In this document: positions 1 through 64,000 of the stretch, piece after piece | How the letters are laid out: every line of letters begins with the position of its first letter | How positions within the stretch are numbered: position 1 is the first letter of the stretch | From: Dioszegia crocea | Taxonomy: Eukaryota; Basidiomycota; Tremellomycetes; Tremellales; Bulleribasidiaceae | Length of the DNA: 64,000 nt | Assembly: GCA_001600615.1 (NCBI GenBank) | Contig: BCKK01000011.1 | Location: 186,001-250,000, forward strand | Direction: 5' to 3' | Program-made: the position numbers and the translations under genes | The notes under the pieces: generated by a model | What the model saw: only the letters and a program-made list of their open reading frames with translations | Database searches by the model: none | Told to the model about the DNA's origin: nothing

Positions 1-318
1 GCCGAAGGAGGGATGAGCCAGAGCGTAGGCGAGAATCAGATCGAGATTCGGAACGTCGCCGAAGGGATGATGACGGTGGACGTAGGGACAGAGGTGAAAG
101 AAGTGAACGACGAGAAAGGGACGAGAGCGAGGATAAGGTTGAGCCGCGTAAGAGAGCCCTAGAGGGTGAGTAGACATTTGTGTTGCGCTGATGAGTCAGA
201 GCTTTTACCTGAAACCCGAGAGACTTCGCCTGGATCAAGCAAACGTCCCAAGATTGATCGTGGAAAGTTGGGCATGAGGTCGTTTATTAGTATCAAGGGG
301 GCGAGCGGGAGATCATAG
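1..318 (+). CDS. C-terminal end of an RE/RD-rich protein (5' truncated)
   Basis: This is the 3' end of a plus-strand gene that begins before the window. The first visible exon (to 165) is read in frame 3 and is almost entirely Arg, Glu, Asp and Ser, as in the charged tails of pre-mRNA processing or mRNA export factors. An intron at 166-199 has a GTGAGT donor and a GCTGAT branch followed by CAG. The last exon (200-318) encodes about 40 residues ending in GKLGMRSFISIKGASGRS and a TAG. The intron is only 34 nt, short for this genome, so the junction is less certain than elsewhere. No catalytic domain is visible, so I give no specific function; a nuclear RNA-processing role is an inference from composition alone. 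Confidence 0.55.
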
Positions 319-752
319 TAGAGGTCGAAGTTGCACTGCATGTAGCGTGTGGTTACTATATACGAATTCTTCGCAAGTACAGCGAATTACCTCAACTCTA
401 CCGTGAAGTCGCTTAGCAATTGCAGCAGGACTCTGGTGACATCTGCGCGGCACAGCACACGTTCAGAGCTTGATATGCCGAACGCGGTTTCTGCAGGAAA
501 AGTTCAACGGTCAAGTATTGACCCAAAGACAGTATTGGTCTTTAGGGGAAGTTCTCGCTCGACCTCATGGCAGGCCTCAGGTATCAACTTCGCGTCGAAA
601 GCCTGACGGATGTCGAAGTGACCCTGGGAAGTCTGGATGTAGATTTACCCCGTCAATAATCAGCAACACCCTAGACCCTGTCCATCCCATCCAAGCCCGC
701 GCCTTTGCGTTTCTAGAACTGCCATGCATCCTCCCAAACCCAAACTACCCCA
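319..752. other. Intergenic, convergent 3' ends
   Basis: This lies between the stop of the RE/RD-rich gene and the stop of eL43. Open frames here are short and lack any recognisable domain. I see no gene. Confidence 0.5.
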
Positions 753-1455
753 TTATGCCTCTCCGACTTCTCGCAGACGCCTGATGGTAGATCGAACGGT
801 AGCGGCAGATGGTGTGCCAAAGGTGTATGCTCCGCCAGCGTAAACTTTTCGGCAGGGCTTGCACTTCCAAATACCGACTGCTGTCCTCTTGACTGCGTTC
901 TAATATGTCAGTGCCGTCTTGACATTCAAGGGGGACATGACTCACCTTGCCGCAGTTAGGGCAAGCGTATCGCGAGTGCTGGGTGATTTCCATCTTCTTC
1001 ACGCTGAGGAGTCAGCTAATGTCTGGCAAAGGCTGCGACACGACTCACGTCTTACGGAGCGAAGCACCATAACGGGTACCGTACTTTCCGGTCACACCAA
1101 CCTTCTTTGTTCGCTTGGTCTGAGGGGTCAGTTGGGTCTGGATAGGGCAAAGCTTAGGGGCAGCAGAGCAGAGCAGGACGAAGGGTTCGTAGTGTTGATT
1201 AGGCGATAAGGCGATACTTGTCGATGTCGAATCGGCGAGCAATGACTCTCCTCTCCCTCCTGATCAACGCCTTACTCCTCCAGCAATCTCCATGGCCATC
1301 CTCAACCCTCGCCAGCCTATCCTGTAATCACAATCCCACCGTCCTATTCGCCTACACCCTCCGCCACGCATTGTCGGTAATATCGATATCGTCCGTCGAT
1401 AGCCCTTGCCCTGCTCTGTCCTGCTGCCCTATCGTGTAGAAGCGCAGCTCACCAT
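753..1455 (-). CDS. RPL43: 60S ribosomal protein eL43 (L37a)
   Basis: This is a structural component of the large cytosolic ribosomal subunit. Four exons on the minus strand (1455-1453, 1119-1049, 1003-946, 899-753) join to exactly 92 residues, the usual eL43 length. The first exon is only the ATG, followed directly by GTGAG; the first intron is 333 nt. The protein starts [19 protein letters not shown]. It carries the zinc-ribbon pairs CPNCGK and CKPC, then the [22 protein letters not shown] segment typical of the family, shown here only as landmarks of the C-terminal half. An intron immediately after the start codon is common in fungal ribosomal protein genes. The gene is divergent from the GTP cyclohydrolase gene and shares the 1456-1806 promoter region with it. 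Confidence 0.95.
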
Positions 1456-1806
1456 TTTGTCGAGTTGGATATACCTTGAAGGATAGACTGCAAGCTCACT
1501 ATGCAAAGTTGCAGATAACGCGCCAGGAGCCAAGCGGGGATAGCCGGGAAAGTCCGCCAGAGGGGGAGTGTGGCACTTGGTTTAACCGTCGGATTTAAGC
1601 ATCTCGTGAGGGAGGTGGTTCTTATCGCCGATACTTCCGTGACTCCGTTCGGGGATAGCCGCTCCGGTTGCCCCCAGCCCGAGTCGTCCTAGCCTTGCCT
1701 TACCCTTCGCTTCGCTTCGATAACAACACAGAAGCCCTATCTCACATACACAGCCAAGCCAAGCACTTGAACCCCAACACACACGTTCATCCGCCAAACC
1801 TCAGCA
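1456..1806. promoter_or_regulatory. Divergent promoter region eL43 / GTP cyclohydrolase I
   Basis: About 350 bases separate two divergent start codons. The half near 1807 is rich in CCAA and pyrimidines, like a 5' leader. No clear TATA box is visible. Confidence 0.4.
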
Positions 1807-3379
1807 ATGTCTTCCGACCCAAACCCCAACGCTCCTTCATCCACTTCACCCCGACTCCCACGTTCCATCCCTCGGGCCCGCCAACCCCAAGCTTCACCCA
1901 ACTTCGATAACCTCTCTGCATTGTCCGAATCATCCACTGGATCATGGGAGAAGGGTCGGTTATTGGCCTCTCGAAGTCCTACTTCCGGCACGTTCCCTCT
2001 AGCCGATATGGAATCTCAATCTACGCCCGGTTCCAGCTCTAATCCGAGCGGGTTAGCCAGATCCCGCCTGAGTCAAGATGACCAGGCACCTTATCCCCAA
2101 CCTGATACTTCCCGCTCTGGACCCAACGCTACTACCCTCTCAACCGAACCTATCCGTCCTAATCACATCAACCTCCCCCTGGCGCCCATCTACCCCCGAC
2201 AGCAACGCGAAGGTTATGGCTTCCGCCCTTCTTCCGGCGCGTCAACACCTACTGCTGGTGGGATGCAACTGTCCCTTCAGCCTCCTGCAGAGTCATCTTC
2301 GTCCGCGCAGTTTGGCGCCGCTTCTACAAACGCACGTGCTAGGTCGCGTCAGCAGAGAGGGGATGATGAGGAGGGTCAGGATGACTTTGATCATATGCCT
2401 GATGGACAGAGTATGGAGGCGCTGCGGGAAGACATCAAGGGGGAATTGATCAAGTCGGGGATTATCGAGATTGGCGGTCAGGGCCAAGGGATTGCAGATG
2501 AAGAAGGATTGGGATGGCCAGGTGAGCTATTTCGAATCTTTAAGTATGGGCCAACCTGACCCACAGCCAAATCCACAAAGAAACGCCTACATTCATCCCA
2601 ATCTGAAGCTCAGGCCAACCTCGAAGTCCTCTCCACGGCCATCCGGACTGTTTTGCAATGTATCGGTGAAGATCCCTCCCGAGAGGGACTCTTACGCACG
2701 CCAGAACGTTACGCCAAGGCCCTAATGTGGATGACGAAGGGTTACGAAGAGCGCCTGACGGATGTGATTAACGATGCGGTGTTTGCGGAGGATCATGATG
2801 AGATGGTAATTGTGAGGGATATCGATGTTTTTAGTCTGTGTGAACATCACTTGGTTCCATTCACCGGCAAGGTTAGTGATTTCGTCTGCTGAATGTAGAG
2901 CTTTAGCTGATGGGTCAGATCTCCATTGGGTATATCCCCAATAAGCTTGTCTTGGGCTTGTCGAAACTAGCCCGTATTGCCGAGACTTTCGCTAGGCGGT
3001 TGCAGGTCCAAGAGAGGTTGACGAAGCAAGTCGCCTTGGCGGTGGAAGAGGCAATCAGGCCGAGGGGTGTCGCAGTGGTCATGGAGGCGCAGTAAGTTCT
3101 TTCGCTGGGTCCGGTGTTGGATTCAACTTTCCATCCTCGACTTGAGCTCTGCTGATATCCACAGCCACATGTGCATGTCCATGCGCGGTGTCCAAAAGCC
3201 CGGAGCGACGACAGTGACCAGTACCATGCTGGGTTGTTTCCGTACCCAGCAAAAGACAAGGGAAGAGGTAGGTCCCCCATCTAGACTGGATACGTTGACT
3301 GTAAGCAATCAGAGGTCAAAGCTGACTTGTATAGTTCCTCACCCTCATCAGAACCCCCAGTGCAGCCAAGCACTTCTAA
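1807..3379 (+). CDS. FOL2: GTP cyclohydrolase I
   Basis: The enzyme converts GTP to dihydroneopterin triphosphate, the first step of folate and pterin synthesis, as a cytosolic homodecamer. Five exons (1807-2521, 2567-2871, 2919-3091, 3165-3267, 3335-3379) give 446 residues. The first 240 or so are Ser/Pro-rich and probably disordered. The catalytic domain follows, with [15 protein letters not shown], the zinc and active-site motif [40 protein letters not shown] and [13 protein letters not shown]. It ends at [14 protein letters not shown]. The domain is complete and the key Cys and His residues are present. The long N-terminal extension compared with bacterial enzymes is normal for fungi, though this one is on the long side. 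Confidence 0.95.
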
Positions 3380-3712
3380 TCTCGTTTTAACGATTGCTTG
3401 TATATAGCGTGTGCGGATTGACTATGTGAGATTGATCTACAGGTCTCAACGCCTTTGTCTGGTCATGTTGTACATTACTTTAACATCAATAATGCATTCC
3501 ACTGCCCCCAAACCTGAGTTCTGCTTCTGCTATTGCAATCTATGATCCCTGTTATTGAATGTCTATTCATACAATGCTTTCTGTCTACTTCTATACCTGA
3601 ATTTCTATCTAATCCCCCAGCAAGACCAAGCTGGACATGGCTACAAGCTCGAGCAACCCCTCCTTGACCCGCAATCTCACTCCACCCTGACTCATCCCGA
3701 TCCCCTACCCTT
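3380..3712. other. Intergenic, convergent 3' ends
   Basis: These are the 3' flanks of the GTP cyclohydrolase and bZIP genes. No gene is seen. Confidence 0.5.
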
Positions 3713-5860
3713 CTACCTCACTCCGTCCCCTCCTCCCTGATCACCCCCCGCCTCTCTCCCATCCCTTTCTTCCGACCCCATCTTCTTCCCCCGCGCCCCG
3801 CCCGCCTCAGCCACTGCCCTAGCCCCGACCGCCCTCTGCGCCATCATAATAACATTCTTCAACTTATCCACCACGTCCGGATCGACCCCCGCCAGCCCTC
3901 CCTCCCCTGCACTATCCACCAATTTCTGCATAACAGCCGCCAGTTGATCCCTCGTATCCACCTTTAACGCCTTCATCATATCCCCCGTCACATCTCCTCC
4001 TGCCCCACTACCACTCCTCGACCCAGACCCTTCGGAAGCTGACGAAGGTGGAACAGGTACATCTTCAATTGGCAAGAAGAGATCTTCATCTTCCATCTCC
4101 GGATCGATAAAGTCTTCTTCATCCCCACCTGCACCTCTCGTCGAGTCTGCCGGCGTCTCCTGATCATACCCCCCATCATTCTCCATTCCTCCATTCTGAT
4201 CATACTCATCATGCTGATCAAACCCCTGATCATCCTCAGGCGGTCCAGACCTCGTCCGTGATCGTGATCGCCCACGCTTCTGTCGCTTGGCCACCGGCGT
4301 CGTCTCGTCGTCTTCCCCTTCCTCGCCTTCCGCACCCTCAACCTCAGGCTCCCTCTCCCCATCCGTATCGCTACCCCGATGAGGCGACGTCTCCGGCTCA
4401 AAGTCCCCATCCGCCTCTTCATCCTCCATACTGTCCATATTCATAAACATGTTGAAATCAAATTCGGCTTCTGGGACATGGTTGCTGTTGTCCATGCTGC
4501 CCAGATCATTATTGAACATGCCCATATTGGGCGTATCGGGGAATAAAGAGTAGTTGAAATTGGTTTGGAAAGGGAAGGGCATCGGTGCGGCTGCGGGTGC
4601 AGTAGGAATTGGGGGCTGGGGAAGGTATGGCCGAGAACCGCTGTCGAATTGAGACGGAGCGAGATTTGGAGTCATTCCCGAGCCCTCTAACCCGACAGGT
4701 GGAGGAGTGGGTTCGGGGGAGTATGACTGTCTGGCAGAGTACGATTGTCTCGATGGCATATGAAGTCCAGAAGACCGAATGACTCGCCTCATCTCTTCGA
4801 CCCTTACAATCAGCCAATATCCCACTAGCTCGACGACTGACTCACTCTCGCTCTAATCGCTCACACTTTTCCGTCAATTCAACCACCTCCAACTCCTTCC
4901 TCGCCAACGCCTCCGTCGCCTCTTCTAGCGCAGTCTGCTTCTTCTGCCGACTTGCCATGGCGCTCTGCTTATTCCGCTCCCTACGCCGCTCTTGCTTCTC
5001 TTCTTTAGTCAGGGCAAGTCGCGAGCCCGGACCACTGGTCGGTTTAGGTATGGGCTGAGCGGGTGACGCAGCAGCTTGGGGCGAAGCAGAGTATTGATCG
5101 TTGCGATCATATCGATTTGGGGGAAGAGGGCGTTCAGGTTCTTTATCCCGAGCTCGTTTTTTGCCCTTATCACCAATATCACCTGATGTCGAGCCATAAC
5201 TGCGCTGATTTTGTCCCCCTTGACCCTGTCCCTGCCCCTGCTGAGACGCAAGTAACGCCTGCAAAGCCTGCCCCACTACCCGCTCCCTCTGTCCCTGCGT
5301 ATCCTGCTGCTGCTGTTGCTGCTGCTGAGCGATCCCTTCAAACATCCCCGTAGTCTCCAAAGCAGCCCGTACAGCCTCCATCCCCGGCTGATTCAACGCC
5401 GCCAACACGCGCATGAGCTCATTCTGCGGCATCGGCATAGGTGGGCGTGATATTCGCCCGGAGCGAGTCTGTTGGATTGGCGTAGATGGCATGAGGCCCT
5501 GGGAGTACTGAGATTGGGCATTGTTGGAGTTTTGCATGAGAATATCATAGAAGGGGGTGGTGAGTTGAGAGGCGGGGGTGGAAGTGGCTGCAGTGGCTGC
5601 TCGTGAAAAGCCAGAATGGCCGAACATCTGATCTAGAGATAAGGCCGTTGTATTGGCTTCGGCAGTGGAGTTCTGTACATCAGTATAAGGATATCAGATG
5701 AAGAGGGACTTACTTGGTGTAGATTATTCCCAAGCCCTTGACCTAGATTCTGCATGAATTGGTTCTGGCCATTGGAAGCCGTACCTGCCAGAGCAGAAAT
5801 GAGCAGCTCGAGTGGGCCTTGACCCAGCGGCTGCTGTGGCTGATGGCCGTTGGTATTCAT
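3713..5860 (-). CDS. bZIP transcription factor
   Basis: This is a probable nuclear DNA-binding regulator of 687 residues from three exons (5860-5714, 5672-4846, 4802-3713). The ATG at 5860 is the first good start. The N-terminal third is Gln/Ser/Pro-rich and includes a run of eight Gln. The basic region around residues 280-300 (ERRRERNKQSAMASRQKK) has the N-x7-R spacing of bZIP proteins and runs into a leucine-zipper-like coiled coil (LEEATEALARKELEVVEL). The last intron falls inside the zipper. The C-terminal half is acidic and low-complexity, with stretches such as DEEDFIDPEMEDEDLFLPIEDV that could activate transcription. I cannot assign it to a named family such as Gcn4, Yap or Hac1. Confidence 0.85.
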
Positions 5861-6940
5861 GACGACGCGTAGGTCGCTGGGACTCAGCAAAAGGAATGGG
5901 AAATAGTCAGAGGCGAATCTCTCGGATCTCTAATCTCTGATCTCGCTGGAGCCAACAACAAGTGACGCGTCCGACTACTTTCCCACGGTAGACGCGACTC
6001 GGCGACGGCATCAAATCCTAGCGGGGCGGACCTGTGACGCTCGAAACTGCTCCCTGGTATAAGAAGCTCCAACTGCTGTGCATCTATCCCTATCCTTGTT
6101 CGCCTCCTCCCCTCCTCGCCTCCCTCCCCTCCCCCTTCCCCCCACTCTCCACGTATATATAATGCGCGGGAGATTGGAGAACAGGCCCCTCAGGCCTCCA
6201 TAACTCTTCCCTTCTAATCTTCACTCAATCTTGTAAGTTTCCCCCCTTTCCCCCTTCCCACTTCACTCCCCCGCCCCACCCCTGGCAACGATGATCATAT
6301 GTCGCCCCAGTCCTATATTGTAACATGAGGACCGACTAGGAATCCAAACATCCGCTACTGAGCCTTTTTCATCCTTCCGCTTCTTGCCCCCAATTCCCCT
6401 CTGCAGATTTTCAACCCTCCTTTCAACCCTCTTCTCCGTATACGTGCTGACACTTGTCAGTCCTCACGAAGGCCGAGCCTCGACTCGTCTTGACCTGCCG
6501 CCAGGCTAATCCTTTGATTCTCCTAGAGAAAGCACTCGTAAGTCTCGCCTCTGAACGTTTCTTGCATCTTACTTCACCCCTTAACAATGTTCACTCTGAA
6601 CGCCGCACGGCGACCCGCCTTACCTCTCCCCATCCCCCTTCCTCTTACTATCCCGCACACTTCCACCCACCGAGCAACGCCTCTTGATGAATTTTTACAT
6701 TCCATGCTAAAACTGACCTCCTCGCGGGGCTTGAAGATCATACTGTACATCTAAGAACGGCCTTCTGAGGGCTTGCTCCTGTCCCCTTCTTTCCACCTTC
6801 TACCGTTCCCAAGAATTCTTTGGAGAAGAGTGGCTGATGATTATAGAGCTCCAAGCGCGCTACCCGCCGTCGCTCGTCCCCTTCCTCGCCGACCTGCGCC
6901 CTCTGCCTCGTGTCGACGCGCCAACTCATGGAGTCTCGTC
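5861..6940. promoter_or_regulatory. Divergent promoter and long spliced-looking 5' leader of the phospholipase C gene
   Basis: The region contains a TATA-like TATATATAA at 6154-6162 and pyrimidine-rich tracts before and after it. There are several intron-like signals: a donor GTAAGT near 6232, a branch and acceptor GCTGACACTTGTCAG ending near 6461, a donor GTAAGTCTCG near 6537, and GCTGATGATTATAG near 6845. Together they suggest a spliced 5' untranslated leader for the plus-strand gene. A short open frame beginning with the ATG at 6587 (about 58 codons) is also present, but it resembles no protein I know. Confidence 0.35.
6154..6162 (+). promoter_or_regulatory. TATA box candidate
   Basis: TATATATAA lies about 70 bases upstream of the first intron-like donor of the putative phospholipase C leader. 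Confidence 0.4.
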
Positions 6941-9292
6941 ATGTCTGCGCCAATCCCTCTTCCCTCCCCGCTCGTCAGGGGGGTGCCCATGCTCAAGATT
7001 TCGAGTAAGAAGATGAAGCAGGTGATTATGAGGTTGGATGATGGGTGTATTACTTGGGCCGGGTCGAGCAACTCCAAAGGTCAGTTGCAAGCTTGCCTAC
7101 CTCTCGGCCACCAGCTGACTCTGCAGTGCCCATCAACCAAATCCGCGAACTCCGCCTTGGTCAACCACCCAACGACGCCGCGCTTACCTCTTCACGGTGG
7201 ATCACAATCGTCTACGTCCGCGCCAAAGAGTGGAAGATCCTCCACATGATCTCACTCACTGACGACGTTCACGATCACTGGGTAGGCACCCTTCGCACCC
7301 TCGTGGCCGAGACGAGCGACCGCGCCGTTGCCGAGATCACCCCATCTGATCCTGACCTCATCTGGATCCGACAACTCTGGCCAGCTGGCAGTAATGTCAT
7401 CGACATGAACACGGCGATGGGGTTATGTCGGAGTATAGGGCTTGTAGTCCCCAAGTCTGTACAGATGAATTGCAAGGTGAGCTAGTTCTTCAGTACTCTC
7501 TCCTGGTCCAAGCTAACTCCTCAGGCCTCTCTTGACATGTCGGACTTTCGTCAACTCATCAAAGAGGCTCAAACCCGACCCGAGCTCGAAGTGCTCTTTG
7601 TCCAACTTTCAGACAACGGACCACTTGATCAACCCAAGGTTGAACGTTTCCTTTCCTCCACTCAGAAGATCACCGATCCCCAGGCGGCGGCTAGAATATT
7701 TACAACCTATGCACTACCCGATTCTTCATCCACATGGTCCATTGATTCCCTCTCCAACTTTTTGTCGAGCCAAGACAACGTGCCCGCGCGCAAAATGGAC
7801 ATGACGCGCCCGCTACCCGAGTACTTCATCTCGAGCTCCCACAATACCTACCTTGTCGGAGAGCAGTGGCGCGGGGAGAGCACGGTCGAGGGTTATATCC
7901 GGGTCTTGTTGGCTGGTTGTCGATGTGTTGAACGTAAGTTTTGCACTACACGGCAGTGGGGTTTAAGCTTACTTCCTAGTCGATTGTCACGATGGCGAAA
8001 CCGAACCTGAAGTCTACCACAAACTCACCCTGACCTCCCGAGTGACAGTCCGAGAGATTTGCAAAGCCATCAACAAATACGCCTTTGTCTCTTCACCATA
8101 CCCCATCATCCTCTCTGCAGAGATTCACTGTAATCTCGCACAACAGGCCCACATGGCCAAGACGATGCGGGAAATCTTTGGCGAAAAACTCGTCACATAC
8201 CCAATCGACAACGAGGATCGACCTCACCTCCCATCCCCTACCGACCTCCTCAATCGAGTCTTATTCAAGGCCAAACCTAAATCTGCTCCATCCCCTACGT
8301 CCACCTCCAACCCCTTATCCCTCTCCCCTCCTACCACCCCTTATCGCGATACCTACTTTGATCCCAACGCCGTCATTGGATCAAGCGATACCGAATCTGA
8401 TTCCGCGTCCAAATTGACAAAGCTCGTCCGTCGAATCAGCTTTGGCGCCAGTGTCAGTTCTGACTCCACATCCAGCTCATCAGCTTCGGGTCAATCGCCC
8501 GGTCTGCCCAAAAAGGCATTCTCGGACGATTTGAAGGAACTCCTCGTTTACACTGCCGGTGTAAAGTACAATGGCTTTTCCAAACTCAACGACTATAAAC
8601 CCCATCAGCAATTCTCCGTCTCCGACCGAACAGCCGAACGGATCTTACGAGACAACAAGTCTGACTGGGTTAAACATAACACGACGCACCTCACGCGTAT
8701 CTACCCAAAAGGCGCCCGACTCAATTCGGGAAATTACGATCCCCGACCGGCCTGGTCGGCTGGTAATCAACTCGTAGCCTTAAATTGGCAGACGATCGAT
8801 CAGGGTACAATCCTAAATCACGCTTTATTTGCCGATACGCCAGGATATGTCCTTAAACCCTTGGCACTACGTACCAAAATGGCTGAAATGCCTATTGTTG
8901 CTAGGGTCCGATTTACGATTATATCGGCGCAGAGATTACCACTTTCTGCGTCTGACCTTTACGTCGAAGGTCAGATTAATGAGAAGGAGCATGAGACAAA
9001 GGTTGTCAAGGGGACATCGATGGCTCCGGCTTGGAATGAGGTATTTGAATGGACAATCAATACTGTGCCGTCATTGTTGGAATTGACATTTGTGAGGTTG
9101 GAAATTAAGGCTAAGGGGGTGGGAGGTGGGAAAGGGTTGGGAGGTGGGACGGTGGGTCAATGGACTAGACCAATCGCTGCTGCCCCGAGAGGATATCATT
9201 ATCTCCCACTTTATGATGAGCTGTTTAGTAAGTATGTGTTTGCGACGCTGTTTGTTAGAGTTGAGGTGGATATTGTCGAGGTGAAGAAGTAG
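6941..9292 (+). CDS. PLC1: Phosphoinositide-specific phospholipase C, delta type
   Basis: The enzyme cleaves PIP2 to IP3 and diacylglycerol and acts at the plasma membrane. Exons 6941-7079, 7127-7476, 7525-7933 and 7980-9292 give 736 residues if the ATG at 6941 is used. Domain order is a PH domain (about 10-130), an EF-hand-like region, the X half of the barrel from about residue 245, a Ser-rich linker, the Y half from about residue 470, and a C2 domain at about 600-735. All catalytic positions of the family are visible: His-Asn in SSSHNTYL, Glu and Asp in VELDCHDG, His in VYHKL, and Glu in SAEIHC. The usual Trp of the DCWDG motif is His here. The N-terminus is the least certain part. An out-of-frame ATG at 6928 overlaps the start, and upstream coding exons cannot be excluded. 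Confidence 0.9.
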
Positions 9293-9565
9293 GGCAAGGG
9301 AGTGAGGGGCAAATATGTTCATTTGGTTTATTATAACGTTCTAGATGGTTTGGGTTGTATATAGATTATTCTTTCTCTTTTGGGTTGTATATAGTCCAAA
9401 GCCTTATGTATGAGCTCAATGATCAAATCCATCCCGAAGTGGGACCGAAAAATGTAACTCACTATATCCTAGCGATTCACGTCCGCTCGAATTCAACCCC
9501 ACCTAACCTCACTCCGCCCCACCAAATCCCTTTTCCTCTTCCCCTGCACTTCCTGCCTGCACACC

Positions 9566-9853
9566 CTACAACTCGTACTTCTCCCTAACCTCCTTAACGA
9601 CTTCCCCACCCCTCTGACGGATAACCTGTCCTAACCACTCCCCCCTCTTATACGCCACACGCGGATCCACAAGCCTCCAGACTTCCCACCCGACAGCCCG
9701 CCAGTCCACCTCCAGGACATCCACCTTGGACAACTCGGCCCAGGTTAGGTCAAACCCGTACGCCTTTTTGAATTCGGCTTGGAGGGATGGGAAGGAGAAG
9801 TAGAAGAGGATGGAGGTGAAGAGGAGGACGAAGAGGGTAGGGCGGGATGTCAT
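9566..9853 (-). CDS. Small protein with N-terminal membrane segment
   Basis: This is a single-exon gene of 95 residues that I do not recognise. It begins with a strongly hydrophobic segment (residues 6-25, LFVLLFTSILFYFSFPSL) that could be a signal peptide or a membrane anchor. A compact charged, Trp-containing region follows (FDLTWAELSKVDVLEVDW). The protein ends in KYEL, which resembles, but is not, a canonical KDEL/HDEL ER-retrieval signal. It is convergent with PLC1, 273 bases away. Codon use and the intact frame support a real gene. Confidence 0.6.
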   Translation of the reverse strand: MTSRPTLFVLLFTSILFYFSFPSLQAEFKKAYGFDLTWAELSKVDVLEVDWRAVGWEVWRLVDPRVAYKRGEWLGQVIRQRGGEVVKEVREKYEL

Positions 9854-10592
9854 TTTTGAAAGGTGGGTTTAGGGTTGGGTAGGCTTGGGTCTTGGTTGTT
9901 GGCTGTTGGTGGGTCTGTTTCTTATTTCCCTTTGGTGTTGGCGTAGAGTGTGATGGAAGGAAAGAGAAGGCTGAGCTTCGGAGAATTTAGGTTGTTGTTG
10001 ACGTTTGATGGCGGCAGGCCACGTGGCACCTCCAGCTCCCCAAGAAACGAAGAGAATCGAATTGGCCCTTGCCTCTCTTACCATTCTGTGTCTACACAAC
10101 TATGGTCAATGATAATTCTCCGTCGGCCGAGCTGACAGGTCAGAGATACCGCTCATACTGACCTGGCTGAGTGGAGTTCTGTCAAATCTCGGCCACAGGC
10201 CAGAGTCTTAGATCCTAGGCACATTAACTCACGTTTGCCAATACCGGTCCGTATCGAAACTTGCATCGCACGCTACGCTCAGTCTCCCTGGCATCTGTAG
10301 CTACTGATATCTCATCTGACAGTATCTCGTCATGACGAGGCAAATCGCCAAAGCGATGGAGATGGGTGCATTGTGCGCTGTGGAACAAGGCTTCGACCGC
10401 AAACCGATCATCGGCTGTCCTCAATCGCCAAATCCCTGTTGCTCGCCGCTTCATCCCGATGCTTACTATCTGATACTCCAGACCAAGCTGTATTCCTGCG
10501 TCTGGTCTCGAAGAGAGATGATCCAGACGGGCATATGTCGCTCAACGCGTTGGCTTACCGAGCAGTGCTTTCCAACAGTATAACAGAAGCAA

Positions 10593-10769
10593 ATGTCAGT
10601 TTTAGCAGCAGTCGGTTTGCCAGTGGTTGTCGCCGTGAGCCTATACGTGGTGATCTTCACAATACTGTACGTGGCACTGATCTTCTACGCGTTGCAGTCC
10701 GCCCCTGGGCAGAAGCTGTACGCAGCTCGGCCGGTGGCGCAAGTGGACTCCTTTGATGTGGCTCCATGA
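10593..10769 (+). CDS. Possible 58-residue single-pass membrane protein
   Basis: ATG at 10593 to TGA at 10769 encodes MSVLAAVGLPVVVAVSLYVV followed by more hydrophobic residues (IFTILYVALIFYAL), giving one strong membrane-spanning helix. A short polar tail ends in DSFDVAP. An in-frame TAA lies four codons upstream. The hydrophobic run is unusually long for chance, but there is no homologue I know. It could equally be the last exon of a larger gene, since AG sites precede it. Confidence 0.3.
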   Translation: MSVLAAVGLPVVVAVSLYVVIFTILYVALIFYALQSAPGQKLYAARPVAQVDSFDVAP

Positions 10770-10862
10770 GTCCATGGAGCTCGGGTCGAGATGGGTTGAA
10801 ACGCGTTCGAAAGCTCAGAACGCTTCTCGTTCAGGAGCATGGACCAAACACGTCAGGGTACT

Positions 10863-10875
10863 CCCCGTGTGGAGC
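10863..10875 (+). repeat. Promoter block shared with 13726-13738
   Basis: CCCCGTGTGGAGC is identical at both places. It sits in a longer similar stretch (AGAACGCTTCT, TTCAGG, then TCAAGGGATGT or TCAAAGGATGT). The distance to the following start codon is 230 bases here and 231 bases at the second site. Confidence 0.6.
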
Positions 10876-11092
10876 ACGCGTCAAGGGATGTACCGGTGAG
10901 TCTGCTTCTTATGCTTCATAGCTCCTGGATTCTTCCCATCGACAGAGTAGAAGAGAAGATACATAAGGGGAATACGCAGCACCCTTCAAATCTTCCTCAG
11001 CTCTTCAACAACCTTCCCCACGCACTACCACCCAAGCCCAGAACTTCGATCTGCACCCAAATCCAATCACCAAGACATCCATCGCCAACACC

Positions 11093-11536
11093 ATGTCCAC
11101 TGTCGACAGCGTCCCGTTCGTCTTGTTCAACCCCGACAGTTTCGACAAGGACTCCGTCGAGGAGCCAATGCTCTACTGGGTCGTCGATCCCAAAGGCTCT
11201 ACGACCGCAAGCAGCCTTATACCCTGGTGGAAGCGCATGGATGGGAAACTCACAGACTACCTCTTCTCCAAGTCCAACCCCGACTCCAACAATCCCGGTG
11301 TCTCCACCTGGGAGAGGAAGCAGTTCAAGGAGGTCACCAAGGCCAAGTTACTGGAGTTCCTGGATGAGACGCGAGCAGCCAGTCAGTGCACAGCCCAAGT
11401 CGACATGGCGGCCACTGCAGTCGTGACCACGAAGAAGGAGCGCGACCAGACATTCGCGAAGATCTACCAGGATCGCGGCAGGGCGCCGGGGGGAACGGTG
11501 CCAACCCATCAGTTGTATCTTGGGCAGGATGAGTAG
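11093..11536 (+). CDS. Hypothetical protein, 147 residues
   Basis: This is an intact single-exon gene of unknown function. It starts MSTVDSVPFVLFNPDSFDKD, has no signal peptide or membrane segment, and is probably cytosolic. A segment WERKQFKEVTKAKLLEFLDE resembles FTDLQVTKEQLLAILKGELK of the 165-residue protein at 13957. The two also have matching upstream blocks, so they are probably diverged paralogues. A pyrimidine-rich, AC-rich leader precedes the ATG. The gene shares the 10-15 kb accessory-looking stretch with a dehydrogenase gene. Confidence 0.6.
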   Translation: MSTVDSVPFVLFNPDSFDKDSVEEPMLYWVVDPKGSTTASSLIPWWKRMDGKLTDYLFSKSNPDSNNPGVSTWERKQFKEVTKAKLLEFLDETRAASQCTAQVDMAATAVVTTKKERDQTFAKIYQDRGRAPGGTVPTHQLYLGQDE

Positions 11537-11997
11537 CTAGCATAGATTGAGGGGAATATGCGCATTCTTCCCCTGCATCTTGTTACCCATATGTTCCATA
11601 TCTTCATCATGCAGTCTCCTCTCGTTCCCTGCGAGACACCAGCATCGCGATGCTGTTGCCCGATTCTTCCCGATTGTGAAGGCCGAGATGATCAGATAAC
11701 GTCACGTCAACTCAAGTCTTTGATATGAATCGTGATGAGAGGAGAAGTCCAGGACGCGCACCTCGCAGCATTAGAGCGTGTCGGAGCGCCTGGGTAATGG
11801 CTTCTCAGGCCTCCTGCGACCCGGCCAAAAGCCCGCGATAGGTTTCACCAATTTGGCTTCTCGTGACGATGAGTGAGCACTGAGATCAGACTGAGTGAGT
11901 GTGACGCCCCAGTGTGTCAAGGCGGGTCCAAGAGAAATGGAGAAAGATGAGTATATATAAGCTCAGCATAGAAACAGCCTAGTTTACCGTATCGATG
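11537..11997. other. Intergenic with an orphan TATA box
   Basis: This separates the 147-residue gene from the 3' end of the dehydrogenase gene. It contains a plus-strand TATATATAA at 11952-11960 in a context like that of the promoters at 10.95 and 13.81 kb, but no plausible plus-strand gene follows. Confidence 0.4.
11952..11960 (+). promoter_or_regulatory. TATA box candidate without a gene
   Basis: TATATATAAGCTCAGC points into the 3' end of the minus-strand dehydrogenase gene. It may be a leftover promoter from a lost third copy of the flanking small genes. Confidence 0.3.
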
Positions 11998-13182
11998 TCA
12001 AGCCACTGGGACCATACCCGGCGCAAACTTCCGGAAGTCGCCACACACGTCCCGCCAGAGGCTATTGCCGCACTGAACCCCCTCCGGAGTGTTCAACCAA
12101 GGCAGGCGCACGTTGTGTGGTTCACAATCCTCGTAGAACTAAGATCGATCAGCTTCGTACCAAGCCACAAGAGGAGTAGACTCACATCAACCGATTTTTC
12201 CCCCTTGAGCATAGCACTGGTGATGTTACGCGCGCCCTGCTCAGCGGTCCGACCCAGCATCCGCACCATAGTCCTCATAGCCAGATTCTGATCCTTGAAG
12301 AAGGGCGAAATGACCAAGCCGGGAGCAGCGTCAATGAAGGCGATCTTGGGGTATTGGAGAATGAGTTTGCGGATCATAATGTGGAGAAGGAGCTGAGCGA
12401 TCAGCATAATTCCACTCGAATGGCACATTGAGAGACGATTAGACTCACCTTGCTCTCGTTATAGCGCTCCGACTCTCTATAGCTCCCCGCTGCATCCACA
12501 CTCTCCAGCGGCTTCTCCGAGTCGATCTTACTGGTATCGGCGACTTCTACCAGGATGGTGCCGGTGTAGACGATCCGAGCTGGGAAGACACTCGGCAAGC
12601 CTTGAGTGAGGGGCAAGGGTTGGTCGGTGGTTCGGTCCAGAACTGGCGCTAGGAGGAGCGAGAGGAGTACTGGTGAGAGGAAGTTGACCTGGGTACTGTG
12701 TGATTGTAAGCGGAGAAACATATACGGAGACATGACAGTACATACACCACCTCATGCCCGTCCGCAGTGAAGATCTCCTTGGGCGAACCGAAGAGCCCAG
12801 CATTCATAGCCACCCCATCAAGGCGATCAAGCGCAGCCGCCCTTTCAGCCAGAGCGACGACACTGGCAAACGAGGCCATGTCGACCTGCCAGACCTCGAT
12901 GTGGATGGCTTTGGTAAGGCGGGACAGGATAGTCTCCTTGGCTTCTTCGCCAGAGGAGGTGTTCCTCACGGCGAGAATGAGCTTGGCGGGTCCGCAAGCT
13001 GCGAGCTGGTGTGCGATTTCGAGACCTATGCCTATTACCATCAGCATACGTAAAGCACAGTAGTGATATGACTGACCACTGTTGGCTCCTGTGATCATGA
13101 AGACTCGACCGGAAAGGTCAGACTCGGGAAGCGGAGGCAGAGTGCGGAGCTGGCTGCAGATGAAGCGGGTGAGGAAAGGCAT
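11998..13182 (-). CDS. Short-chain dehydrogenase/reductase
   Basis: This is an NAD(P)-dependent oxidoreductase of the retinol dehydrogenase/WW-oxidoreductase-like type, 328 residues from five exons (13182-13077, 13031-12746, 12695-12449, 12392-12186, 12138-11998). The Rossmann motif TGANSGIGLEIAH is rebuilt across the first intron. LILAVRN places an Arg where NADP is usually preferred. NAG appears as AMNAGLFG, and the catalytic Tyr-x3-Lys is YNESK. The segment that normally holds the catalytic Ser reads RIVYTGT, so the Ser may be replaced by Thr. The C-terminal exon adds a tail ending in GMVPVA. Substrate unknown. It sits between the two paralogous small genes, on the opposite strand. Confidence 0.85.
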
Positions 13183-13725
13183 GTTGGATCGTGTAATTGG
13201 ATCGTGGGTTGTATCTGAGGTTGAGTTTCGACCTCCATGGTGAGAGCGAATATGATATGTGTATAAAGTAAAACGCTGTTGTTGATGTGGTGTGACCTCG
13301 GGCTCGGAGTCGCGACCTGCTTTCAAAGGCAAATCAAAGGCATTGATGGATAGCAGAGATGTCCGATGGCCGAATGGAGGTCCGAGCCGCCGCGCCGACC
13401 GTCGGGCCGACTCGGCCGAGGTGGAGGTCGGCTTTGGAATTTGGCTCATACGGACACTCCGCCCAAACAGCCCTGTCAACCAATGTCGAATGAGCGCACT
13501 CCATACGGAATTGCTTCTCCTTCAGGCTGCAATCGCATATTTCGGTGCGGATAGGCATCCTGGTGTTACGGGTTCGAATGTGTTATGACATCCCAAACGT
13601 GGAGAAGCACTGGACAACTTCTTCGCATTGGCTTCTCCAGAATTCAGCCGGGGACCGGCTCGCACATGCTTCGACAAGAAGAACGCTTCTTGGCTTCAGG
13701 GGTCAGCTGGAACACATCTTGACAG

Positions 13726-13738
13726 CCCCGTGTGGAGC
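13726..13738 (+). repeat. Promoter block shared with 10863-10875
   Basis: This is the second copy of CCCCGTGTGGAGC and its flanks, 231 bases before the start of the 165-residue gene. Confidence 0.6.
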
Positions 13739-13811
13739 GTAGCTCAAAGGATGTCACTTCTCTGGTCGTCTACTTCCTGTGGTGACCTGACGCCCATATT
13801 GAGCTGCGATG

Positions 13812-13819
13812 TATATAAG
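13812..13819 (+). promoter_or_regulatory. TATA box candidate
   Basis: TATATAAG lies about 145 bases upstream of the ATG at 13957 and within the promoter related to that of the gene at 11093. Confidence 0.5.
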
Positions 13820-13956
13820 CTGGACCCACCCCCCCGTAATCTCAATCTTTCCATCCACGATCTCATACTTGGAAGCTTCGACATCCCAGTCCGCATACCA
13901 TACCACATCCTCCATACTCATTCCCGATCACTACGCCAACTCCCTACTCCTCTATC

Positions 13957-14454
13957 ATGACCAACCTCCCCAGCTACGGCTCTGTCATCGTGATGAAGTG
14001 CATTGACGATGAGTCTCAGGGCCATGGCAACGTATGCTACAAGACCGCCGACCGACGCGTCTACGTTGGCTTCCGCACTGACGGCCCCGATGCCAGCATC
14101 ACCCGCACCTTGGTCACTCGTTCTCTCGGGAAACTCCGCGACATTTTGTGGACTCACACGGGACCGGATGGTTCCCTTGTGTTCACCGACTTACAGGTCA
14201 CCAAGGAGCAGCTGCTGGCCATCTTGAAGGGGGAGCTCAAAGAGATGGAGATGGCGGGCGAGGTCACTGCAGGGACTTATGTCCTCGACGAGAAGAATAC
14301 GGGTGTCGTGGGCAGTGACGGGGAATTCGAAACGGCGATGAAAGACTCGGAGAGCTCCCACACCGATCGCCAGAAGAAGGGGACGCAGAGGCAGGGTGGC
14401 CTAGCGGGCTGCGGTTCGAAGGACATCTTCCACGTCAAGCGAAACAAGCTGTAG
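13957..14454 (+). CDS. Hypothetical protein, 165 residues
   Basis: This is an intact single-exon gene of unknown function. It starts MTNLPSYGSVIVMKCIDDES and has no signal peptide. The middle contains LGKLRDILWTHTGPDGSLVF and VTKEQLLAILKGELKEMEMA, and the C-terminus is Lys/Gly-rich (HVKRNKL). It is likely a diverged paralogue of the gene at 11093, judging by the shared promoter block at equal distance and the VTKxxLLxxL segment. Overall protein similarity is low, so the relation is an inference. Confidence 0.6.
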   Translation: MTNLPSYGSVIVMKCIDDESQGHGNVCYKTADRRVYVGFRTDGPDASITRTLVTRSLGKLRDILWTHTGPDGSLVFTDLQVTKEQLLAILKGELKEMEMAGEVTAGTYVLDEKNTGVVGSDGEFETAMKDSESSHTDRQKKGTQRQGGLAGCGSKDIFHVKRNKL

Positions 14455-15104
14455 GGTGATAATACCGAATGAGCTTTTGACTCCGACCAACCCCATCATA
14501 CTTGCCCATACCCCATTGTACCAATGCACCACTGCTTTTGAGCACGACTCGGTTATCTGGGATTATGCGAACTCCCACTAGTGTTCAGGTTCGTCATATA
14601 TCCTTAGTATCCAGACGAGGCGTCAGTGAGGTCAGCAATGACGAGGAGATGCACTGCGTCGCCTGGCGCTGAACGATCAGTAAAGTCGTCAATCGGCTAT
14701 TCAGTGAATTGAACATTATCGACATCAATCAGTTGAGCTTCGAGATACTTCGGGACAATGATGCTGTCCACTCGTGGGCTTCAGCACCCGCTATATGACT
14801 AAGGCCTCCATACTCCTTCTCGACCTGATAAATCACTCCTGATTTACCACCCTCGTCCTCTTCCACTGTGAAAGTCAGCTACTGGTCATGAAGATGTGAT
14901 CTTGCCTCGGAAGCTATATGAGTAAGAGGAAACAGAAGGGAAATGCTTGAGGATGATCCCGCCTACAACGCCATTCCTCCTACAGACGATGCCGCCCCGA
15001 ATGATCATCTAGCCCGGACATTCCCAACACCTCCTCCCCTCGCAACAACCCGACATTCCCAGATCCCGCGATACCCAATCCTCAACACGTCAAAGGAAAG
15101 AGAC
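14455..15104. other. Intergenic, convergent
   Basis: This lies between the stops of the 165-residue gene and Pab2. Open frames are short and lack recognisable motifs. I see no gene. Confidence 0.45.
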
Positions 15105-15884
15105 TCACCGTCCTCTTGCCCTAAATGGCCGTCCCCTCCCCCTGCCTCGTCCTCTACCCCGATTTGTCATGTTCATCCCAGGCACATTTGTCCGTTTCTC
15201 CTTGACCTAAAATATCAGCTCATACCCTTCCCCCTATCCCGTCGGACATACCGATAATAATCGTCCGCGGAACATGCTATCATTCAACACTACAGCATTT
15301 GCCACAATGGACGGTTCGGCAAATTCGACATAGGCGTATCTGACAATTAGCCTTCATATCTGTAGAAAAGAGCGCAGACTTACCCCTTTGGATGTCCAGT
15401 AAATTTATCGCATAATATCGTGACTCTGTTGATTGTTCCACACGCTTGGAAATGCGCCTGGATCTCTTCTGGTGTTGCTCCATAATCCACCTAGGGGTAT
15501 CAGCTAAATGCCATCGACGATGTGATTGGAGCAGCTCACATTTCCAATATACACACTTCGAGCATCTACAGCTGCTGGTTCGTCCTCCATTACTGCGTCT
15601 GGGTCATCATCTTCGCCTTGCAAAGCGGACGATGATGCGTTTTTGGTTGATTCTAGCTGGAGGAATTAGCTTTGGCCTCGATGCACCATTATACCGGTAA
15701 CGAATGTACTGTGGGAAAGCTTACCGCATTCTTCTCATCTTCCATCTTCTTCAGTCTTTCCTGCATCAAGGCCAATTCCTTGTCATATCAGCCTTAGATT
15801 CGCAGACCAGGGACAGAGGAAACCTACCTCATCGACATCAACATCTTCGTCGATAGCGGGCGATGATTCTCGTAGCTCGGACAT
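15105..15884 (-). CDS. PAB2: Nuclear poly(A)-binding protein (PABPN1/Pab2 type)
   Basis: The protein binds poly(A) tails in the nucleus and acts in polyadenylation control and RNA decay. Six exons (15884-15828, 15778-15725, 15656-15540, 15490-15384, 15339-15252, 15206-15105) give 174 residues. Order: an acidic N-terminus, a short coiled coil ([16 protein letters not shown]), one RRM with RNP2 [16 protein letters not shown] and RNP1 [13 protein letters not shown], the KRTNVPGM linker, and an RG-rich tail ending GRPFRARGR, as expected for arginine methylation. The last frame could be extended by a further splice because GTGAGT overlaps the TGA; the direct stop is the simpler reading. It is divergent from the ATP synthase subunit d gene. 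Confidence 0.93.
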
Positions 15885-16218
15885 ATTTGAGTAGCAAGCT
15901 TCAGGATCCGATACTGTCGATCAACTGATACAGAGACGGTGTATACAGGTGGAGTATTGGGGGTGTATATAAGTTGAACTTCACATGAGCTCAGCGGCCA
16001 AAACAAAGCAGAGCCAAAAGCCAAGTGCCACAAGGCGGCGTTAGCCGAAAGTCAGGACTCCGATTACTTCCGCTCTCATTCAGGGTCCTTTGCAGATGCT
16101 ATAGCTATAGCTGTTGATCTAATACACCTCCTATCACCTCCTATAGGATCTGTAAGTACAGCCACTGCAGCGGATACGCTCAACCGCGCGGATACTCACT
16201 GACAAAGCAGCCCCAAAA
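15885..16218. promoter_or_regulatory. Divergent promoter Pab2 / ATP synthase subunit d
   Basis: This stretch of 334 bases contains TGTATATAAG near 15962 on the plus strand. A second intron-like GTAAGT...CAG pattern just before the ATG at 16219 may be a leader intron. Confidence 0.4.
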
Positions 16219-16933
16219 ATGTCCGCTGCAACCCGCACAGCATCCGCTTCTGTCGTGCGTTTTTTCACCTATCCCCGCTATCCCTCGCCCTCAGCTTACT
16301 GACCCACAGGACTGGTCCAAGATCTACACCGGTCTAGGCCTCGGCAAAGAGACCATCACCTCTCTACAGGAATTCCGCGCGCGCCACACTACCGCCGCCA
16401 ACCGCAATGCCGCTCTCAAGGCAACCACCCCCGAGATTGACATTTCGCACTACAAGTCTTTGTTAAAAGACCAGTCGGCCGTTCAGAATGCCGAGAAGGT
16501 GTTGAGGGAATTCAAGGCGGTGGATTACGATGTGACCAAGATTAGCTCGGCGGTGGATGCGTTCAAGGGCAAGGCAGTCGAGGCTGCTAAGGCTACGCTG
16601 AAGAAGATTGAGACTGAGGAGGCGAGCTTGAAGGATACTTTGGCCAACATTCAGGAGGCTAGGCCGTTTGAGGATTTGACTGTGAGTTGCAGCAGATTGG
16701 GCATCGATCCTCTGATGGGGTATTGGAAGTGGTTGCTGTCAAAATGAATTCAGGCTGACACTCCAGGTCACTGAAGTCGCTCACGCACGACCCGAAATCA
16801 GCAAGGCTGTCGAGACAATGATCAAGAAGGGCAAGTGGACCGTGCCAGGCTACAGGGTGAGTGTGCTGAGCTGCGGCTCATGGATCATGCTGACGATTCG
16901 CAGGAGAAGTTCGGAGAGTTCTCGCTCATGTAG
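16219..16933 (+). CDS. ATP7: Mitochondrial F1Fo ATP synthase subunit d
   Basis: This is a peripheral-stalk subunit of the mitochondrial ATP synthase. Four exons (16219-16254, 16310-16681, 16767-16856, 16904-16933) give 175 residues, the normal size. The first 12 residues (MSAATRTASASV) lead into DWSKIYTGLGLGKETITSL. The core is helical and Lys/Ala-rich. The end, GKWTVPGYREKFGEFSLM, is the conserved subunit d C-terminus, rebuilt over the last intron. It is divergent from Pab2. Confidence 0.93.
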
Positions 16934-17638
16934 AGAAATTACCAGACATGCATGTTTGGGAATTTCGGACTGCAGGAGGCACTACAGCAGCGCATCCTGA
17001 CTATCCAGGGAGGTATCGAGACTGACTGCAGGTACATGATCAAAGTCTATTAAATTCGAGGAGCGACACTCGTCAGTGGTTCTTTAACGCCAATCCCATC
17101 CATCACAAAGTTGAGGCCGAGAGGCCAATTCCTTCCAGTACAAGGTTGGGGGTGAGAGAAATCTGTCGACGTCTCCCGGGCGAACGTAGGCATATCATAG
17201 GAGATATGGTATCGCGGATAGAGTGCAGGGGAGATAGTCTGTGACCGATAATTGGACTCGGACGCCAGTCGAGTCAGCGAGATTGGAGGCTGGGGAATAT
17301 CGAGTGTCGGTGTGGCCACGATCGACTCGAGCCACATCTCCTAAGTCGCCAACAGATCTTCCATCACCATTATTGCTCTCATCTAAGATCCCAGCCATAC
17401 CTCCACCCACGAACTCCCAAGCGGGACCTAAATATGAAACCAGCCTAGCGTGAGATCTGAAACCGACCTGTCCCTGTCCCTGTCCGCCTCTTCCCAAAGC
17501 TTATTTCACAGCCATATAAGAGGCCAAAGGAGGGCCGAGCGCGGATGAGTGTGGGGTGGGACACACTCATTTCCTTCTTCCCCTCTTCCCCCTTCCCCCT
17601 TCCTTCTGCCCATCATCCCTACTGACTCACTCACTTCA
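16934..17638. other. Intergenic, promoter of the eIF4E-like gene
   Basis: The left part is the 3' flank of ATP7. The right part holds CCATATAAGAGG near 17513 and a CCTTCCCC-rich leader before the ATG at 17639. Open frames on the minus strand here lack domain signals. Confidence 0.4.
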
Positions 17639-20600
17639 ATGCCTAGTCATCGACCACCATCCTCATCCCCTCCGCCCACCTACTACAGCGGCACAGCCAC
17701 AGTAACCTCATCATCCCCCCGAAAACCCATCATCATGTCGTCTTCCCCACCAGGTGATCTCTTCACCACAGTGCCCCTGATCTACCCCTCCCACCCTCGC
17801 CTCATGCCCACTCCCTTGCCGCCGGTGCCGGTACCGGTCGAGAAAGTGCGACCGCGACTCGATCACCCTTTACCGGCTCGGTCCGACTTCATTTCTGCCG
17901 CATTGCGCAAACCGGCGGATTACGCGCGGATCTTTCAAGCGCTAAGGGATCACGATCGGAACGAGGCGAGCAAGAGGTCATATTCGTATGACGGATACGA
18001 TGTGCCTATACAATCTAGGTATGACCCAGTGAGGGATATGATGATGGCTCTGCCTAGGGCTGATCCGGAGCCCACATTTGGGGAAAAAGAGGATGAGGCG
18101 GAAGGGAGTACATCGCCTGGATTGGGGTTGATGCACATGGAGGTCAAGGAGGAAATGGAGGATGAAGATGATGATGAGCCCGTCACGCCATCAGCCAAGA
18201 GAAACAAAAAGACCAAGAAGAAGAAGAAGGGAAAGAAGAGTGTGGAGGGTGGACAAGGGAGTGAGGCTGTGTTGGAGGATGAAGAGGCGGAAATGGAAGC
18301 GGCAGTAGCGGCGATTGTGGCTATGGACGTAGAGGTGGATGTTCTGGGAAGTGCCGTTCGGGCCAAGGAGTCAAGGTTTGGTGTTTCGACTTTGATCAAG
18401 GAGGTGGACGATGGGGATTCTGATGATGATGATTCTCGAACCGTCATGCCGGCTGACGAGACGACTCCTAAGGCCATCGGTGGGGAAGAGACGCCGAAAG
18501 TGAGTTGCCTATGCTTTGAAGAGAGACTTGACTGATTATGTGACAGTCGTCAACCCCACCAGTCATTGCGGCTGGTACCATCCCGTCAGCCACGGTCTTC
18601 CGACCGCCCATCCCTCCATTCCCTACTGGCAGCATCGGTCGGAAGGCGATCCGAACCGTCAATCCCCCAGTCTCTCCTCTCACACCATTACCGCCAGTCA
18701 TAGTCCAGCAGCCTCCGACTCCCACCCTTCCTGCTGGCGGTTTTCCCTCTTCCGGCAAGGCAGACCTACCCCTCCCTCCTTCAAGGCCTGTTGATGATGT
18801 CCCCTCTCCGACGATCGACGCATCCCCATCCCCCCCTCTCCCCACTCGTGACGAAGACATCATCACGTCAGCCAGTATCGACCCCGACACGCCCTACCTC
18901 CTCTTAGATGGCAGTGTGCTTCTAGGCATAACGGTCAATCTCCCTGCCAATCTCACCCCTCCCACCCGTCCACCCCGACCCATCACTCCCGATCTCAGGC
19001 CCTTCTACTCTCCCCCCGAATTAGCTTCTCCGCCAACCGAAACCTCCCCGTCAGACTCTCAGAGCCCCGCGTCACAATCGAGCACAACCCCACCACCAGA
19101 CACTCAACAGACCCCCACGGCATCTCCAGACCATCCCCCTTCACCCGAACTCCTCACGCCGGCCGATACCCCGGTTGCCGTACTCCCTTTCATCAATGTC
19201 TCATCGCACGATGATGAACCTGCCGGTCGGGTCTCTCCAACACCTACCGAGACTGACGAAAGCGACCATAGTCCTACTCCTCCCCTTGTCGGTCTAGGCA
19301 TTAAAGGTGGTCTAGACCCACGAAGTACCTCATCAATGGATGATGATATCTCCGCTGCTGAATTAGAGCAATTGACAAGTTTCGCTCCGAGGCCTGAGCA
19401 ATCTGAATCCTTCACTTCGGGACCTGATACCGAGGAGCCCTCGACCTACTCTGCACCCATCACGCCTCCACTCACCACCCCTACCCTTGCCGCCTATACT
19501 CCCCCAACGATCGCCCACCCCATCCCGAGGGAAGAGCCCTCTACCTACTCGGCACCTATCACGCCACCCCTCACCACCCCTACCCTCACCGCCTACACTC
19601 CACCAATCATCGCTCATCCCATCCCAAGCTCGCAACTCCTCTCTTCTCTCCTTCCCCCGAATCGTTACTTAAGCCCTGTGCCCACCTTACCAGGCTCTCC
19701 ACTCCGAAACGAGGTCAAATCCTTCTCTCCCTCATCGACCGACTGCGCTACCGCCCAAGCTTGGAGTTTATACTTCAGCGACTCGGACAAAACCCGTGCC
19801 CCACTCCGACGGGCCAATACCCTAGCTGCTGCCGCACAAGGTATCCCCACACCCTCTGCTGTGGCGTACCAAGACAATCTCGTTCCGATGTTTACGGCCG
19901 ATAACCTCGTCGATCTCTTCGGATCTTGGAAAGCCCTTCGGCGGCAGATAGCACATGCTACTCGAAGGTCTATCGAGCCATCTGGAACCGAGATGAAGGT
20001 TGGCGAGATGGGATTGGGTCTGCATCACATGAGCGAGGATAATAACTTTCATTTCTTTCGGAAAGGGGTGAAACCTATGTGGGAAGATCCGCTATGCGCC
20101 AAGGGCGGCAAGTTTTTGTTTGCGGGTAAAGGTGAACTTGTAAGTTATGCCAGTCTCTGCGGAATTAGAGTGACCAAAGCTGACACCCATAGATGGATTC
20201 AATCTTCTTCGACTTTGTAATCCTACTCCTTACCGATTCTCTATCTCTCTCATGCCCACCCCCAGTCAACTCTCAATCTGAAATACTCGGCATTTCCCTC
20301 TCTAGACGAGGAACCAATACCCGCCTTGAAGTCTGGCTCGGAGGTCCCAATCCACCCGATATCGCCTGGGTGCGTAAAGTGCAGGAAGTCTTCATGAATG
20401 AGACAAAGGGCGGACGGGCGGATTCAAAAGGAGAGAAAGTGTTTGATTATCAGGCGTTTCACGGTACGACTTTCGCCAGGAGAGATAGGGGTGGGGGTCC
20501 CGGTGGGGGGTTGAGCAGGACGGGATCGGGCGCTGGGATCGGGTCCGGGGCCGCCCCGAATGTCGGTGGGATCAGTCGGACTGGTTCTGGAGCTGGGATT

Positions 20601-21401
20601 GGAACTGCGCCGTTGCTTGGAGGACATAGTAGGACTGGATCGGGGTCTGGGATGAGCTCCACGCCGTCACTTGGAGGACATAGCAGGATGGGATCTGGGT
20701 CTGGGATCGGCGCTGCGCCTTTGGTCGGATCAATCACTCGGACAGGATCCGGAGCTGGAATGGGGGCGGAGTCAGGGAATGGGATGATGCCGTCGGGCAA
20801 TATGGCTCAGGCTAATTCGGGTGCTACAGGCGATATCGCCAGACGTGGAAGTGGCGTAATGAGCGCGGCGCCAGAATCCGGTGGATGGGGCGGAGGGATG
20901 TCGGACGGCCTCCGTGTAGGCGACTCACGTGCTCTGAGCGTTATGGCAAGGGAGGGATCGTTTAGCGGGAAAGCTCCATCAGGACGTGGAGGAGTTACAA
21001 GCGGAGGAGTCCGGCTGGGGCCAGGGGTCAATAAGGGTGGTGAAGGTCGAATGGGAGATTCGGGTTGGTCAGGTCCGAGTCCTAGTCCAGGTCCAGGTCC
21101 GGGTTCAGGTGGTATGGCCACGGGTGGTCTGAACAGGCCGATCCCAACCGGCGGCTGGGTAATTGCTACTCGGACAGAATCAGGACCCGGACATCCCCGA
21201 TACAACCCCCCCACGCCAATGGGTCCAGAGCCCGTCGGTCGAGGTGTTGTAGGTAGGGCTGGACAGGCCATGGGAGTAGGTAATGGGCTTGGACAAGGAG
21301 GGTTGAAGAAGGCTCAACCTGGGGATAAAATCGCGAGGACGATGAGTGCTGGAGGCAATGATTTGACCGTTAAGAAGGGAGGAAGGGAGTTGGATGAGTA
21401 G
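17639..21401 (+). CDS. Giant eIF4E-domain protein with long disordered arms
   Basis: Three exons (17639-18499, 18547-20139, 20193-21401) give 1220 residues. Residues 1-640 or so are Pro/Ser/Thr-rich with acidic and Lys-rich patches (KKTKKKKKGKKS) and two near-identical EEPSTYSAPITPPLTTPTLA units. An eIF4E-like fold follows at about 640-870: AWSLYFSDSDK, FTADNLVDLFGSWKALRRQI, FHFFRKGVKPMWEDPLCAKG, then SEILGISLSRRGTNTRLEVW, matching the order of cap-binding family landmarks including the invariant PMWED. The C-terminal 330 residues are Gly/Ser-rich with several RTGSG-type repeats. Standard eIF4E is about 200-250 residues, so this is probably a regulatory cap-binding or eIF4E-competing protein rather than the housekeeping factor; that role is inference. 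Confidence 0.8.
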
Positions 21402-21680
21402 GGGTGGAAAGGGATGCTGGGTTTTATGTGCGGGTATCAATGGCTACAGAGGGGTTGTACATAGTATATTGAGACAGTATAGATTTAGGTCAAGAAGGAG
21501 GAAAAGGAAGGAGTAGAATTGTAGAATATAGAGACGTCGACGGCGGGTAAGATACGTAGAAGAACCAAAAGTACAAAATAGGTCTAATTCATGTATGATT
21601 CATAATCATCTAATTGACATGGAAAACCTGTAAAAAGAGGTAGATGATAACGCCTGTCCAATGCAGGGTGGAATGTCCCA

Positions 21681-22199
21681 CTAGTTGAGACCCTCCCGAT
21701 CCCACCTTCTCATCTGCCCAAAGTCCCCAGACTCGCTCTCAACTTCAGCGATCCTCCTTGCCCAAAAGCCATACGTCCGCCGATCCCCTACCGCTTCTAG
21801 ATCCCTGCCATGACATCTCGCCCACGCCTCCCCTCCCGGCCCGAATTCCAAGACTATGTCCCCATCATGATTCTCGCTGCCATGACGAGGCATGCTAGTG
21901 AGACGTAAGGACTGAGACGTTCTCCTATTCTTGCGAATTTGAAAAAGAGTCCAAGGAAACTGGGTTAAATCAGCTCGTAGTCTAAACAGGTACATCGGCG
22001 CAACTCGGAGGTGGACTAATGGTAAGGGTGGGCTGATGGTAAGGGATCCTAAGATCCGAATGGAACAACGCCGAACATTTAAAACCCGTTCCTCCCGTCT
22101 CTTCCCCCTTTGTTGCCAGGCATTAATCCAATTGACGGAAGTACAAGACTCACCCTTCTCTATTCCGGTCGATAAGGCTCGGCGCAGTCCCGCGGACAT
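21681..22199 (-). CDS. Hypothetical protein, possible mitochondrial presequence
   Basis: Two exons (22199-22154 and 22048-21681) join in frame to 137 residues. The N-terminus [11 protein letters not shown] is Arg-rich and amphipathic, like a mitochondrial targeting sequence. The body contains [39 protein letters not shown] and a charged C-terminus ending DREGLN. I do not recognise the family. A small mitoribosomal or other mitochondrial protein is plausible but not shown. It is convergent with the eIF4E-like gene, 279 bases away. Confidence 0.55.
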
Positions 22200-22763
22200 A
22201 GGCGCACGTACAAATCATCAAGAGGAGGACGAGCAGGAGGGATTGGAAATTGAATAGGGCGGACTGTGAGGTTCAGCTTTGTGATCCTCGCTATGACGAC
22301 TATGCAAGATGATCAGGTAGCTGATTACAGGTCAATCATGGTGAGACTTACCATGTTGCGCGCGCAGCTTGATGAGAAGTGGGAGAAACGAGGAATGAGG
22401 AGTTGGGATTTCCCCCTGGACTTTCTTCAAAGTCTTCACGACGTCCTGGTCGAGAAGGCTATAGTTTTCGCGGTGGCTAGACCAGATTGGCTGTCTCTTC
22501 TGATCGGTACTTGCTTCAGACTGTTGCTATCGATGAATGTCTGCTGTAAGTATAGAGGTATAGCTGCTCTATAGCTGAATTCGCGACCAAAGGTGCTGGC
22601 GGTATGAGCGGAGATGACGTCAATCTCCGCTGGTGACGCGACTTCCTTCCGTTGGAAGCTCAGACCCAAATATCCCAATGTCCACCCTTCTCCATCAAAC
22701 ACACATCGACAACACCACCCACCACCCCAGTGAACACAAGAGCAGGTGAAGGCAAGAGCAGCA
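22200..22763. promoter_or_regulatory. Divergent promoter region before RAD17
   Basis: An open frame of about 100 codons begins near 22266 on the plus strand but shows no domain. A CACCACCC-rich leader precedes the ATG at 22764. I treat the region as promoter. Confidence 0.4.
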
Positions 22764-25749
22764 ATGCCGCCTAAAGTCCCAGTGGTCAAGTCGAAGAGCT
22801 CGCCAACGCGGGCGAAGCTCGGCCTGACGTCCAGTCAGGGAGAAGGAAAGAAGATGGGTAGTTTGAATTCGGTAGGTATTGCGGATGCCCCCAGCAAGAC
22901 GATCCACGATGATACATCTGAGCTGATCCTTCAGTTCCAAGCTACTCTCAACTTCACTGCCCTACCTGCGTCTGGGCCCTCCTCCGCCCCGTCTCGACTA
23001 GGTTCATCATCTGCCATCAAAGGCAAAGCAAAGGCTGCTACCCCGGCGCCCAGCAGCGCCCGAGCTTCGATTACCCCAGCGAAATACTCAGAAGAGACGG
23101 ATACGAAGTTGATGCCTCCTCCCCCGGCTGGCCTACAGACTAAATCAAGAATCGCAGCTGCTTCTACCTCGTCAAGCAAAGCGTCGTCGAGTAAGCTGTT
23201 GAATGGGAAGGCGAAAGGGAAAGGAAAGGCCACCGTGATCGAGATTTTGGACAGTGATAGTGATGAAGAAGAGGTTGAAGGCCGGAGTGGCTCGAAAGCT
23301 TCGTCGAGCAGACACGGTGCGTTATCAGACCGCATGTGACGAGTAAGGGACTGATGGAATAGCTGGGATGTGGGCCGATGTATACCCACCGGCGACAGAG
23401 ACCGACCTCGCTCCTGGTAAAGCGCGCATAACGAAAGTGAAGAATTGGCTACATGAAGCGCTGTACGGATGTCTACCTGATACGCCGGCCTATATCCAGG
23501 GGAATAAGGCGGCGACAGAAAAGGTCAAGAAGTACAGGGTGAGTCTTTGTGCATTCTACCAGGGTGTCAGTGCGAATTCTGATTGAGCAGCGGATATTAC
23601 TCCTTACTGGACCGGCTGGAGCGGGGAAGACGACGACAATCAGGGTGTTGGCGAAGGATATGGGAGTGGATTTGATGGAGTGGGGAGAAGGGGCTGAGGA
23701 GTGGAGTATGGGCGGTAGTGGGATAGGTATGTTGGCTGAGTCAGCTGCTAGAGCCGCGTACGTTGGAAAGCTGATACAATAGAGCGCGAATCGTCAATAT
23801 CTAAATTCTCCTCATTCCTCTCTCGAAACACCTATGCCCCACTCGTCTCTTCCTCCTCCCCTTCTTCATCCCAATCCACTCCACGACCGCGGCTCCTGTT
23901 CCTCACCTCCCTCCCCAACATTACACACACCGCTACTAAAGAGACATTCCACGCCTCGCTTCGTCAATTCTGTACTTCCTACTCTAGCTCGAGCTCTCCA
24001 ATGATCATCATTCACAGCGAGGTCGGCACGAACGGGTTAGCGGAGGAGAGTTGGCGGGATAGAGAAAGAGGAGGGAGAGATGGAGTATTGCAGATTCTGG
24101 GCAAAGAAGTTAAGGAGGGTCCTTGGTGTGTCGAGATTGAGTACGTTGACGCCTTTCTTTGATCTTGCTCGATCACAGGAACATCAACTGATCTCCTAGA
24201 TTTCTGCCCGTCGCACCCACATTCCAAATCAAAGCCCTTAAAAAGGTGCTGGAGAACGCCTCGGCCGCTTCTCCATTCCCCCTACCTACCGTGGCGTCAG
24301 TCCAGCTCCTTGCACTCAACTCAAATGGCGATCTACGATCAGCAGTCAATTCACTCCAAATGCTGTGTATGCGCATCCGGGCCGAAAGTCGGAAGCGGAA
24401 AGATGTGGCTGAGGACGATGAAGACAGTGGAGGTGAGAAGAGGAGGAAAGGGGTGGGTGGGGCGATAGTGGGTAGGGGGAAAGGATCGAGAGGTGGGAAA
24501 GGGTCCAAGTTGGATGTGCCGAAAGATCTTCGGGCTGTGTGAGTTGCATTTACCCTGGTCGCCCATGACATTCGTGCGATAATTGTCAGCTCATACTGTA
24601 GTCTGGACGTCTTGACGAGGAAAGAACAGTCGTTACATCTGTTCCATGCTCTTGGGAAGGTGCTTTACAACAAGCGTGAGTTGGCTCATATCGATCATGG
24701 TCCGGGAGTGAGTAGCTGATCCTCTTCAGGGCTGGACGATCCACCGACGGACAACGATGACCAGGGCACAATCGACCTGATTCGGCGAATACCGCCAGAC
24801 GACCCCTTGCCTCGTCATTTGCGAGATTTTGAGCGGAGAAAGTCCTTAGTTCAGATGGAAGTGAGCTTATGTGGACTTTTCGGTCGGACACGCGGGAACT
24901 AGAGCTGACAGCTGACAGGCCTTCGGCGGATCAATCCCTCTTGACTCATCATCCTTCACTCTTTGGATCCATCAATCCATACCCTCCTTCTGCTCCGAGA
25001 TTGAAGAAGCCGCGGCTGCAATAGACGATATGTGCTCTGCAGACATTATGCGGACAGATGATGATATCGTAAGCTTTTTCTCCACGTATGAAGTCGCGAG
25101 TGACCAAGCTAACGCCACAGTGGCAATCTAGCCAACAAGCAATCTCCTACGCTCTCCAAATCTCAATCCGCGGCGCTCAACTATCCCTGCCCTCCCCCGT
25201 CCCGCGTAACCATCAAAAGATCCTCAAACCTCAATGGTTCGGTTCATTCAAGGATGAAAAGAAGAGTATCGAACTGTTGGATACTGCTGCGGCTTACCTG
25301 GCGAAGAAGGCTGTAGGGGCCAGTATACCACTTGCTGAGGTGGATTTGGGCGGTGTGGGGCCTGAGGGCACGGCGGCTTTTGGAGGGTTTGTGTCGAGGA
25401 AGGTGTTGGCTAGTGAGGTTGTGCCGATGCTTGTCAAAATGCAAGGGTTGACAAATAGTAAGTTTCTCTTGGCTATGTTCCGATGTAGGGCAGAGTGAGC
25501 TTACGTTTGGCAGAACCATTATTACCTGCCTCTGCTGCTCCTCTTCGGATGCCGCCATTCGGGAAGATATCTCAAGGAAAGATAGGGCAAGAACTTTCTG
25601 CGACTCAAACGGAGATTGAGGAAGAGGGACAAGAGGGGGATGAGGATGATGCGGCGGGTGTGTTGTCGATGGGCTGGGATCAGGAGGATGAGGTGGTCGT
25701 GCAGGAGAATGGGTGGCTGGAGGATGATGATATTCAGGACTGGGACTGA
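22764..25749 (+). CDS. RAD17: Checkpoint clamp loader Rad17/Rad24
   Basis: With the small RFC subunits the protein loads the 9-1-1 clamp at damaged DNA and starts the ATR/Mec1 checkpoint. Ten exons (22764-23316, 23363-23538, 23591-23726, 23783-24140, 24200-24538, 24590-24675, 24730-24860, 24919-25068, 25121-25457, 25514-25749) give 833 residues. The N-terminal 180 residues are Ser/Lys-rich. WADVYPP and KVKNWLHEAL precede the Walker A motif LLLTGPAGAGKTTT. FLPVAPTFQIKALKKVLE, NGDLRSAVNSLQ and LHLFHALGKVLYNKR are family landmarks of the AAA lid and C-terminal part. The tail is very acidic and ends DDDIQDWD, like the 9-1-1-binding tail of Rad17. A Lys/Arg-rich insert sits at about 450-490. Confidence 0.92.
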
Positions 25750-26176
25750 GGCGGGAAAGTGGAGCTGCATTCTGGGTTGAGGCAGATCATGGACTTGTAT
25801 GGAGATAGGACAAGGGTGAAACTGTGTAGGTTACTCATCATGTGTATGACGCTCTTATCAATCATGCAACATCGCCGAGGAATCAGTCTGCATAGGGACA
25901 ATGTAATCTTCACCGGCGGATACGGTTCATGAGGTCAAGTCGTCCGTCACACCCTGGTAGACTCCATTAGAAACGATATTGCATGCTACTGAGTCTGAGA
26001 CCTGCTCAAGACTCCTCTCAGTAAGTCACGACAAGGTTCTAATCGATGCACCCTCTTCCGCTTATCATCAATGCTCCGCCGGCTCGATCGATTGCAAGGG
26101 GCAATCCTTCCGACCTACATAACGTCAGCCCAAAGCAGATCGGGTCAAACAAGCTGGACTGCTGATGTACTCACAA
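25750..26176. other. Intergenic, convergent
   Basis: These are the 3' flanks of RAD17 and the small Cys protein. No gene is visible. Confidence 0.45.
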
Positions 26177-26475
26177 TCAAGGAGTGGGCATGATCAGAGT
26201 CACTGCACACGACGCCATACAGGCGCCTTGAATCAATGAGCACCCCGGTGCGGCAGCTAGAACAGGAGTCAGCTTTGTTCGTCAAAGAAGATACTGATCA
26301 GAACGATCAGCTCACCCACGGCTCCAGGACCCATGGTCATCCCCGTGATAGCGACGACACACACCACAAGCCCCACGTTGCAGGCAGTCTGGCACAGACC
26401 ATAAGTGATTGGACCGGCGCTGACGGTGGCGAGGCTGACGAGACCGATGAGAGTGGCAGGGATGATGAAGTGCAT
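26177..26475 (-). CDS. Small secreted Cys-containing protein
   Basis: Two exons (26475-26316 and 26256-26177) give 79 residues. A signal peptide (MHFIIPATLIGLVSLATVSA) is followed by GPITYGLCQTACNVGLVVC, a Gly-rich hydrophobic middle, and a second Cys cluster (GCSLIQGACMASC) near the end. This layout is common in a basidiomycete family of tiny secreted or membrane-active proteins of unknown role, often repeated in the genome. It is unrelated in sequence and exon plan to the nine-member family at 34-58 kb. The gene has its own promoter in the following 1.8 kb. Confidence 0.75.
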
Positions 26476-28258
26476 TGTAGGAGGTCGATGGGGTGCTTTT
26501 ATGAGTGGAGGTGGTGATGTGAGGTGTGGTGTAGTGGATCTGACAGGTGAGGGATTATTGAAGTGAGTTTGGTTGAGTAGCTGTTCGAGGGATGGGTCTT
26601 TTGGCTCGAGCAGGGTCAGGTACTTATACGCCACTGGTAGGATTCCAAAGGATGCATCACGACGGCGCCCGCATGACACTTCCCCTTGGCGCCTCGCCCG
26701 TGCCTTATCCAAACACACTTGTGGCCTCTTGCACACATCCCTTGGGTGGCTTGTCACACACAGGTTGTGTTGACGTACGGACAGGGGGTCTTGGCCCGCC
26801 TCGCTAAAAGCAGATCTCGTGCCTCAAAGGCTTGATCGTCAGTAATGTGCACACGAAGAGATATCTGTGTCAAAGCCGGACGCGGCCGGTGCCTGGAAGA
26901 AACAGACAGATGCGAAGGATAGAGATAAGCCATCGTAAAGACTCATGAGTCCCACCACGCTGAGCCGGGTGGCGACTTGAGTGGCGAATGTGAGACAAAT
27001 GTTGACTCACCACATTATCAGTTTGAACGCTATTGCCGACCTGATTCTATAATGCCGAAAGTCGCACAGACGGAGGAGGCGACAAGGTGCTGTCTTCTAC
27101 CATACTCATCAGCCAATTCCCGACCTGTGGGATTCCGGATGAACGCCGGTTTCCCACCAGGCAATCGTTGTACAAAAGCGCCGCACGTAGACTTTACCAT
27201 CAAGACCCACCACTAGCTATTCTATTAGTTGAAAAGATGTCTTCAGGCCAGAAAGAGCCGTATACCTTCCAAGTATACAGATCATAAGAATAAGGAACCA
27301 AGCCTAAGAATGAGCAACAAACATCAAGGCCAGAAATAAGAGCCGTATACCCAATTAAAGAGGATACAAGTCAGATAGGATGTATGTAAGAGCGCTTGGG
27401 AAATTGAATTTTTGATCATACGCTGTGCATGCCCGAGAGCAGTCATCGATGATCTCAGACCTGACGCGTGACGACCTTGACGGGAGGACTCTGCAGTAGT
27501 CTCCATCGAGATATCTCCAAAGACATCGACCTGCTTTCAGCCTGGATTATGATGGCGTAAATGATATCAGTGTGTCCAACGCCTCGCGTAGCTTCCCCAG
27601 GATGGTCTGGTTCCGAGCTTCCCGCGAGATTCCCGACACGAAGTAGCCGCAGATTGGAGTTCAATCCTGTCTTACGAGTATGCCTATCACTCGTCCCGCT
27701 ATCCCGTCTCCTCGACTCCTGCACCGTGTTGATCGCTGCTCTGAAATGTGGCAATTACACTTGTGCTTCAGACCACTCAAATCGGACATGATACACCGAA
27801 GAAGCCTGATGTCGGCGTGCAAAGATCGCAACAGCAGCGAAGCTTTGCTTGAGCTTTGCACAAGTGCCTTGATACCGCATACCTCGGTCTCCGAAACCTC
27901 CGCGGAAGTCCGGGGCCGTATATGATAATTCCCATATCGGGTAATTTGGATCAGTTTTGAGTGGCTGGGCTGGCTGGCGATCGGCGTGCCTGAAGAAGGA
28001 CCCCCCCAAACTCAAAATCAGCAGATGCGTCGGCATCTCGCAGAGTCTTCGCTGGCGCAAGCAATATCAAAGGCAACATTCAGTTCTACATCCATAGAGA
28101 ATAGATAGATATACAGCTCGGCGCGGCAGGTCGCCCTCTCAGAGTTTCCAGGCAGATAGCTCGACAGATTCGACAAGACATCATATCTCTGTCGCCCGGT
28201 TACCGATTCCGGACAGAGAACTCTTCAGAGTGTGGGAAAAAAAGGGACAGCGGGCATC
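26476..28258. other. 1.8-kb gap without a supported gene
   Basis: The left end is the promoter of the small Cys protein; the right end is the crtYB promoter. Open frames of 60-100 codons occur on both strands without domains or coherent splice joins. A short direct repeat (AGGCCAGAAA...GAGCCGTATACC) occurs at about 27245 and 27328. There are no tRNA-like folds that I can see. Confidence 0.4.
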
Positions 28259-30587
28259 ATGTTGACCTATCTCCAAGTGTGAGTAAGGCTTTTGCGGGTC
28301 TGAGTGGATCAGCTAATCAAGTAGGCATTTGCTCTTGGTGATACCACCCATTCTAGCCCTTGGCTTCCTATATTGGCCAGTCTTGGGCAGGCGAGATGTC
28401 TTCAAGATGATCTGGGCGTGCTCACTGGTATGTCGGTTGTAAATACCAAGGAGGATCTCTGTTGACGAGTATAGGCAACAATATGGACAACGCCATGGGA
28501 TAATGTGAGTGCTCGCCATCGTCATGAGAGCAGAAGTGCTCACCTCTTAGTTCATCCTATCGCAAGACGGCTGGTCATATCCGGCAGGATCAATCGTCGG
28601 GCAGATCTTCTACGTCCCCCTTGAAGAACATCTCTTCTTTCTCCTACAACCCATTTTCCTCATCCTCCTACACAGCATCGTCGCGCACTCGCAGCTTATC
28701 CCATTCCGCATACCTGCCCTATCGAGCGTCATGTTCCACCCGGCCAGCCCCGTCAGATCGGAAACGGGCGAGAAGAGTGAGGGTCCTTACCCACGTCCGC
28801 CGGCAGACCACGGGAAGGTCCAGACTCTCACAAGGGGCACGATAGGACCGGCGATATGGGCTGGATTGACCGTTGTTGGAGGTGTTCTGGTGCATGAGGC
28901 TCATGGGTTGTCGTTGCTGCCAATACACCTCGGCCTTGGCAGGCACGCATTCTACCTCGGATGGATCTTGATCTGGGTCAGTCCCGTGTGCGCGTTCCTG
29001 TCGTATCTCGGCGCACAATTCGGACGGGCCGAGATCACTACGTTGGGCCTGGGGACCGCTTGGTTGTGGATCATCGACACGTAAGTTCTCACTCTGGGCT
29101 GGTGAAGCGCATTAGCTGATCACCAGGGTGGCTCTGCGGAATGAAGCTTGGACGATTTCGACGAACACAACCCTCGGCATTGATGTTTGGAAAGGGCTCC
29201 CACTAGAGTGAGGCTTTGTTCTCTGTCAATCATACATATAGCTAACTACCGCAGAGAAGCAATCTTCTTCTTCCTTGTATCTTTCCTCCTCATCCAAACG
29301 TCGTCTATTCTTGCGCACCTACATACCCTCCTACTCCTCTCGCCAGAATTCCCACCATGTCCCCCTCTCAACATCCCAGGCCACATCGTCCTTCTCGGAA
29401 AAGCCGGATTCAACCCACCGCTCATAGATGCCGGACTACTCTACGGGCTGCAATTAGCAGAAGACACGTTGAAGAAGGGGAGCAAGAGTTTCGAGGTTGC
29501 CAAGCTGGCGTTTGGGCGGGAAATGAGGATAGGGCTGGTGGCTGTGTACGCGTGGTGCAGAGTTACAGTAAGTCGCGTATTGGAGCCAAAGGACCCTTGA
29601 GCTGATGGACAGGACGATTTGATTGATAATGCCCCCACGAACCCCGGCGAGGGACTAGAAAAGGGCGCAATCCTCGATGTGATCCGCCAACACCTTCGAG
29701 CAGCATTCGACGGTGCAGAACCCATCGCGCTCAACCGAATCCTCTCCCCAATCCCTGATCTCACACCTGAGATTCGCTCCGCTTTCCACATCTTCGCTAC
29801 TCTCATCCCCCGCTTATCGCCAGTGGAACCCTTCCTTGAGCTTTGCAAGGGATACGAGACCGACCTCAAATTCCTCTCTATCCCCGAGACGGAAGCTGCA
29901 ACGGGCCAGGAGACGCTTCGCGTCCGGATGTCGGAGAAGGATTTCAAGGTGGAGGACCACCTACCGATCAAATCCACCGAAGACCTCTTGCAGTACGCCG
30001 ACGACGTTGCGGGTTCTATCGCAGCTGCGATCTGCTACCTCGCATGGTCTGTCCTCTCTTACCCAGCCACCGGCAACCCCACTCGGCCCGTCGAAAACCT
30101 CCCTTGGGCTTCAGCTTTACACCGCAATTCCCTCTCCTCATCGCAATTGTCACCCGCCGACAACACCCGTATATCCACCGTACGATCCGCACGGACGATG
30201 GGCCGCGCACTCCAGCTTGTCAACATAGCGAGGGACGTAGCGAAGGATGCGCAGATTGCGCGAGTATACGTCCCCCTTTCATCATTCCCATCGACATCAT
30301 CCCTCCACACTGTCCTCCTTCCCTCTTCATCATCTACTCGACCCGACTACTCAAAATACAACCTACCATTACTTGCATCCGCAGATGAAATGCGGGAATC
30401 TTCTGCTGGAGCCATCGCACATTTGCCGCCAACAGCACGAGGAGGCGCAAGGGCCATGGCGGCGAGTTACTTTGAGATTGGGTCGGCGATTCGGAGGGAG
30501 GGCGGAAGGGTGGATGAGAGAGGCGTCAAGGTGGAGAAGAAGAAGAGACTGAAGGCGGCTGCGAGAGCTATGTGGGGGTTCAGTTGA
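28259..30587 (+). CDS. crtYB: Bifunctional lycopene cyclase / phytoene synthase
   Basis: This is the fungal fusion enzyme of carotenoid synthesis. The N-terminal membrane domain cyclises lycopene, and the C-terminal domain condenses two GGPP into phytoene. Seven exons (28259-28278, 28325-28427, 28475-28504, 28551-29080, 29127-29207, 29255-29567, 29613-30587) give 683 residues, close to known CrtYB/AL-2 proteins. The cyclase half has multiple membrane helices, TTPWDN, VPLEEHLFF and LPLEEAIFFFLVS. The synthase half starts near 300 and has both Asp-rich sites, RVTDDLIDNAP and LVNIARDVAKDAQ. The DDLID motif is rebuilt at an intron edge. The reading frame is complete, so beta-carotene formation is likely if a crtI desaturase exists elsewhere; none lies in this window. 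Confidence 0.95.
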
Positions 30588-31036
30588 TCGAGTTTGGTGC
30601 ACAGGCTGTTTGGGAAGTTTCGTGTGAAGGAGGTATATGGGCGTTGGCGTGTTGATTATGGATATTCGCGGATCATACGACGTAGGTAGAGATGTGAGTT
30701 TTGGATTTGAATAGATTGACCCTATAGAATCCCATCCCCCATAATGTCCACAAAAGTATGAATTCTGTACGCGGTATTAGTAGGCACACTCGGACGGCCA
30801 GGGGACCTCAAACTTGTCGCCTTGATGTTGGCGAAGGATCGCTCATCGCAGACGTCTCACACCATCCGGCTGCAGGCCTCGGGGGTAGCTGACTTGTCTT
30901 GAAGCTGGTTCAAGAAGTATGCGTACAATATGGTTATCTGGTCACGCCCGCCCCCGCTACAAATACAAAGGTTGTATATACAATGTCCAGCGGCCAATAC
31001 CATTCCGACAGACACAACTTCTCGCCTCGCCTAATC
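30588..31036. other. Intergenic, convergent
   Basis: These are the 3' flanks of crtYB and the TLC gene. No gene is visible. Confidence 0.45.
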
Positions 31037-32437
31037 TCATTCTTCAGACCGAACGACAGTCTCTCGATCCCCACTATCCGCCCTTCCGGCTCTTCTCCGT
31101 AACAACGGGCCCATCCCTCCCATATTGCCCAACCCCATATTCCCAAACCTCCCTCGTCCCTCTTCCCACCTATGCTTCACTGCATCTTTGAACTCCCGCC
31201 CGCCCATAGGCATCGGCAATGGTGGAAAGGCCGCTGTGAAGTCTGAGAGGGACGGAATGGAGGGGATAGATAAAGCCGGCAGGCCGTTCGATACCGCTGT
31301 GACTGTGGTGTAGATGTAGGAGTCGCGGAGGGTCATGGGTGTGATGGAGGGTGTGTGGGGCGTCATGAGGGGTGAATCGTCTGGCGTTCGGGAGTTTGAG
31401 GGAGTGAGGAAACCGCCAGTGGTAGATGAAGAGGAAGAGAGGGATGTGGTGGAGTCAAGAGAAGGGACAGTATCGATGTCGCCAAGATTCGCTGTTTGAG
31501 GTGAGGATGATGATCTCTGACTGCTCGCTGCCTTTCGGGCCATGCGCCTACGCTTGATGTACCCCGCAAAACCCCCTCGGAACCATGAGACGTGCAGCAC
31601 GAGCGCTGCAGCGAGCATCGACGCCGGCACCCACGAACCATCCGTCACTGCCCTCGAAGATGGTCTGAGACAGTCCAGGAACCACACGAAGTGGAACGCT
31701 ATTCTTATAGCGAAGAAGCTGGAGAGGAAGCGGAGGTCGGAGCGGACTCTGGGGAAGAGGTTGGATATTGCCAGGTCGAAAGTGGGGAGCTGGGATATCA
31801 GCTCAATGTCCCTCACTTGCAGCGTCTGGGTATGTGGCAGCTCACCTCCATGATTGCGCTGACTAGGAAGATAGGCGAAAGACGCGTTTGATAGATGTAC
31901 AGCATAAGAGATATGTAGACGCTGAGGGATCAGCTGTGTGTCCCTTGAAACTTGGTGGCAAAGGGAAAGACATACATGTGATGTATCCAGCCAGTCAAGA
32001 GTCCGACCTGAGATGGGTATTTAAAATATCCGACACCGAGCTAATACATCAGTCTTGCTTCCAGTTATGCCTGGGTGAAGAAGGGTCAACATACATCAGC
32101 TAAAATCATCAGCACGTTTCTCTACACCGCTCTTGGATCAAAATTACGCACCGACGAGATATGATCCAAAGAAAAGAACGCCCACCCTTCCTAATTCCTT
32201 TCTCCACCCTTCCTGCGATATCTCATACACTGTTTCTAGACCACCAGTGAGGTATAGAGCCACAAACGGCAGAGACACAAGGGACATGGTGAAGCTCGAG
32301 CATGCCGATAAGATGTAGGCTCTTTGCTTGTCTGTGTGGAAATTGGGCGAGACAACGGAGTAGGTAGTCAAGAGGATAGCGAGGAAAGTAGGTGGGAGGA
32401 TAAGTCCCAGTGAAACTGAGGATAGGTCGAGAGACAT
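31037..32437 (-). CDS. TLC-domain multi-pass membrane protein
   Basis: This resembles the TRAM/LAG1/CLN8 family (TMEM56-like), ER or plasma membrane proteins thought to act on lipids. Exons 32437-32152, 32099-32095, 32040-31976, 31921-31846 and 31789-31037 give 394 residues. About six hydrophobic segments are visible. Landmarks are SSFTMSLVSLPFVALYLTGG, FFGSYLVADLGVGYF, GWIHHIVYISLMLY and FLVSAIMELPTF, in the order of the family. The second exon is only five bases (CTGAT) but restores the frame and supplies the Ala-Asp of the SYLVAD motif. The C-terminal 170 residues are a cytosolic Ser/Thr/Pro-rich tail. It is convergent with crtYB; a link to pigment membranes is only a guess. Confidence 0.75.
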
Positions 32438-32976
32438 GATGGCCGTGGATTTGATACTGGTAGCTTGGCGCAAAGAGGGTTGGATGTTCTCGTCCGACAA
32501 TCGACTTGGGACGATTATTGCTGGAGATAAAGCATTGATGAACACGTAGAGAGGCCAGATCTCAGGCGCGTGATGATGGAGTAGAAGGGTACTAGAGGGA
32601 TACAAAGGAAAGAAGCAAAGGGGTAAACGAGGCAAAGTTATAGTTGTCGCCTCCCCGTTTTTGACTTTCCTTGTCACCCACGTGCCGAGACGCGTCTTGT
32701 CCCATTCTGGTGCGTCATGGGGTCAGGTCATTGATGATGGGGACAGCGTTGGCCGGTAGAGGTAAGTACAGACGCGCAGATTATATATATGCTGCGAAAC
32801 ATACGCTACAAGATATGGATACAACCTTACGCTCAGCCTTTAGCCCTGATTCCGCCGTTTTGCAGAATTCCTGCGCGACCATTGTCCCCACGTCGAGTCG
32901 CTGCCGTCTTTCGGGCTAGCCAACCCTCAGGCCTTTTGACTGCACCGTGACCCAACCTCATTCCCCTCTCCCAGCC
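32438..32976. promoter_or_regulatory. Promoter region of the TLC gene
   Basis: This runs from the TLC start to the HPP gene stop. TTATATATATG near 32783 is a possible TATA element. The TLC frame stays open upstream of 32437 but without another ATG. Confidence 0.4.
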
Positions 32977-33936
32977 TCAGACTCCAACCCTCGCTGCCCC
33001 CGTACCGGCCGGCACCTGCGTCCCGCCCTCTTCCGCCTCCTTGCCACCCTCTTCTCGTGTTCTTCGCCGAACTTCCAATCTCCGCTCTTGCCTCTTCCGC
33101 GTATGTGCAGATAGTAAGGGGAAGATGCCGTCCGCTTTGATCCAGTAGACTGGGTATCGCCGTCGGCCGAGGTTGTTGATGATGAGGGCCCAGCCGAGCA
33201 TGATGAGTGATGAGGCAAGGATGACAAGGAGGTATCGCCAGCCCAGCTGGAGTACTTGGGGCTCGAGACCTGCTGAGAGTGCTGTCGGGCCGCCACTACT
33301 ACGTCAGCTGAGGTCCTGGATCCAGGACACAGTCAACGAGTAAGATTCGAAGAGGGTGACACTCAGTCAAGTCAAGTGGCGAATAATGACTCACGGTGGG
33401 TGTGTCACTCCGAGCATCTGCATTCCCAATAACGACAGCGCCATACTCAACGCCCCATTGACGAATGGCCCGCCTTGCACGCCCTTCTCCTCCAATTCCC
33501 CCACATATCCCGCATTCCCATCCATGAAGAGCTTAGTCAACGCCACGCCAATGAACGCAGAAAGCATCTGGCCAATGACTAAATTTTGAGGTTGAGCAAG
33601 TGGCGATTCTATCACGCCAAAGACCAGGACCGCAGATGCGCCGAACGAGGTGATGATGATGGGTGTATTCCAAGCTGAGAAGGTTGGAGAGGTGACCATG
33701 ATTGCTTGGATGAGAAGCATGGAGACGAATGCGCCGATAGTGGCGAAGATCCATACTTCCACGGACAGAGGTATATGGTGGAGGTAGGTGAATGGAAAGA
33801 AGGGGAGTGGGGCGTATGGTGGGGGATGAGGTCGATAGCCGAGAAAGCGAGAGATGGAATTTGGGAGGCGCGAGCGCGGGTCGGGAGGGACATGGGCGGG
33901 TTTGTTGGGTATTGGCACGAGAGTGCTCGAAGACAT
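32977..33936 (-). CDS. HPP-family integral membrane protein
   Basis: Two exons (33936-33395 and 33298-32977) give 287 residues. After a polar N-terminus of about 65 residues come several membrane helices. The family signature is rebuilt across the intron as GVTHPPSGGPTALSAG. Further landmarks are FGASAVLVFGVIESPLAQPQ and a last helix near LLVILASSLIMLGWALIINN, then a basic Arg/Glu-rich cytosolic tail. HPP proteins occur in bacteria, fungi and plants; a plant member has been linked to nitrite transport into plastids. The substrate here is unknown. Confidence 0.85.
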
Positions 33937-34523
33937 ATCTGACTGGGGTCGAGATGGAGTGAGTATGTAGCAATGACTTAAAGAGACAGAGTGAAGACTC
34001 GAAAGTCGGTTAAATCTGTTGACAAGGATGCCGGACGAACCGGCGGGTCGGCAATGTCCGTCAGTACGGCCGTATACTCGGAGAGAGACGCGCGGTCGTT
34101 GAGGCCCGTATACATACCTCACTCATGCAGAGCAGCACTGCTGTAGGGTCCGGCATTAGCGGGTATGAACGTATCACAGAGAGGATAGAGGTGTGTGATG
34201 GGTCTCGGTCCCGCAAAGGTGTCAAGTTCGCGATTGCGGAGTTTATTCCACGTCATCTCAGTCCCCCACTTTACTCCACCCCAGATGGGACATTCTTCGG
34301 GTGGTCTGTCTTGACTTGATGCTTTGAGTCTGACTCCTACCGAGCGATAGGGCAATGTTCGTTAAGCAATAGTCCATATCACCAACCATAACTACAAACA
34401 CTCGTACGCTCAAGGGTATCCCAAACATAACCACTAAACATTATCGGAAGCAAGGCACAATCCACCGAGGCCAATGATCCAATCCAGTGTCAACTCTGAC
34501 GATGAGTCGAGGGGGCGACTATA
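33937..34523. promoter_or_regulatory. Promoter of the HPP gene and 3' flank of secreted-family copy 1
   Basis: No gene is visible. Near 34370 a stretch resembles the 3' flanks of the family copies at 37.0 and 38.3 kb. Confidence 0.4.
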
Positions 34524-35168
34524 CTAGTCCAGCCCGCTGAAGTAGTTGCAGCAGTCAAGGGCACCGATACCTGACGAGTCAGCGTCGAAGATAGTCAGAG
34601 ACTTTGGTACTCACCAGGGTTGGCAGCAGCGAGAGCGGCGCAGTCGCCCTTGAAAGAGGTCGTACCGGAGCCAGCGACCAGGTTGGAGAAGCCGGTGTAT
34701 GTCACGCACACAGCTCCAGCGTCGGTGGTGAAGATGGTGGCCTGGCAGGTGGCGTCTGTGGGATCAGTGATTTGCGGGGAGACTGGTCGACATTTAAAAA
34801 GCTTGACTTACCACCTGTACACAGGTCGATACAGTTAACCTGACCGGTGCTGGGGCCAGCGACTCCGACGTCATTCTGATCCATTAGCTAATACTCAGGA
34901 CATGGAAAAAAACTTGACATACCCCGACGAAGCCGATGTTGGCGGCGTAGTTTGCAAATTGCACACCTTGGCCTGCGGGAAGGGGAGAGCCGAGGCAAGT
35001 AGGGTAGATCCGGGCGGAGGGAGCCTGACGACGGACGACGCCGTTTGCCTTGTCCATCATACGCTTGGCCACCGCTCGTCGGTTGGTCTGCTTGAAGCCG
35101 GGTCGGGGGCGCGGCGCAGCAATGACGGTCGAAGCGAGAAGGAGGGTGGTGAGGATGGAGGCGAGCAT
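34524..35168 (-). CDS. Secreted eight-Cys family, copy 1 (intact)
   Basis: Four exons (35168-34923, 34875-34812, 34755-34615, 34570-34524; phases 0/1/1) give 165 residues. A signal peptide (MLASILTTLLLASTVIAA) is followed by a propeptide beginning APRPRPGFKQTNRRAV and ending GVVRRQ, a Kex2-type Arg-Arg site. The predicted mature part (about 116 residues) has eight Cys: YPTC, NCIDLC, ATC, AVC, GDC and DCCNYF. It ends FSGLD. I do not recognise the family. The closest copy is the broken one at 57.1-57.7 kb, at the far end of the other array. No transmembrane segment or GPI signal is seen, so a soluble secreted protein is expected. Confidence 0.85.
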
Positions 35169-36086
35169 TTTGTGTAGTTGTACGGGATGATGCGAGGAGG
35201 TTGAGTAGGTGGAGATGAGGCGAGATTTTAAAGGAGTGTGGTGCAGTGTGGTGCAGTGGGGTGTACTGGAGTACTAGTGTGGATTGGTAGGAGAGGGCAG
35301 ATGAGATGTGAGATGGGGATTATCGTCTGGGAAAGTCTGCCTTATATGAGTCTTCAGACCTCTAGCTGTTTGGATGTTTGCGCTCTATGTTTGTGCAGAC
35401 TTACCATGGGATGGGTGTGCGTTCACATCGAGTTCCTCGGTAGGCGGGTGACGATGTTCCCGAGGAGCTTAGGTCGGGCGAGTTCGAAGCACAACATCCG
35501 GCGGAGGCCTTGGGAAGAATCGAGTGACATCACATTAGGCAGCTCAAGGTTTGCCTTTATGTGGTCACTCGAGTCCGTCTGTGTGGACAGGAGTGAAGGT
35601 ATGAGTGCACGAATCAGATCAGCCCATAGAGCTTCTCGCTGGACGGGCTAGGCGGCTTTGGCTGAGTTTGGTGTGGGCGAGCTTTGAGCAGAATGGGCAG
35701 TGTAGAGCATCGGAAGGCTCGACTGGCATCATCGTGTCTGCCGAAGGTTTGGCTAATGTTTGCTTCCTCAACTGCATTTGTGTGAAGCGGAGTGACAAGT
35801 ATGAAGGCACAATCAAAACATCCTCGATTCCTAAATTTAGCTGTCACTTGTGCCTGATTTGCACGGGTACCTCAAAGATCCTCCCCGTGACATCATTCCT
35901 TATTGGTCTGTGGCAAGGCTGTGTCCATCTGTAAGAGGCGCTCTCCAGTCGCAGTGCCATCAAGCTCAGCTGCACTAGCAAGCGTCAGTCCAGGCGATTG
36001 GCACACGCGTAAGTGGCGAAAGTGGCCATAAATCCCAGTACATTCAAGGTCCATAAGTGTCCTGAGATATCTAGTCCAATCTCCTG
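35169..36086. other. Intergenic between family copies 1 and 2
   Basis: This is the promoter side of copy 1. Around 35800, on the minus strand, a stretch containing GTTTTGATTGTGCCTTCATA matches one at about 56495 on the plus strand, consistent with duplicated flanks. I see no gene. Confidence 0.4.
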
Positions 36087-36299
36087 TTACCCAGAGCAAG
36101 CCTGAAACCAGAAGAGGAATCGACCCAGATCAAGCCTTATAGCAGCACAACTCATGAGGCTAGACGTCCATCTGACTGGCACCATCCCTTTAATCAAGGT
36201 TACCGCTTCGCGTGTCGTTTGTTTGAAGCCCGGCTGAGGAGCGGGTACGGCGAGGACCGAGGCGACCAGGAGGGACATGGTGATCAGGTAGGAGAGCAT
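36087..36299 (-). pseudogene. Secreted eight-Cys family, copy 2 (truncated relic)
   Basis: The start is conserved: a signal peptide (MLSYLITMSLLVASVLAV) and PAPQPGFKQTTREAVT as in the other copies. The similarity then stops abruptly, before the Arg-Arg site and all the Cys exons. The frame runs on as unrelated sequence to a stop at 36087. A short GTTGTGCTGCTATAAG motif downstream may be left from the Cys-Cys exon, suggesting an internal deletion. It is probably not functional. Confidence 0.7.
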
Positions 36300-37080
36300 G
36301 GTGAGGGTCTGTGGGAGATGAGCTAAGGCGTCCGGAAATGGCAAGGGATTTGGGTAGTGTAGATGTGACAGCCAGATAGTAGAGTGAGGTGGGTGATTGA
36401 GCTCAAACTGGCCGCTGCCTCTGTTGTTGTATCCTCGCCCTTCCTCGATTGACACATCAGCAGCTGTCAACACGGAAGCCCCCGGCTGCTCGGGCCGCCC
36501 GTGTGTATGCGGAAATTTGCTGGCATGAGTGCCTGACCATGGGTTGGTTTCTGCTAAACCTGTGGGACGGGACTCTGAAGGTGCGGGCGAGATATGGCGA
36601 AGCTTGGCGAAGATGGCCGATCTGGGTCGATAGGGGTCGATCACGATCAACAACCCGAGTTTCCAACCGATGGGAGGCATTACGCCAGCTGACTCTGGAC
36701 CCTTGTCCTCTCTTCTTCCTGGAATCCTTAACCAGTCAAGCTTTTATGTTCTCAGCCTCTTCAGCGCTCTCTCAGTGTGTATGTACGCGGCCTACATTCG
36801 CTCCCAATCAGGCTGCCGCCCTGCATGACTCAATGACAGTGACCACGCTTGGGCCGTCTCCGTGAACCGGATCCAATCTCAGCTCTGTACAACGGCCGCA
36901 GCACCATACTCCAGCGCGGGCGGATCAGAGTGGGTGCCCAGCCCATAGTATCTAGCGGTACACAGTCCATATTGGTACCTAATCCTATTAGCAAAAAATG
37001 TGACCTAGGGGGATCTCGCGGATAGGTATCCTCGCCGCCTGTATCGGACTAAACCCCACAGATACAACATTTAAGGAAGA
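36300..37080. other. Intergenic between family copies 2 and 3
   Basis: This holds the promoter side of the relic and the 3' flank of copy 3. GGTACCTAATCC near 36974 recurs near 38280 after copy 4, so 3' flanks were duplicated with the genes. No gene is visible. Confidence 0.4.
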
Positions 37081-37727
37081 TCAAGAGGAGCCTGCAGTCC
37101 AGTAGTTGCAGCAGTCCTGAGATGCAATGTCTGGTAGTTAGCTCCATCATGCCTAATGACTCACTAGGATATGTGGCAGCTAGTGAAGCGCAGTCGGTTC
37201 GAGCGAAAGAGAAGCTGGTTCCGCCCACATCCAGACCGGTGTACGAGGAATAGAGAGTACAGTAAAAGCCGTCGAAGGTGGCGACTCGACAGGGTCCTTC
37301 TACAATAGGTTAGCCAAAACCGCGCGATGAGTTGCTAATAGGGAATACATCAAGCTCACCTTGCGCACATGTTTCTGAACAATCGTCGAAGCTTGTACCT
37401 TGAAGCTTCGCGAAAAACTCTGTTGTCATTAGCGCTTATTGGTACATGGCCGATAAGTAGGCAGACGAGACTCACGAGGCCGACGGGGGAGACGCTGCCA
37501 TCGTACCTCGCAAAGGACACACCCTGGTCGGCTGGGCCAGAAGATGAGCAGAGATCGTATACAATGGGCATGGGCGAGGGAGCCTGACGACGAGCGATAC
37601 CCTTTGCCCTATTGGTAAGACGCTTAGTTACCGCCTGACGGGTAGTCTGCTTGTAGCCCGGCTGAGGAGAGGGAGCGGCGAGGACGGATGTAACGAGGAG
37701 GACGGTCGTGATTACAGAGACGAGCAT
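37081..37727 (-). CDS. Secreted eight-Cys family, copy 3 (intact)
   Basis: Four exons (37727-37476, 37417-37360, 37299-37165, 37130-37081) give 164 residues. The signal peptide is MLVSVITTVLLVTSVLAA, the propeptide PSPQPGYKQTTRQAV up to GIARRQ. The eight Cys fall at YDLC, DDCSETC, PC, YC, DC and DCCNYW. It ends WTAGSS. The second exon acceptor is taken as ACAACAGAG, the only choice keeping the DDCSETCAQ frame. Inner copies of both arrays (here, 38.4, 52.8 and 54.1 kb) share the KQTTR and AKGI or EKGI wording. Confidence 0.85.
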
Positions 37728-38398
37728 GGTAGGGGATTTCGATGCGCTAAATACGGGTCAAGCGGGCGGTGTTGATGGGTGGTGATGGATTTAGACCTCA
37801 AAGTGCGAAGGTAAGAGGTGAGCGGTGACATGTGAGTCAGGCTGGCCTTGCAGTATTCGCTGGGTCTTCGAGGTGGGGAGAAGAGGTGGTTGTTGAAACG
37901 TTTGACGAGGTGTTTGCTGATTCGTAAATCAGACTCAACTCGTGATCCATGGCTTGGATTGCTGAAAGAGGCGGGACCGAACAAACGCCTGTCCGCACAC
38001 TTGCTGTGATCGTCGGGATGACCCTGGCTCGTGGGTAGGGCGCCCGTGTACCCGTGTGAAGGGATCATCGGAATGCGGCGCAACCTGAGCTTTGTTTTGA
38101 TTAGGCCGATAGCGCTCAGACTCGCTCAGATCATCAGATACTGCTCAGATCAAGCCTTCCTGCCTGACACTTTCTACAGTATTTGTGCATGAGCGCCGGG
38201 CTGCACCACCGGACGCCAGCGAGCGCGATCAAGTAATCCACTACATGTCAAGCCCAAAGAGTCCAGCTATAGTCCGTATCGGTACCTAATCCCGTGAAGA
38301 GCACTACAATCCAGCCGACAAGAGGAGATGAATCGAGGGCACACCTCTCCTTGACGCCTAACTCGGGCCGGATCCAAGATCCGACCAACATGATCCAT
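37728..38398. other. Intergenic between family copies 3 and 4
   Basis: Promoter side of copy 3 and 3' flank of copy 4. No gene is visible. Confidence 0.4.
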
Positions 38399-39064
38399 CT
38401 AATCAAGAGGAACAACAGGATCAAGAGCCGGAGTCCAGTAGTTACAGCATGCTGCAGATGCAATTCCTATTTGTCAGTCTTGACAAGATCGAGGACTCAC
38501 CAGGGTATTGGGCAGCTAGAGAAGCGCAGTCATTCCCAGCGAAAGACCAACTGTAGATGGACGGGAACAGCTGGCCGTAATTAGTGTAAGCAGTACAGCC
38601 CCCCTGCTCGAAAGTGACAGCCTGACAGATAGCGGGTTCTGTGACAATTCAGCCAAATGATAGGACTGGGCACCGAGCCCGTGAAAGCAAGTGAAGCTCA
38701 CGTTGTGCACACTTGTTGGTACAATCATCCAAGTCTGTACCTGCGAAATAGCCGCCGAATGTCTGAGTGCATAAGCGTTTATCCGGTGGTGAGACATTGG
38801 CAGGAAGACAAGACTCACGGCCATGCTGTAGTTGATGCTGCCAGTGTATCTCGCATATAGTGTGCCCTCTTGGGCTGGACCAGAAGTCTCGCAACGCGAG
38901 TACGACCTGGGCGAGGCAGCCTGACGACGAGCGATGCCCTTCGCCCGCTTGGCAAGACGGTCGGTCACCGCCTGGCGGGTAGTCTGTTTGTAGCCGGGCT
39001 GAGTAGCAGGTGCGCCTAGAACGGCGGTCGCCAGGAGGACGGTTGTGAGTAAGGACGCGAGCAT
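38399..39064 (-). CDS. Secreted eight-Cys family, copy 4 (intact)
   Basis: Four exons (39064-38819, 38762-38702, 38638-38501, 38466-38399) give 170 residues. The signal peptide is MLASLLTTVLLATAVLGA, the propeptide PATQPGYKQTTRQAV up to GIARRQ. Cys positions are YSRC, DDCTNKC, IC, GC, DC and ACCNYW. The C-terminus is slightly longer than in other copies (TPALDPVVPLD). It is most like the plus-strand copy at 54.1 kb. Confidence 0.85.
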
Positions 39065-39479
39065 GAGGGGAGTGTCAAGGGAGTTGAAGTGTGTAGAAGG
39101 CTAAGCTGATAAATAGAGTCAAACACAGAGGTGGTTGCGTGAGTTCCGGTCAGCATTGCGTATAAATAACATCCTCGCCAGCCTGCCGTGCAGGCACGAC
39201 TGTTTGCCTCTGCTTGCTGTTGGCTGTATCAGTGTTCGGCACCACAAACGCATCACAAACGTGAACCTAACATCGACAGTGAGCTGTTTCAGAAATTACG
39301 GCAGGGGCAGGGCTTGATAGTGCGATCAAATAACACGTCAGTCTGCTCGGTGCCCTGTTCCGCCGGAACGGTTTATATCCGGCTCAAACTCGGGCCGAGC
39401 TCGGATATACATATCTGGCCTCTCAAAGCTCAAAGTTGCTGCTTTATCTCTACACCTCTACACTTCGCTCCTCCAGAAC
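39065..39479. promoter_or_regulatory. Divergent promoter, family copy 4 / galactokinase
   Basis: This divergent region separates the lineage-specific array from the conserved core. TTTATATCCGGC near 39370 is a weak TATA-like element. No galactose-specific site can be named from sequence alone. Confidence 0.4.
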
Positions 39480-41517
39480 ATGTCAGAATCCACGCCACGG
39501 ACAGCAGCATCCATCAGACCAGAGGCACTGCCCGTGCCCAACTTTTCGTCCTTGGCTGAAATTTACCCTAGTACAGCCTCGGTCCTCCGGGAAGGGTCAG
39601 TTGAGTCGCTTTTGATCATCGCGCAGAGCTGATATTCATAGATCTAGATGGAATGAGCTTGTCGAAGCCTTCTCTTCGCGATATGGCTCTGCGCCGACTC
39701 ATATCGTCCGAGCTCCCGGACGAGTCAACATCTTAGGAGAGCATATTGATTATTCGCTCTTCGTGAGTTCGCCGAAATTTCCGCGGTCGGTTTCGATACT
39801 GACGCTATCAGCCTGTCCTCCCAGCGGCTATCGAGCAAGATATCCTTCTGGCCCTCCGGCCCCTCCCACCTTCATCCTCTGATCCATCAGTAGACTTGTC
39901 CAACTACAACCCGAAGTTCAAGGCGTCGTCATTCCCTCTGCAGGCCCCTTCGTCAGGGACGACCGGCGGGGAATGGCATGTCGACTTCACGTCCCCCTCT
40001 GAGGGTGGAGGATGGGAGAACTATGTCAAGGTGGCGTTCGCTCAGTGTTTGTCTGAGTTCTTTGGACAGGATGCTGGAGGTAAGAGCCAAAAAGGTCCGG
40101 TGGGGATTCAAGTTATGATGAGTGGGAGTGTACCCCCTGGATCGGGTCTCAGCGTGAGTTGTTGTCTGATAGAGCTTGGGCATAGGCTAACATACTAGAG
40201 CTCAGCTGCAGTCGTTGTCGGCGCCGTTATCACTTTCTTGGTCGCTAATGGCATCACGAAGGGAGTGACGAAGGGAGATGTCACGCGACTCGCAATTGCC
40301 AGTGAACATCGTATGGGCCTGCGGACAGGAGGGATGGATGTGAGTCTCTCGACGCTCACCCAGGAGTTGCTGAGCTGACCCAACATAGCAAGCCGCATCG
40401 GCTCTAGCACTCCCCAACTCCCTCCTCCACCTATCATTCTTCCCTTCGCTCTCCCCTCTACCTCTCCCACTCCCCTCTGGCCTCTCAGTCGTAATCACCA
40501 ACTCCCTCACTCCGCACTCTCTCACCGACACCGCTCCGGTCCAGTACAATCTCCGCGTCGTCGAGTCTCTCTGTGCTGCCCGGATACTACTCAAGGCTTG
40601 GGGTCTATCAGACCACGAGCGAGTAAGTGGGAAGACCGGTGAAGAGGCTAGGGTATGGTTGAGGGAGGTGTTGGAGATGTGGCGGCCTGGGAAGGTAGAT
40701 GCCGAGGGTTCTGAGGTGTTGGAAGAAGCGATCAAAGCTGCAGAGGAAGTATTGGGTGCGGGCGGAAAGGGAGAGAAGGGATGGACGAAGGAGGAGATGG
40801 AATCTGCAGCGGGGATGGAGAAGGGGGAGTTTGAAAAGACATACCTTGATTTCTTACCTAGTAAGTCTATCCAAAGGGGAATGATGGGGGGACTGTTCGC
40901 TAAGCTTCAGTCCGGGCAACTCACTTCCACCTCCTCAATCGAGTCCTGCACGCCCTATGCGAATCACAACGCGTCACCCGCTTTACCCAGATTTGCCGCT
41001 CGTATTCCTCCGACACTTCAGCTACGTCCGACAACAAGTCTGATCCTCGTATCAAAGAGCTGGGAGAGCTGCTGGTCGGGAGTCATACGTCCTGTAAAGA
41101 GTTGTATGACTGTACCCATGCGCAAACGGATAGTTTGCGGGATCTGTGTATGAAGTCAGGGGCTATTGGGTCGAGGCAGACTGGTGAGTCTCGCTTCTGC
41201 TACTCTCTCATCGAGATCGAGCTGTGTGATGCCTTTTGAGATAGAGAAGGATCAAGCTGATATAGTCAGGTGGTGGCTGGGGTGGGGCTGTCATTTCTCT
41301 CGTACATACAGCCCAAGCCGAGGCATTCTTGAAAACCGTCAAGGAAAAATACGGGCCGTATAGGGATTTAAGCGAGGAACGACTGCATGAAGAGGCGTTT
41401 GCAACGATACCGGGATGTGGGGCAGGTGGTGAGTTATTCCGTATCGCCCAAAGAGGGTCTGAGATAGACGTAAGCTGACGCGACGCAGTCTACTCTGTTG
41501 ATGGTGAATTGAGGTAG
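39480..41517 (+). CDS. GAL1: Galactokinase
   Basis: The enzyme phosphorylates galactose at C1, first step of the Leloir pathway, in the cytosol. Eight exons (39480-39595, 39642-39762, 39812-40153, 40199-40339, 40389-40860, 40911-41183, 41270-41428, 41489-41517) give 550 residues. GHMP-kinase motifs are all present: the galactokinase signature [13 protein letters not shown],  the phosphate loop [16 protein letters not shown] split by an intron, the MDQAAS segment split by another, and [13 protein letters not shown] near the C-terminus. The second exon has two in-frame acceptors six bases apart (39641 and 39647), adding or omitting Ser-Arg. The neighbouring GAL7/GAL10-type genes are not in the window. 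Confidence 0.95.
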
Positions 41518-41943
41518 AGATGGAAGGTTGGCCGAATGCATACTGTGCGAGAGGGGCTGCAAAGAGAGAATGTGAAGGGGGAAACTCTTGGCTTACCTTT
41601 GCTCAGATCGTGCCATCGCGATTGACCACACCGATTCCGATCACATAAGACGAAAACATTCGGCAAGCAATTGTGACTGACGGCCGTGCTGAGAGATGAG
41701 GGTGTGTGCAAGGAGCTCACAGCACAAGTCCTTTCTTCCACGACGTCTTCTTAGGCCATAAGACAAGCCTGACGTGAATGCGTAAGGTTCAGACGCGTGT
41801 GTTCAATAGTGGTGGAGTCTTAGCTTCACTATAGGGTCAAATTCTGACCCATCTTCACCGGACTGAGTGTACGACACCCCATCACGATGCATACATGACT
41901 ATCATGATTGTGAGCATACGCACCGAACCATCCTTGAGCTCTT
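41518..41943. other. Intergenic, convergent
   Basis: 3' flanks of galactokinase and the PP4 regulatory subunit gene. No gene is visible. Confidence 0.45.
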
Positions 41944-43912
41944 CTATTCCGCGTCCTTCTCCTCAACCTTTCCTTCTTCCACAGTAGAACTCTTTACCTC
42001 AACCTCGACCTCTATATCCATAGACTCCCCCTCGCCCTCTTGCTCCTCCTTCGCTATTTCCCCCATCACCTCCTTCTCCTCCAACTTGGCCTTCTTCGCA
42101 TCACCACCCTCATCAACTTGATCATTCCCCTCCACAGCCACTTCACCAGGCTTCTCTGGCTCAAACCTCTCGGCAAGACTAACGACAGATTTCGTCCTTG
42201 GCAAACCCGCAACCTTTCTCTCTTCTTCGACACCAACAGTTGTAGTTGCCGAGATCGGGACAGGCTTATCCGACATCCCATGAGGCGTCATATTGCCTCC
42301 TTCACCCGTACCCATCCCTTCGTCTGATCCCCCATTCTGGCCAATGACCCCACTACCATTCGTGGGGACAGCGTCGGCAGGGGGCTGAGTGATGGGTCCA
42401 GTATCCAACTCATCTACCCGACCAAGGTAAGGTTGATGTGCCGGATCGGACGATTCCGAGCCTGTCAACAGGGATTCGGGCTGGGGTTGAGAGGCAAGCG
42501 GGATTGGAGCGATAGGGATAGGTTGAGGTTGGGTAGGTCGAGAGGATGTTTCTTCTGGCTCAGGAGTTTGACTCCGGCCTGAAGAAGGCGCAGTGGACGA
42601 GGTGTCCAAAGACGTTTGATCGGCAACTTCCTTCTCATCCTCCGTATTTGTAATCTCCGCTTCGAGCTGCTTATCATTCAAAATGAGAGGACTCATCAAT
42701 TCCTCGCCTTTGACTCTTGTGGCGTCGGAAGATAGGTCCGAATCAATATCCATTCCAGAGCTTAAATCACTCTCGAATGGTGGTCGAACAAGGAATGGGA
42801 TGGGCGAGAACATGGGGGTTGTACTGCCTATAGGCATTGTGGAGTTGGAATCGGATGATGAGGCGGAGGAAGTCGAGGGGGAAGAAGTCGGGCCGAACAG
42901 ACCGCGAGAACCTGAGAATGTCGATGGTGGCTCAGCGACGTATGAAGGAGCTGACCAGGATGTGGTTACGAGTAGATTTTTTTCGAGCGCGCGGAGGAAT
43001 TTACCGAGTGTTGTATGGTGTTTAGTGGGATTTAAGAGCAACTCTGCTAGGCGTTGAATAGTGAATGGTGGTCTGGCCATAAGCGGGTATTCGACAATGT
43101 ATGTCAATGGTGGAACTTACTCTTCTAGCTCATCAATAATCTTGCCTACCCGCTCAACTTCCTTCTTTCCCTCATCCTCTTCCATCCACCCCGTCAACTT
43201 CTTTCCACCAATCACCACAGCCTCATCCCATTCATCCTCATATACGTTCCCCCTCGCCAATGCTCCTGCCTGGCCCCCAGCCCCCGAATGTCCATTCATC
43301 CGAGCAACCACCGCAGGCGGGACAGGACCTATCGCTCCGGCCGATAACCGCCTGTTGTTCCGCCGTTCAGGATCTAGTGGGGGAAAAGGCGGTATAACCA
43401 ACCCTCCGAGAGTTGACGGTTGTTCATCTGGCGGCAGGGTAGATTTGGAAAATGGAGAGCGGGATAAAAGGAGAGAGGAAGACGGCGGTACAGACGCAGA
43501 AGCGAATGGAGAGCCGGGCTTTATTGCACTCAAGGGAGAAGGTGTGGGCGATGTAGGTGTTGGATTTGACGGTCGGGAAGGTGTGTCGGGCGGAAATTGG
43601 TAGGCGGCTGGAGGGGCGCGTGATTGGAATATGGGTCGAGTGGAGAGAAGGGCGAGGTGCAGGTGGTGGCGCAGCGTAGGCCAGTCGGAGCTGCGATGTC
43701 AGTATGGGATATGATGATTTGAGACTTTGCGCAAAGTATCGAGATGCAGTACTTCTAGTACGATACTAGATCCACATAGAGAGAGACACTTACTCGAAGG
43801 TATCAGTCTTAGCCAGACGCTGCAGTATCGGGTCGTGTGAGGACTCTGAAATCGTCAGAATTCCGAATCAGACATCTTGGTATGTCAAGGGCCACTCACC
43901 CTCTTCCTCCAT
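41944..43912 (-). CDS. Protein phosphatase 4 regulatory subunit 2 (PPP4R2) homologue
   Basis: This is the likely core regulatory subunit of PP4, involved in DNA damage recovery and other nuclear roles. Four exons (43912-43900, 43845-43794, 43690-43121, 43072-41944) give 587 residues. The N-terminus (MEEE, HDPILQRLAKTD, DSDWPTLRHHLHLAL) and RPPFTIQRLAELLLNPTKHH ... FLRALEKNLLVTT match the R2 core. Between and after these lie long Ser/Pro-rich and acidic disordered stretches, ending VEEGKVEEKDAE. The 13-nt coding part of the first exon is short but joins cleanly. Confidence 0.85.
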
Positions 43913-44373
43913 TTTTGGACCCGAGTTGTGAACAGGGAGCACCATGATCTCCTCTGTGCTGACTCCTGGAAGGATCTGAAGAGATCTAGATAGCTTGCAA
44001 CTGCTTTAGGGATGATGGAACAGCCAAAAGGGCTGCGAAAACAAAAACAAGCCTCGGAAGAGACGCACGGACGTGAGTGAAGGGAGATCTTTACGTAACT
44101 CCTTCGGAAGTAGATCCGATTGCTGGACTTTTTAGAAGGCCCTCGAAGCTTTGCCTTTGCCTTTGTCAAAATCTACTCCTCTCCTCTATCCTCTACTGAC
44201 AGCTCACACGCGTATCACGCTCATACGTACACGTAGCTAGGATTACTCCTCGCTATCAATACGGCAGCCAGGAATTTCACGTCGAAAATCAAGGCGAATA
44301 GACTGAACCGACCGCCACTCAGCTCCTATCGCTCAACCCCCCTTTCAACCCTTGCATCAGCTAGTCAATCACC
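43913..44373. promoter_or_regulatory. Divergent promoter PP4R2 / Hsp40
   Basis: Promoter and leaders of two divergent genes. GAAnnTTC-like pieces occur near 44090 but no clear heat-shock element can be claimed. Confidence 0.4.
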
Positions 44374-46099
44374 ATGGTCAGAGAGACGTGAGTTGGGAAT
44401 CTATGCTTAGTCCTCCAGGTCCCATCGTGGATGCTGGAATTCTTATGAAGCCTTACCTTCTTTGCCAGGGTCAATGAGCTGACTAAGCTTCCTTCTCATT
44501 TCTATCCTTCGCCGCCTCTCCGTTGCTTGCAAACTTGACTTCATGCTACGCCCATCGCCTTGATACTCCTGCCAAATCCACAGAGAGTACTAGTAAGTTT
44601 ACATCTGCAGCGTTCTCTTTGCTGGAGCCCTACTAACCCCTCAGCGATGCCCTAGGCGTCCAGCCCAACGCGAGCGAGGCGGAGCTCAAGAAGGCATACC
44701 GAAAACAGGCGCTTGCCAAGCACCCGGACAAGGGGTAAATTGTCCATCCATCTCCTGTTACAGAATAGTGAAACTTACAAAGGCAGTGGTGATCCCGAGG
44801 AGTTCAAGGAGTTGACACATGCGTAAGTTGGTTCTTGCTCGCAGACTCAATCAAGAGCTGACAAATCAGCTACGAAATCCTATCCGATCCCCACAAGCGA
44901 GAAGTGTATGATCAGGCTGGAAAGGCTGGACTAGAAGGTGGTGGAGGGATGGGTGGCGGCGGTATGGACCCGCATGATCTTTTCAGCCAGCTCTTTGGCG
45001 GTGGTGGAGGATTCTTCGGCGGAGGTGGCGGTGGAGGTGGTGAGTTAAGACTTTCTTGATGTATCCTGGAATCTCAGCTGATAGCATAGGCCGCAGTCGA
45101 GGCCCACAAAAGGGCAAAGATCTCGTGCACCGAATCGCCGTCAGCCTCGAGGACCTCTACAAGGGCAAAGTCCAAAAGCTTGCTCTTTCAAAATCGGTCA
45201 TTTGCAAACCCTGCGAGGGTCGAGGTGGCAAGAAGGGCGCGACGTCAACCTGTACATCATGCCGTGGTCAGGGTTACAAGGTCATGCTTCGACAAATCGG
45301 CCCAATGGTTCAGCAGATCCAGCAACCGTGTGGCGAATGCGAGGGTTCGGGCCAGATGATGAACCCCAAGGACAGGTGCAAGACGTGTAACGGCAAGAAG
45401 ATCAACTCTGAGCGTAAAGTGCTCGAGGTTCACATTGACAAGGGAATGAAGTCGGGCCAGCAGATTCGGTTCGCTGGCGAGAGTGACCAGAGTCCTGGTG
45501 TCGAACCTGGAGATGTCGTCATTGTGCTGGAAGAGAAGGAACACACTCGATTCCAACGTAAAGGGGATGACTTGTTCTGTGAGAAGGAGGTGGATCTGTT
45601 GACTGCGATTGGAGGTGGAGAGTTCTTAATTCAGCACCTGGACGAGAGGATTTTAAAGGTCACCATTGTGCCTGGAGAAGTCATCAAGCCTAGTGAGTTC
45701 ACTCTGCCAAGTAACGTTGAGATAAGCTGACACTCCAGACGCAATGCGAGTCATCTCACACCAGGGTATGCCCTCTTTCCGACACCACGAGATGGGTGAT
45801 CTCTACGTCCGAATCTCCGTCACTTTCCCAACTTCCATCGACCCCACCGTCATCCCCATGCTTGAAAAGGCACTACCGGCACGTAAGAAGGTTGCGGCCA
45901 TTCCCAAAAAGACACACGTCGATGAGGTGACGCTCGAAGAGCCCAACGACAGGCAGAGGGGCAAGGCGCAGAACGGGGATGAGATGGATGAGGATGATGA
46001 TGAGCGGGGTGGCGGACCCGGAGTGCAGTGTGCTCAACGTAAGTTTGATTCAGTTGTGGAGATGGCTAGTGTGGGCTGTGCTGACATTATGCAGAGTAA
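44374..46099 (+). CDS. YDJ1: Type I Hsp40 (DnaJ/Ydj1), farnesylated form
   Basis: This is a co-chaperone of Hsp70 in the cytosol and at the ER surface. Eight exons (44374-44387, 44584-44592, 44645-44734, 44787-44822, 44870-45039, 45090-45692, 45739-46038, 46095-46099) give 408 residues, practically the length of yeast Ydj1. The J domain has KHPDKG. A Gly-rich linker follows, then four zinc-finger repeats ([32 protein letters not shown]) and the substrate-binding C-terminal domain. It ends CAQQ, a CaaX box that predicts farnesylation. The second exon is nine bases and the last coding piece only five (completing Gln and the TAA). Confidence 0.93.
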
Positions 46100-46477
46100 G
46101 GGGTTAGCCGGGATCAGGTGTGTTGGCGCAAGGCAAGGGACTACGCAATCAGTCAGTGCTGGAGGTGGAAGCGGAAGTGGAGGGGAAAGAAGGAGAGTTT
46201 ATCGGTATTGGAAGTTGAGAGTCTGTCATCACGAGTTAGGAGTTTGCTGGGCCTCTATAGATTCCTTATACCCACGGCTTTACGCATTTAGATATGGTGT
46301 CCAGTTCTGGGAGTTCGCAGCATTTCAAGACCGATGGCCGAGCGCCTGCGCCGTGCCTGACGCAACCTTATTCGAGCCCTCCCAGAAACGCGTCCTGACG
46401 CGACTTGACGCGTTCAAATTTCCCCGCCCTTCTTCTCATCCATACCCCCCTCTCACACCTTACACACTCAGCCCAAC
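46100..46477. promoter_or_regulatory. Intergenic, MCM6 promoter
   Basis: This contains ACGCG-rich pieces just before the MCM6 start (AAACGCGT near 46386, GACGCGAC, GACGCGTT near 46405). ACGCGT (MCB) is the classic G1/S element in fungi; the core here is suggestive. Confidence 0.4.
46385..46413. promoter_or_regulatory. Candidate MCB (ACGCGT-type) cluster upstream of MCM6
   Basis: ACGCGTCC, ACGCGACTT and ACGCGTTC occur within about 30 bases, 70-90 bases before the ATG at 46478. In yeasts, MCB sites bind MBF and give G1/S expression of replication genes. Binding here is inferred. Confidence 0.5.
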
Positions 46478-49706
<3,229 letters not shown>

Positions 49707-50427
49707 GGCCGAGGAGGGGTTGGAAATTGGGGAGAGAAGAGATAGTCCGGGTCTGGGGTTTATAAGTCTCCATTTAGTTGTCATTCTTTGGGTATATGAA
49801 ATCAGTGACTGTATCTCAATATCTGAAAATCACAACGTACATAGCCTGAGCTTGGACAGGCTTCGGACTTGTCACTTCAGGGCAGTCACAGTATGTGAGT
49901 CGGAGAGTCTGAAAGGGCATCGGATCAGATCGGATCTATCCTGATCTATCCCACGGGACAGCACCATGGCCCACATGGGATGGGCTTATGCTGAGCTTGT
50001 TCGGGTCAGTTTCGGGTCCGAAGAGGCTGATCATCAATCTGATGACTATCTGATGGACCCAGGTGTGATCGAGAATGCCGTACAGCTATATACTCCATGA
50101 GTTGGAAAGCTCCAAATTAATTATGCAGATCATCATGCTCTATCGTGCCCCATCAGATGGTCCTGCTGACTCCTGCAGTGGTACTACCCACAAGACTGTC
50201 CACTACTCGCCTATGTACTACTCGCCTCCCACTTGCGCAAGCCCCAGAGATTCGATGTTTCTTTGCGGACAAACTGCTGACAGGGTGTTGTTTGGCACTG
50301 GGACGAAGAGGGGTGTGTAAGGGCTGACCTCCCTCCCTCTCCCTCTCCCCTTCATCTCACCTCACTTGTCAACAAGTGCACCGACCTTCCACTCTCCTCT
50401 CTCCACAACCACATCCCCAAGCTCGCG
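49707..50427. other. Intergenic, promoter of family copy 5
   Basis: The left part is the MCM6 3' flank; a CT-rich leader precedes the ATG at 50428. No gene is visible. Confidence 0.4.
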
Positions 50428-51083
50428 ATGCTTCTGTCAATCATCACTGCCTTCCTCCTCTTCACGTCCGTCCTCGCCGCGCCGCGCCCTCAGCCTGTGA
50501 TCTACAAGCAGACGAACCGACGAGCCGTGTCTAGGCGGCTCGCCGACAGGGCCAATGGCATCGCTCGCCGTCAGTTGCCCTCGCCCAAGGTATACCCCAC
50601 TTGCCAGAACACTCGCCTTCAACCAGGTCCAGGACAGGGTCTGGTATTTGCTACCCTCTCTAATATCGCAGTCCAGGATGTAATCTTCTCATCCAGCGCG
50701 CCCCGAGATCTGCTGACGATTTCAGTTTGCTTATTTCTCTATCCCGGACGAGAGCGCGAACAAGGCTTTCTGCATTGACACGTGTGCAGCTACCGTCAGT
50801 GAGTTGAGACATGTCCACCCGTTGTTCGGACACCGACTGACCATGTCGTAGGTCCAAACAATTGCGAGTTGGCGGTTGTTGCCCAAGGCAGATGTTACAT
50901 ATCAGGGAGGTATCACAGCTTCGTTGAATCAACCAACACGGTCGCCATTAAAGGACAGGATTGTGCTGCCATAGTTTCTACTTATCCTGGTGAGGAGTCA
51001 GCCCCTGCATTTGCTGACTGCCAGAGCTATCCGCCGTCGAGTGCTGTAACTACTATGCTCTGGAACCTGTGGCAGAGCCTTAG
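50428..51083 (+). CDS. Secreted eight-Cys family, copy 5 (intact)
   Basis: Four exons (50428-50679, 50726-50798, 50852-50989, 51025-51083; phases 0/1/1) give 173 residues. Signal peptide MLLSIITAFLLFTSVLAA; propeptide PRPQPVIYKQTNRRAV to GIARRQ. Cys positions are YPTC, FCIDTC, NC, RCY, DC and ECCNYY. The second exon is 12 bases longer than in most copies. This is the only copy with PVIYKQ instead of PGYKQ or PGFKQ. The C-terminus (YYALEPVAEP) resembles copy 8. Confidence 0.85.
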
Positions 51084-51450
51084 AGGGGTGGTCGGTCGGT
51101 GGAGCTCGGCGACAAAACAGATTCTGCCGGCCGTGATCTTTTTGCGGCGTATCATAGCCAGCAACCTTCTTTTGGGGATTCTCTTGCGGACAATTGTCGG
51201 GGTTGAAGTTTGAGAAGGCTTCAATGTCCATTTCGTTGGATCTGGAGACACTCTTCCTGCTAGGTCGGATGCGAGGCTGTTCGGGTTATCGGCAGGACTT
51301 GCCCTCAATCTAGTTAGATTGGACCGTATGCAGTCACCAAGCATGTTCAGGGTCATTTATCTTCCCCTTCAGCGCAATATTCCTCGACGCTTCAGGCTGC
51401 TGAACAGTAAGCTACATGTCTACCTCTAGCCATCTAATTCAGGGTTCTAC
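51084..51450. other. Intergenic, convergent
   Basis: 3' flanks of family copy 5 and the uL10m gene. No gene is visible. Confidence 0.45.
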
Positions 51451-52275
51451 TCAAGCAGCTTCACTCTTCTCCCCCCCTTCGGTCTTCTCACCCTCCTTCA
51501 ATCCCTCCTCTAGCCCCTGTAACGTCCTCACTAATCCTCCACCTCCCGCTTGTCCTAGCACACCCAACAAGCCCCTGCCCTGCCCTTCCAGCATGCCCAC
51601 GACCTGCGCACGCAGCACATCCATCTCTGGTAGTTTCCCCACATTCTCCACCTCGCTCACCCCGACCAATCGCCCACCCTCCAGTATCCCCGCCACAAGT
51701 TGCAGACGCGGCTGTTTGACCTTCTCTGGCGGAGTATTGGGCGGTGCCTCTTTCTGCGCTTTACGCAGCGTTCGATTGATGGTAGTGAGGAGTTTGGAGA
51801 GGTAGGGCGGTGAGAGGGTTGGGGAAGTTATGAGGGCCGTAGGGCCGATGAGGTGGGGGAGGAGAGATGGTGAAGATGATGTACATGTAGGCGACTTGAA
51901 CAGGGATGATAAGAGACCCGTTCGAGAGATGGTCAATGTCGCTTTGGCATTTTGCTCATCATCGCCCTTGGCGATCGATGGTGGTGATGGGGAGTAAGGG
52001 GCGGGTGGTACGGGGATAGCAGCAATTGCTCGACGGATAGAAAGGAGGTTTGCGACGGTGAGATTGTCATGGGAGAAGAGTAGGACGAGCTGGGATGTGC
52101 GGAAGAGGTGTGAATAGTAGGCGTGTAGGAATGATTTTCGGGGGCCGTATATACGTGCTGTTGGTGGAGGAGGGGTGGATGATGAAGCGCCGGCTGAAGA
52201 ATTAGGAGCGGGAGCCGTGCTGGCCAGTCTGCGCGCTGTGAGTGTTACTGAGCGTAGGGATGTACGGGCTGACAT
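51451..52275 (-). CDS. Mitochondrial ribosomal protein uL10m
   Basis: Component of the mitoribosome stalk base. Single exon, 274 residues. The N-terminus (MSARTSLRSVTLTARRLAST) looks like a mitochondrial presequence. RKSFLHAYYSHLFRTSQLVL, HLIGPTALITSP, RLQLVAGILEGGRLVG and the final LGQAGGGGLVRTLQGLEEGL follow the uL10 pattern. The tail is Lys/Glu-rich. The frame is open upstream of 52275 without another ATG, so the MSART start is preferred. It interrupts the plus-strand secreted-protein array between copies 5 and 6. Confidence 0.8.
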   Translation of the reverse strand: MSARTSLRSVTLTARRLASTAPAPNSSAGASSSTPPPPTARIYGPRKSFLHAYYSHLFRTSQLVLLFSHDNLTVANLLSIRRAIAAIPVPPAPYSPSPPSIAKGDDEQNAKATLTISRTGLLSSLFKSPTCTSSSPSLLPHLIGPTALITSPTLSPPYLSKLLTTINRTLRKAQKEAPPNTPPEKVKQPRLQLVAGILEGGRLVGVSEVENVGKLPEMDVLRAQVVGMLEGQGRGLLGVLGQAGGGGLVRTLQGLEEGLKEGEKTEGGEKSEAA

Positions 52276-52794
52276 GGTTAAGATGGTGATTGTATAGGCG
52301 TTTCCAACTTTGGCCTTTGGCTGGCTGGCTGGCTGGCTGACTGTAGGTTGGGAGAAAAGGGGTAAATGCATGAAACATCAATATTTTCCTCTTATGTAAA
52401 CGCCAAGGGATGCCGTAAACGGGCCATGGGTTGGATTTTGCGGCTGTTTATTGAATTCCACATGCCAATCATCGTCCCTTCCTATGGGCATCACGAGCCC
52501 CAACCCATGGTCAGACCGCTAGCATTAGCATATATGGTGCTATATGGTGGCGCTCCTTCCTACCTGCCTTTTTAAAGCTTAAAATCTCATGTTCAGCGAA
52601 GATGTTGGGCCTGTTCGTAACTCGTCCATCGCTCTGTCAAACCTCAGAAGACTTACGATATATACGGGAAGCTTACTCAGAACTCGGTACTCACTGCTCT
52701 CGATCCTCTTCAATTGTTGACGACTCGATTCCCGAACGCTTAATAATTACACCCCGAGCCCTTTCTTCACTCGACCTCAGCCGAAACCCTCATC
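52276..52794. promoter_or_regulatory. Divergent promoter, uL10m / family copy 6
   Basis: No gene is visible. GATATATACGGG near 52658 is a weak TATA candidate for copy 6. Confidence 0.4.
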
Positions 52795-53449
52795 ATGCTC
52801 CCCTCCTTGATCACCACCGTCCTCCTCTTCGCTTCCGTTCTCGCCGCACCCTCTCCTCGGCCGGGATACAAACAAACCACTCGCCAGGCAGTGACAAAGC
52901 ATCTAGCCAACAGAGCGAAGGGTATCGTTCGGCGTCAGGCGCCCTCACCTAAAGTGTATCCACGCTGCTTGTCTTCTGGCCCCGCTGGCGAGGGCACGCT
53001 GTTCGCGAGGTACGACAACAGTGTGAGCATCCAGGTCACAGTAAGTCTTACCTGGCCCTCAAACTTCCGTCTACGCAATGAGCGCTGATGGTGCTAGGGC
53101 ATAAGTGGCGTCGCCCCAGGTGTCAGTACCGACGACTATGCGAACCAATGTGCACAGCGTGAGCTTTCCTTTGGTTATGGTTCCCATTTATCCCACGCGG
53201 ATAGCTAGACTGACTCATTGTAAGACCCACTACCTGTCAGGGTACAGACTATGAAAGTTTCCGCGAGTGCACATTTTATACCGGTTTCACCGACTTGAAT
53301 CCCGGCATCAGCACCGCTGCGCTCACCGGAGGGTGTGCCTCACTAGCTGCTGCGTATCCTGGTGAGTTTGCTGGACGTCGCAGAGCTGAGTTTGAGATAT
53401 CGCCTCACGGGCATGCTGCAACTACTGGACTCCAGGTTCGCCTCCTTAG
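52795..53449 (+). pseudogene. Secreted eight-Cys family, copy 6 (frame broken at an exon junction)
   Basis: Exons 52795-53040, 53098-53158, about 53225-53361 and 53397-53449 line up with the other copies. The signal peptide (MLPSLITTVLLFASVLAA), GIVRRQ, YPRC and the last exon (ACCNYWTPGSPP) are normal. The third exon is 137 nt instead of a length that keeps frame (138 in copy 4), so joining exon 2 to exon 3 at the available AG shifts the frame to an early stop. In addition, the first Cys of the C-x3-C pair is Tyr (DDYANQC). Recent inactivation is likely. An unusual splice site could still rescue it. Confidence 0.65.
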
Positions 53450-54102
53450 ATGCGTGGCGTCAGTAAGATCTGGCTCAAATCCTGCGGTTGAGCGCGCACC
53501 GCTCTGCTTACTTTGCATCTTACATGTATCTCTTAGGTTGAATTTGAGCTAAGCTATCGCTGGAGACTTCAGCGCGACCTGGCTCAATGTGCATTCGTGA
53601 GTTCTTGGTACGCGCAGGCTGGTGGATGTTCAGAATCGTGCTTCCCTCGTGGACTCTGAGAGGCTCTGGCCGAAGCGGTACAGACGCACTTGTGCACAAT
53701 CACAGATAGACCTAGTCCCGATCTGTCTCGACTGACTATATAGCGAGTCAGACAGTCAGAGTCAGAAGCTGTCGGGATGTCCAAAGAGTCTGGATCTCTA
53801 TGCACTATGGATGGACGCAAAATGAATTCCAAGCACTAGTTAGCTCCAGGCCCCAGGGCCCCAGGCCCCAGGCACGCGAAATGTCTTGTCCCGTGGGTTT
53901 GGTGGCTTGTGTCAAACTTTGCCTCCTCGTCTCAACCCATGGTCTTCGAAACTTTTTCAGCGCAAACATGCGGCATCGGTGGAACGTATAAGAGGCGGAA
54001 GCTCCAACATGAGCTTCCTATGTAGTCCCCACTACTTCTTCACCGTTACCACCCGCTCGCCCATCCCCTCTTCAACAGTATATCCGCCCCAATAGTCGCA
54101 AC
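53450..54102. other. Intergenic between family copies 6 and 7
   Basis: This holds a short GGCCCCA tandem repeat (53847-53874) and stretches that recur at 54.9-55.3 kb (GGTACAGAC, GGCCCCAGGCACGC, ATGTC[T]TGTCCC), so gene and flank were duplicated together. No gene is visible. Confidence 0.5.
53847..53874. repeat. GGCCCCA short tandem repeat
   Basis: Three to four imperfect GGCCCCA units (CAGGCCCCAGGGCCCCAGG...) end in GGCACGC. A shorter version sits upstream of copy 8 near 55169. Confidence 0.7.
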
Positions 54103-54776
54103 ATGCTCGGCTCCCTCATCACTACTTTCCTCTTCGCCTCGTTGGTTCTAGCTGCACCCTCCCCACAGCCAGGCTACAAGCAGACCACCCGCGAGGCGGT
54201 GTCTAATCGTCTTGCCAACAGGGAGAAGGGCATCGCTCGTCGTCAGGCTACCTCGCCCAGGCCGTACTCGCGCTGTGATACTTCTGGCCCAGTCGGAGAG
54301 GGCAGTGTATTTGCGAGGTACGACAGCAGCATCACCTTCACTTCCGGAGTGAGTCTCGCCTTTCCGCTTAGCTACTTATGTTACGATCAGCGCTCATAAT
54401 GATAGACCTTCCTAGAGACTGTCGCAGGTACGAGTGTCGATGACTGTACCAATCAGTGTGCTCAACGTGAGCTCTCTTCTGCTGATGGACTTTTTCGCCC
54501 GATTATACCAGTAGACTGATATGCTATTAGGACCTACCTGCCAGGCTGCCTATTTCTTTGCTGCTGCCGACCCTGATGCTTGTTTCCTATATAGCTCTTA
54601 CGGCGATCTCGCTGCAAGTAACCTTGGGATCTCCTTCCGCGGGAACGACTGCGCTTCTCTAGCTGTCCAATACCCAGGTGAGCACACAGACTTGGCAGGA
54701 CTGACAGTTAGATATTGCGTCTGCAGCATGCTGTAACTACTGGACTACGGGTTCGACCACGGTTTCTCCTCCTTAA
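54103..54776 (+). CDS. Secreted eight-Cys family, copy 7 (intact)
   Basis: Four exons (54103-54348, 54406-54466, 54531-54677, 54712-54776) give 172 residues. Signal peptide MLGSLITTFLFASLVLAA; propeptide PSPQPGYKQTTREAV to GIARRQ. Cys at YSRC, DDCTNQC, TC, AC, DC and ACCNYW. It ends TTGSTTVSPP. It most resembles minus-strand copy 4, including the YSRCxTSGP wording. Confidence 0.85.
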
Positions 54777-55439
54777 TCGAACGGCGCCAGCGAGATCTGG
54801 CTCAGGATCAGGCGGCGGCGGGGGGAACTAGTGGGCGCATATGTGCCGGATTTCTGGGCACTCTGCGTTCCAGGTATCTCACGTATATTGTAGCTGATGT
54901 CAATTATGGCTGGCATGGACGCAGGACGCTTTGGCTCAAGATGCACTCGTGGATCTCATTCGCGTGACTTGGTGTGTGTGGACAAAGGTCGGGTTTGCCT
55001 GCGGTTTCGCATAGCACGTATTTTGAGAGGGTCTGATTGAGGCGGTACAGACCTGTACAGACGCAGCAGTCACATCCACTGACTATCCACTGTCCAGCAG
55101 TATGAGTTGACTCGCTGTTGACTCATCAACTGAGATGGATGGATCATGGATGGATGAAACAGATGCCCAGGCCCCAGGCACGCCTGCCCGCGGCGTGACA
55201 TGTCCCATGGATAAGAAATCTGTCTCGCATTAGTGTTTTTGCCTGCTAATCTCAACAGGTCTCAACCCATGGTCATCGGGAGTCTCGGGACTTGTGCAGC
55301 GCGCGCAAACCTGCGAAAAGGGTCTCGAGCTTCAGCTATATGAGAGGGCGTAAGTCCCCACCACTGAGCACTCGTCACATTCACTCTCCCACTCGTCCAT
55401 CCCCTCTACGAAAATTGCATCAGCCCCTACAGTCACAAC
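54777..55439. other. Intergenic between family copies 7 and 8
   Basis: Contains a diverged copy of the 53.5-53.9 kb flank. No gene is visible. Confidence 0.45.
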
Positions 55440-56106
55440 ATGCTCGCCTCCCTCATCACCACTCTCCTTCTCGCCTCGTCTGTCCTAGCTGCCCCCGCTC
55501 CTCAGCCAGGCTACAAGCAGACCGATCGCGAAGCAGTCTCTAAGCGTCTCACGGACAAGGCCAATGGCGTTGTTCGTCGTCAAGCAGTCTCACCTCGGGT
55601 GTACTCTACCTGCGAATTCTCTCCCCTTCAAGCGGGCCAGGGTGGTGCGGTTTTCGCTGCGTACGGCGACAATCTCGCCTCAACAGCAGTACGTCAGATT
55701 TCCCCCATGCCACATCCAATCCGGCTAATGCTACCAGTATTCTCCTACTTTCCGTCCGGGTACTGATCAAGTTACCTGTACCAATCAATGTGCACTCGGT
55801 GAGTCGAAGGCTCTTTGCTCTCCACTCCAAATATCACACATTGTCTGATACAGCAGACCCTACCTGTCAGATCACTTTCCTCATCAACGATGAGGACGGT
55901 ATTCGTTGCGTCGGCTTCGAATCCTACTCCGACTTGGCCCCGTTCCCGGGACCCATCACCGACCCGTTCAGTACCTCCATCAGAGGCAGTTGTGCTACTC
56001 AAGCTAGTCTTTATCCTGGTGAGCTTCCGGCTGTAGGCAATGCTGACGGACAGACATCTCTACCACCGGCTGCTGCGACTACTACGCTCTGGAGTTGTTG
56101 CCCTGA
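55440..56106 (+). CDS. Secreted eight-Cys family, copy 8 (intact)
   Basis: Four exons (55440-55688, 55738-55798, 55857-56018, 56054-56106) give 174 residues. Signal peptide MLASLITTLLLASSVLAA; propeptide PAPQPGYKQTDREAV to GVVRRQ. Cys at YSTC, TCTNQC, TC, RC, SC and GCCDYY. The third exon is the longest of the family because of a Pro-rich insert (APFPGPITDPF). The GVVRRQ and LQAGQG wording links it to the outer copies 1 and 9. Confidence 0.85.
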
Positions 56107-57075
56107 GTGATTTTCTTGCGCGGCGGAGTGGACTGGGCCCTGGGTATTGGCCTCCTCATGACCGACAACGTTACTCTTTGGGGACCCAGTGGAGCGTATG
56201 GATAGTCGTAGTATCAGATCAAGACATGGACTATTGCCGGCTGTACTTTCTCGAGCCTATTGATGAGGTATCGCTGTACGTTCTGTACTGAAACTTCTGC
56301 CTTCACTCGCTCGTCCTACTGATGACATGCTGCGCGCTATCTACACCTGCTATCTACTACAAGTGAGCTAGGTTGATGGGCGATTCTGCTGCTGAACCTG
56401 ACAGACTATTGTAAAGTGGGGCGTGGCCGGGTTAAGCGACCCGGTGCAGGCACGAACCAGGTACGCTTGTTTGATCTTGCGGCTATTTGGGGTGTTTTGA
56501 TTGTGCATTCATACCTTCACATTTCACACCTTTTCACACGGGCGAGCTCATGGTACCAGACATCTGCGAACCTTGCGCAGCGCAACCCGGACGATATGAC
56601 TTCCGCTCCTTCCCATGCGCTATATATACCGTCTTCTGCTCGAAATCCGTTCACTTTGAGGTTCACAGCTCGTCCGGCGCGAGACGACATGCGGTGATTT
56701 GATCATGGACTTACAGTTTCACACCCATATCCAAACCGCTTGACCCTACAGCATACTAAATATAAACATCTACCGAACCTAGCCTTCGGGTGGCTGAGGA
56801 AATATCAGCCTCTCCTACCCATACGCTATACTTCCTGTTTTGCTTAGCGCTCGCCCAACCCATGGTAAGTCAGCTGAGACCCAGAGCGCACGCTCCCGAA
56901 GGATCAGAGGCCTGATGAAGATGTATAAGAAGCTCAACTTGCACAGACGATAATCCTCATTTCGCTTCATACCTTATTATTCACTCCAACACTCGCAGAA
57001 TCTACCCACACACTCTCCACCGCATCACTACCCACCAAGAACCCTCATCGCATCTACCCCCTACAAATGCACAAT
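56107..57075. other. Intergenic between family copies 8 and 9
   Basis: Around 56495 a stretch containing GTTTTGATTGTGCATTCATA matches the minus strand near 35800. No gene is visible, although a frame with TATATATACCG near 56620 is open for about 70 codons. Confidence 0.4.
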
Positions 57076-57699
57076 ATGCTCGCTTCCATCCTTACTATCA
57101 TTCTCCTCGTCTCGTCCGTCCTTGCCGCGCCCTCACCCAGGCCGGGCAAGCAGATCAACCGACGAGCAGTGGCCAGTCGCATGACCAAAAAGGCGAACGG
57201 TGTTTTCCGTCGTCAGGCAACCTCAGCCCGGATCTATCCTACTTGCGTCGACTCTCCCCTGGCCGCAGGTCAAGGGGCAGCCTTTGCGATCTACAATGCC
57301 AACATCAACTTTGAAGGAGTAAGTCTTGTCATCACCATACCTAAAGACCCGCTGACAACACAGAACGGTATCGCTATCTCTGCAGGAACCAGTCAGACTG
57401 ACTGCACCAATTAGTGTGCAAGTGGTGAGTTCAGTCTCAAGTCTCAATATCTAAGCCCACACAACTGACTCCGTAGCCTCTAGCTGCCAGGCGGTCCTGT
57501 ATGTCGACGACGATGGAGGCGTCTGTGTCTCATACACCGCCTTCTCCAGTCTCGAGCCATCCGATGTCACGGTCTCTTTCAGGAGCGACTGCGCCAGTCT
57601 GGCCGCTACCTATCCTGGTGAGTCTTGACTATCTGCAAAGCTGACTGATCAGCCATCTCCAATCTGGACTGCTGCAACTACTTCGCCCAGCTGGCTTAG
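57076..57699 (+). pseudogene. Secreted eight-Cys family, copy 9 (internal TAG)
   Basis: Exons 57076-57318, 57364-57424, 57477-57617 and 57653-57699 join in frame and all eight Cys codons are present. A TAG at 57412-57414 sits between the two Cys of the C-x3-C pair, where other copies have CAG or AAG. Signal peptide MLASILTIILLVSSVLAA, SPRPGKQINRRAV, GVFRRQ and the last exon (DCCNYF) are normal. An in-frame ATG at 57067 could add three residues. It is most like copy 1. It is either a very recent pseudogene or, less likely, read through or a strain-specific allele. Confidence 0.75.
57412..57414 (+). other. Premature TAG in family copy 9
   Basis: ACC AAT TAG TGT GCA; the intact copy 7 reads ACC AAT CAG TGT GCT. 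One C-to-T change explains it. Confidence 0.85.
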
Positions 57700-58143
57700 A
57701 GCGGCGGTTTGGCTCTCAACCCGTCATTGGCTCGGTACGTACGACGAACGGTCGTGCAGCGGGCAAGGTGTACTTTCTGTTTTGTACATCCTCGACTTTG
57801 GGACGGTTTATAGTATTGGTTTAGTATGGACTATGATTTCATGAATCCTGATAAGCTGCCTCTTATTCCTAGCATGGTCATGCCCACAGGAGTGAGCATG
57901 TAAAGTGGGGGAAGGTGGGGAATTGGAGTGACGTGGAATATACAAACGAGGTATCCTCGTTCAACGCTGACGCACCTCCGCATTCCTTAATTCACCTCAA
58001 CTCCACCTTCTGCACATTATACTTCTGCTGCATCATCTACCTTCGCACTGCGAAAGCCTGATCGCGATCCTCGTCCCGTACCGATCACATCTATACCGAG
58101 AAAAAATTCTACCTCGACCAGCAAGCCTGGCTTAAAGAGCAAA
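57700..58143. promoter_or_regulatory. Intergenic, RPN9 promoter
   Basis: 3' flank of family copy 9 and the promoter of RPN9. No gene is visible. Confidence 0.4.
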
Positions 58144-59704
58144 ATGGAGATCGACAAACCCCTCGCGTCGTCCTCGACCACCGCCCTCTCATACCTCGAG
58201 CATCAGGAAGCTCAAGCTCCACCTGAGATCCGCAGCTGGTTCACAAAGATCAGAACTCAGTATGAGCGGAAGTCAGTATACCTCTTTGCCCCACTCGCTC
58301 AACGCTTGAAGCTGACTTTTGGCTTAGACTTTGGCACAATCTGATAGTGACTCTGGTGGAATTCGTTTATCTGCCTGAGACAGGCCCGTACCAGCTTGAA
58401 CTATATGCGAAGTGAGATCAAGCTATCTCTTGCTGTTTTGGGAAAGCTGACCACAAGGTTCATCTCGACACTAGAGGGAAAAGTCAATACTCTGCGATTG
58501 GTGGAAATAGCTCGTCGCGTCGGGCGAGAATACACCGGTGGGTCTAGCGTGTGTCTGATCGACACCCGGGAGTCTGCTGACGTCCCAGAACCCGACCTCG
58601 CACTAAAATTCCTGCGTGAAGTCCACGCCCGCCTGCCCAGCCCATACCCAACACCCGCGACAGAATCCGCTCCAGCCGTCCCTGCCCCACCCCGCCCTAT
58701 TCCCGAGGCATACTGCCTTTCTCTTTCATCTATCGCCTACGCTCAGCTATTACTTGGCGATCTCCCAGGGTGCAAGAAGACGCTGGACGAGTGCGAGAAG
58801 CTGCTTGCCGAGCAGGACACAGTCGAGCCTGTTGTCACGTCTGGATTCTATGGAGTCGCAGGAGACTACCACAAAGTCAAGGCGGAATACGGACCTTACT
58901 TCAAGAACTCGCTGCTGTACCTGGCGTGTATCAATGTCGAGAGGGATCTAGAGCCGTCGGACAGGGTCGCAAGGGCGCACGATCTATGTATCGCCGCTTT
59001 ACTGGGAGAGACAATTTACAACTTTGGAGAATTGGTGAGTTGCCTCATCGTGCTCCTCCCAAGTGTTCCAAGTAGCTGACGTGTCCCAGCTTCAACACCC
59101 CATTCTCCAATGTCTCGCTGGAACAGAGCACGAGTGGATCAAGTCGCTCATCAGCGCGTTCAACGCGGGCGAGATCGGCAAGTTCGAGAGCCTCTCCACA
59201 AATTTTGCCAACGAGGTGAGTTGTCAGATTGCTTCGCCTGAATGTTGAATAATTGTAGCTGATCCCGTCCTAGCCCATCCTCGAAGCTTCCCTACCTTTC
59301 CTCCGACAAAAGATTTGCCTCATGGCCTTGATCCAAACCGCCTTCTCTCGCCCTAGAGACGGAGCCAGCAGGTTGATGACTTTCCAGCAAATCGGCCAGT
59401 CGACACGTCTACCAGTACACGAGGTCGAGCACCTAATCATGAAGGCTCTAAGGTTAGTCCTGGAGTCGTCACGGTCGTCTGAGTGTCCCAGCTGAAATGA
59501 CGTAGTCTCTCACTCATACGCGGTACCCTCGACCAAGTCTCCAGCACAGTCGACATTACCTGGGTCCAGCCCCGCGTGCTCGAGGGAAGTCAGCTTGACA
59601 CACTCGCCACTCAGTTCAAGGCGTGGACGGCGTCGGTGGGCAAGACGGAGGAGAGTGTGGATCAATTGAGAGCAGAAGCCAAGCACCTCGTTGCGGCGTC
59701 ATAA
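58144..59704 (+). CDS. RPN9: 26S proteasome regulatory subunit Rpn9 (PSMD13)
   Basis: Non-ATPase lid subunit with a PCI domain. Seven exons (58144-58271, 58328-58411, 58458-58537, 58589-59034, 59090-59215, 59274-59452, 59506-59704) give 413 residues, close to yeast Rpn9 (about 390). YLEHQEAQAPPEIRSWF, LWHNLIVTLVEFVYLP, PYFKNSLLYLACIN, and the PCI part with LPVHEVEHLIMKALSLSLIR and VDITWVQPRVL are clear family landmarks. A Pro-rich insert lies near residue 130 (LPSPYPTPATESAPAVPAPP). Confidence 0.93.
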
Positions 59705-59877
59705 GGGCGTGAGGATTTAGCATGCAGGGTAGACGTCCAAAAGAAGCATAAGCCGAATCATGTACGGTTTAGCTACAGATGTTCTACTGCATAGTTGCAC
59801 CCTTCACTTCACCCTTTCCCTTTATTCACTGCTCTTCACGATCACTTCAATACGTTCTCGCTAACGCAATTGCAGAT

Positions 59878-62800
59878 CTACCACAACTCGCACTGATCCT
59901 TCTTTGGCGGATTCATCTGTCAGAATCAGCTGATGTTCGTCTCTACCCAATCACAGCAACCCCAGACTTACCCCAGATCCGGCTTTACATCCAAAGGCCT
60001 CATGGAACGGCGCCATATTCCTCAGCGTTCCCGTCGTACGCCAATATCGCGGACTGTGCGGGTCGGTCCGTACGTGTTGAACAGCAACAGCAGGTCGGGT
60101 GACTTCGGCCCAGATCCGCGCATAAGCAATGAAGAAGAGTTGCTCATCTGTGAAATCCAGACCGGGCAGGCGGGATGATTTCTCCTTATCGGACTGAAGA
60201 GACGGGGAGTTTTTCCAAGCGATGTATGCTTGGAGAAGGCCAGAGTCGGCGATATCTGAACGTCAGCCACTTGCACGCAGAGTATGACCAGGGCAACTAT
60301 TCACCTTCGCCGTTTGTGAGCTGTTTTGATCAGCTACAGGTTTGATGGTACTCCACTCATTTCGGCCGACTCACATTCCCATTGACAAACACCTTCTTGC
60401 CCTCTCCGTCTAGGACAAAGTACTTGCTGTATTGCTTGGCGATACACTGAGCTCTTTCCTCAAAGGCTTTGGTCGTGGAGTTGGTCCACCACTGCCTCAG
60501 GCGACCTGTATCAAGATCAGCTTGGGATCCTTCTCCAGTCTCGTAGATGTCTACTCACCTTCCTCATCGTATTGACTGCCCGTATTGTCGAAGGCATGAG
60601 TCAATTCGTGTGCCGCGACAGCTCCGAAAGCACCGTATTTGAGGTGAGACGGCCACTCCTGGGAGTAGAAAGGTGGCTGGAGGATACCGGCAGGGAAGAC
60701 AATCTCGCCATCTGGAGGAGCTACAATTATCAGCTCTGCAGCATGGGCGGGTCATGGAAGAGTGAAATCTCACAGTAGTAGGCATTCACAGCTGACGAGT
60801 TAGCCTCATTCAACTCTGCTGCAGAATCAAGGGAGTAAGAAACTTACTCTGCGGGTACATCTTCGATTGAATCAGCTCAATTTAAGACGACGACCCATCA
60901 CCAGAGATGATCACTTACCTCCCAAGTTTGCCTGTCCCTCTGGCGGCCAAGCGACATCCAAGTCCTCGACACATCCGCCAAAGTGGTCCTCAAGACATTC
61001 CCGAAGAAGTCATCCTCTTTAATTTCGGTACGACCATACCACCTCTGCAGACTCTCTGCATCGGTCGTATTGGGCATGAGAGGGTATCCGACCTTGGGAA
61101 TAATCGCTTTCGCCTTCTTTTGAGCGGCAGTTGCGGACTCCTTGTCCATCCAAGAAATATGGGGGAGTTTGTTGTAGAATGCCTCAACGATGTCTGATAG
61201 TCGTAAGCACAAAGTCTATTCGCCACCAGAAGATGAACTCACCATTGATGATAGTCTCCCCTTCCTTCTTAGCCTCAGATGAGAAGGCCTCTTTGACGAA
61301 CTCCCGTCCAGCAATGAACCCGACGATATTATCCACGTATCCCAGACAAAGATCCACTCGGTTCTCTTCGGTACCCTTCTTGATCCCCTTCAACACCTCT
61401 TCCAGCCTCCTCAACTCCTTCCTAACGGCCACTTTCGGTCCAAGCGCGTCGGCATAGGTGACCGCTACGCGAGATACGAAGTATGCCGCAAGAACGTGGT
61501 CAGGCGTAGAGTCGATAATCTTCGATACGGCCTTGAGGTACGGCGGGTGGGTGACGGTGATATTGGCGGGGAATGTCCGGGGGGCATAGGTCGACAGGTA
61601 GGTCGAGATAGAGAGGAATGGCAGAGCCTTGTCGACTTTAGAAGTGGGGTAAGGGTTATAGTTGTAATGAGGGTTGAAGAGGTATTCGAGATCCGCTCCA
61701 GCCCTGACTAATTCCCTTTCGAACGCAACAACTTTGCTCGCTAATCGGTCCATACGGTCTGCAAGAGGCTCGTCCTGCTTTGGCGGTGATTTGGGAGGGG
61801 TGTCAGGCTTGTCGTCTCCGGGCCAGGGCCAGGGCCAGCCGGCAACTTCGAATGCTGCATCGATATCTTCCGCTAGTCCCCGATTGGCCTGGGTGGAGTC
61901 GGCGCCGAGATCAGATTTGGAGGAGGCGTGTTCAGCGACGGAAGTGAGGATGCCGGCGATGACAGAGTGGTAGAGGTCCATGATGGGTTTTTCTTCGTAG
62001 TACTCTTTCGAGGGGAGAGTGCCGAATGTCTGGTAGAGCCATAGACTCTGAACTTGCGAGTCTTCACCGCCTGCGTCACCTTCGGCGTTGAAGCCGAGGA
62101 TAGCATCGACGCCTGGTGTGTGAGCTAACTCCTCATGCTTGGCGAGGACAAAGCTTACCTCGGGAATGGAGGAAAGCAAGAGTCTCCGTGATCCGAGCTT
62201 GTCTCTCGTCCGCAGAACCCTTGTGCTTGTGTGACGCCGGCTTGACTTCCGCCTCGTAGTCCTCAAGCTCAGCAGCCTTGCTGATGCTCCTCTCACCCAT
62301 GACCTTGCCTTCCTTCTTGGCCAAGCGAAGCGCATTCGCCTTTTCTCCCTTGACCGCCAGATCCTCGGGTAGCTCATACGCCTCATCATACGCGCCCTCC
62401 CATTCCTCGCTCTTCAGCCAAAGCTCGTCCTCATCCGGCGAAGGGACAATGTCGAACGCTCCAAACTTGTCCAGCACAAAGTCCACGAGCGGAACCATAG
62501 GCTTCAGCCCGACTTTGTCCAGTTGATCGACGTCGAGGCAGCTATCGTACGCCGCCTTGAGCTTGTGTCGGTTGGCAGTCTCAGCGTCGGCGGAAGGAGA
62601 GGCGGACTTGGAGCCGGACGGGATGGAATTCAGGACTTTCTGAATGATCTTCTTGTTGTTGTCTGCAACGGCGAAGAAGGCACTGTAGAAGCCGCGGTCG
62701 GCAGGGATCTCGTGAGATGCTATCCATCCGCCATCTGAATGTCAGCGTGGGGGTCGCAAGGCATATCTAGGTCTGACTCGTAAGAACGAAAGCTGTACGT

Positions 62801-63372
62801 ACTGGCAAAGTTGTAGAAGTCCTCGCAAGGGTCGACAGTAGTGTTCAAAGAAGAAAGAATAGATGCAGCGAGCTGCACACATTCAGGTGTGAGGCAGACA
62901 TTCTGACCGTGTCAGCAGTCGAGCTCAGTAGCCTCAACTTCACAGAGCACAACTCACCGGCTGGGGCTTTCCAGTAGGCACGGCCGTGACGGTGCTTCCA
63001 GGAGCAGTCGATGTCCTCGTCGCCGTTACAGTATCAGTCTCGGTCCTCCATTCCGTCTTGCCTCCGCCCTTCGCACGCTCCTTGCCTAGGGCTACCTCGG
63101 CACCAGCGAACAATCCAACGAACGTTCCAGTGAGAATGAGGAGCGCGACTCCGGCCGCAGCTAGGACCTTTTCGAGGTTGGTCAGGGGTCGAGTAGGGTG
63201 TGTGAGGGCAGAGAGGAAGTTGCGATCGGAGCGAGGGGCGGTAGAGTCGCCCGCGAGGAGGGGAGCCGATTCTGTCGCGTCAGTCGATGATGGGAGCGGC
63301 ACGACCGGCGCAAGAGGCTTCGCAGTCGTGATTCAGCTCACCTTCATCGGTTGATGCTCTTGGAGCGGACAT
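59878..63372 (-). CDS. M13 (neprilysin/endothelin-converting-type) metallopeptidase
   Basis: Membrane-anchored zinc peptidase with its catalytic part outside the cytosol. Thirteen exons (63372-63342, 63271-62958, 62902-62803, 62734-62159, 62112-61243, 61193-60919, 60860-60848, 60791-60774, 60720-60559, 60505-60375, 60321-60306, 60255-59972, 59916-59878) give 942 residues. A cytosolic N-terminus is followed by one membrane helix (VLAAAGVALLILTGTFVGLF). M13 landmarks: CEDFYNFANGGWIA, NAYYSPPDGEIVFPAGILQP, the zinc site AAHELTHAFDNTG, GEDIADSGLLQAY supplying the third zinc ligand, and the C-terminal CELW. A charged Lys/Glu insert lies near residues 260-360. Three exons are very short (13, 18 and 16 nt). 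It is convergent with RPN9. Confidence 0.93.
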
Positions 63373-63953
63373 GTTGCCAGGACCTACTAGCTATAGACAG
63401 CTACAAAGAGGTATGGTTCGAGCAGGACATATAGCGTAGGCAACCCTCGCCAACGCGTCCAGTCCATCGGCTTTCCCCGAACGTCCATCTCAGACTTCAG
63501 AGTGGCGGGTATGAGAAGTTGTATCTGTCCCTCTCACACATTCATAGAGTCCTGATCTTGGACATGATACGTACGCAACAAGGAGACCGAAACGAAACCC
63601 AATACATAGGCCCAGACCAGGCCGCATTTCGTACAGTCCCCCACTTTGGACCCCAGGTCCCGATTCCCGCCCCCTTCTCCCCACTGTCCTACACGTCACT
63701 GTCATCTGAGACATCGCCCAAATGGGGCTCTACACCGCCCCGGTAGGCCCGCAAGATGCTTTCCCCCACCTACGTGCCTAGATCTAGATTAATAACCGCG
63801 GTGGCGGGTCAATTTCCGGGCGTGCCTGTCATGGACATATAAGAACTCACTTGTACCCCCACTTCATCCTTCATTCTACCTTCATCCCCATTTCCCAAAT
63901 CCAACTCCCACACACTACCATCCAAACCCACAAACCCCACAAACCCATCCAAG
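63373..63953. promoter_or_regulatory. Divergent promoter, M13 peptidase / right-edge gene
   Basis: CATATAAG at 63836-63843 lies about 110 bases before the ATG at 63954. An ACCC/CAAA-rich leader follows, as in strongly expressed genes. Confidence 0.45.
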
Positions 63954-64000
63954 ATGTCCACCTTCGTCATTATTGCCTGTTCCTACTACCTCTTCACCCA
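63954..64000 (+). CDS. Start of a gene cut by the window edge
   Basis: ATG at 63954 in a good context (CCAAGATG) begins MSTFVIIACSYYLFT, a hydrophobic N-terminus. Too little is visible to name it. Confidence 0.45.
   Translation, partial: MSTFVIIACSYYLFT

Follow-up and report, generated by a model that had tools for sequence, protein, structure and literature searches.

What kind of protein is encoded by the cluster of similar short genes at positions 34524-57699 of a 64,000 nucleotide stretch of the Dioszegia crocea genome (the window), and what might such proteins do? Sequence comparison revealed an array of nine copies, each at the place given in the original prediction, of which six are intact (A, C, D, E, G and H) and three damaged (B, F and I). 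On the reverse strand lie copy A (35168-34524; exons 35168-34923, 34875-34812, 34755-34615 and 34570-34524; 165 aa), copy C (37727-37081; exons 37727-37476, 37417-37360, 37299-37165 and 37130-37081; 164 aa) and copy D (39064-38399; exons 39064-38819, 38762-38702, 38638-38501 and 38466-38399; 170 aa), together with copy B (36201..36299), a fragment consisting of the signal peptide and KQTTREAV, after which homology stops. The intact copies on the forward strand are E (50428-51083; exons 50428-50679, 50726-50798, 50852-50989 and 51025-51083; 173 aa), G (54103-54776; exons 54103-54348, 54406-54466, 54531-54677 and 54712-54776; 172 aa) and H (55440-56106; exons 55440-55688, 55738-55798, 55854-56018 and 56054-56106; 175 aa). 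Copy F (52795-53449), on the same strand, has its second Cys changed to Tyr and a broken frame at the join of exons 2 and 3, which are out of frame at the expected splice sites, and an unusual splice may still connect them. Copy I (57076-57699, forward; exons 57076-57318, 57364-57424, 57477-57617 and 57653-57699) has an in-frame TAG in exon 2. An additional ATG is located at 57067.

The seven fully modelled copies (A, C, D, E, G, H and I) all have four exons with phases 0/1/1, and intron 3 is 34-35 nt long in six of them and 44 nt in copy A. In the intact copies a predicted signal peptide and a KQT-x-R leader are followed by RRQ and then by eight cysteines in the order C, C-x3-C, C, C, C, CC (6/6), so that the shared features originally described, including predicted secretion, a cysteine-rich product and tandem duplication, were borne out. 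When splice models were enumerated, the top-ranked model of each of the six intact copies gave the identical protein; as the ranking profile was built from these same proteins, this excludes a better-spliced alternative and is not independent proof. Coding constraint was evident from the silent and replacement rates, and the four-exon plan was found again in unlinked paralogs. Sequence comparison, from which the exon joins are taken, therefore confirms that the array is a real gene family and more than chance.

The mature part had been thought to match no known family, which proved not to be the case. Pfam PAN_1 was matched at E<=1 by 11 of 17 modelled members, with a best score of 29.1 bits (E 9.2e-7), and its gathering score was exceeded by six, namely G (23.4 bits; cut-off 21.4), L014, L018, L022, L025 and the first copy of L026. 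Copy C scored 20.2 bits against PAN_3, under the cut-off of 21.1; copies A and H had no Pfam match at E<=10 and copy E an unrelated match only, while at E<=1 the C1 copy had no Pfam match and L016 none to PAN_1. PAN_1 had no match in a six-frame search of the genome, possibly because introns split the domain. In NCBIfam the first member matched nothing; four families were matched, none by more than two members (best E 0.0048). When the family profile was compared with PDB sequences, the best match was MIC4 (E 2.2e-6 for the whole chain, 0.0075 and 0.02 for two PAN repeats), followed by MIC5 (7.8e-5; single domain, 8.2e-5), microneme antigen 2yil (5e-4), the Kelch-domain protein 6ryv (6e-4) and factor XI (0.13). 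For a control with columns permuted between the cysteines (one permutation), no match was obtained to Pfam (0/17 at E<=1) or to any PDB chain (E<=10). A strong match to a named family, the absence of which was central to the original prediction, was thus largely obtained, but 11 of the 17 members stay below the PAN_1 cut-off.

The PAN/apple fold is a five-stranded sheet around one helix. It is defined by four conserved cysteines, according to the part of PMC3338822 drawn on here, and the helix cysteines C2 and C3 are bonded to C4 and C5, the pairs being numbered differently in the relevant parts of two papers. All four PAN cysteines, with the C-x3-C, C, C spacing seen in the PDB profile alignments, are present in 16 of the 17 aligned members; the first is absent from the C1 copy and also from copy F, which is outside the alignment. 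We conclude that the mature part resembles a PAN/apple-type module in sequence, with a putative PAN fold. A new fold with a chance PAN resemblance in its CxxxC...C...C core, which would fit the majority of members under the Pfam cut-off and the four cysteines beyond the PAN set, is improbable, as several PAN structures were matched by the profile and none by the permuted control of identical Cys spacing.

Other cysteine-rich families were also considered. None of the 17 members matched the WSC domain (PF01822) at E<=1, the WSC order of C-x-C plus CGG is absent from their alignment, and the 66 WSC matches in the genome are all located elsewhere than the family members. Hydrophobins have eight cysteines with two CC pairs; here a single conserved CC is found, at the end, and no hydrophobin was among the Pfam matches. 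KEX2-processed repeat proteins were rejected too, each protein here having one leader and one mature domain with no repeated near-identical peptides.

Thirteen further PAN-type loci are dispersed across the genome. The 17-member alignment leaves out B, F, I, the second L026 copy (incomplete model) and C11b, in which the frame is broken by one base close to where the signal peptide ends. One of 23 places found with the C15 query, C2:2271871, was dropped since it has no leader. The C-terminal splice of C15 and of C11:20.7 kb is uncertain, and two C15 models differ there. Three of the nine matches in one genome search were C2:2509720, C8:930758 and C2:2778656 (E 0.003 to 0.8). A search of 5.8 billion proteins yielded five partial relatives. 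The damage in B, F, I and C11b agrees with the birth-and-death evolution originally proposed; taken as a whole, that first interpretation is partly supported, a lineage-specific origin and a role in competition, adhesion, or host or mate interaction being putative.

The two parts of the precursor differ in evolutionary rate. In nine pairs, dN/dS was 0.14-0.26 for the leader and 0.30-0.92 for the mature part, remaining below 1 in all nine and being higher for the mature part in every pair; the leader changes slowly and the mature part faster. Six leader positions (Q27, R30, R36, R47, Q48 and S51) are invariant in the 17 members, all of which contain [KR]RQ, whereas the mature parts average 28% identity.

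The same signal-plus-propeptide leader was also found to head other cargoes: two knottin-like peptides and a class of two-cysteine proteins with five or six members. A profile of the 17 PAN-type leaders recovered all eight of these other-cargo leaders with E values of 5.8e-13 to 3.3e-8, against 0.013 for the best non-member and 0.011 for the best shuffled sequence; 216 signal-like ORFs were scored. With hhalign, columns 1-55 alone of the two main cargo classes could be aligned (E 4.3e-11), the alignment ending just past RRQ. Of 7994 candidates scored, none was related to the two-cysteine class at E<=0.01. The two cargoes with a knottin-like Cys order gave weak PDB matches, including antifungal peptide 1dkc (E 0.21); four small peptides among these matches (E 0.14-0.69) are presumably knottins, but the knottin matches are not significant, and L017 matches unrelated chains as weakly. 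The leader was not reported in the titles or abstract openings turned up by a literature search.

These data raise the prospect of a modular precursor system, in which one leader (QATR...RRQ) would serve at least three unrelated kinds of cargo, namely eight-cysteine PAN modules, knottin-like peptides and two-cysteine proteins. As in venom precursors, new extracellular cargoes would be acquired downstream of an unchanging unit for processing and export. We regard the case for and against such a system as evenly balanced. An upstream element may belong to the same module, but just one of the eight other-cargo genes has it in gene orientation. Of 13 close copies, nine have the motif CCCATGG upstream, and in the window CAACCCATGG is located on the reverse strand at 36537..36546 (upstream of B) and on the forward strand at 52501..52510 (F), 53933..53942 (G), 55263..55272 (H) and 56856..56865 (I), with a reversed occurrence at 52424..52433 on the reverse strand, upstream of F and also of a divergent ORF ending at 52371. 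Sequences with one mismatch to it lie on the reverse strand upstream of A (CATCCCATGG, 35404..35413) and of C (CAAGCCATGG, 37947..37956), the latter without CCCATGG and not counted. Most distant PAN-type members lack CCCATGG, which was found in two of nine, both reversed (p 0.11); among the eight other-cargo genes, one has it in gene orientation and one reversed. None of 30 loci around other CAACCCATGG sites contained a family match; therefore the element alone is no predictor of members.

We favour, with fair confidence, the reading that these genes, evolving by birth and death, encode precursors from which kexin processing releases extracellular binding modules. Each precursor would begin with a signal peptide, continue with a basic propeptide (K/R-Q-T/A-N/T-R ... 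R ... K/R-R-Q) and end in a mature domain of some 120 residues, which is predicted to be a single PAN/apple-type module with the PAN cysteines C2-x3-C3, C4 and C5 and the extra C1, C6 and C7C8. A single genomic locus matched a kexin-type P domain. Kexin would cut after RR/KR in the late Golgi, leaving an N-terminal Gln, and the released disulfide-held domain would bind protein or sugar at the wall, the capsule or the surface of another cell. As external partners changed, the array would have undergone amplification, recombination and loss.

Two other roles are possible but doubtful, to a similar degree. The copies may be structural proteins that cross-link or coat the fungus's own wall or capsule, with duplication for dosage. 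A Sclerotinia PAN protein is located in the wall and required for cell integrity, according to the section of PMC3338822 used here, and the element common to most close copies suggests common control; rapid divergence of the mature part speaks against plain dosage, and no anchoring tail was noticed by eye in the models. Alternatively, by analogy with cone snails, in which one leader serves many cargoes, the leader could mark an arsenal directed at competing microbes or small animals, its PAN-type, knottin-like and two-cysteine members being secreted antimicrobials or toxins. A conserved leader with diversified cargo, the knottin-like Cys order with its weak match to 1dkc and the damaged copies of the array would all suit such antagonism, but the knottin matches are not significant, PAN modules typically bind and are seldom toxic, and dN/dS is below 1 in the nine pairs. 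Much less probable is that the basic Q...RR propeptide, cut at both ends, is itself the product and a signal, with the variable cargo as carrier: invariant leader positions beside a divergent mature part, and an extra dibasic site before QATR or QVSR in C15, C11:20.7 kb and C9:345 kb, would fit, but in the window copies KQT is not preceded by a dibasic site, leader length varies among members, and the cargo is under selection, since its cysteines and open frame are kept.

An apparent orphan family thereby becomes a recognisable one (PAN/apple), and a wider set can be sought with a defined search string. Confirmation of the shared leader would provide a fungal example of the conserved-leader, changing-cargo design; the leader could then serve to detect secreted proteins missing from the annotation of related fungi, and would raise the question of whether its own job is folding, sorting or signalling.

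Known PAN/apple systems (PF00024, PF08277 and PF14295; solved in MIC4, MIC5 and factor XI) have the C-x3-C, C, C core and a signal peptide in common with this family, which differs in its single-domain proteins, four additional cysteines, CC-(N/D)Y end in the window copies, putative cleavable leader and tandem gene array with phases 0/1/1. The WSC domain (PF01822) of yeast Wsc1 likewise has eight cysteines, a PAN fold with four disulfides and a place at the fungal surface, as stated in the part of PMC9024836 drawn on here; Wsc1 has C-x-C (C69, C71) and a CGG motif, unlike the 17 members. Ss-Sl2 of Sclerotinia is also a secreted fungal protein with PAN modules, but has two of them and no such leader in the description taken from PMC3338822, compared with one module and a leader here. 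K2PP effectors similarly carry a signal peptide, a pro-domain and RR/KR ahead of the mature part, but the pro-domain is not described in the passages of PMC8528282 considered here as one sequence on unrelated cargoes, unlike the present leader. These effectors act on a host, and no plant host is known for this fungus. Conotoxin precursors are animal venom, and in cone snails one leader serves many cargoes; the cargoes here are larger PAN-type and cysteine-poor proteins and a toxin role is only putative, but both systems have a conserved signal and propeptide ahead of a diversified cysteine-rich mature part, with several cargo folds.

The gene family in the window forms an array of two arms, four copies (A to D) on the minus strand at 34524-39064 and five (E to I) on the plus strand at 50428-57699, separated by about 11 kb in which Pfam matches identify one DnaJ and one MCM gene. 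The genome is 20.57 Mb in 17 contigs, and the window is C11:186001-250000 (contig before the colon). Six of the nine copies (A, C, D, E, G and H) are intact. Of the other three, B is a fragment, F is damaged and I contains a TAG stop in its reading frame. The identical phase 0/1/1 plan of the original prediction was recovered in the models of all seven fully modelled window copies. Enumeration of splice models ranked the same six intact proteins at the top, with a profile built from those same six proteins. A 306-aa ORF on the opposite strand (51451-52371, minus) interrupts the tandem array between E and F, and the ORF and F have an upstream stretch in common; another ORF (26269-26757, minus) has a C-terminal half resembling a small secreted protein (GPITYGLCQTACNVG). 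Neither had a Pfam match at E ≤ 0.001.

The mature eight-cysteine part had been thought to match no known family, a view overturned by HMM search of the joined proteins. When the six intact window proteins were searched against Pfam, copy G matched PAN_1 with 23.4 bits (cut-off 21.4), copy C reached 20.2 bits on PAN_3 (cut-off 21.1) and copy D 14.1 bits; A and H gave no match at E ≤ 10, and E only one insignificant unrelated match. In an alignment of 17 members, comprising these six and 11 dispersed paralogs, 11 matched PAN_1, seven PAN_4 and six PAN_3 at E ≤ 1, and six passed the PAN_1 cut-off; PAN_1 scores were obtained individually for 16 members, the 17th (C11:20.7 kb) being assigned by subtraction as without a PAN_1 match at E ≤ 1. 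The profile of this alignment found ten distinct PDB sequences at E ≤ 10: MIC4 4a5v (E 2.2e-6 for its two repeats combined; 0.0075 and 0.02 for each alone), MIC5 (7.8e-5), 2yil (5e-4), MIC4 2ll3 (0.0066), factor XI (0.13, 2.7 and 2.8) and, in three versions, the Kelch-domain protein 6ryv (6e-4), which we take to be a PAN-containing copper oxidase of fungal origin. As a control for cysteine spacing, the alignment columns were permuted once between the cysteines, with spacing and column composition unchanged, and realigned; Pfam then gave no match at E ≤ 1 for any of the 17 permuted members, and the PDB search found no chain at E ≤ 10. The PAN matches in both databases and their absence from the control identify the mature domain, as judged by sequence, as PAN/apple. 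Of the eight cysteines, C2-C5 are the four PAN ones. All 17 members have Q27, R30, R36, R47, Q48, S51 and seven of the cysteines unchanged, and the remaining cysteine (C96 of G) is absent only from the C1 copy.

Searches with single members and splice modelling found at least 13 further PAN-type loci in the genome, a lower bound as are all the genome search counts; 11 of them are in the 17-member alignment. They lie at C11:154653 (with 88% exon-1 identity to A), C11:301703 (with a frame break), C9:538393, C1:789496 (Tyr in place of the first PAN Cys), C15:16418, C11:20713, C5:1357481, C4:1668700, C4:887127, C2:532710 and C7:1422709, with two more at C8:1074842-1077106. C15:16418, on a 25 kb contig, and C11:20713 are distant members with 65% identity over about 95 residues; each is within about 21 kb of a contig end and both are possibly subtelomeric. 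Beyond this genome, the relatives found were five partial proteins, the second such search scoring the 7995 candidates that shared most words. P0001 has 81% identity to A at 35% coverage, and P0002-P0005 carry, by reading, the leader of other members.

The family searches also reached genes in which the leader precedes different mature parts. A two-cysteine class (alignment A4), with a single open frame and two conserved cysteines each, occurs three times in tandem on C7 and at C11:325670 and C6:1565004; C9:345052 is apparently related, with a seeming intron. In the fetched genome loci, these genes lie at 1772, 3550 and 5349 (+) of L019, 1971 (+) of L021, 2187 (-) of L070 and 2044 (+) of L020, the last with a seeming intron near the leader/cargo border by reading. 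None of three proteins scanned from this class had a Pfam match above cut-off. Two small leader-bearing proteins with a knottin-like cysteine order, without RRQ, are encoded at C10:289563 and C3:1981937, lying in the fetched loci at L017 2058-2366 (+) and L024 2117 downwards (-); they gave weak PDB matches (E 0.14-0.7) to peptides that are presumably knottins, L017 also matching unrelated chains. A profile from the 17 PAN-type leaders only found these eight other-cargo leaders at E 5.8e-13 to 3.3e-8, against 0.013 for the best non-member and 0.011 for the best shuffled sequence, among 216 signal-like ORFs (33 being leader-gene starts, nested starts counted). The 50 loci tested were the window and those fetched for leader matches or for the upstream element, and are therefore no random genome sample. 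A DNA pattern for QATR-x-[DEQH]-[IV] occurred 13 times in the genome, all 13 being such leaders by coordinates, and four times when reversed; since the pattern was derived from members, the informative point is the absence of other occurrences. When the PAN-type and two-cysteine profiles were compared, the alignment was confined to columns 1-55 and stopped shortly beyond RRQ-x-S-P (97% probability, E 4.3e-11).

Among the nine closest members, mean identity fell from 0.62 in the propeptide to 0.38 in the mature part; the corresponding values for all 17 were 0.45 and 0.28. For the signal peptide and propeptide together dN/dS was 0.14-0.26, compared with 0.30-0.92 for the mature part, which had the higher value in 9/9 pairs, by a simple counting method with several pairs near saturation, the pairs non-independent and three including damaged copy I. 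Between A and its C11 sister, silent sites of the leader differed more than those of the mature part (p 0.004, rounded counts), a hint of recombination or conversion. Four of the 15 inner branches of the tree were well supported; A paired with the C11 paralog C11a with good support, and E with H and D with G less surely, so both arms hold related copies.

The element CAACCCATGG occurs six times in the window (0.1 expected by shuffling) and 38 times in the genome. Eight of the 38 sites are within 600 bases upstream of one of 29 leader-gene starts (0.03 expected): those of B, F (two), G, H, I, C11a and one C7 two-cysteine gene; the other 30 had no family match nearby. CCCATGG, in gene orientation at -167 to -291, is present in 9/13 close members (A, B, F, G, H, I and the C9, C11a and C11b paralogs; absent in C, D, E and C1) versus 4/81 window background tiles; as the copies are related by descent, the p-values for the element are nominal. 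Upstream alignment is wider and spans the element in A-C11a, A-I and I-C11a, so its sharing may partly be plain inheritance. G and H align only from -79 to the start, the element being present in both yet unaligned there, and F-G and F-H align over the element only, at about shuffle level (24 vs 22; 26 vs 27). This argues for functional retention of the element in F, G and H.

Gene structure, leader and PAN membership are shown by sequence comparison. From established knowledge, the signal peptide would direct ER entry, a kexin-type protease would cut after RR/KR, and the mature PAN module would bind protein or sugar outside the cell. A kexin-type P domain was found at one place in the genome, where the six-frame reading crosses a stop, possibly intronic.

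Yeast Wsc1 demonstrates that a PAN fold can have eight cysteines, its two extra bridges being placed in their own way (PMC9024836). None of the 17 members matched WSC at E ≤ 1, and the 66 WSC matches in the genome at E ≤ 0.01 all lie away from the family loci, on C1, C2, C4, C6, C9, C10 and C11, many of them clustered. A Sclerotinia PAN protein accumulates at the wall and helps to maintain cell integrity (PMC3338822). For K2PP effectors, the authors of PMC8528282 predict that pro-domains aid folding in some cases. KEX2 repeat proteins (PMC6339444) differ from the leader-bearing precursors.
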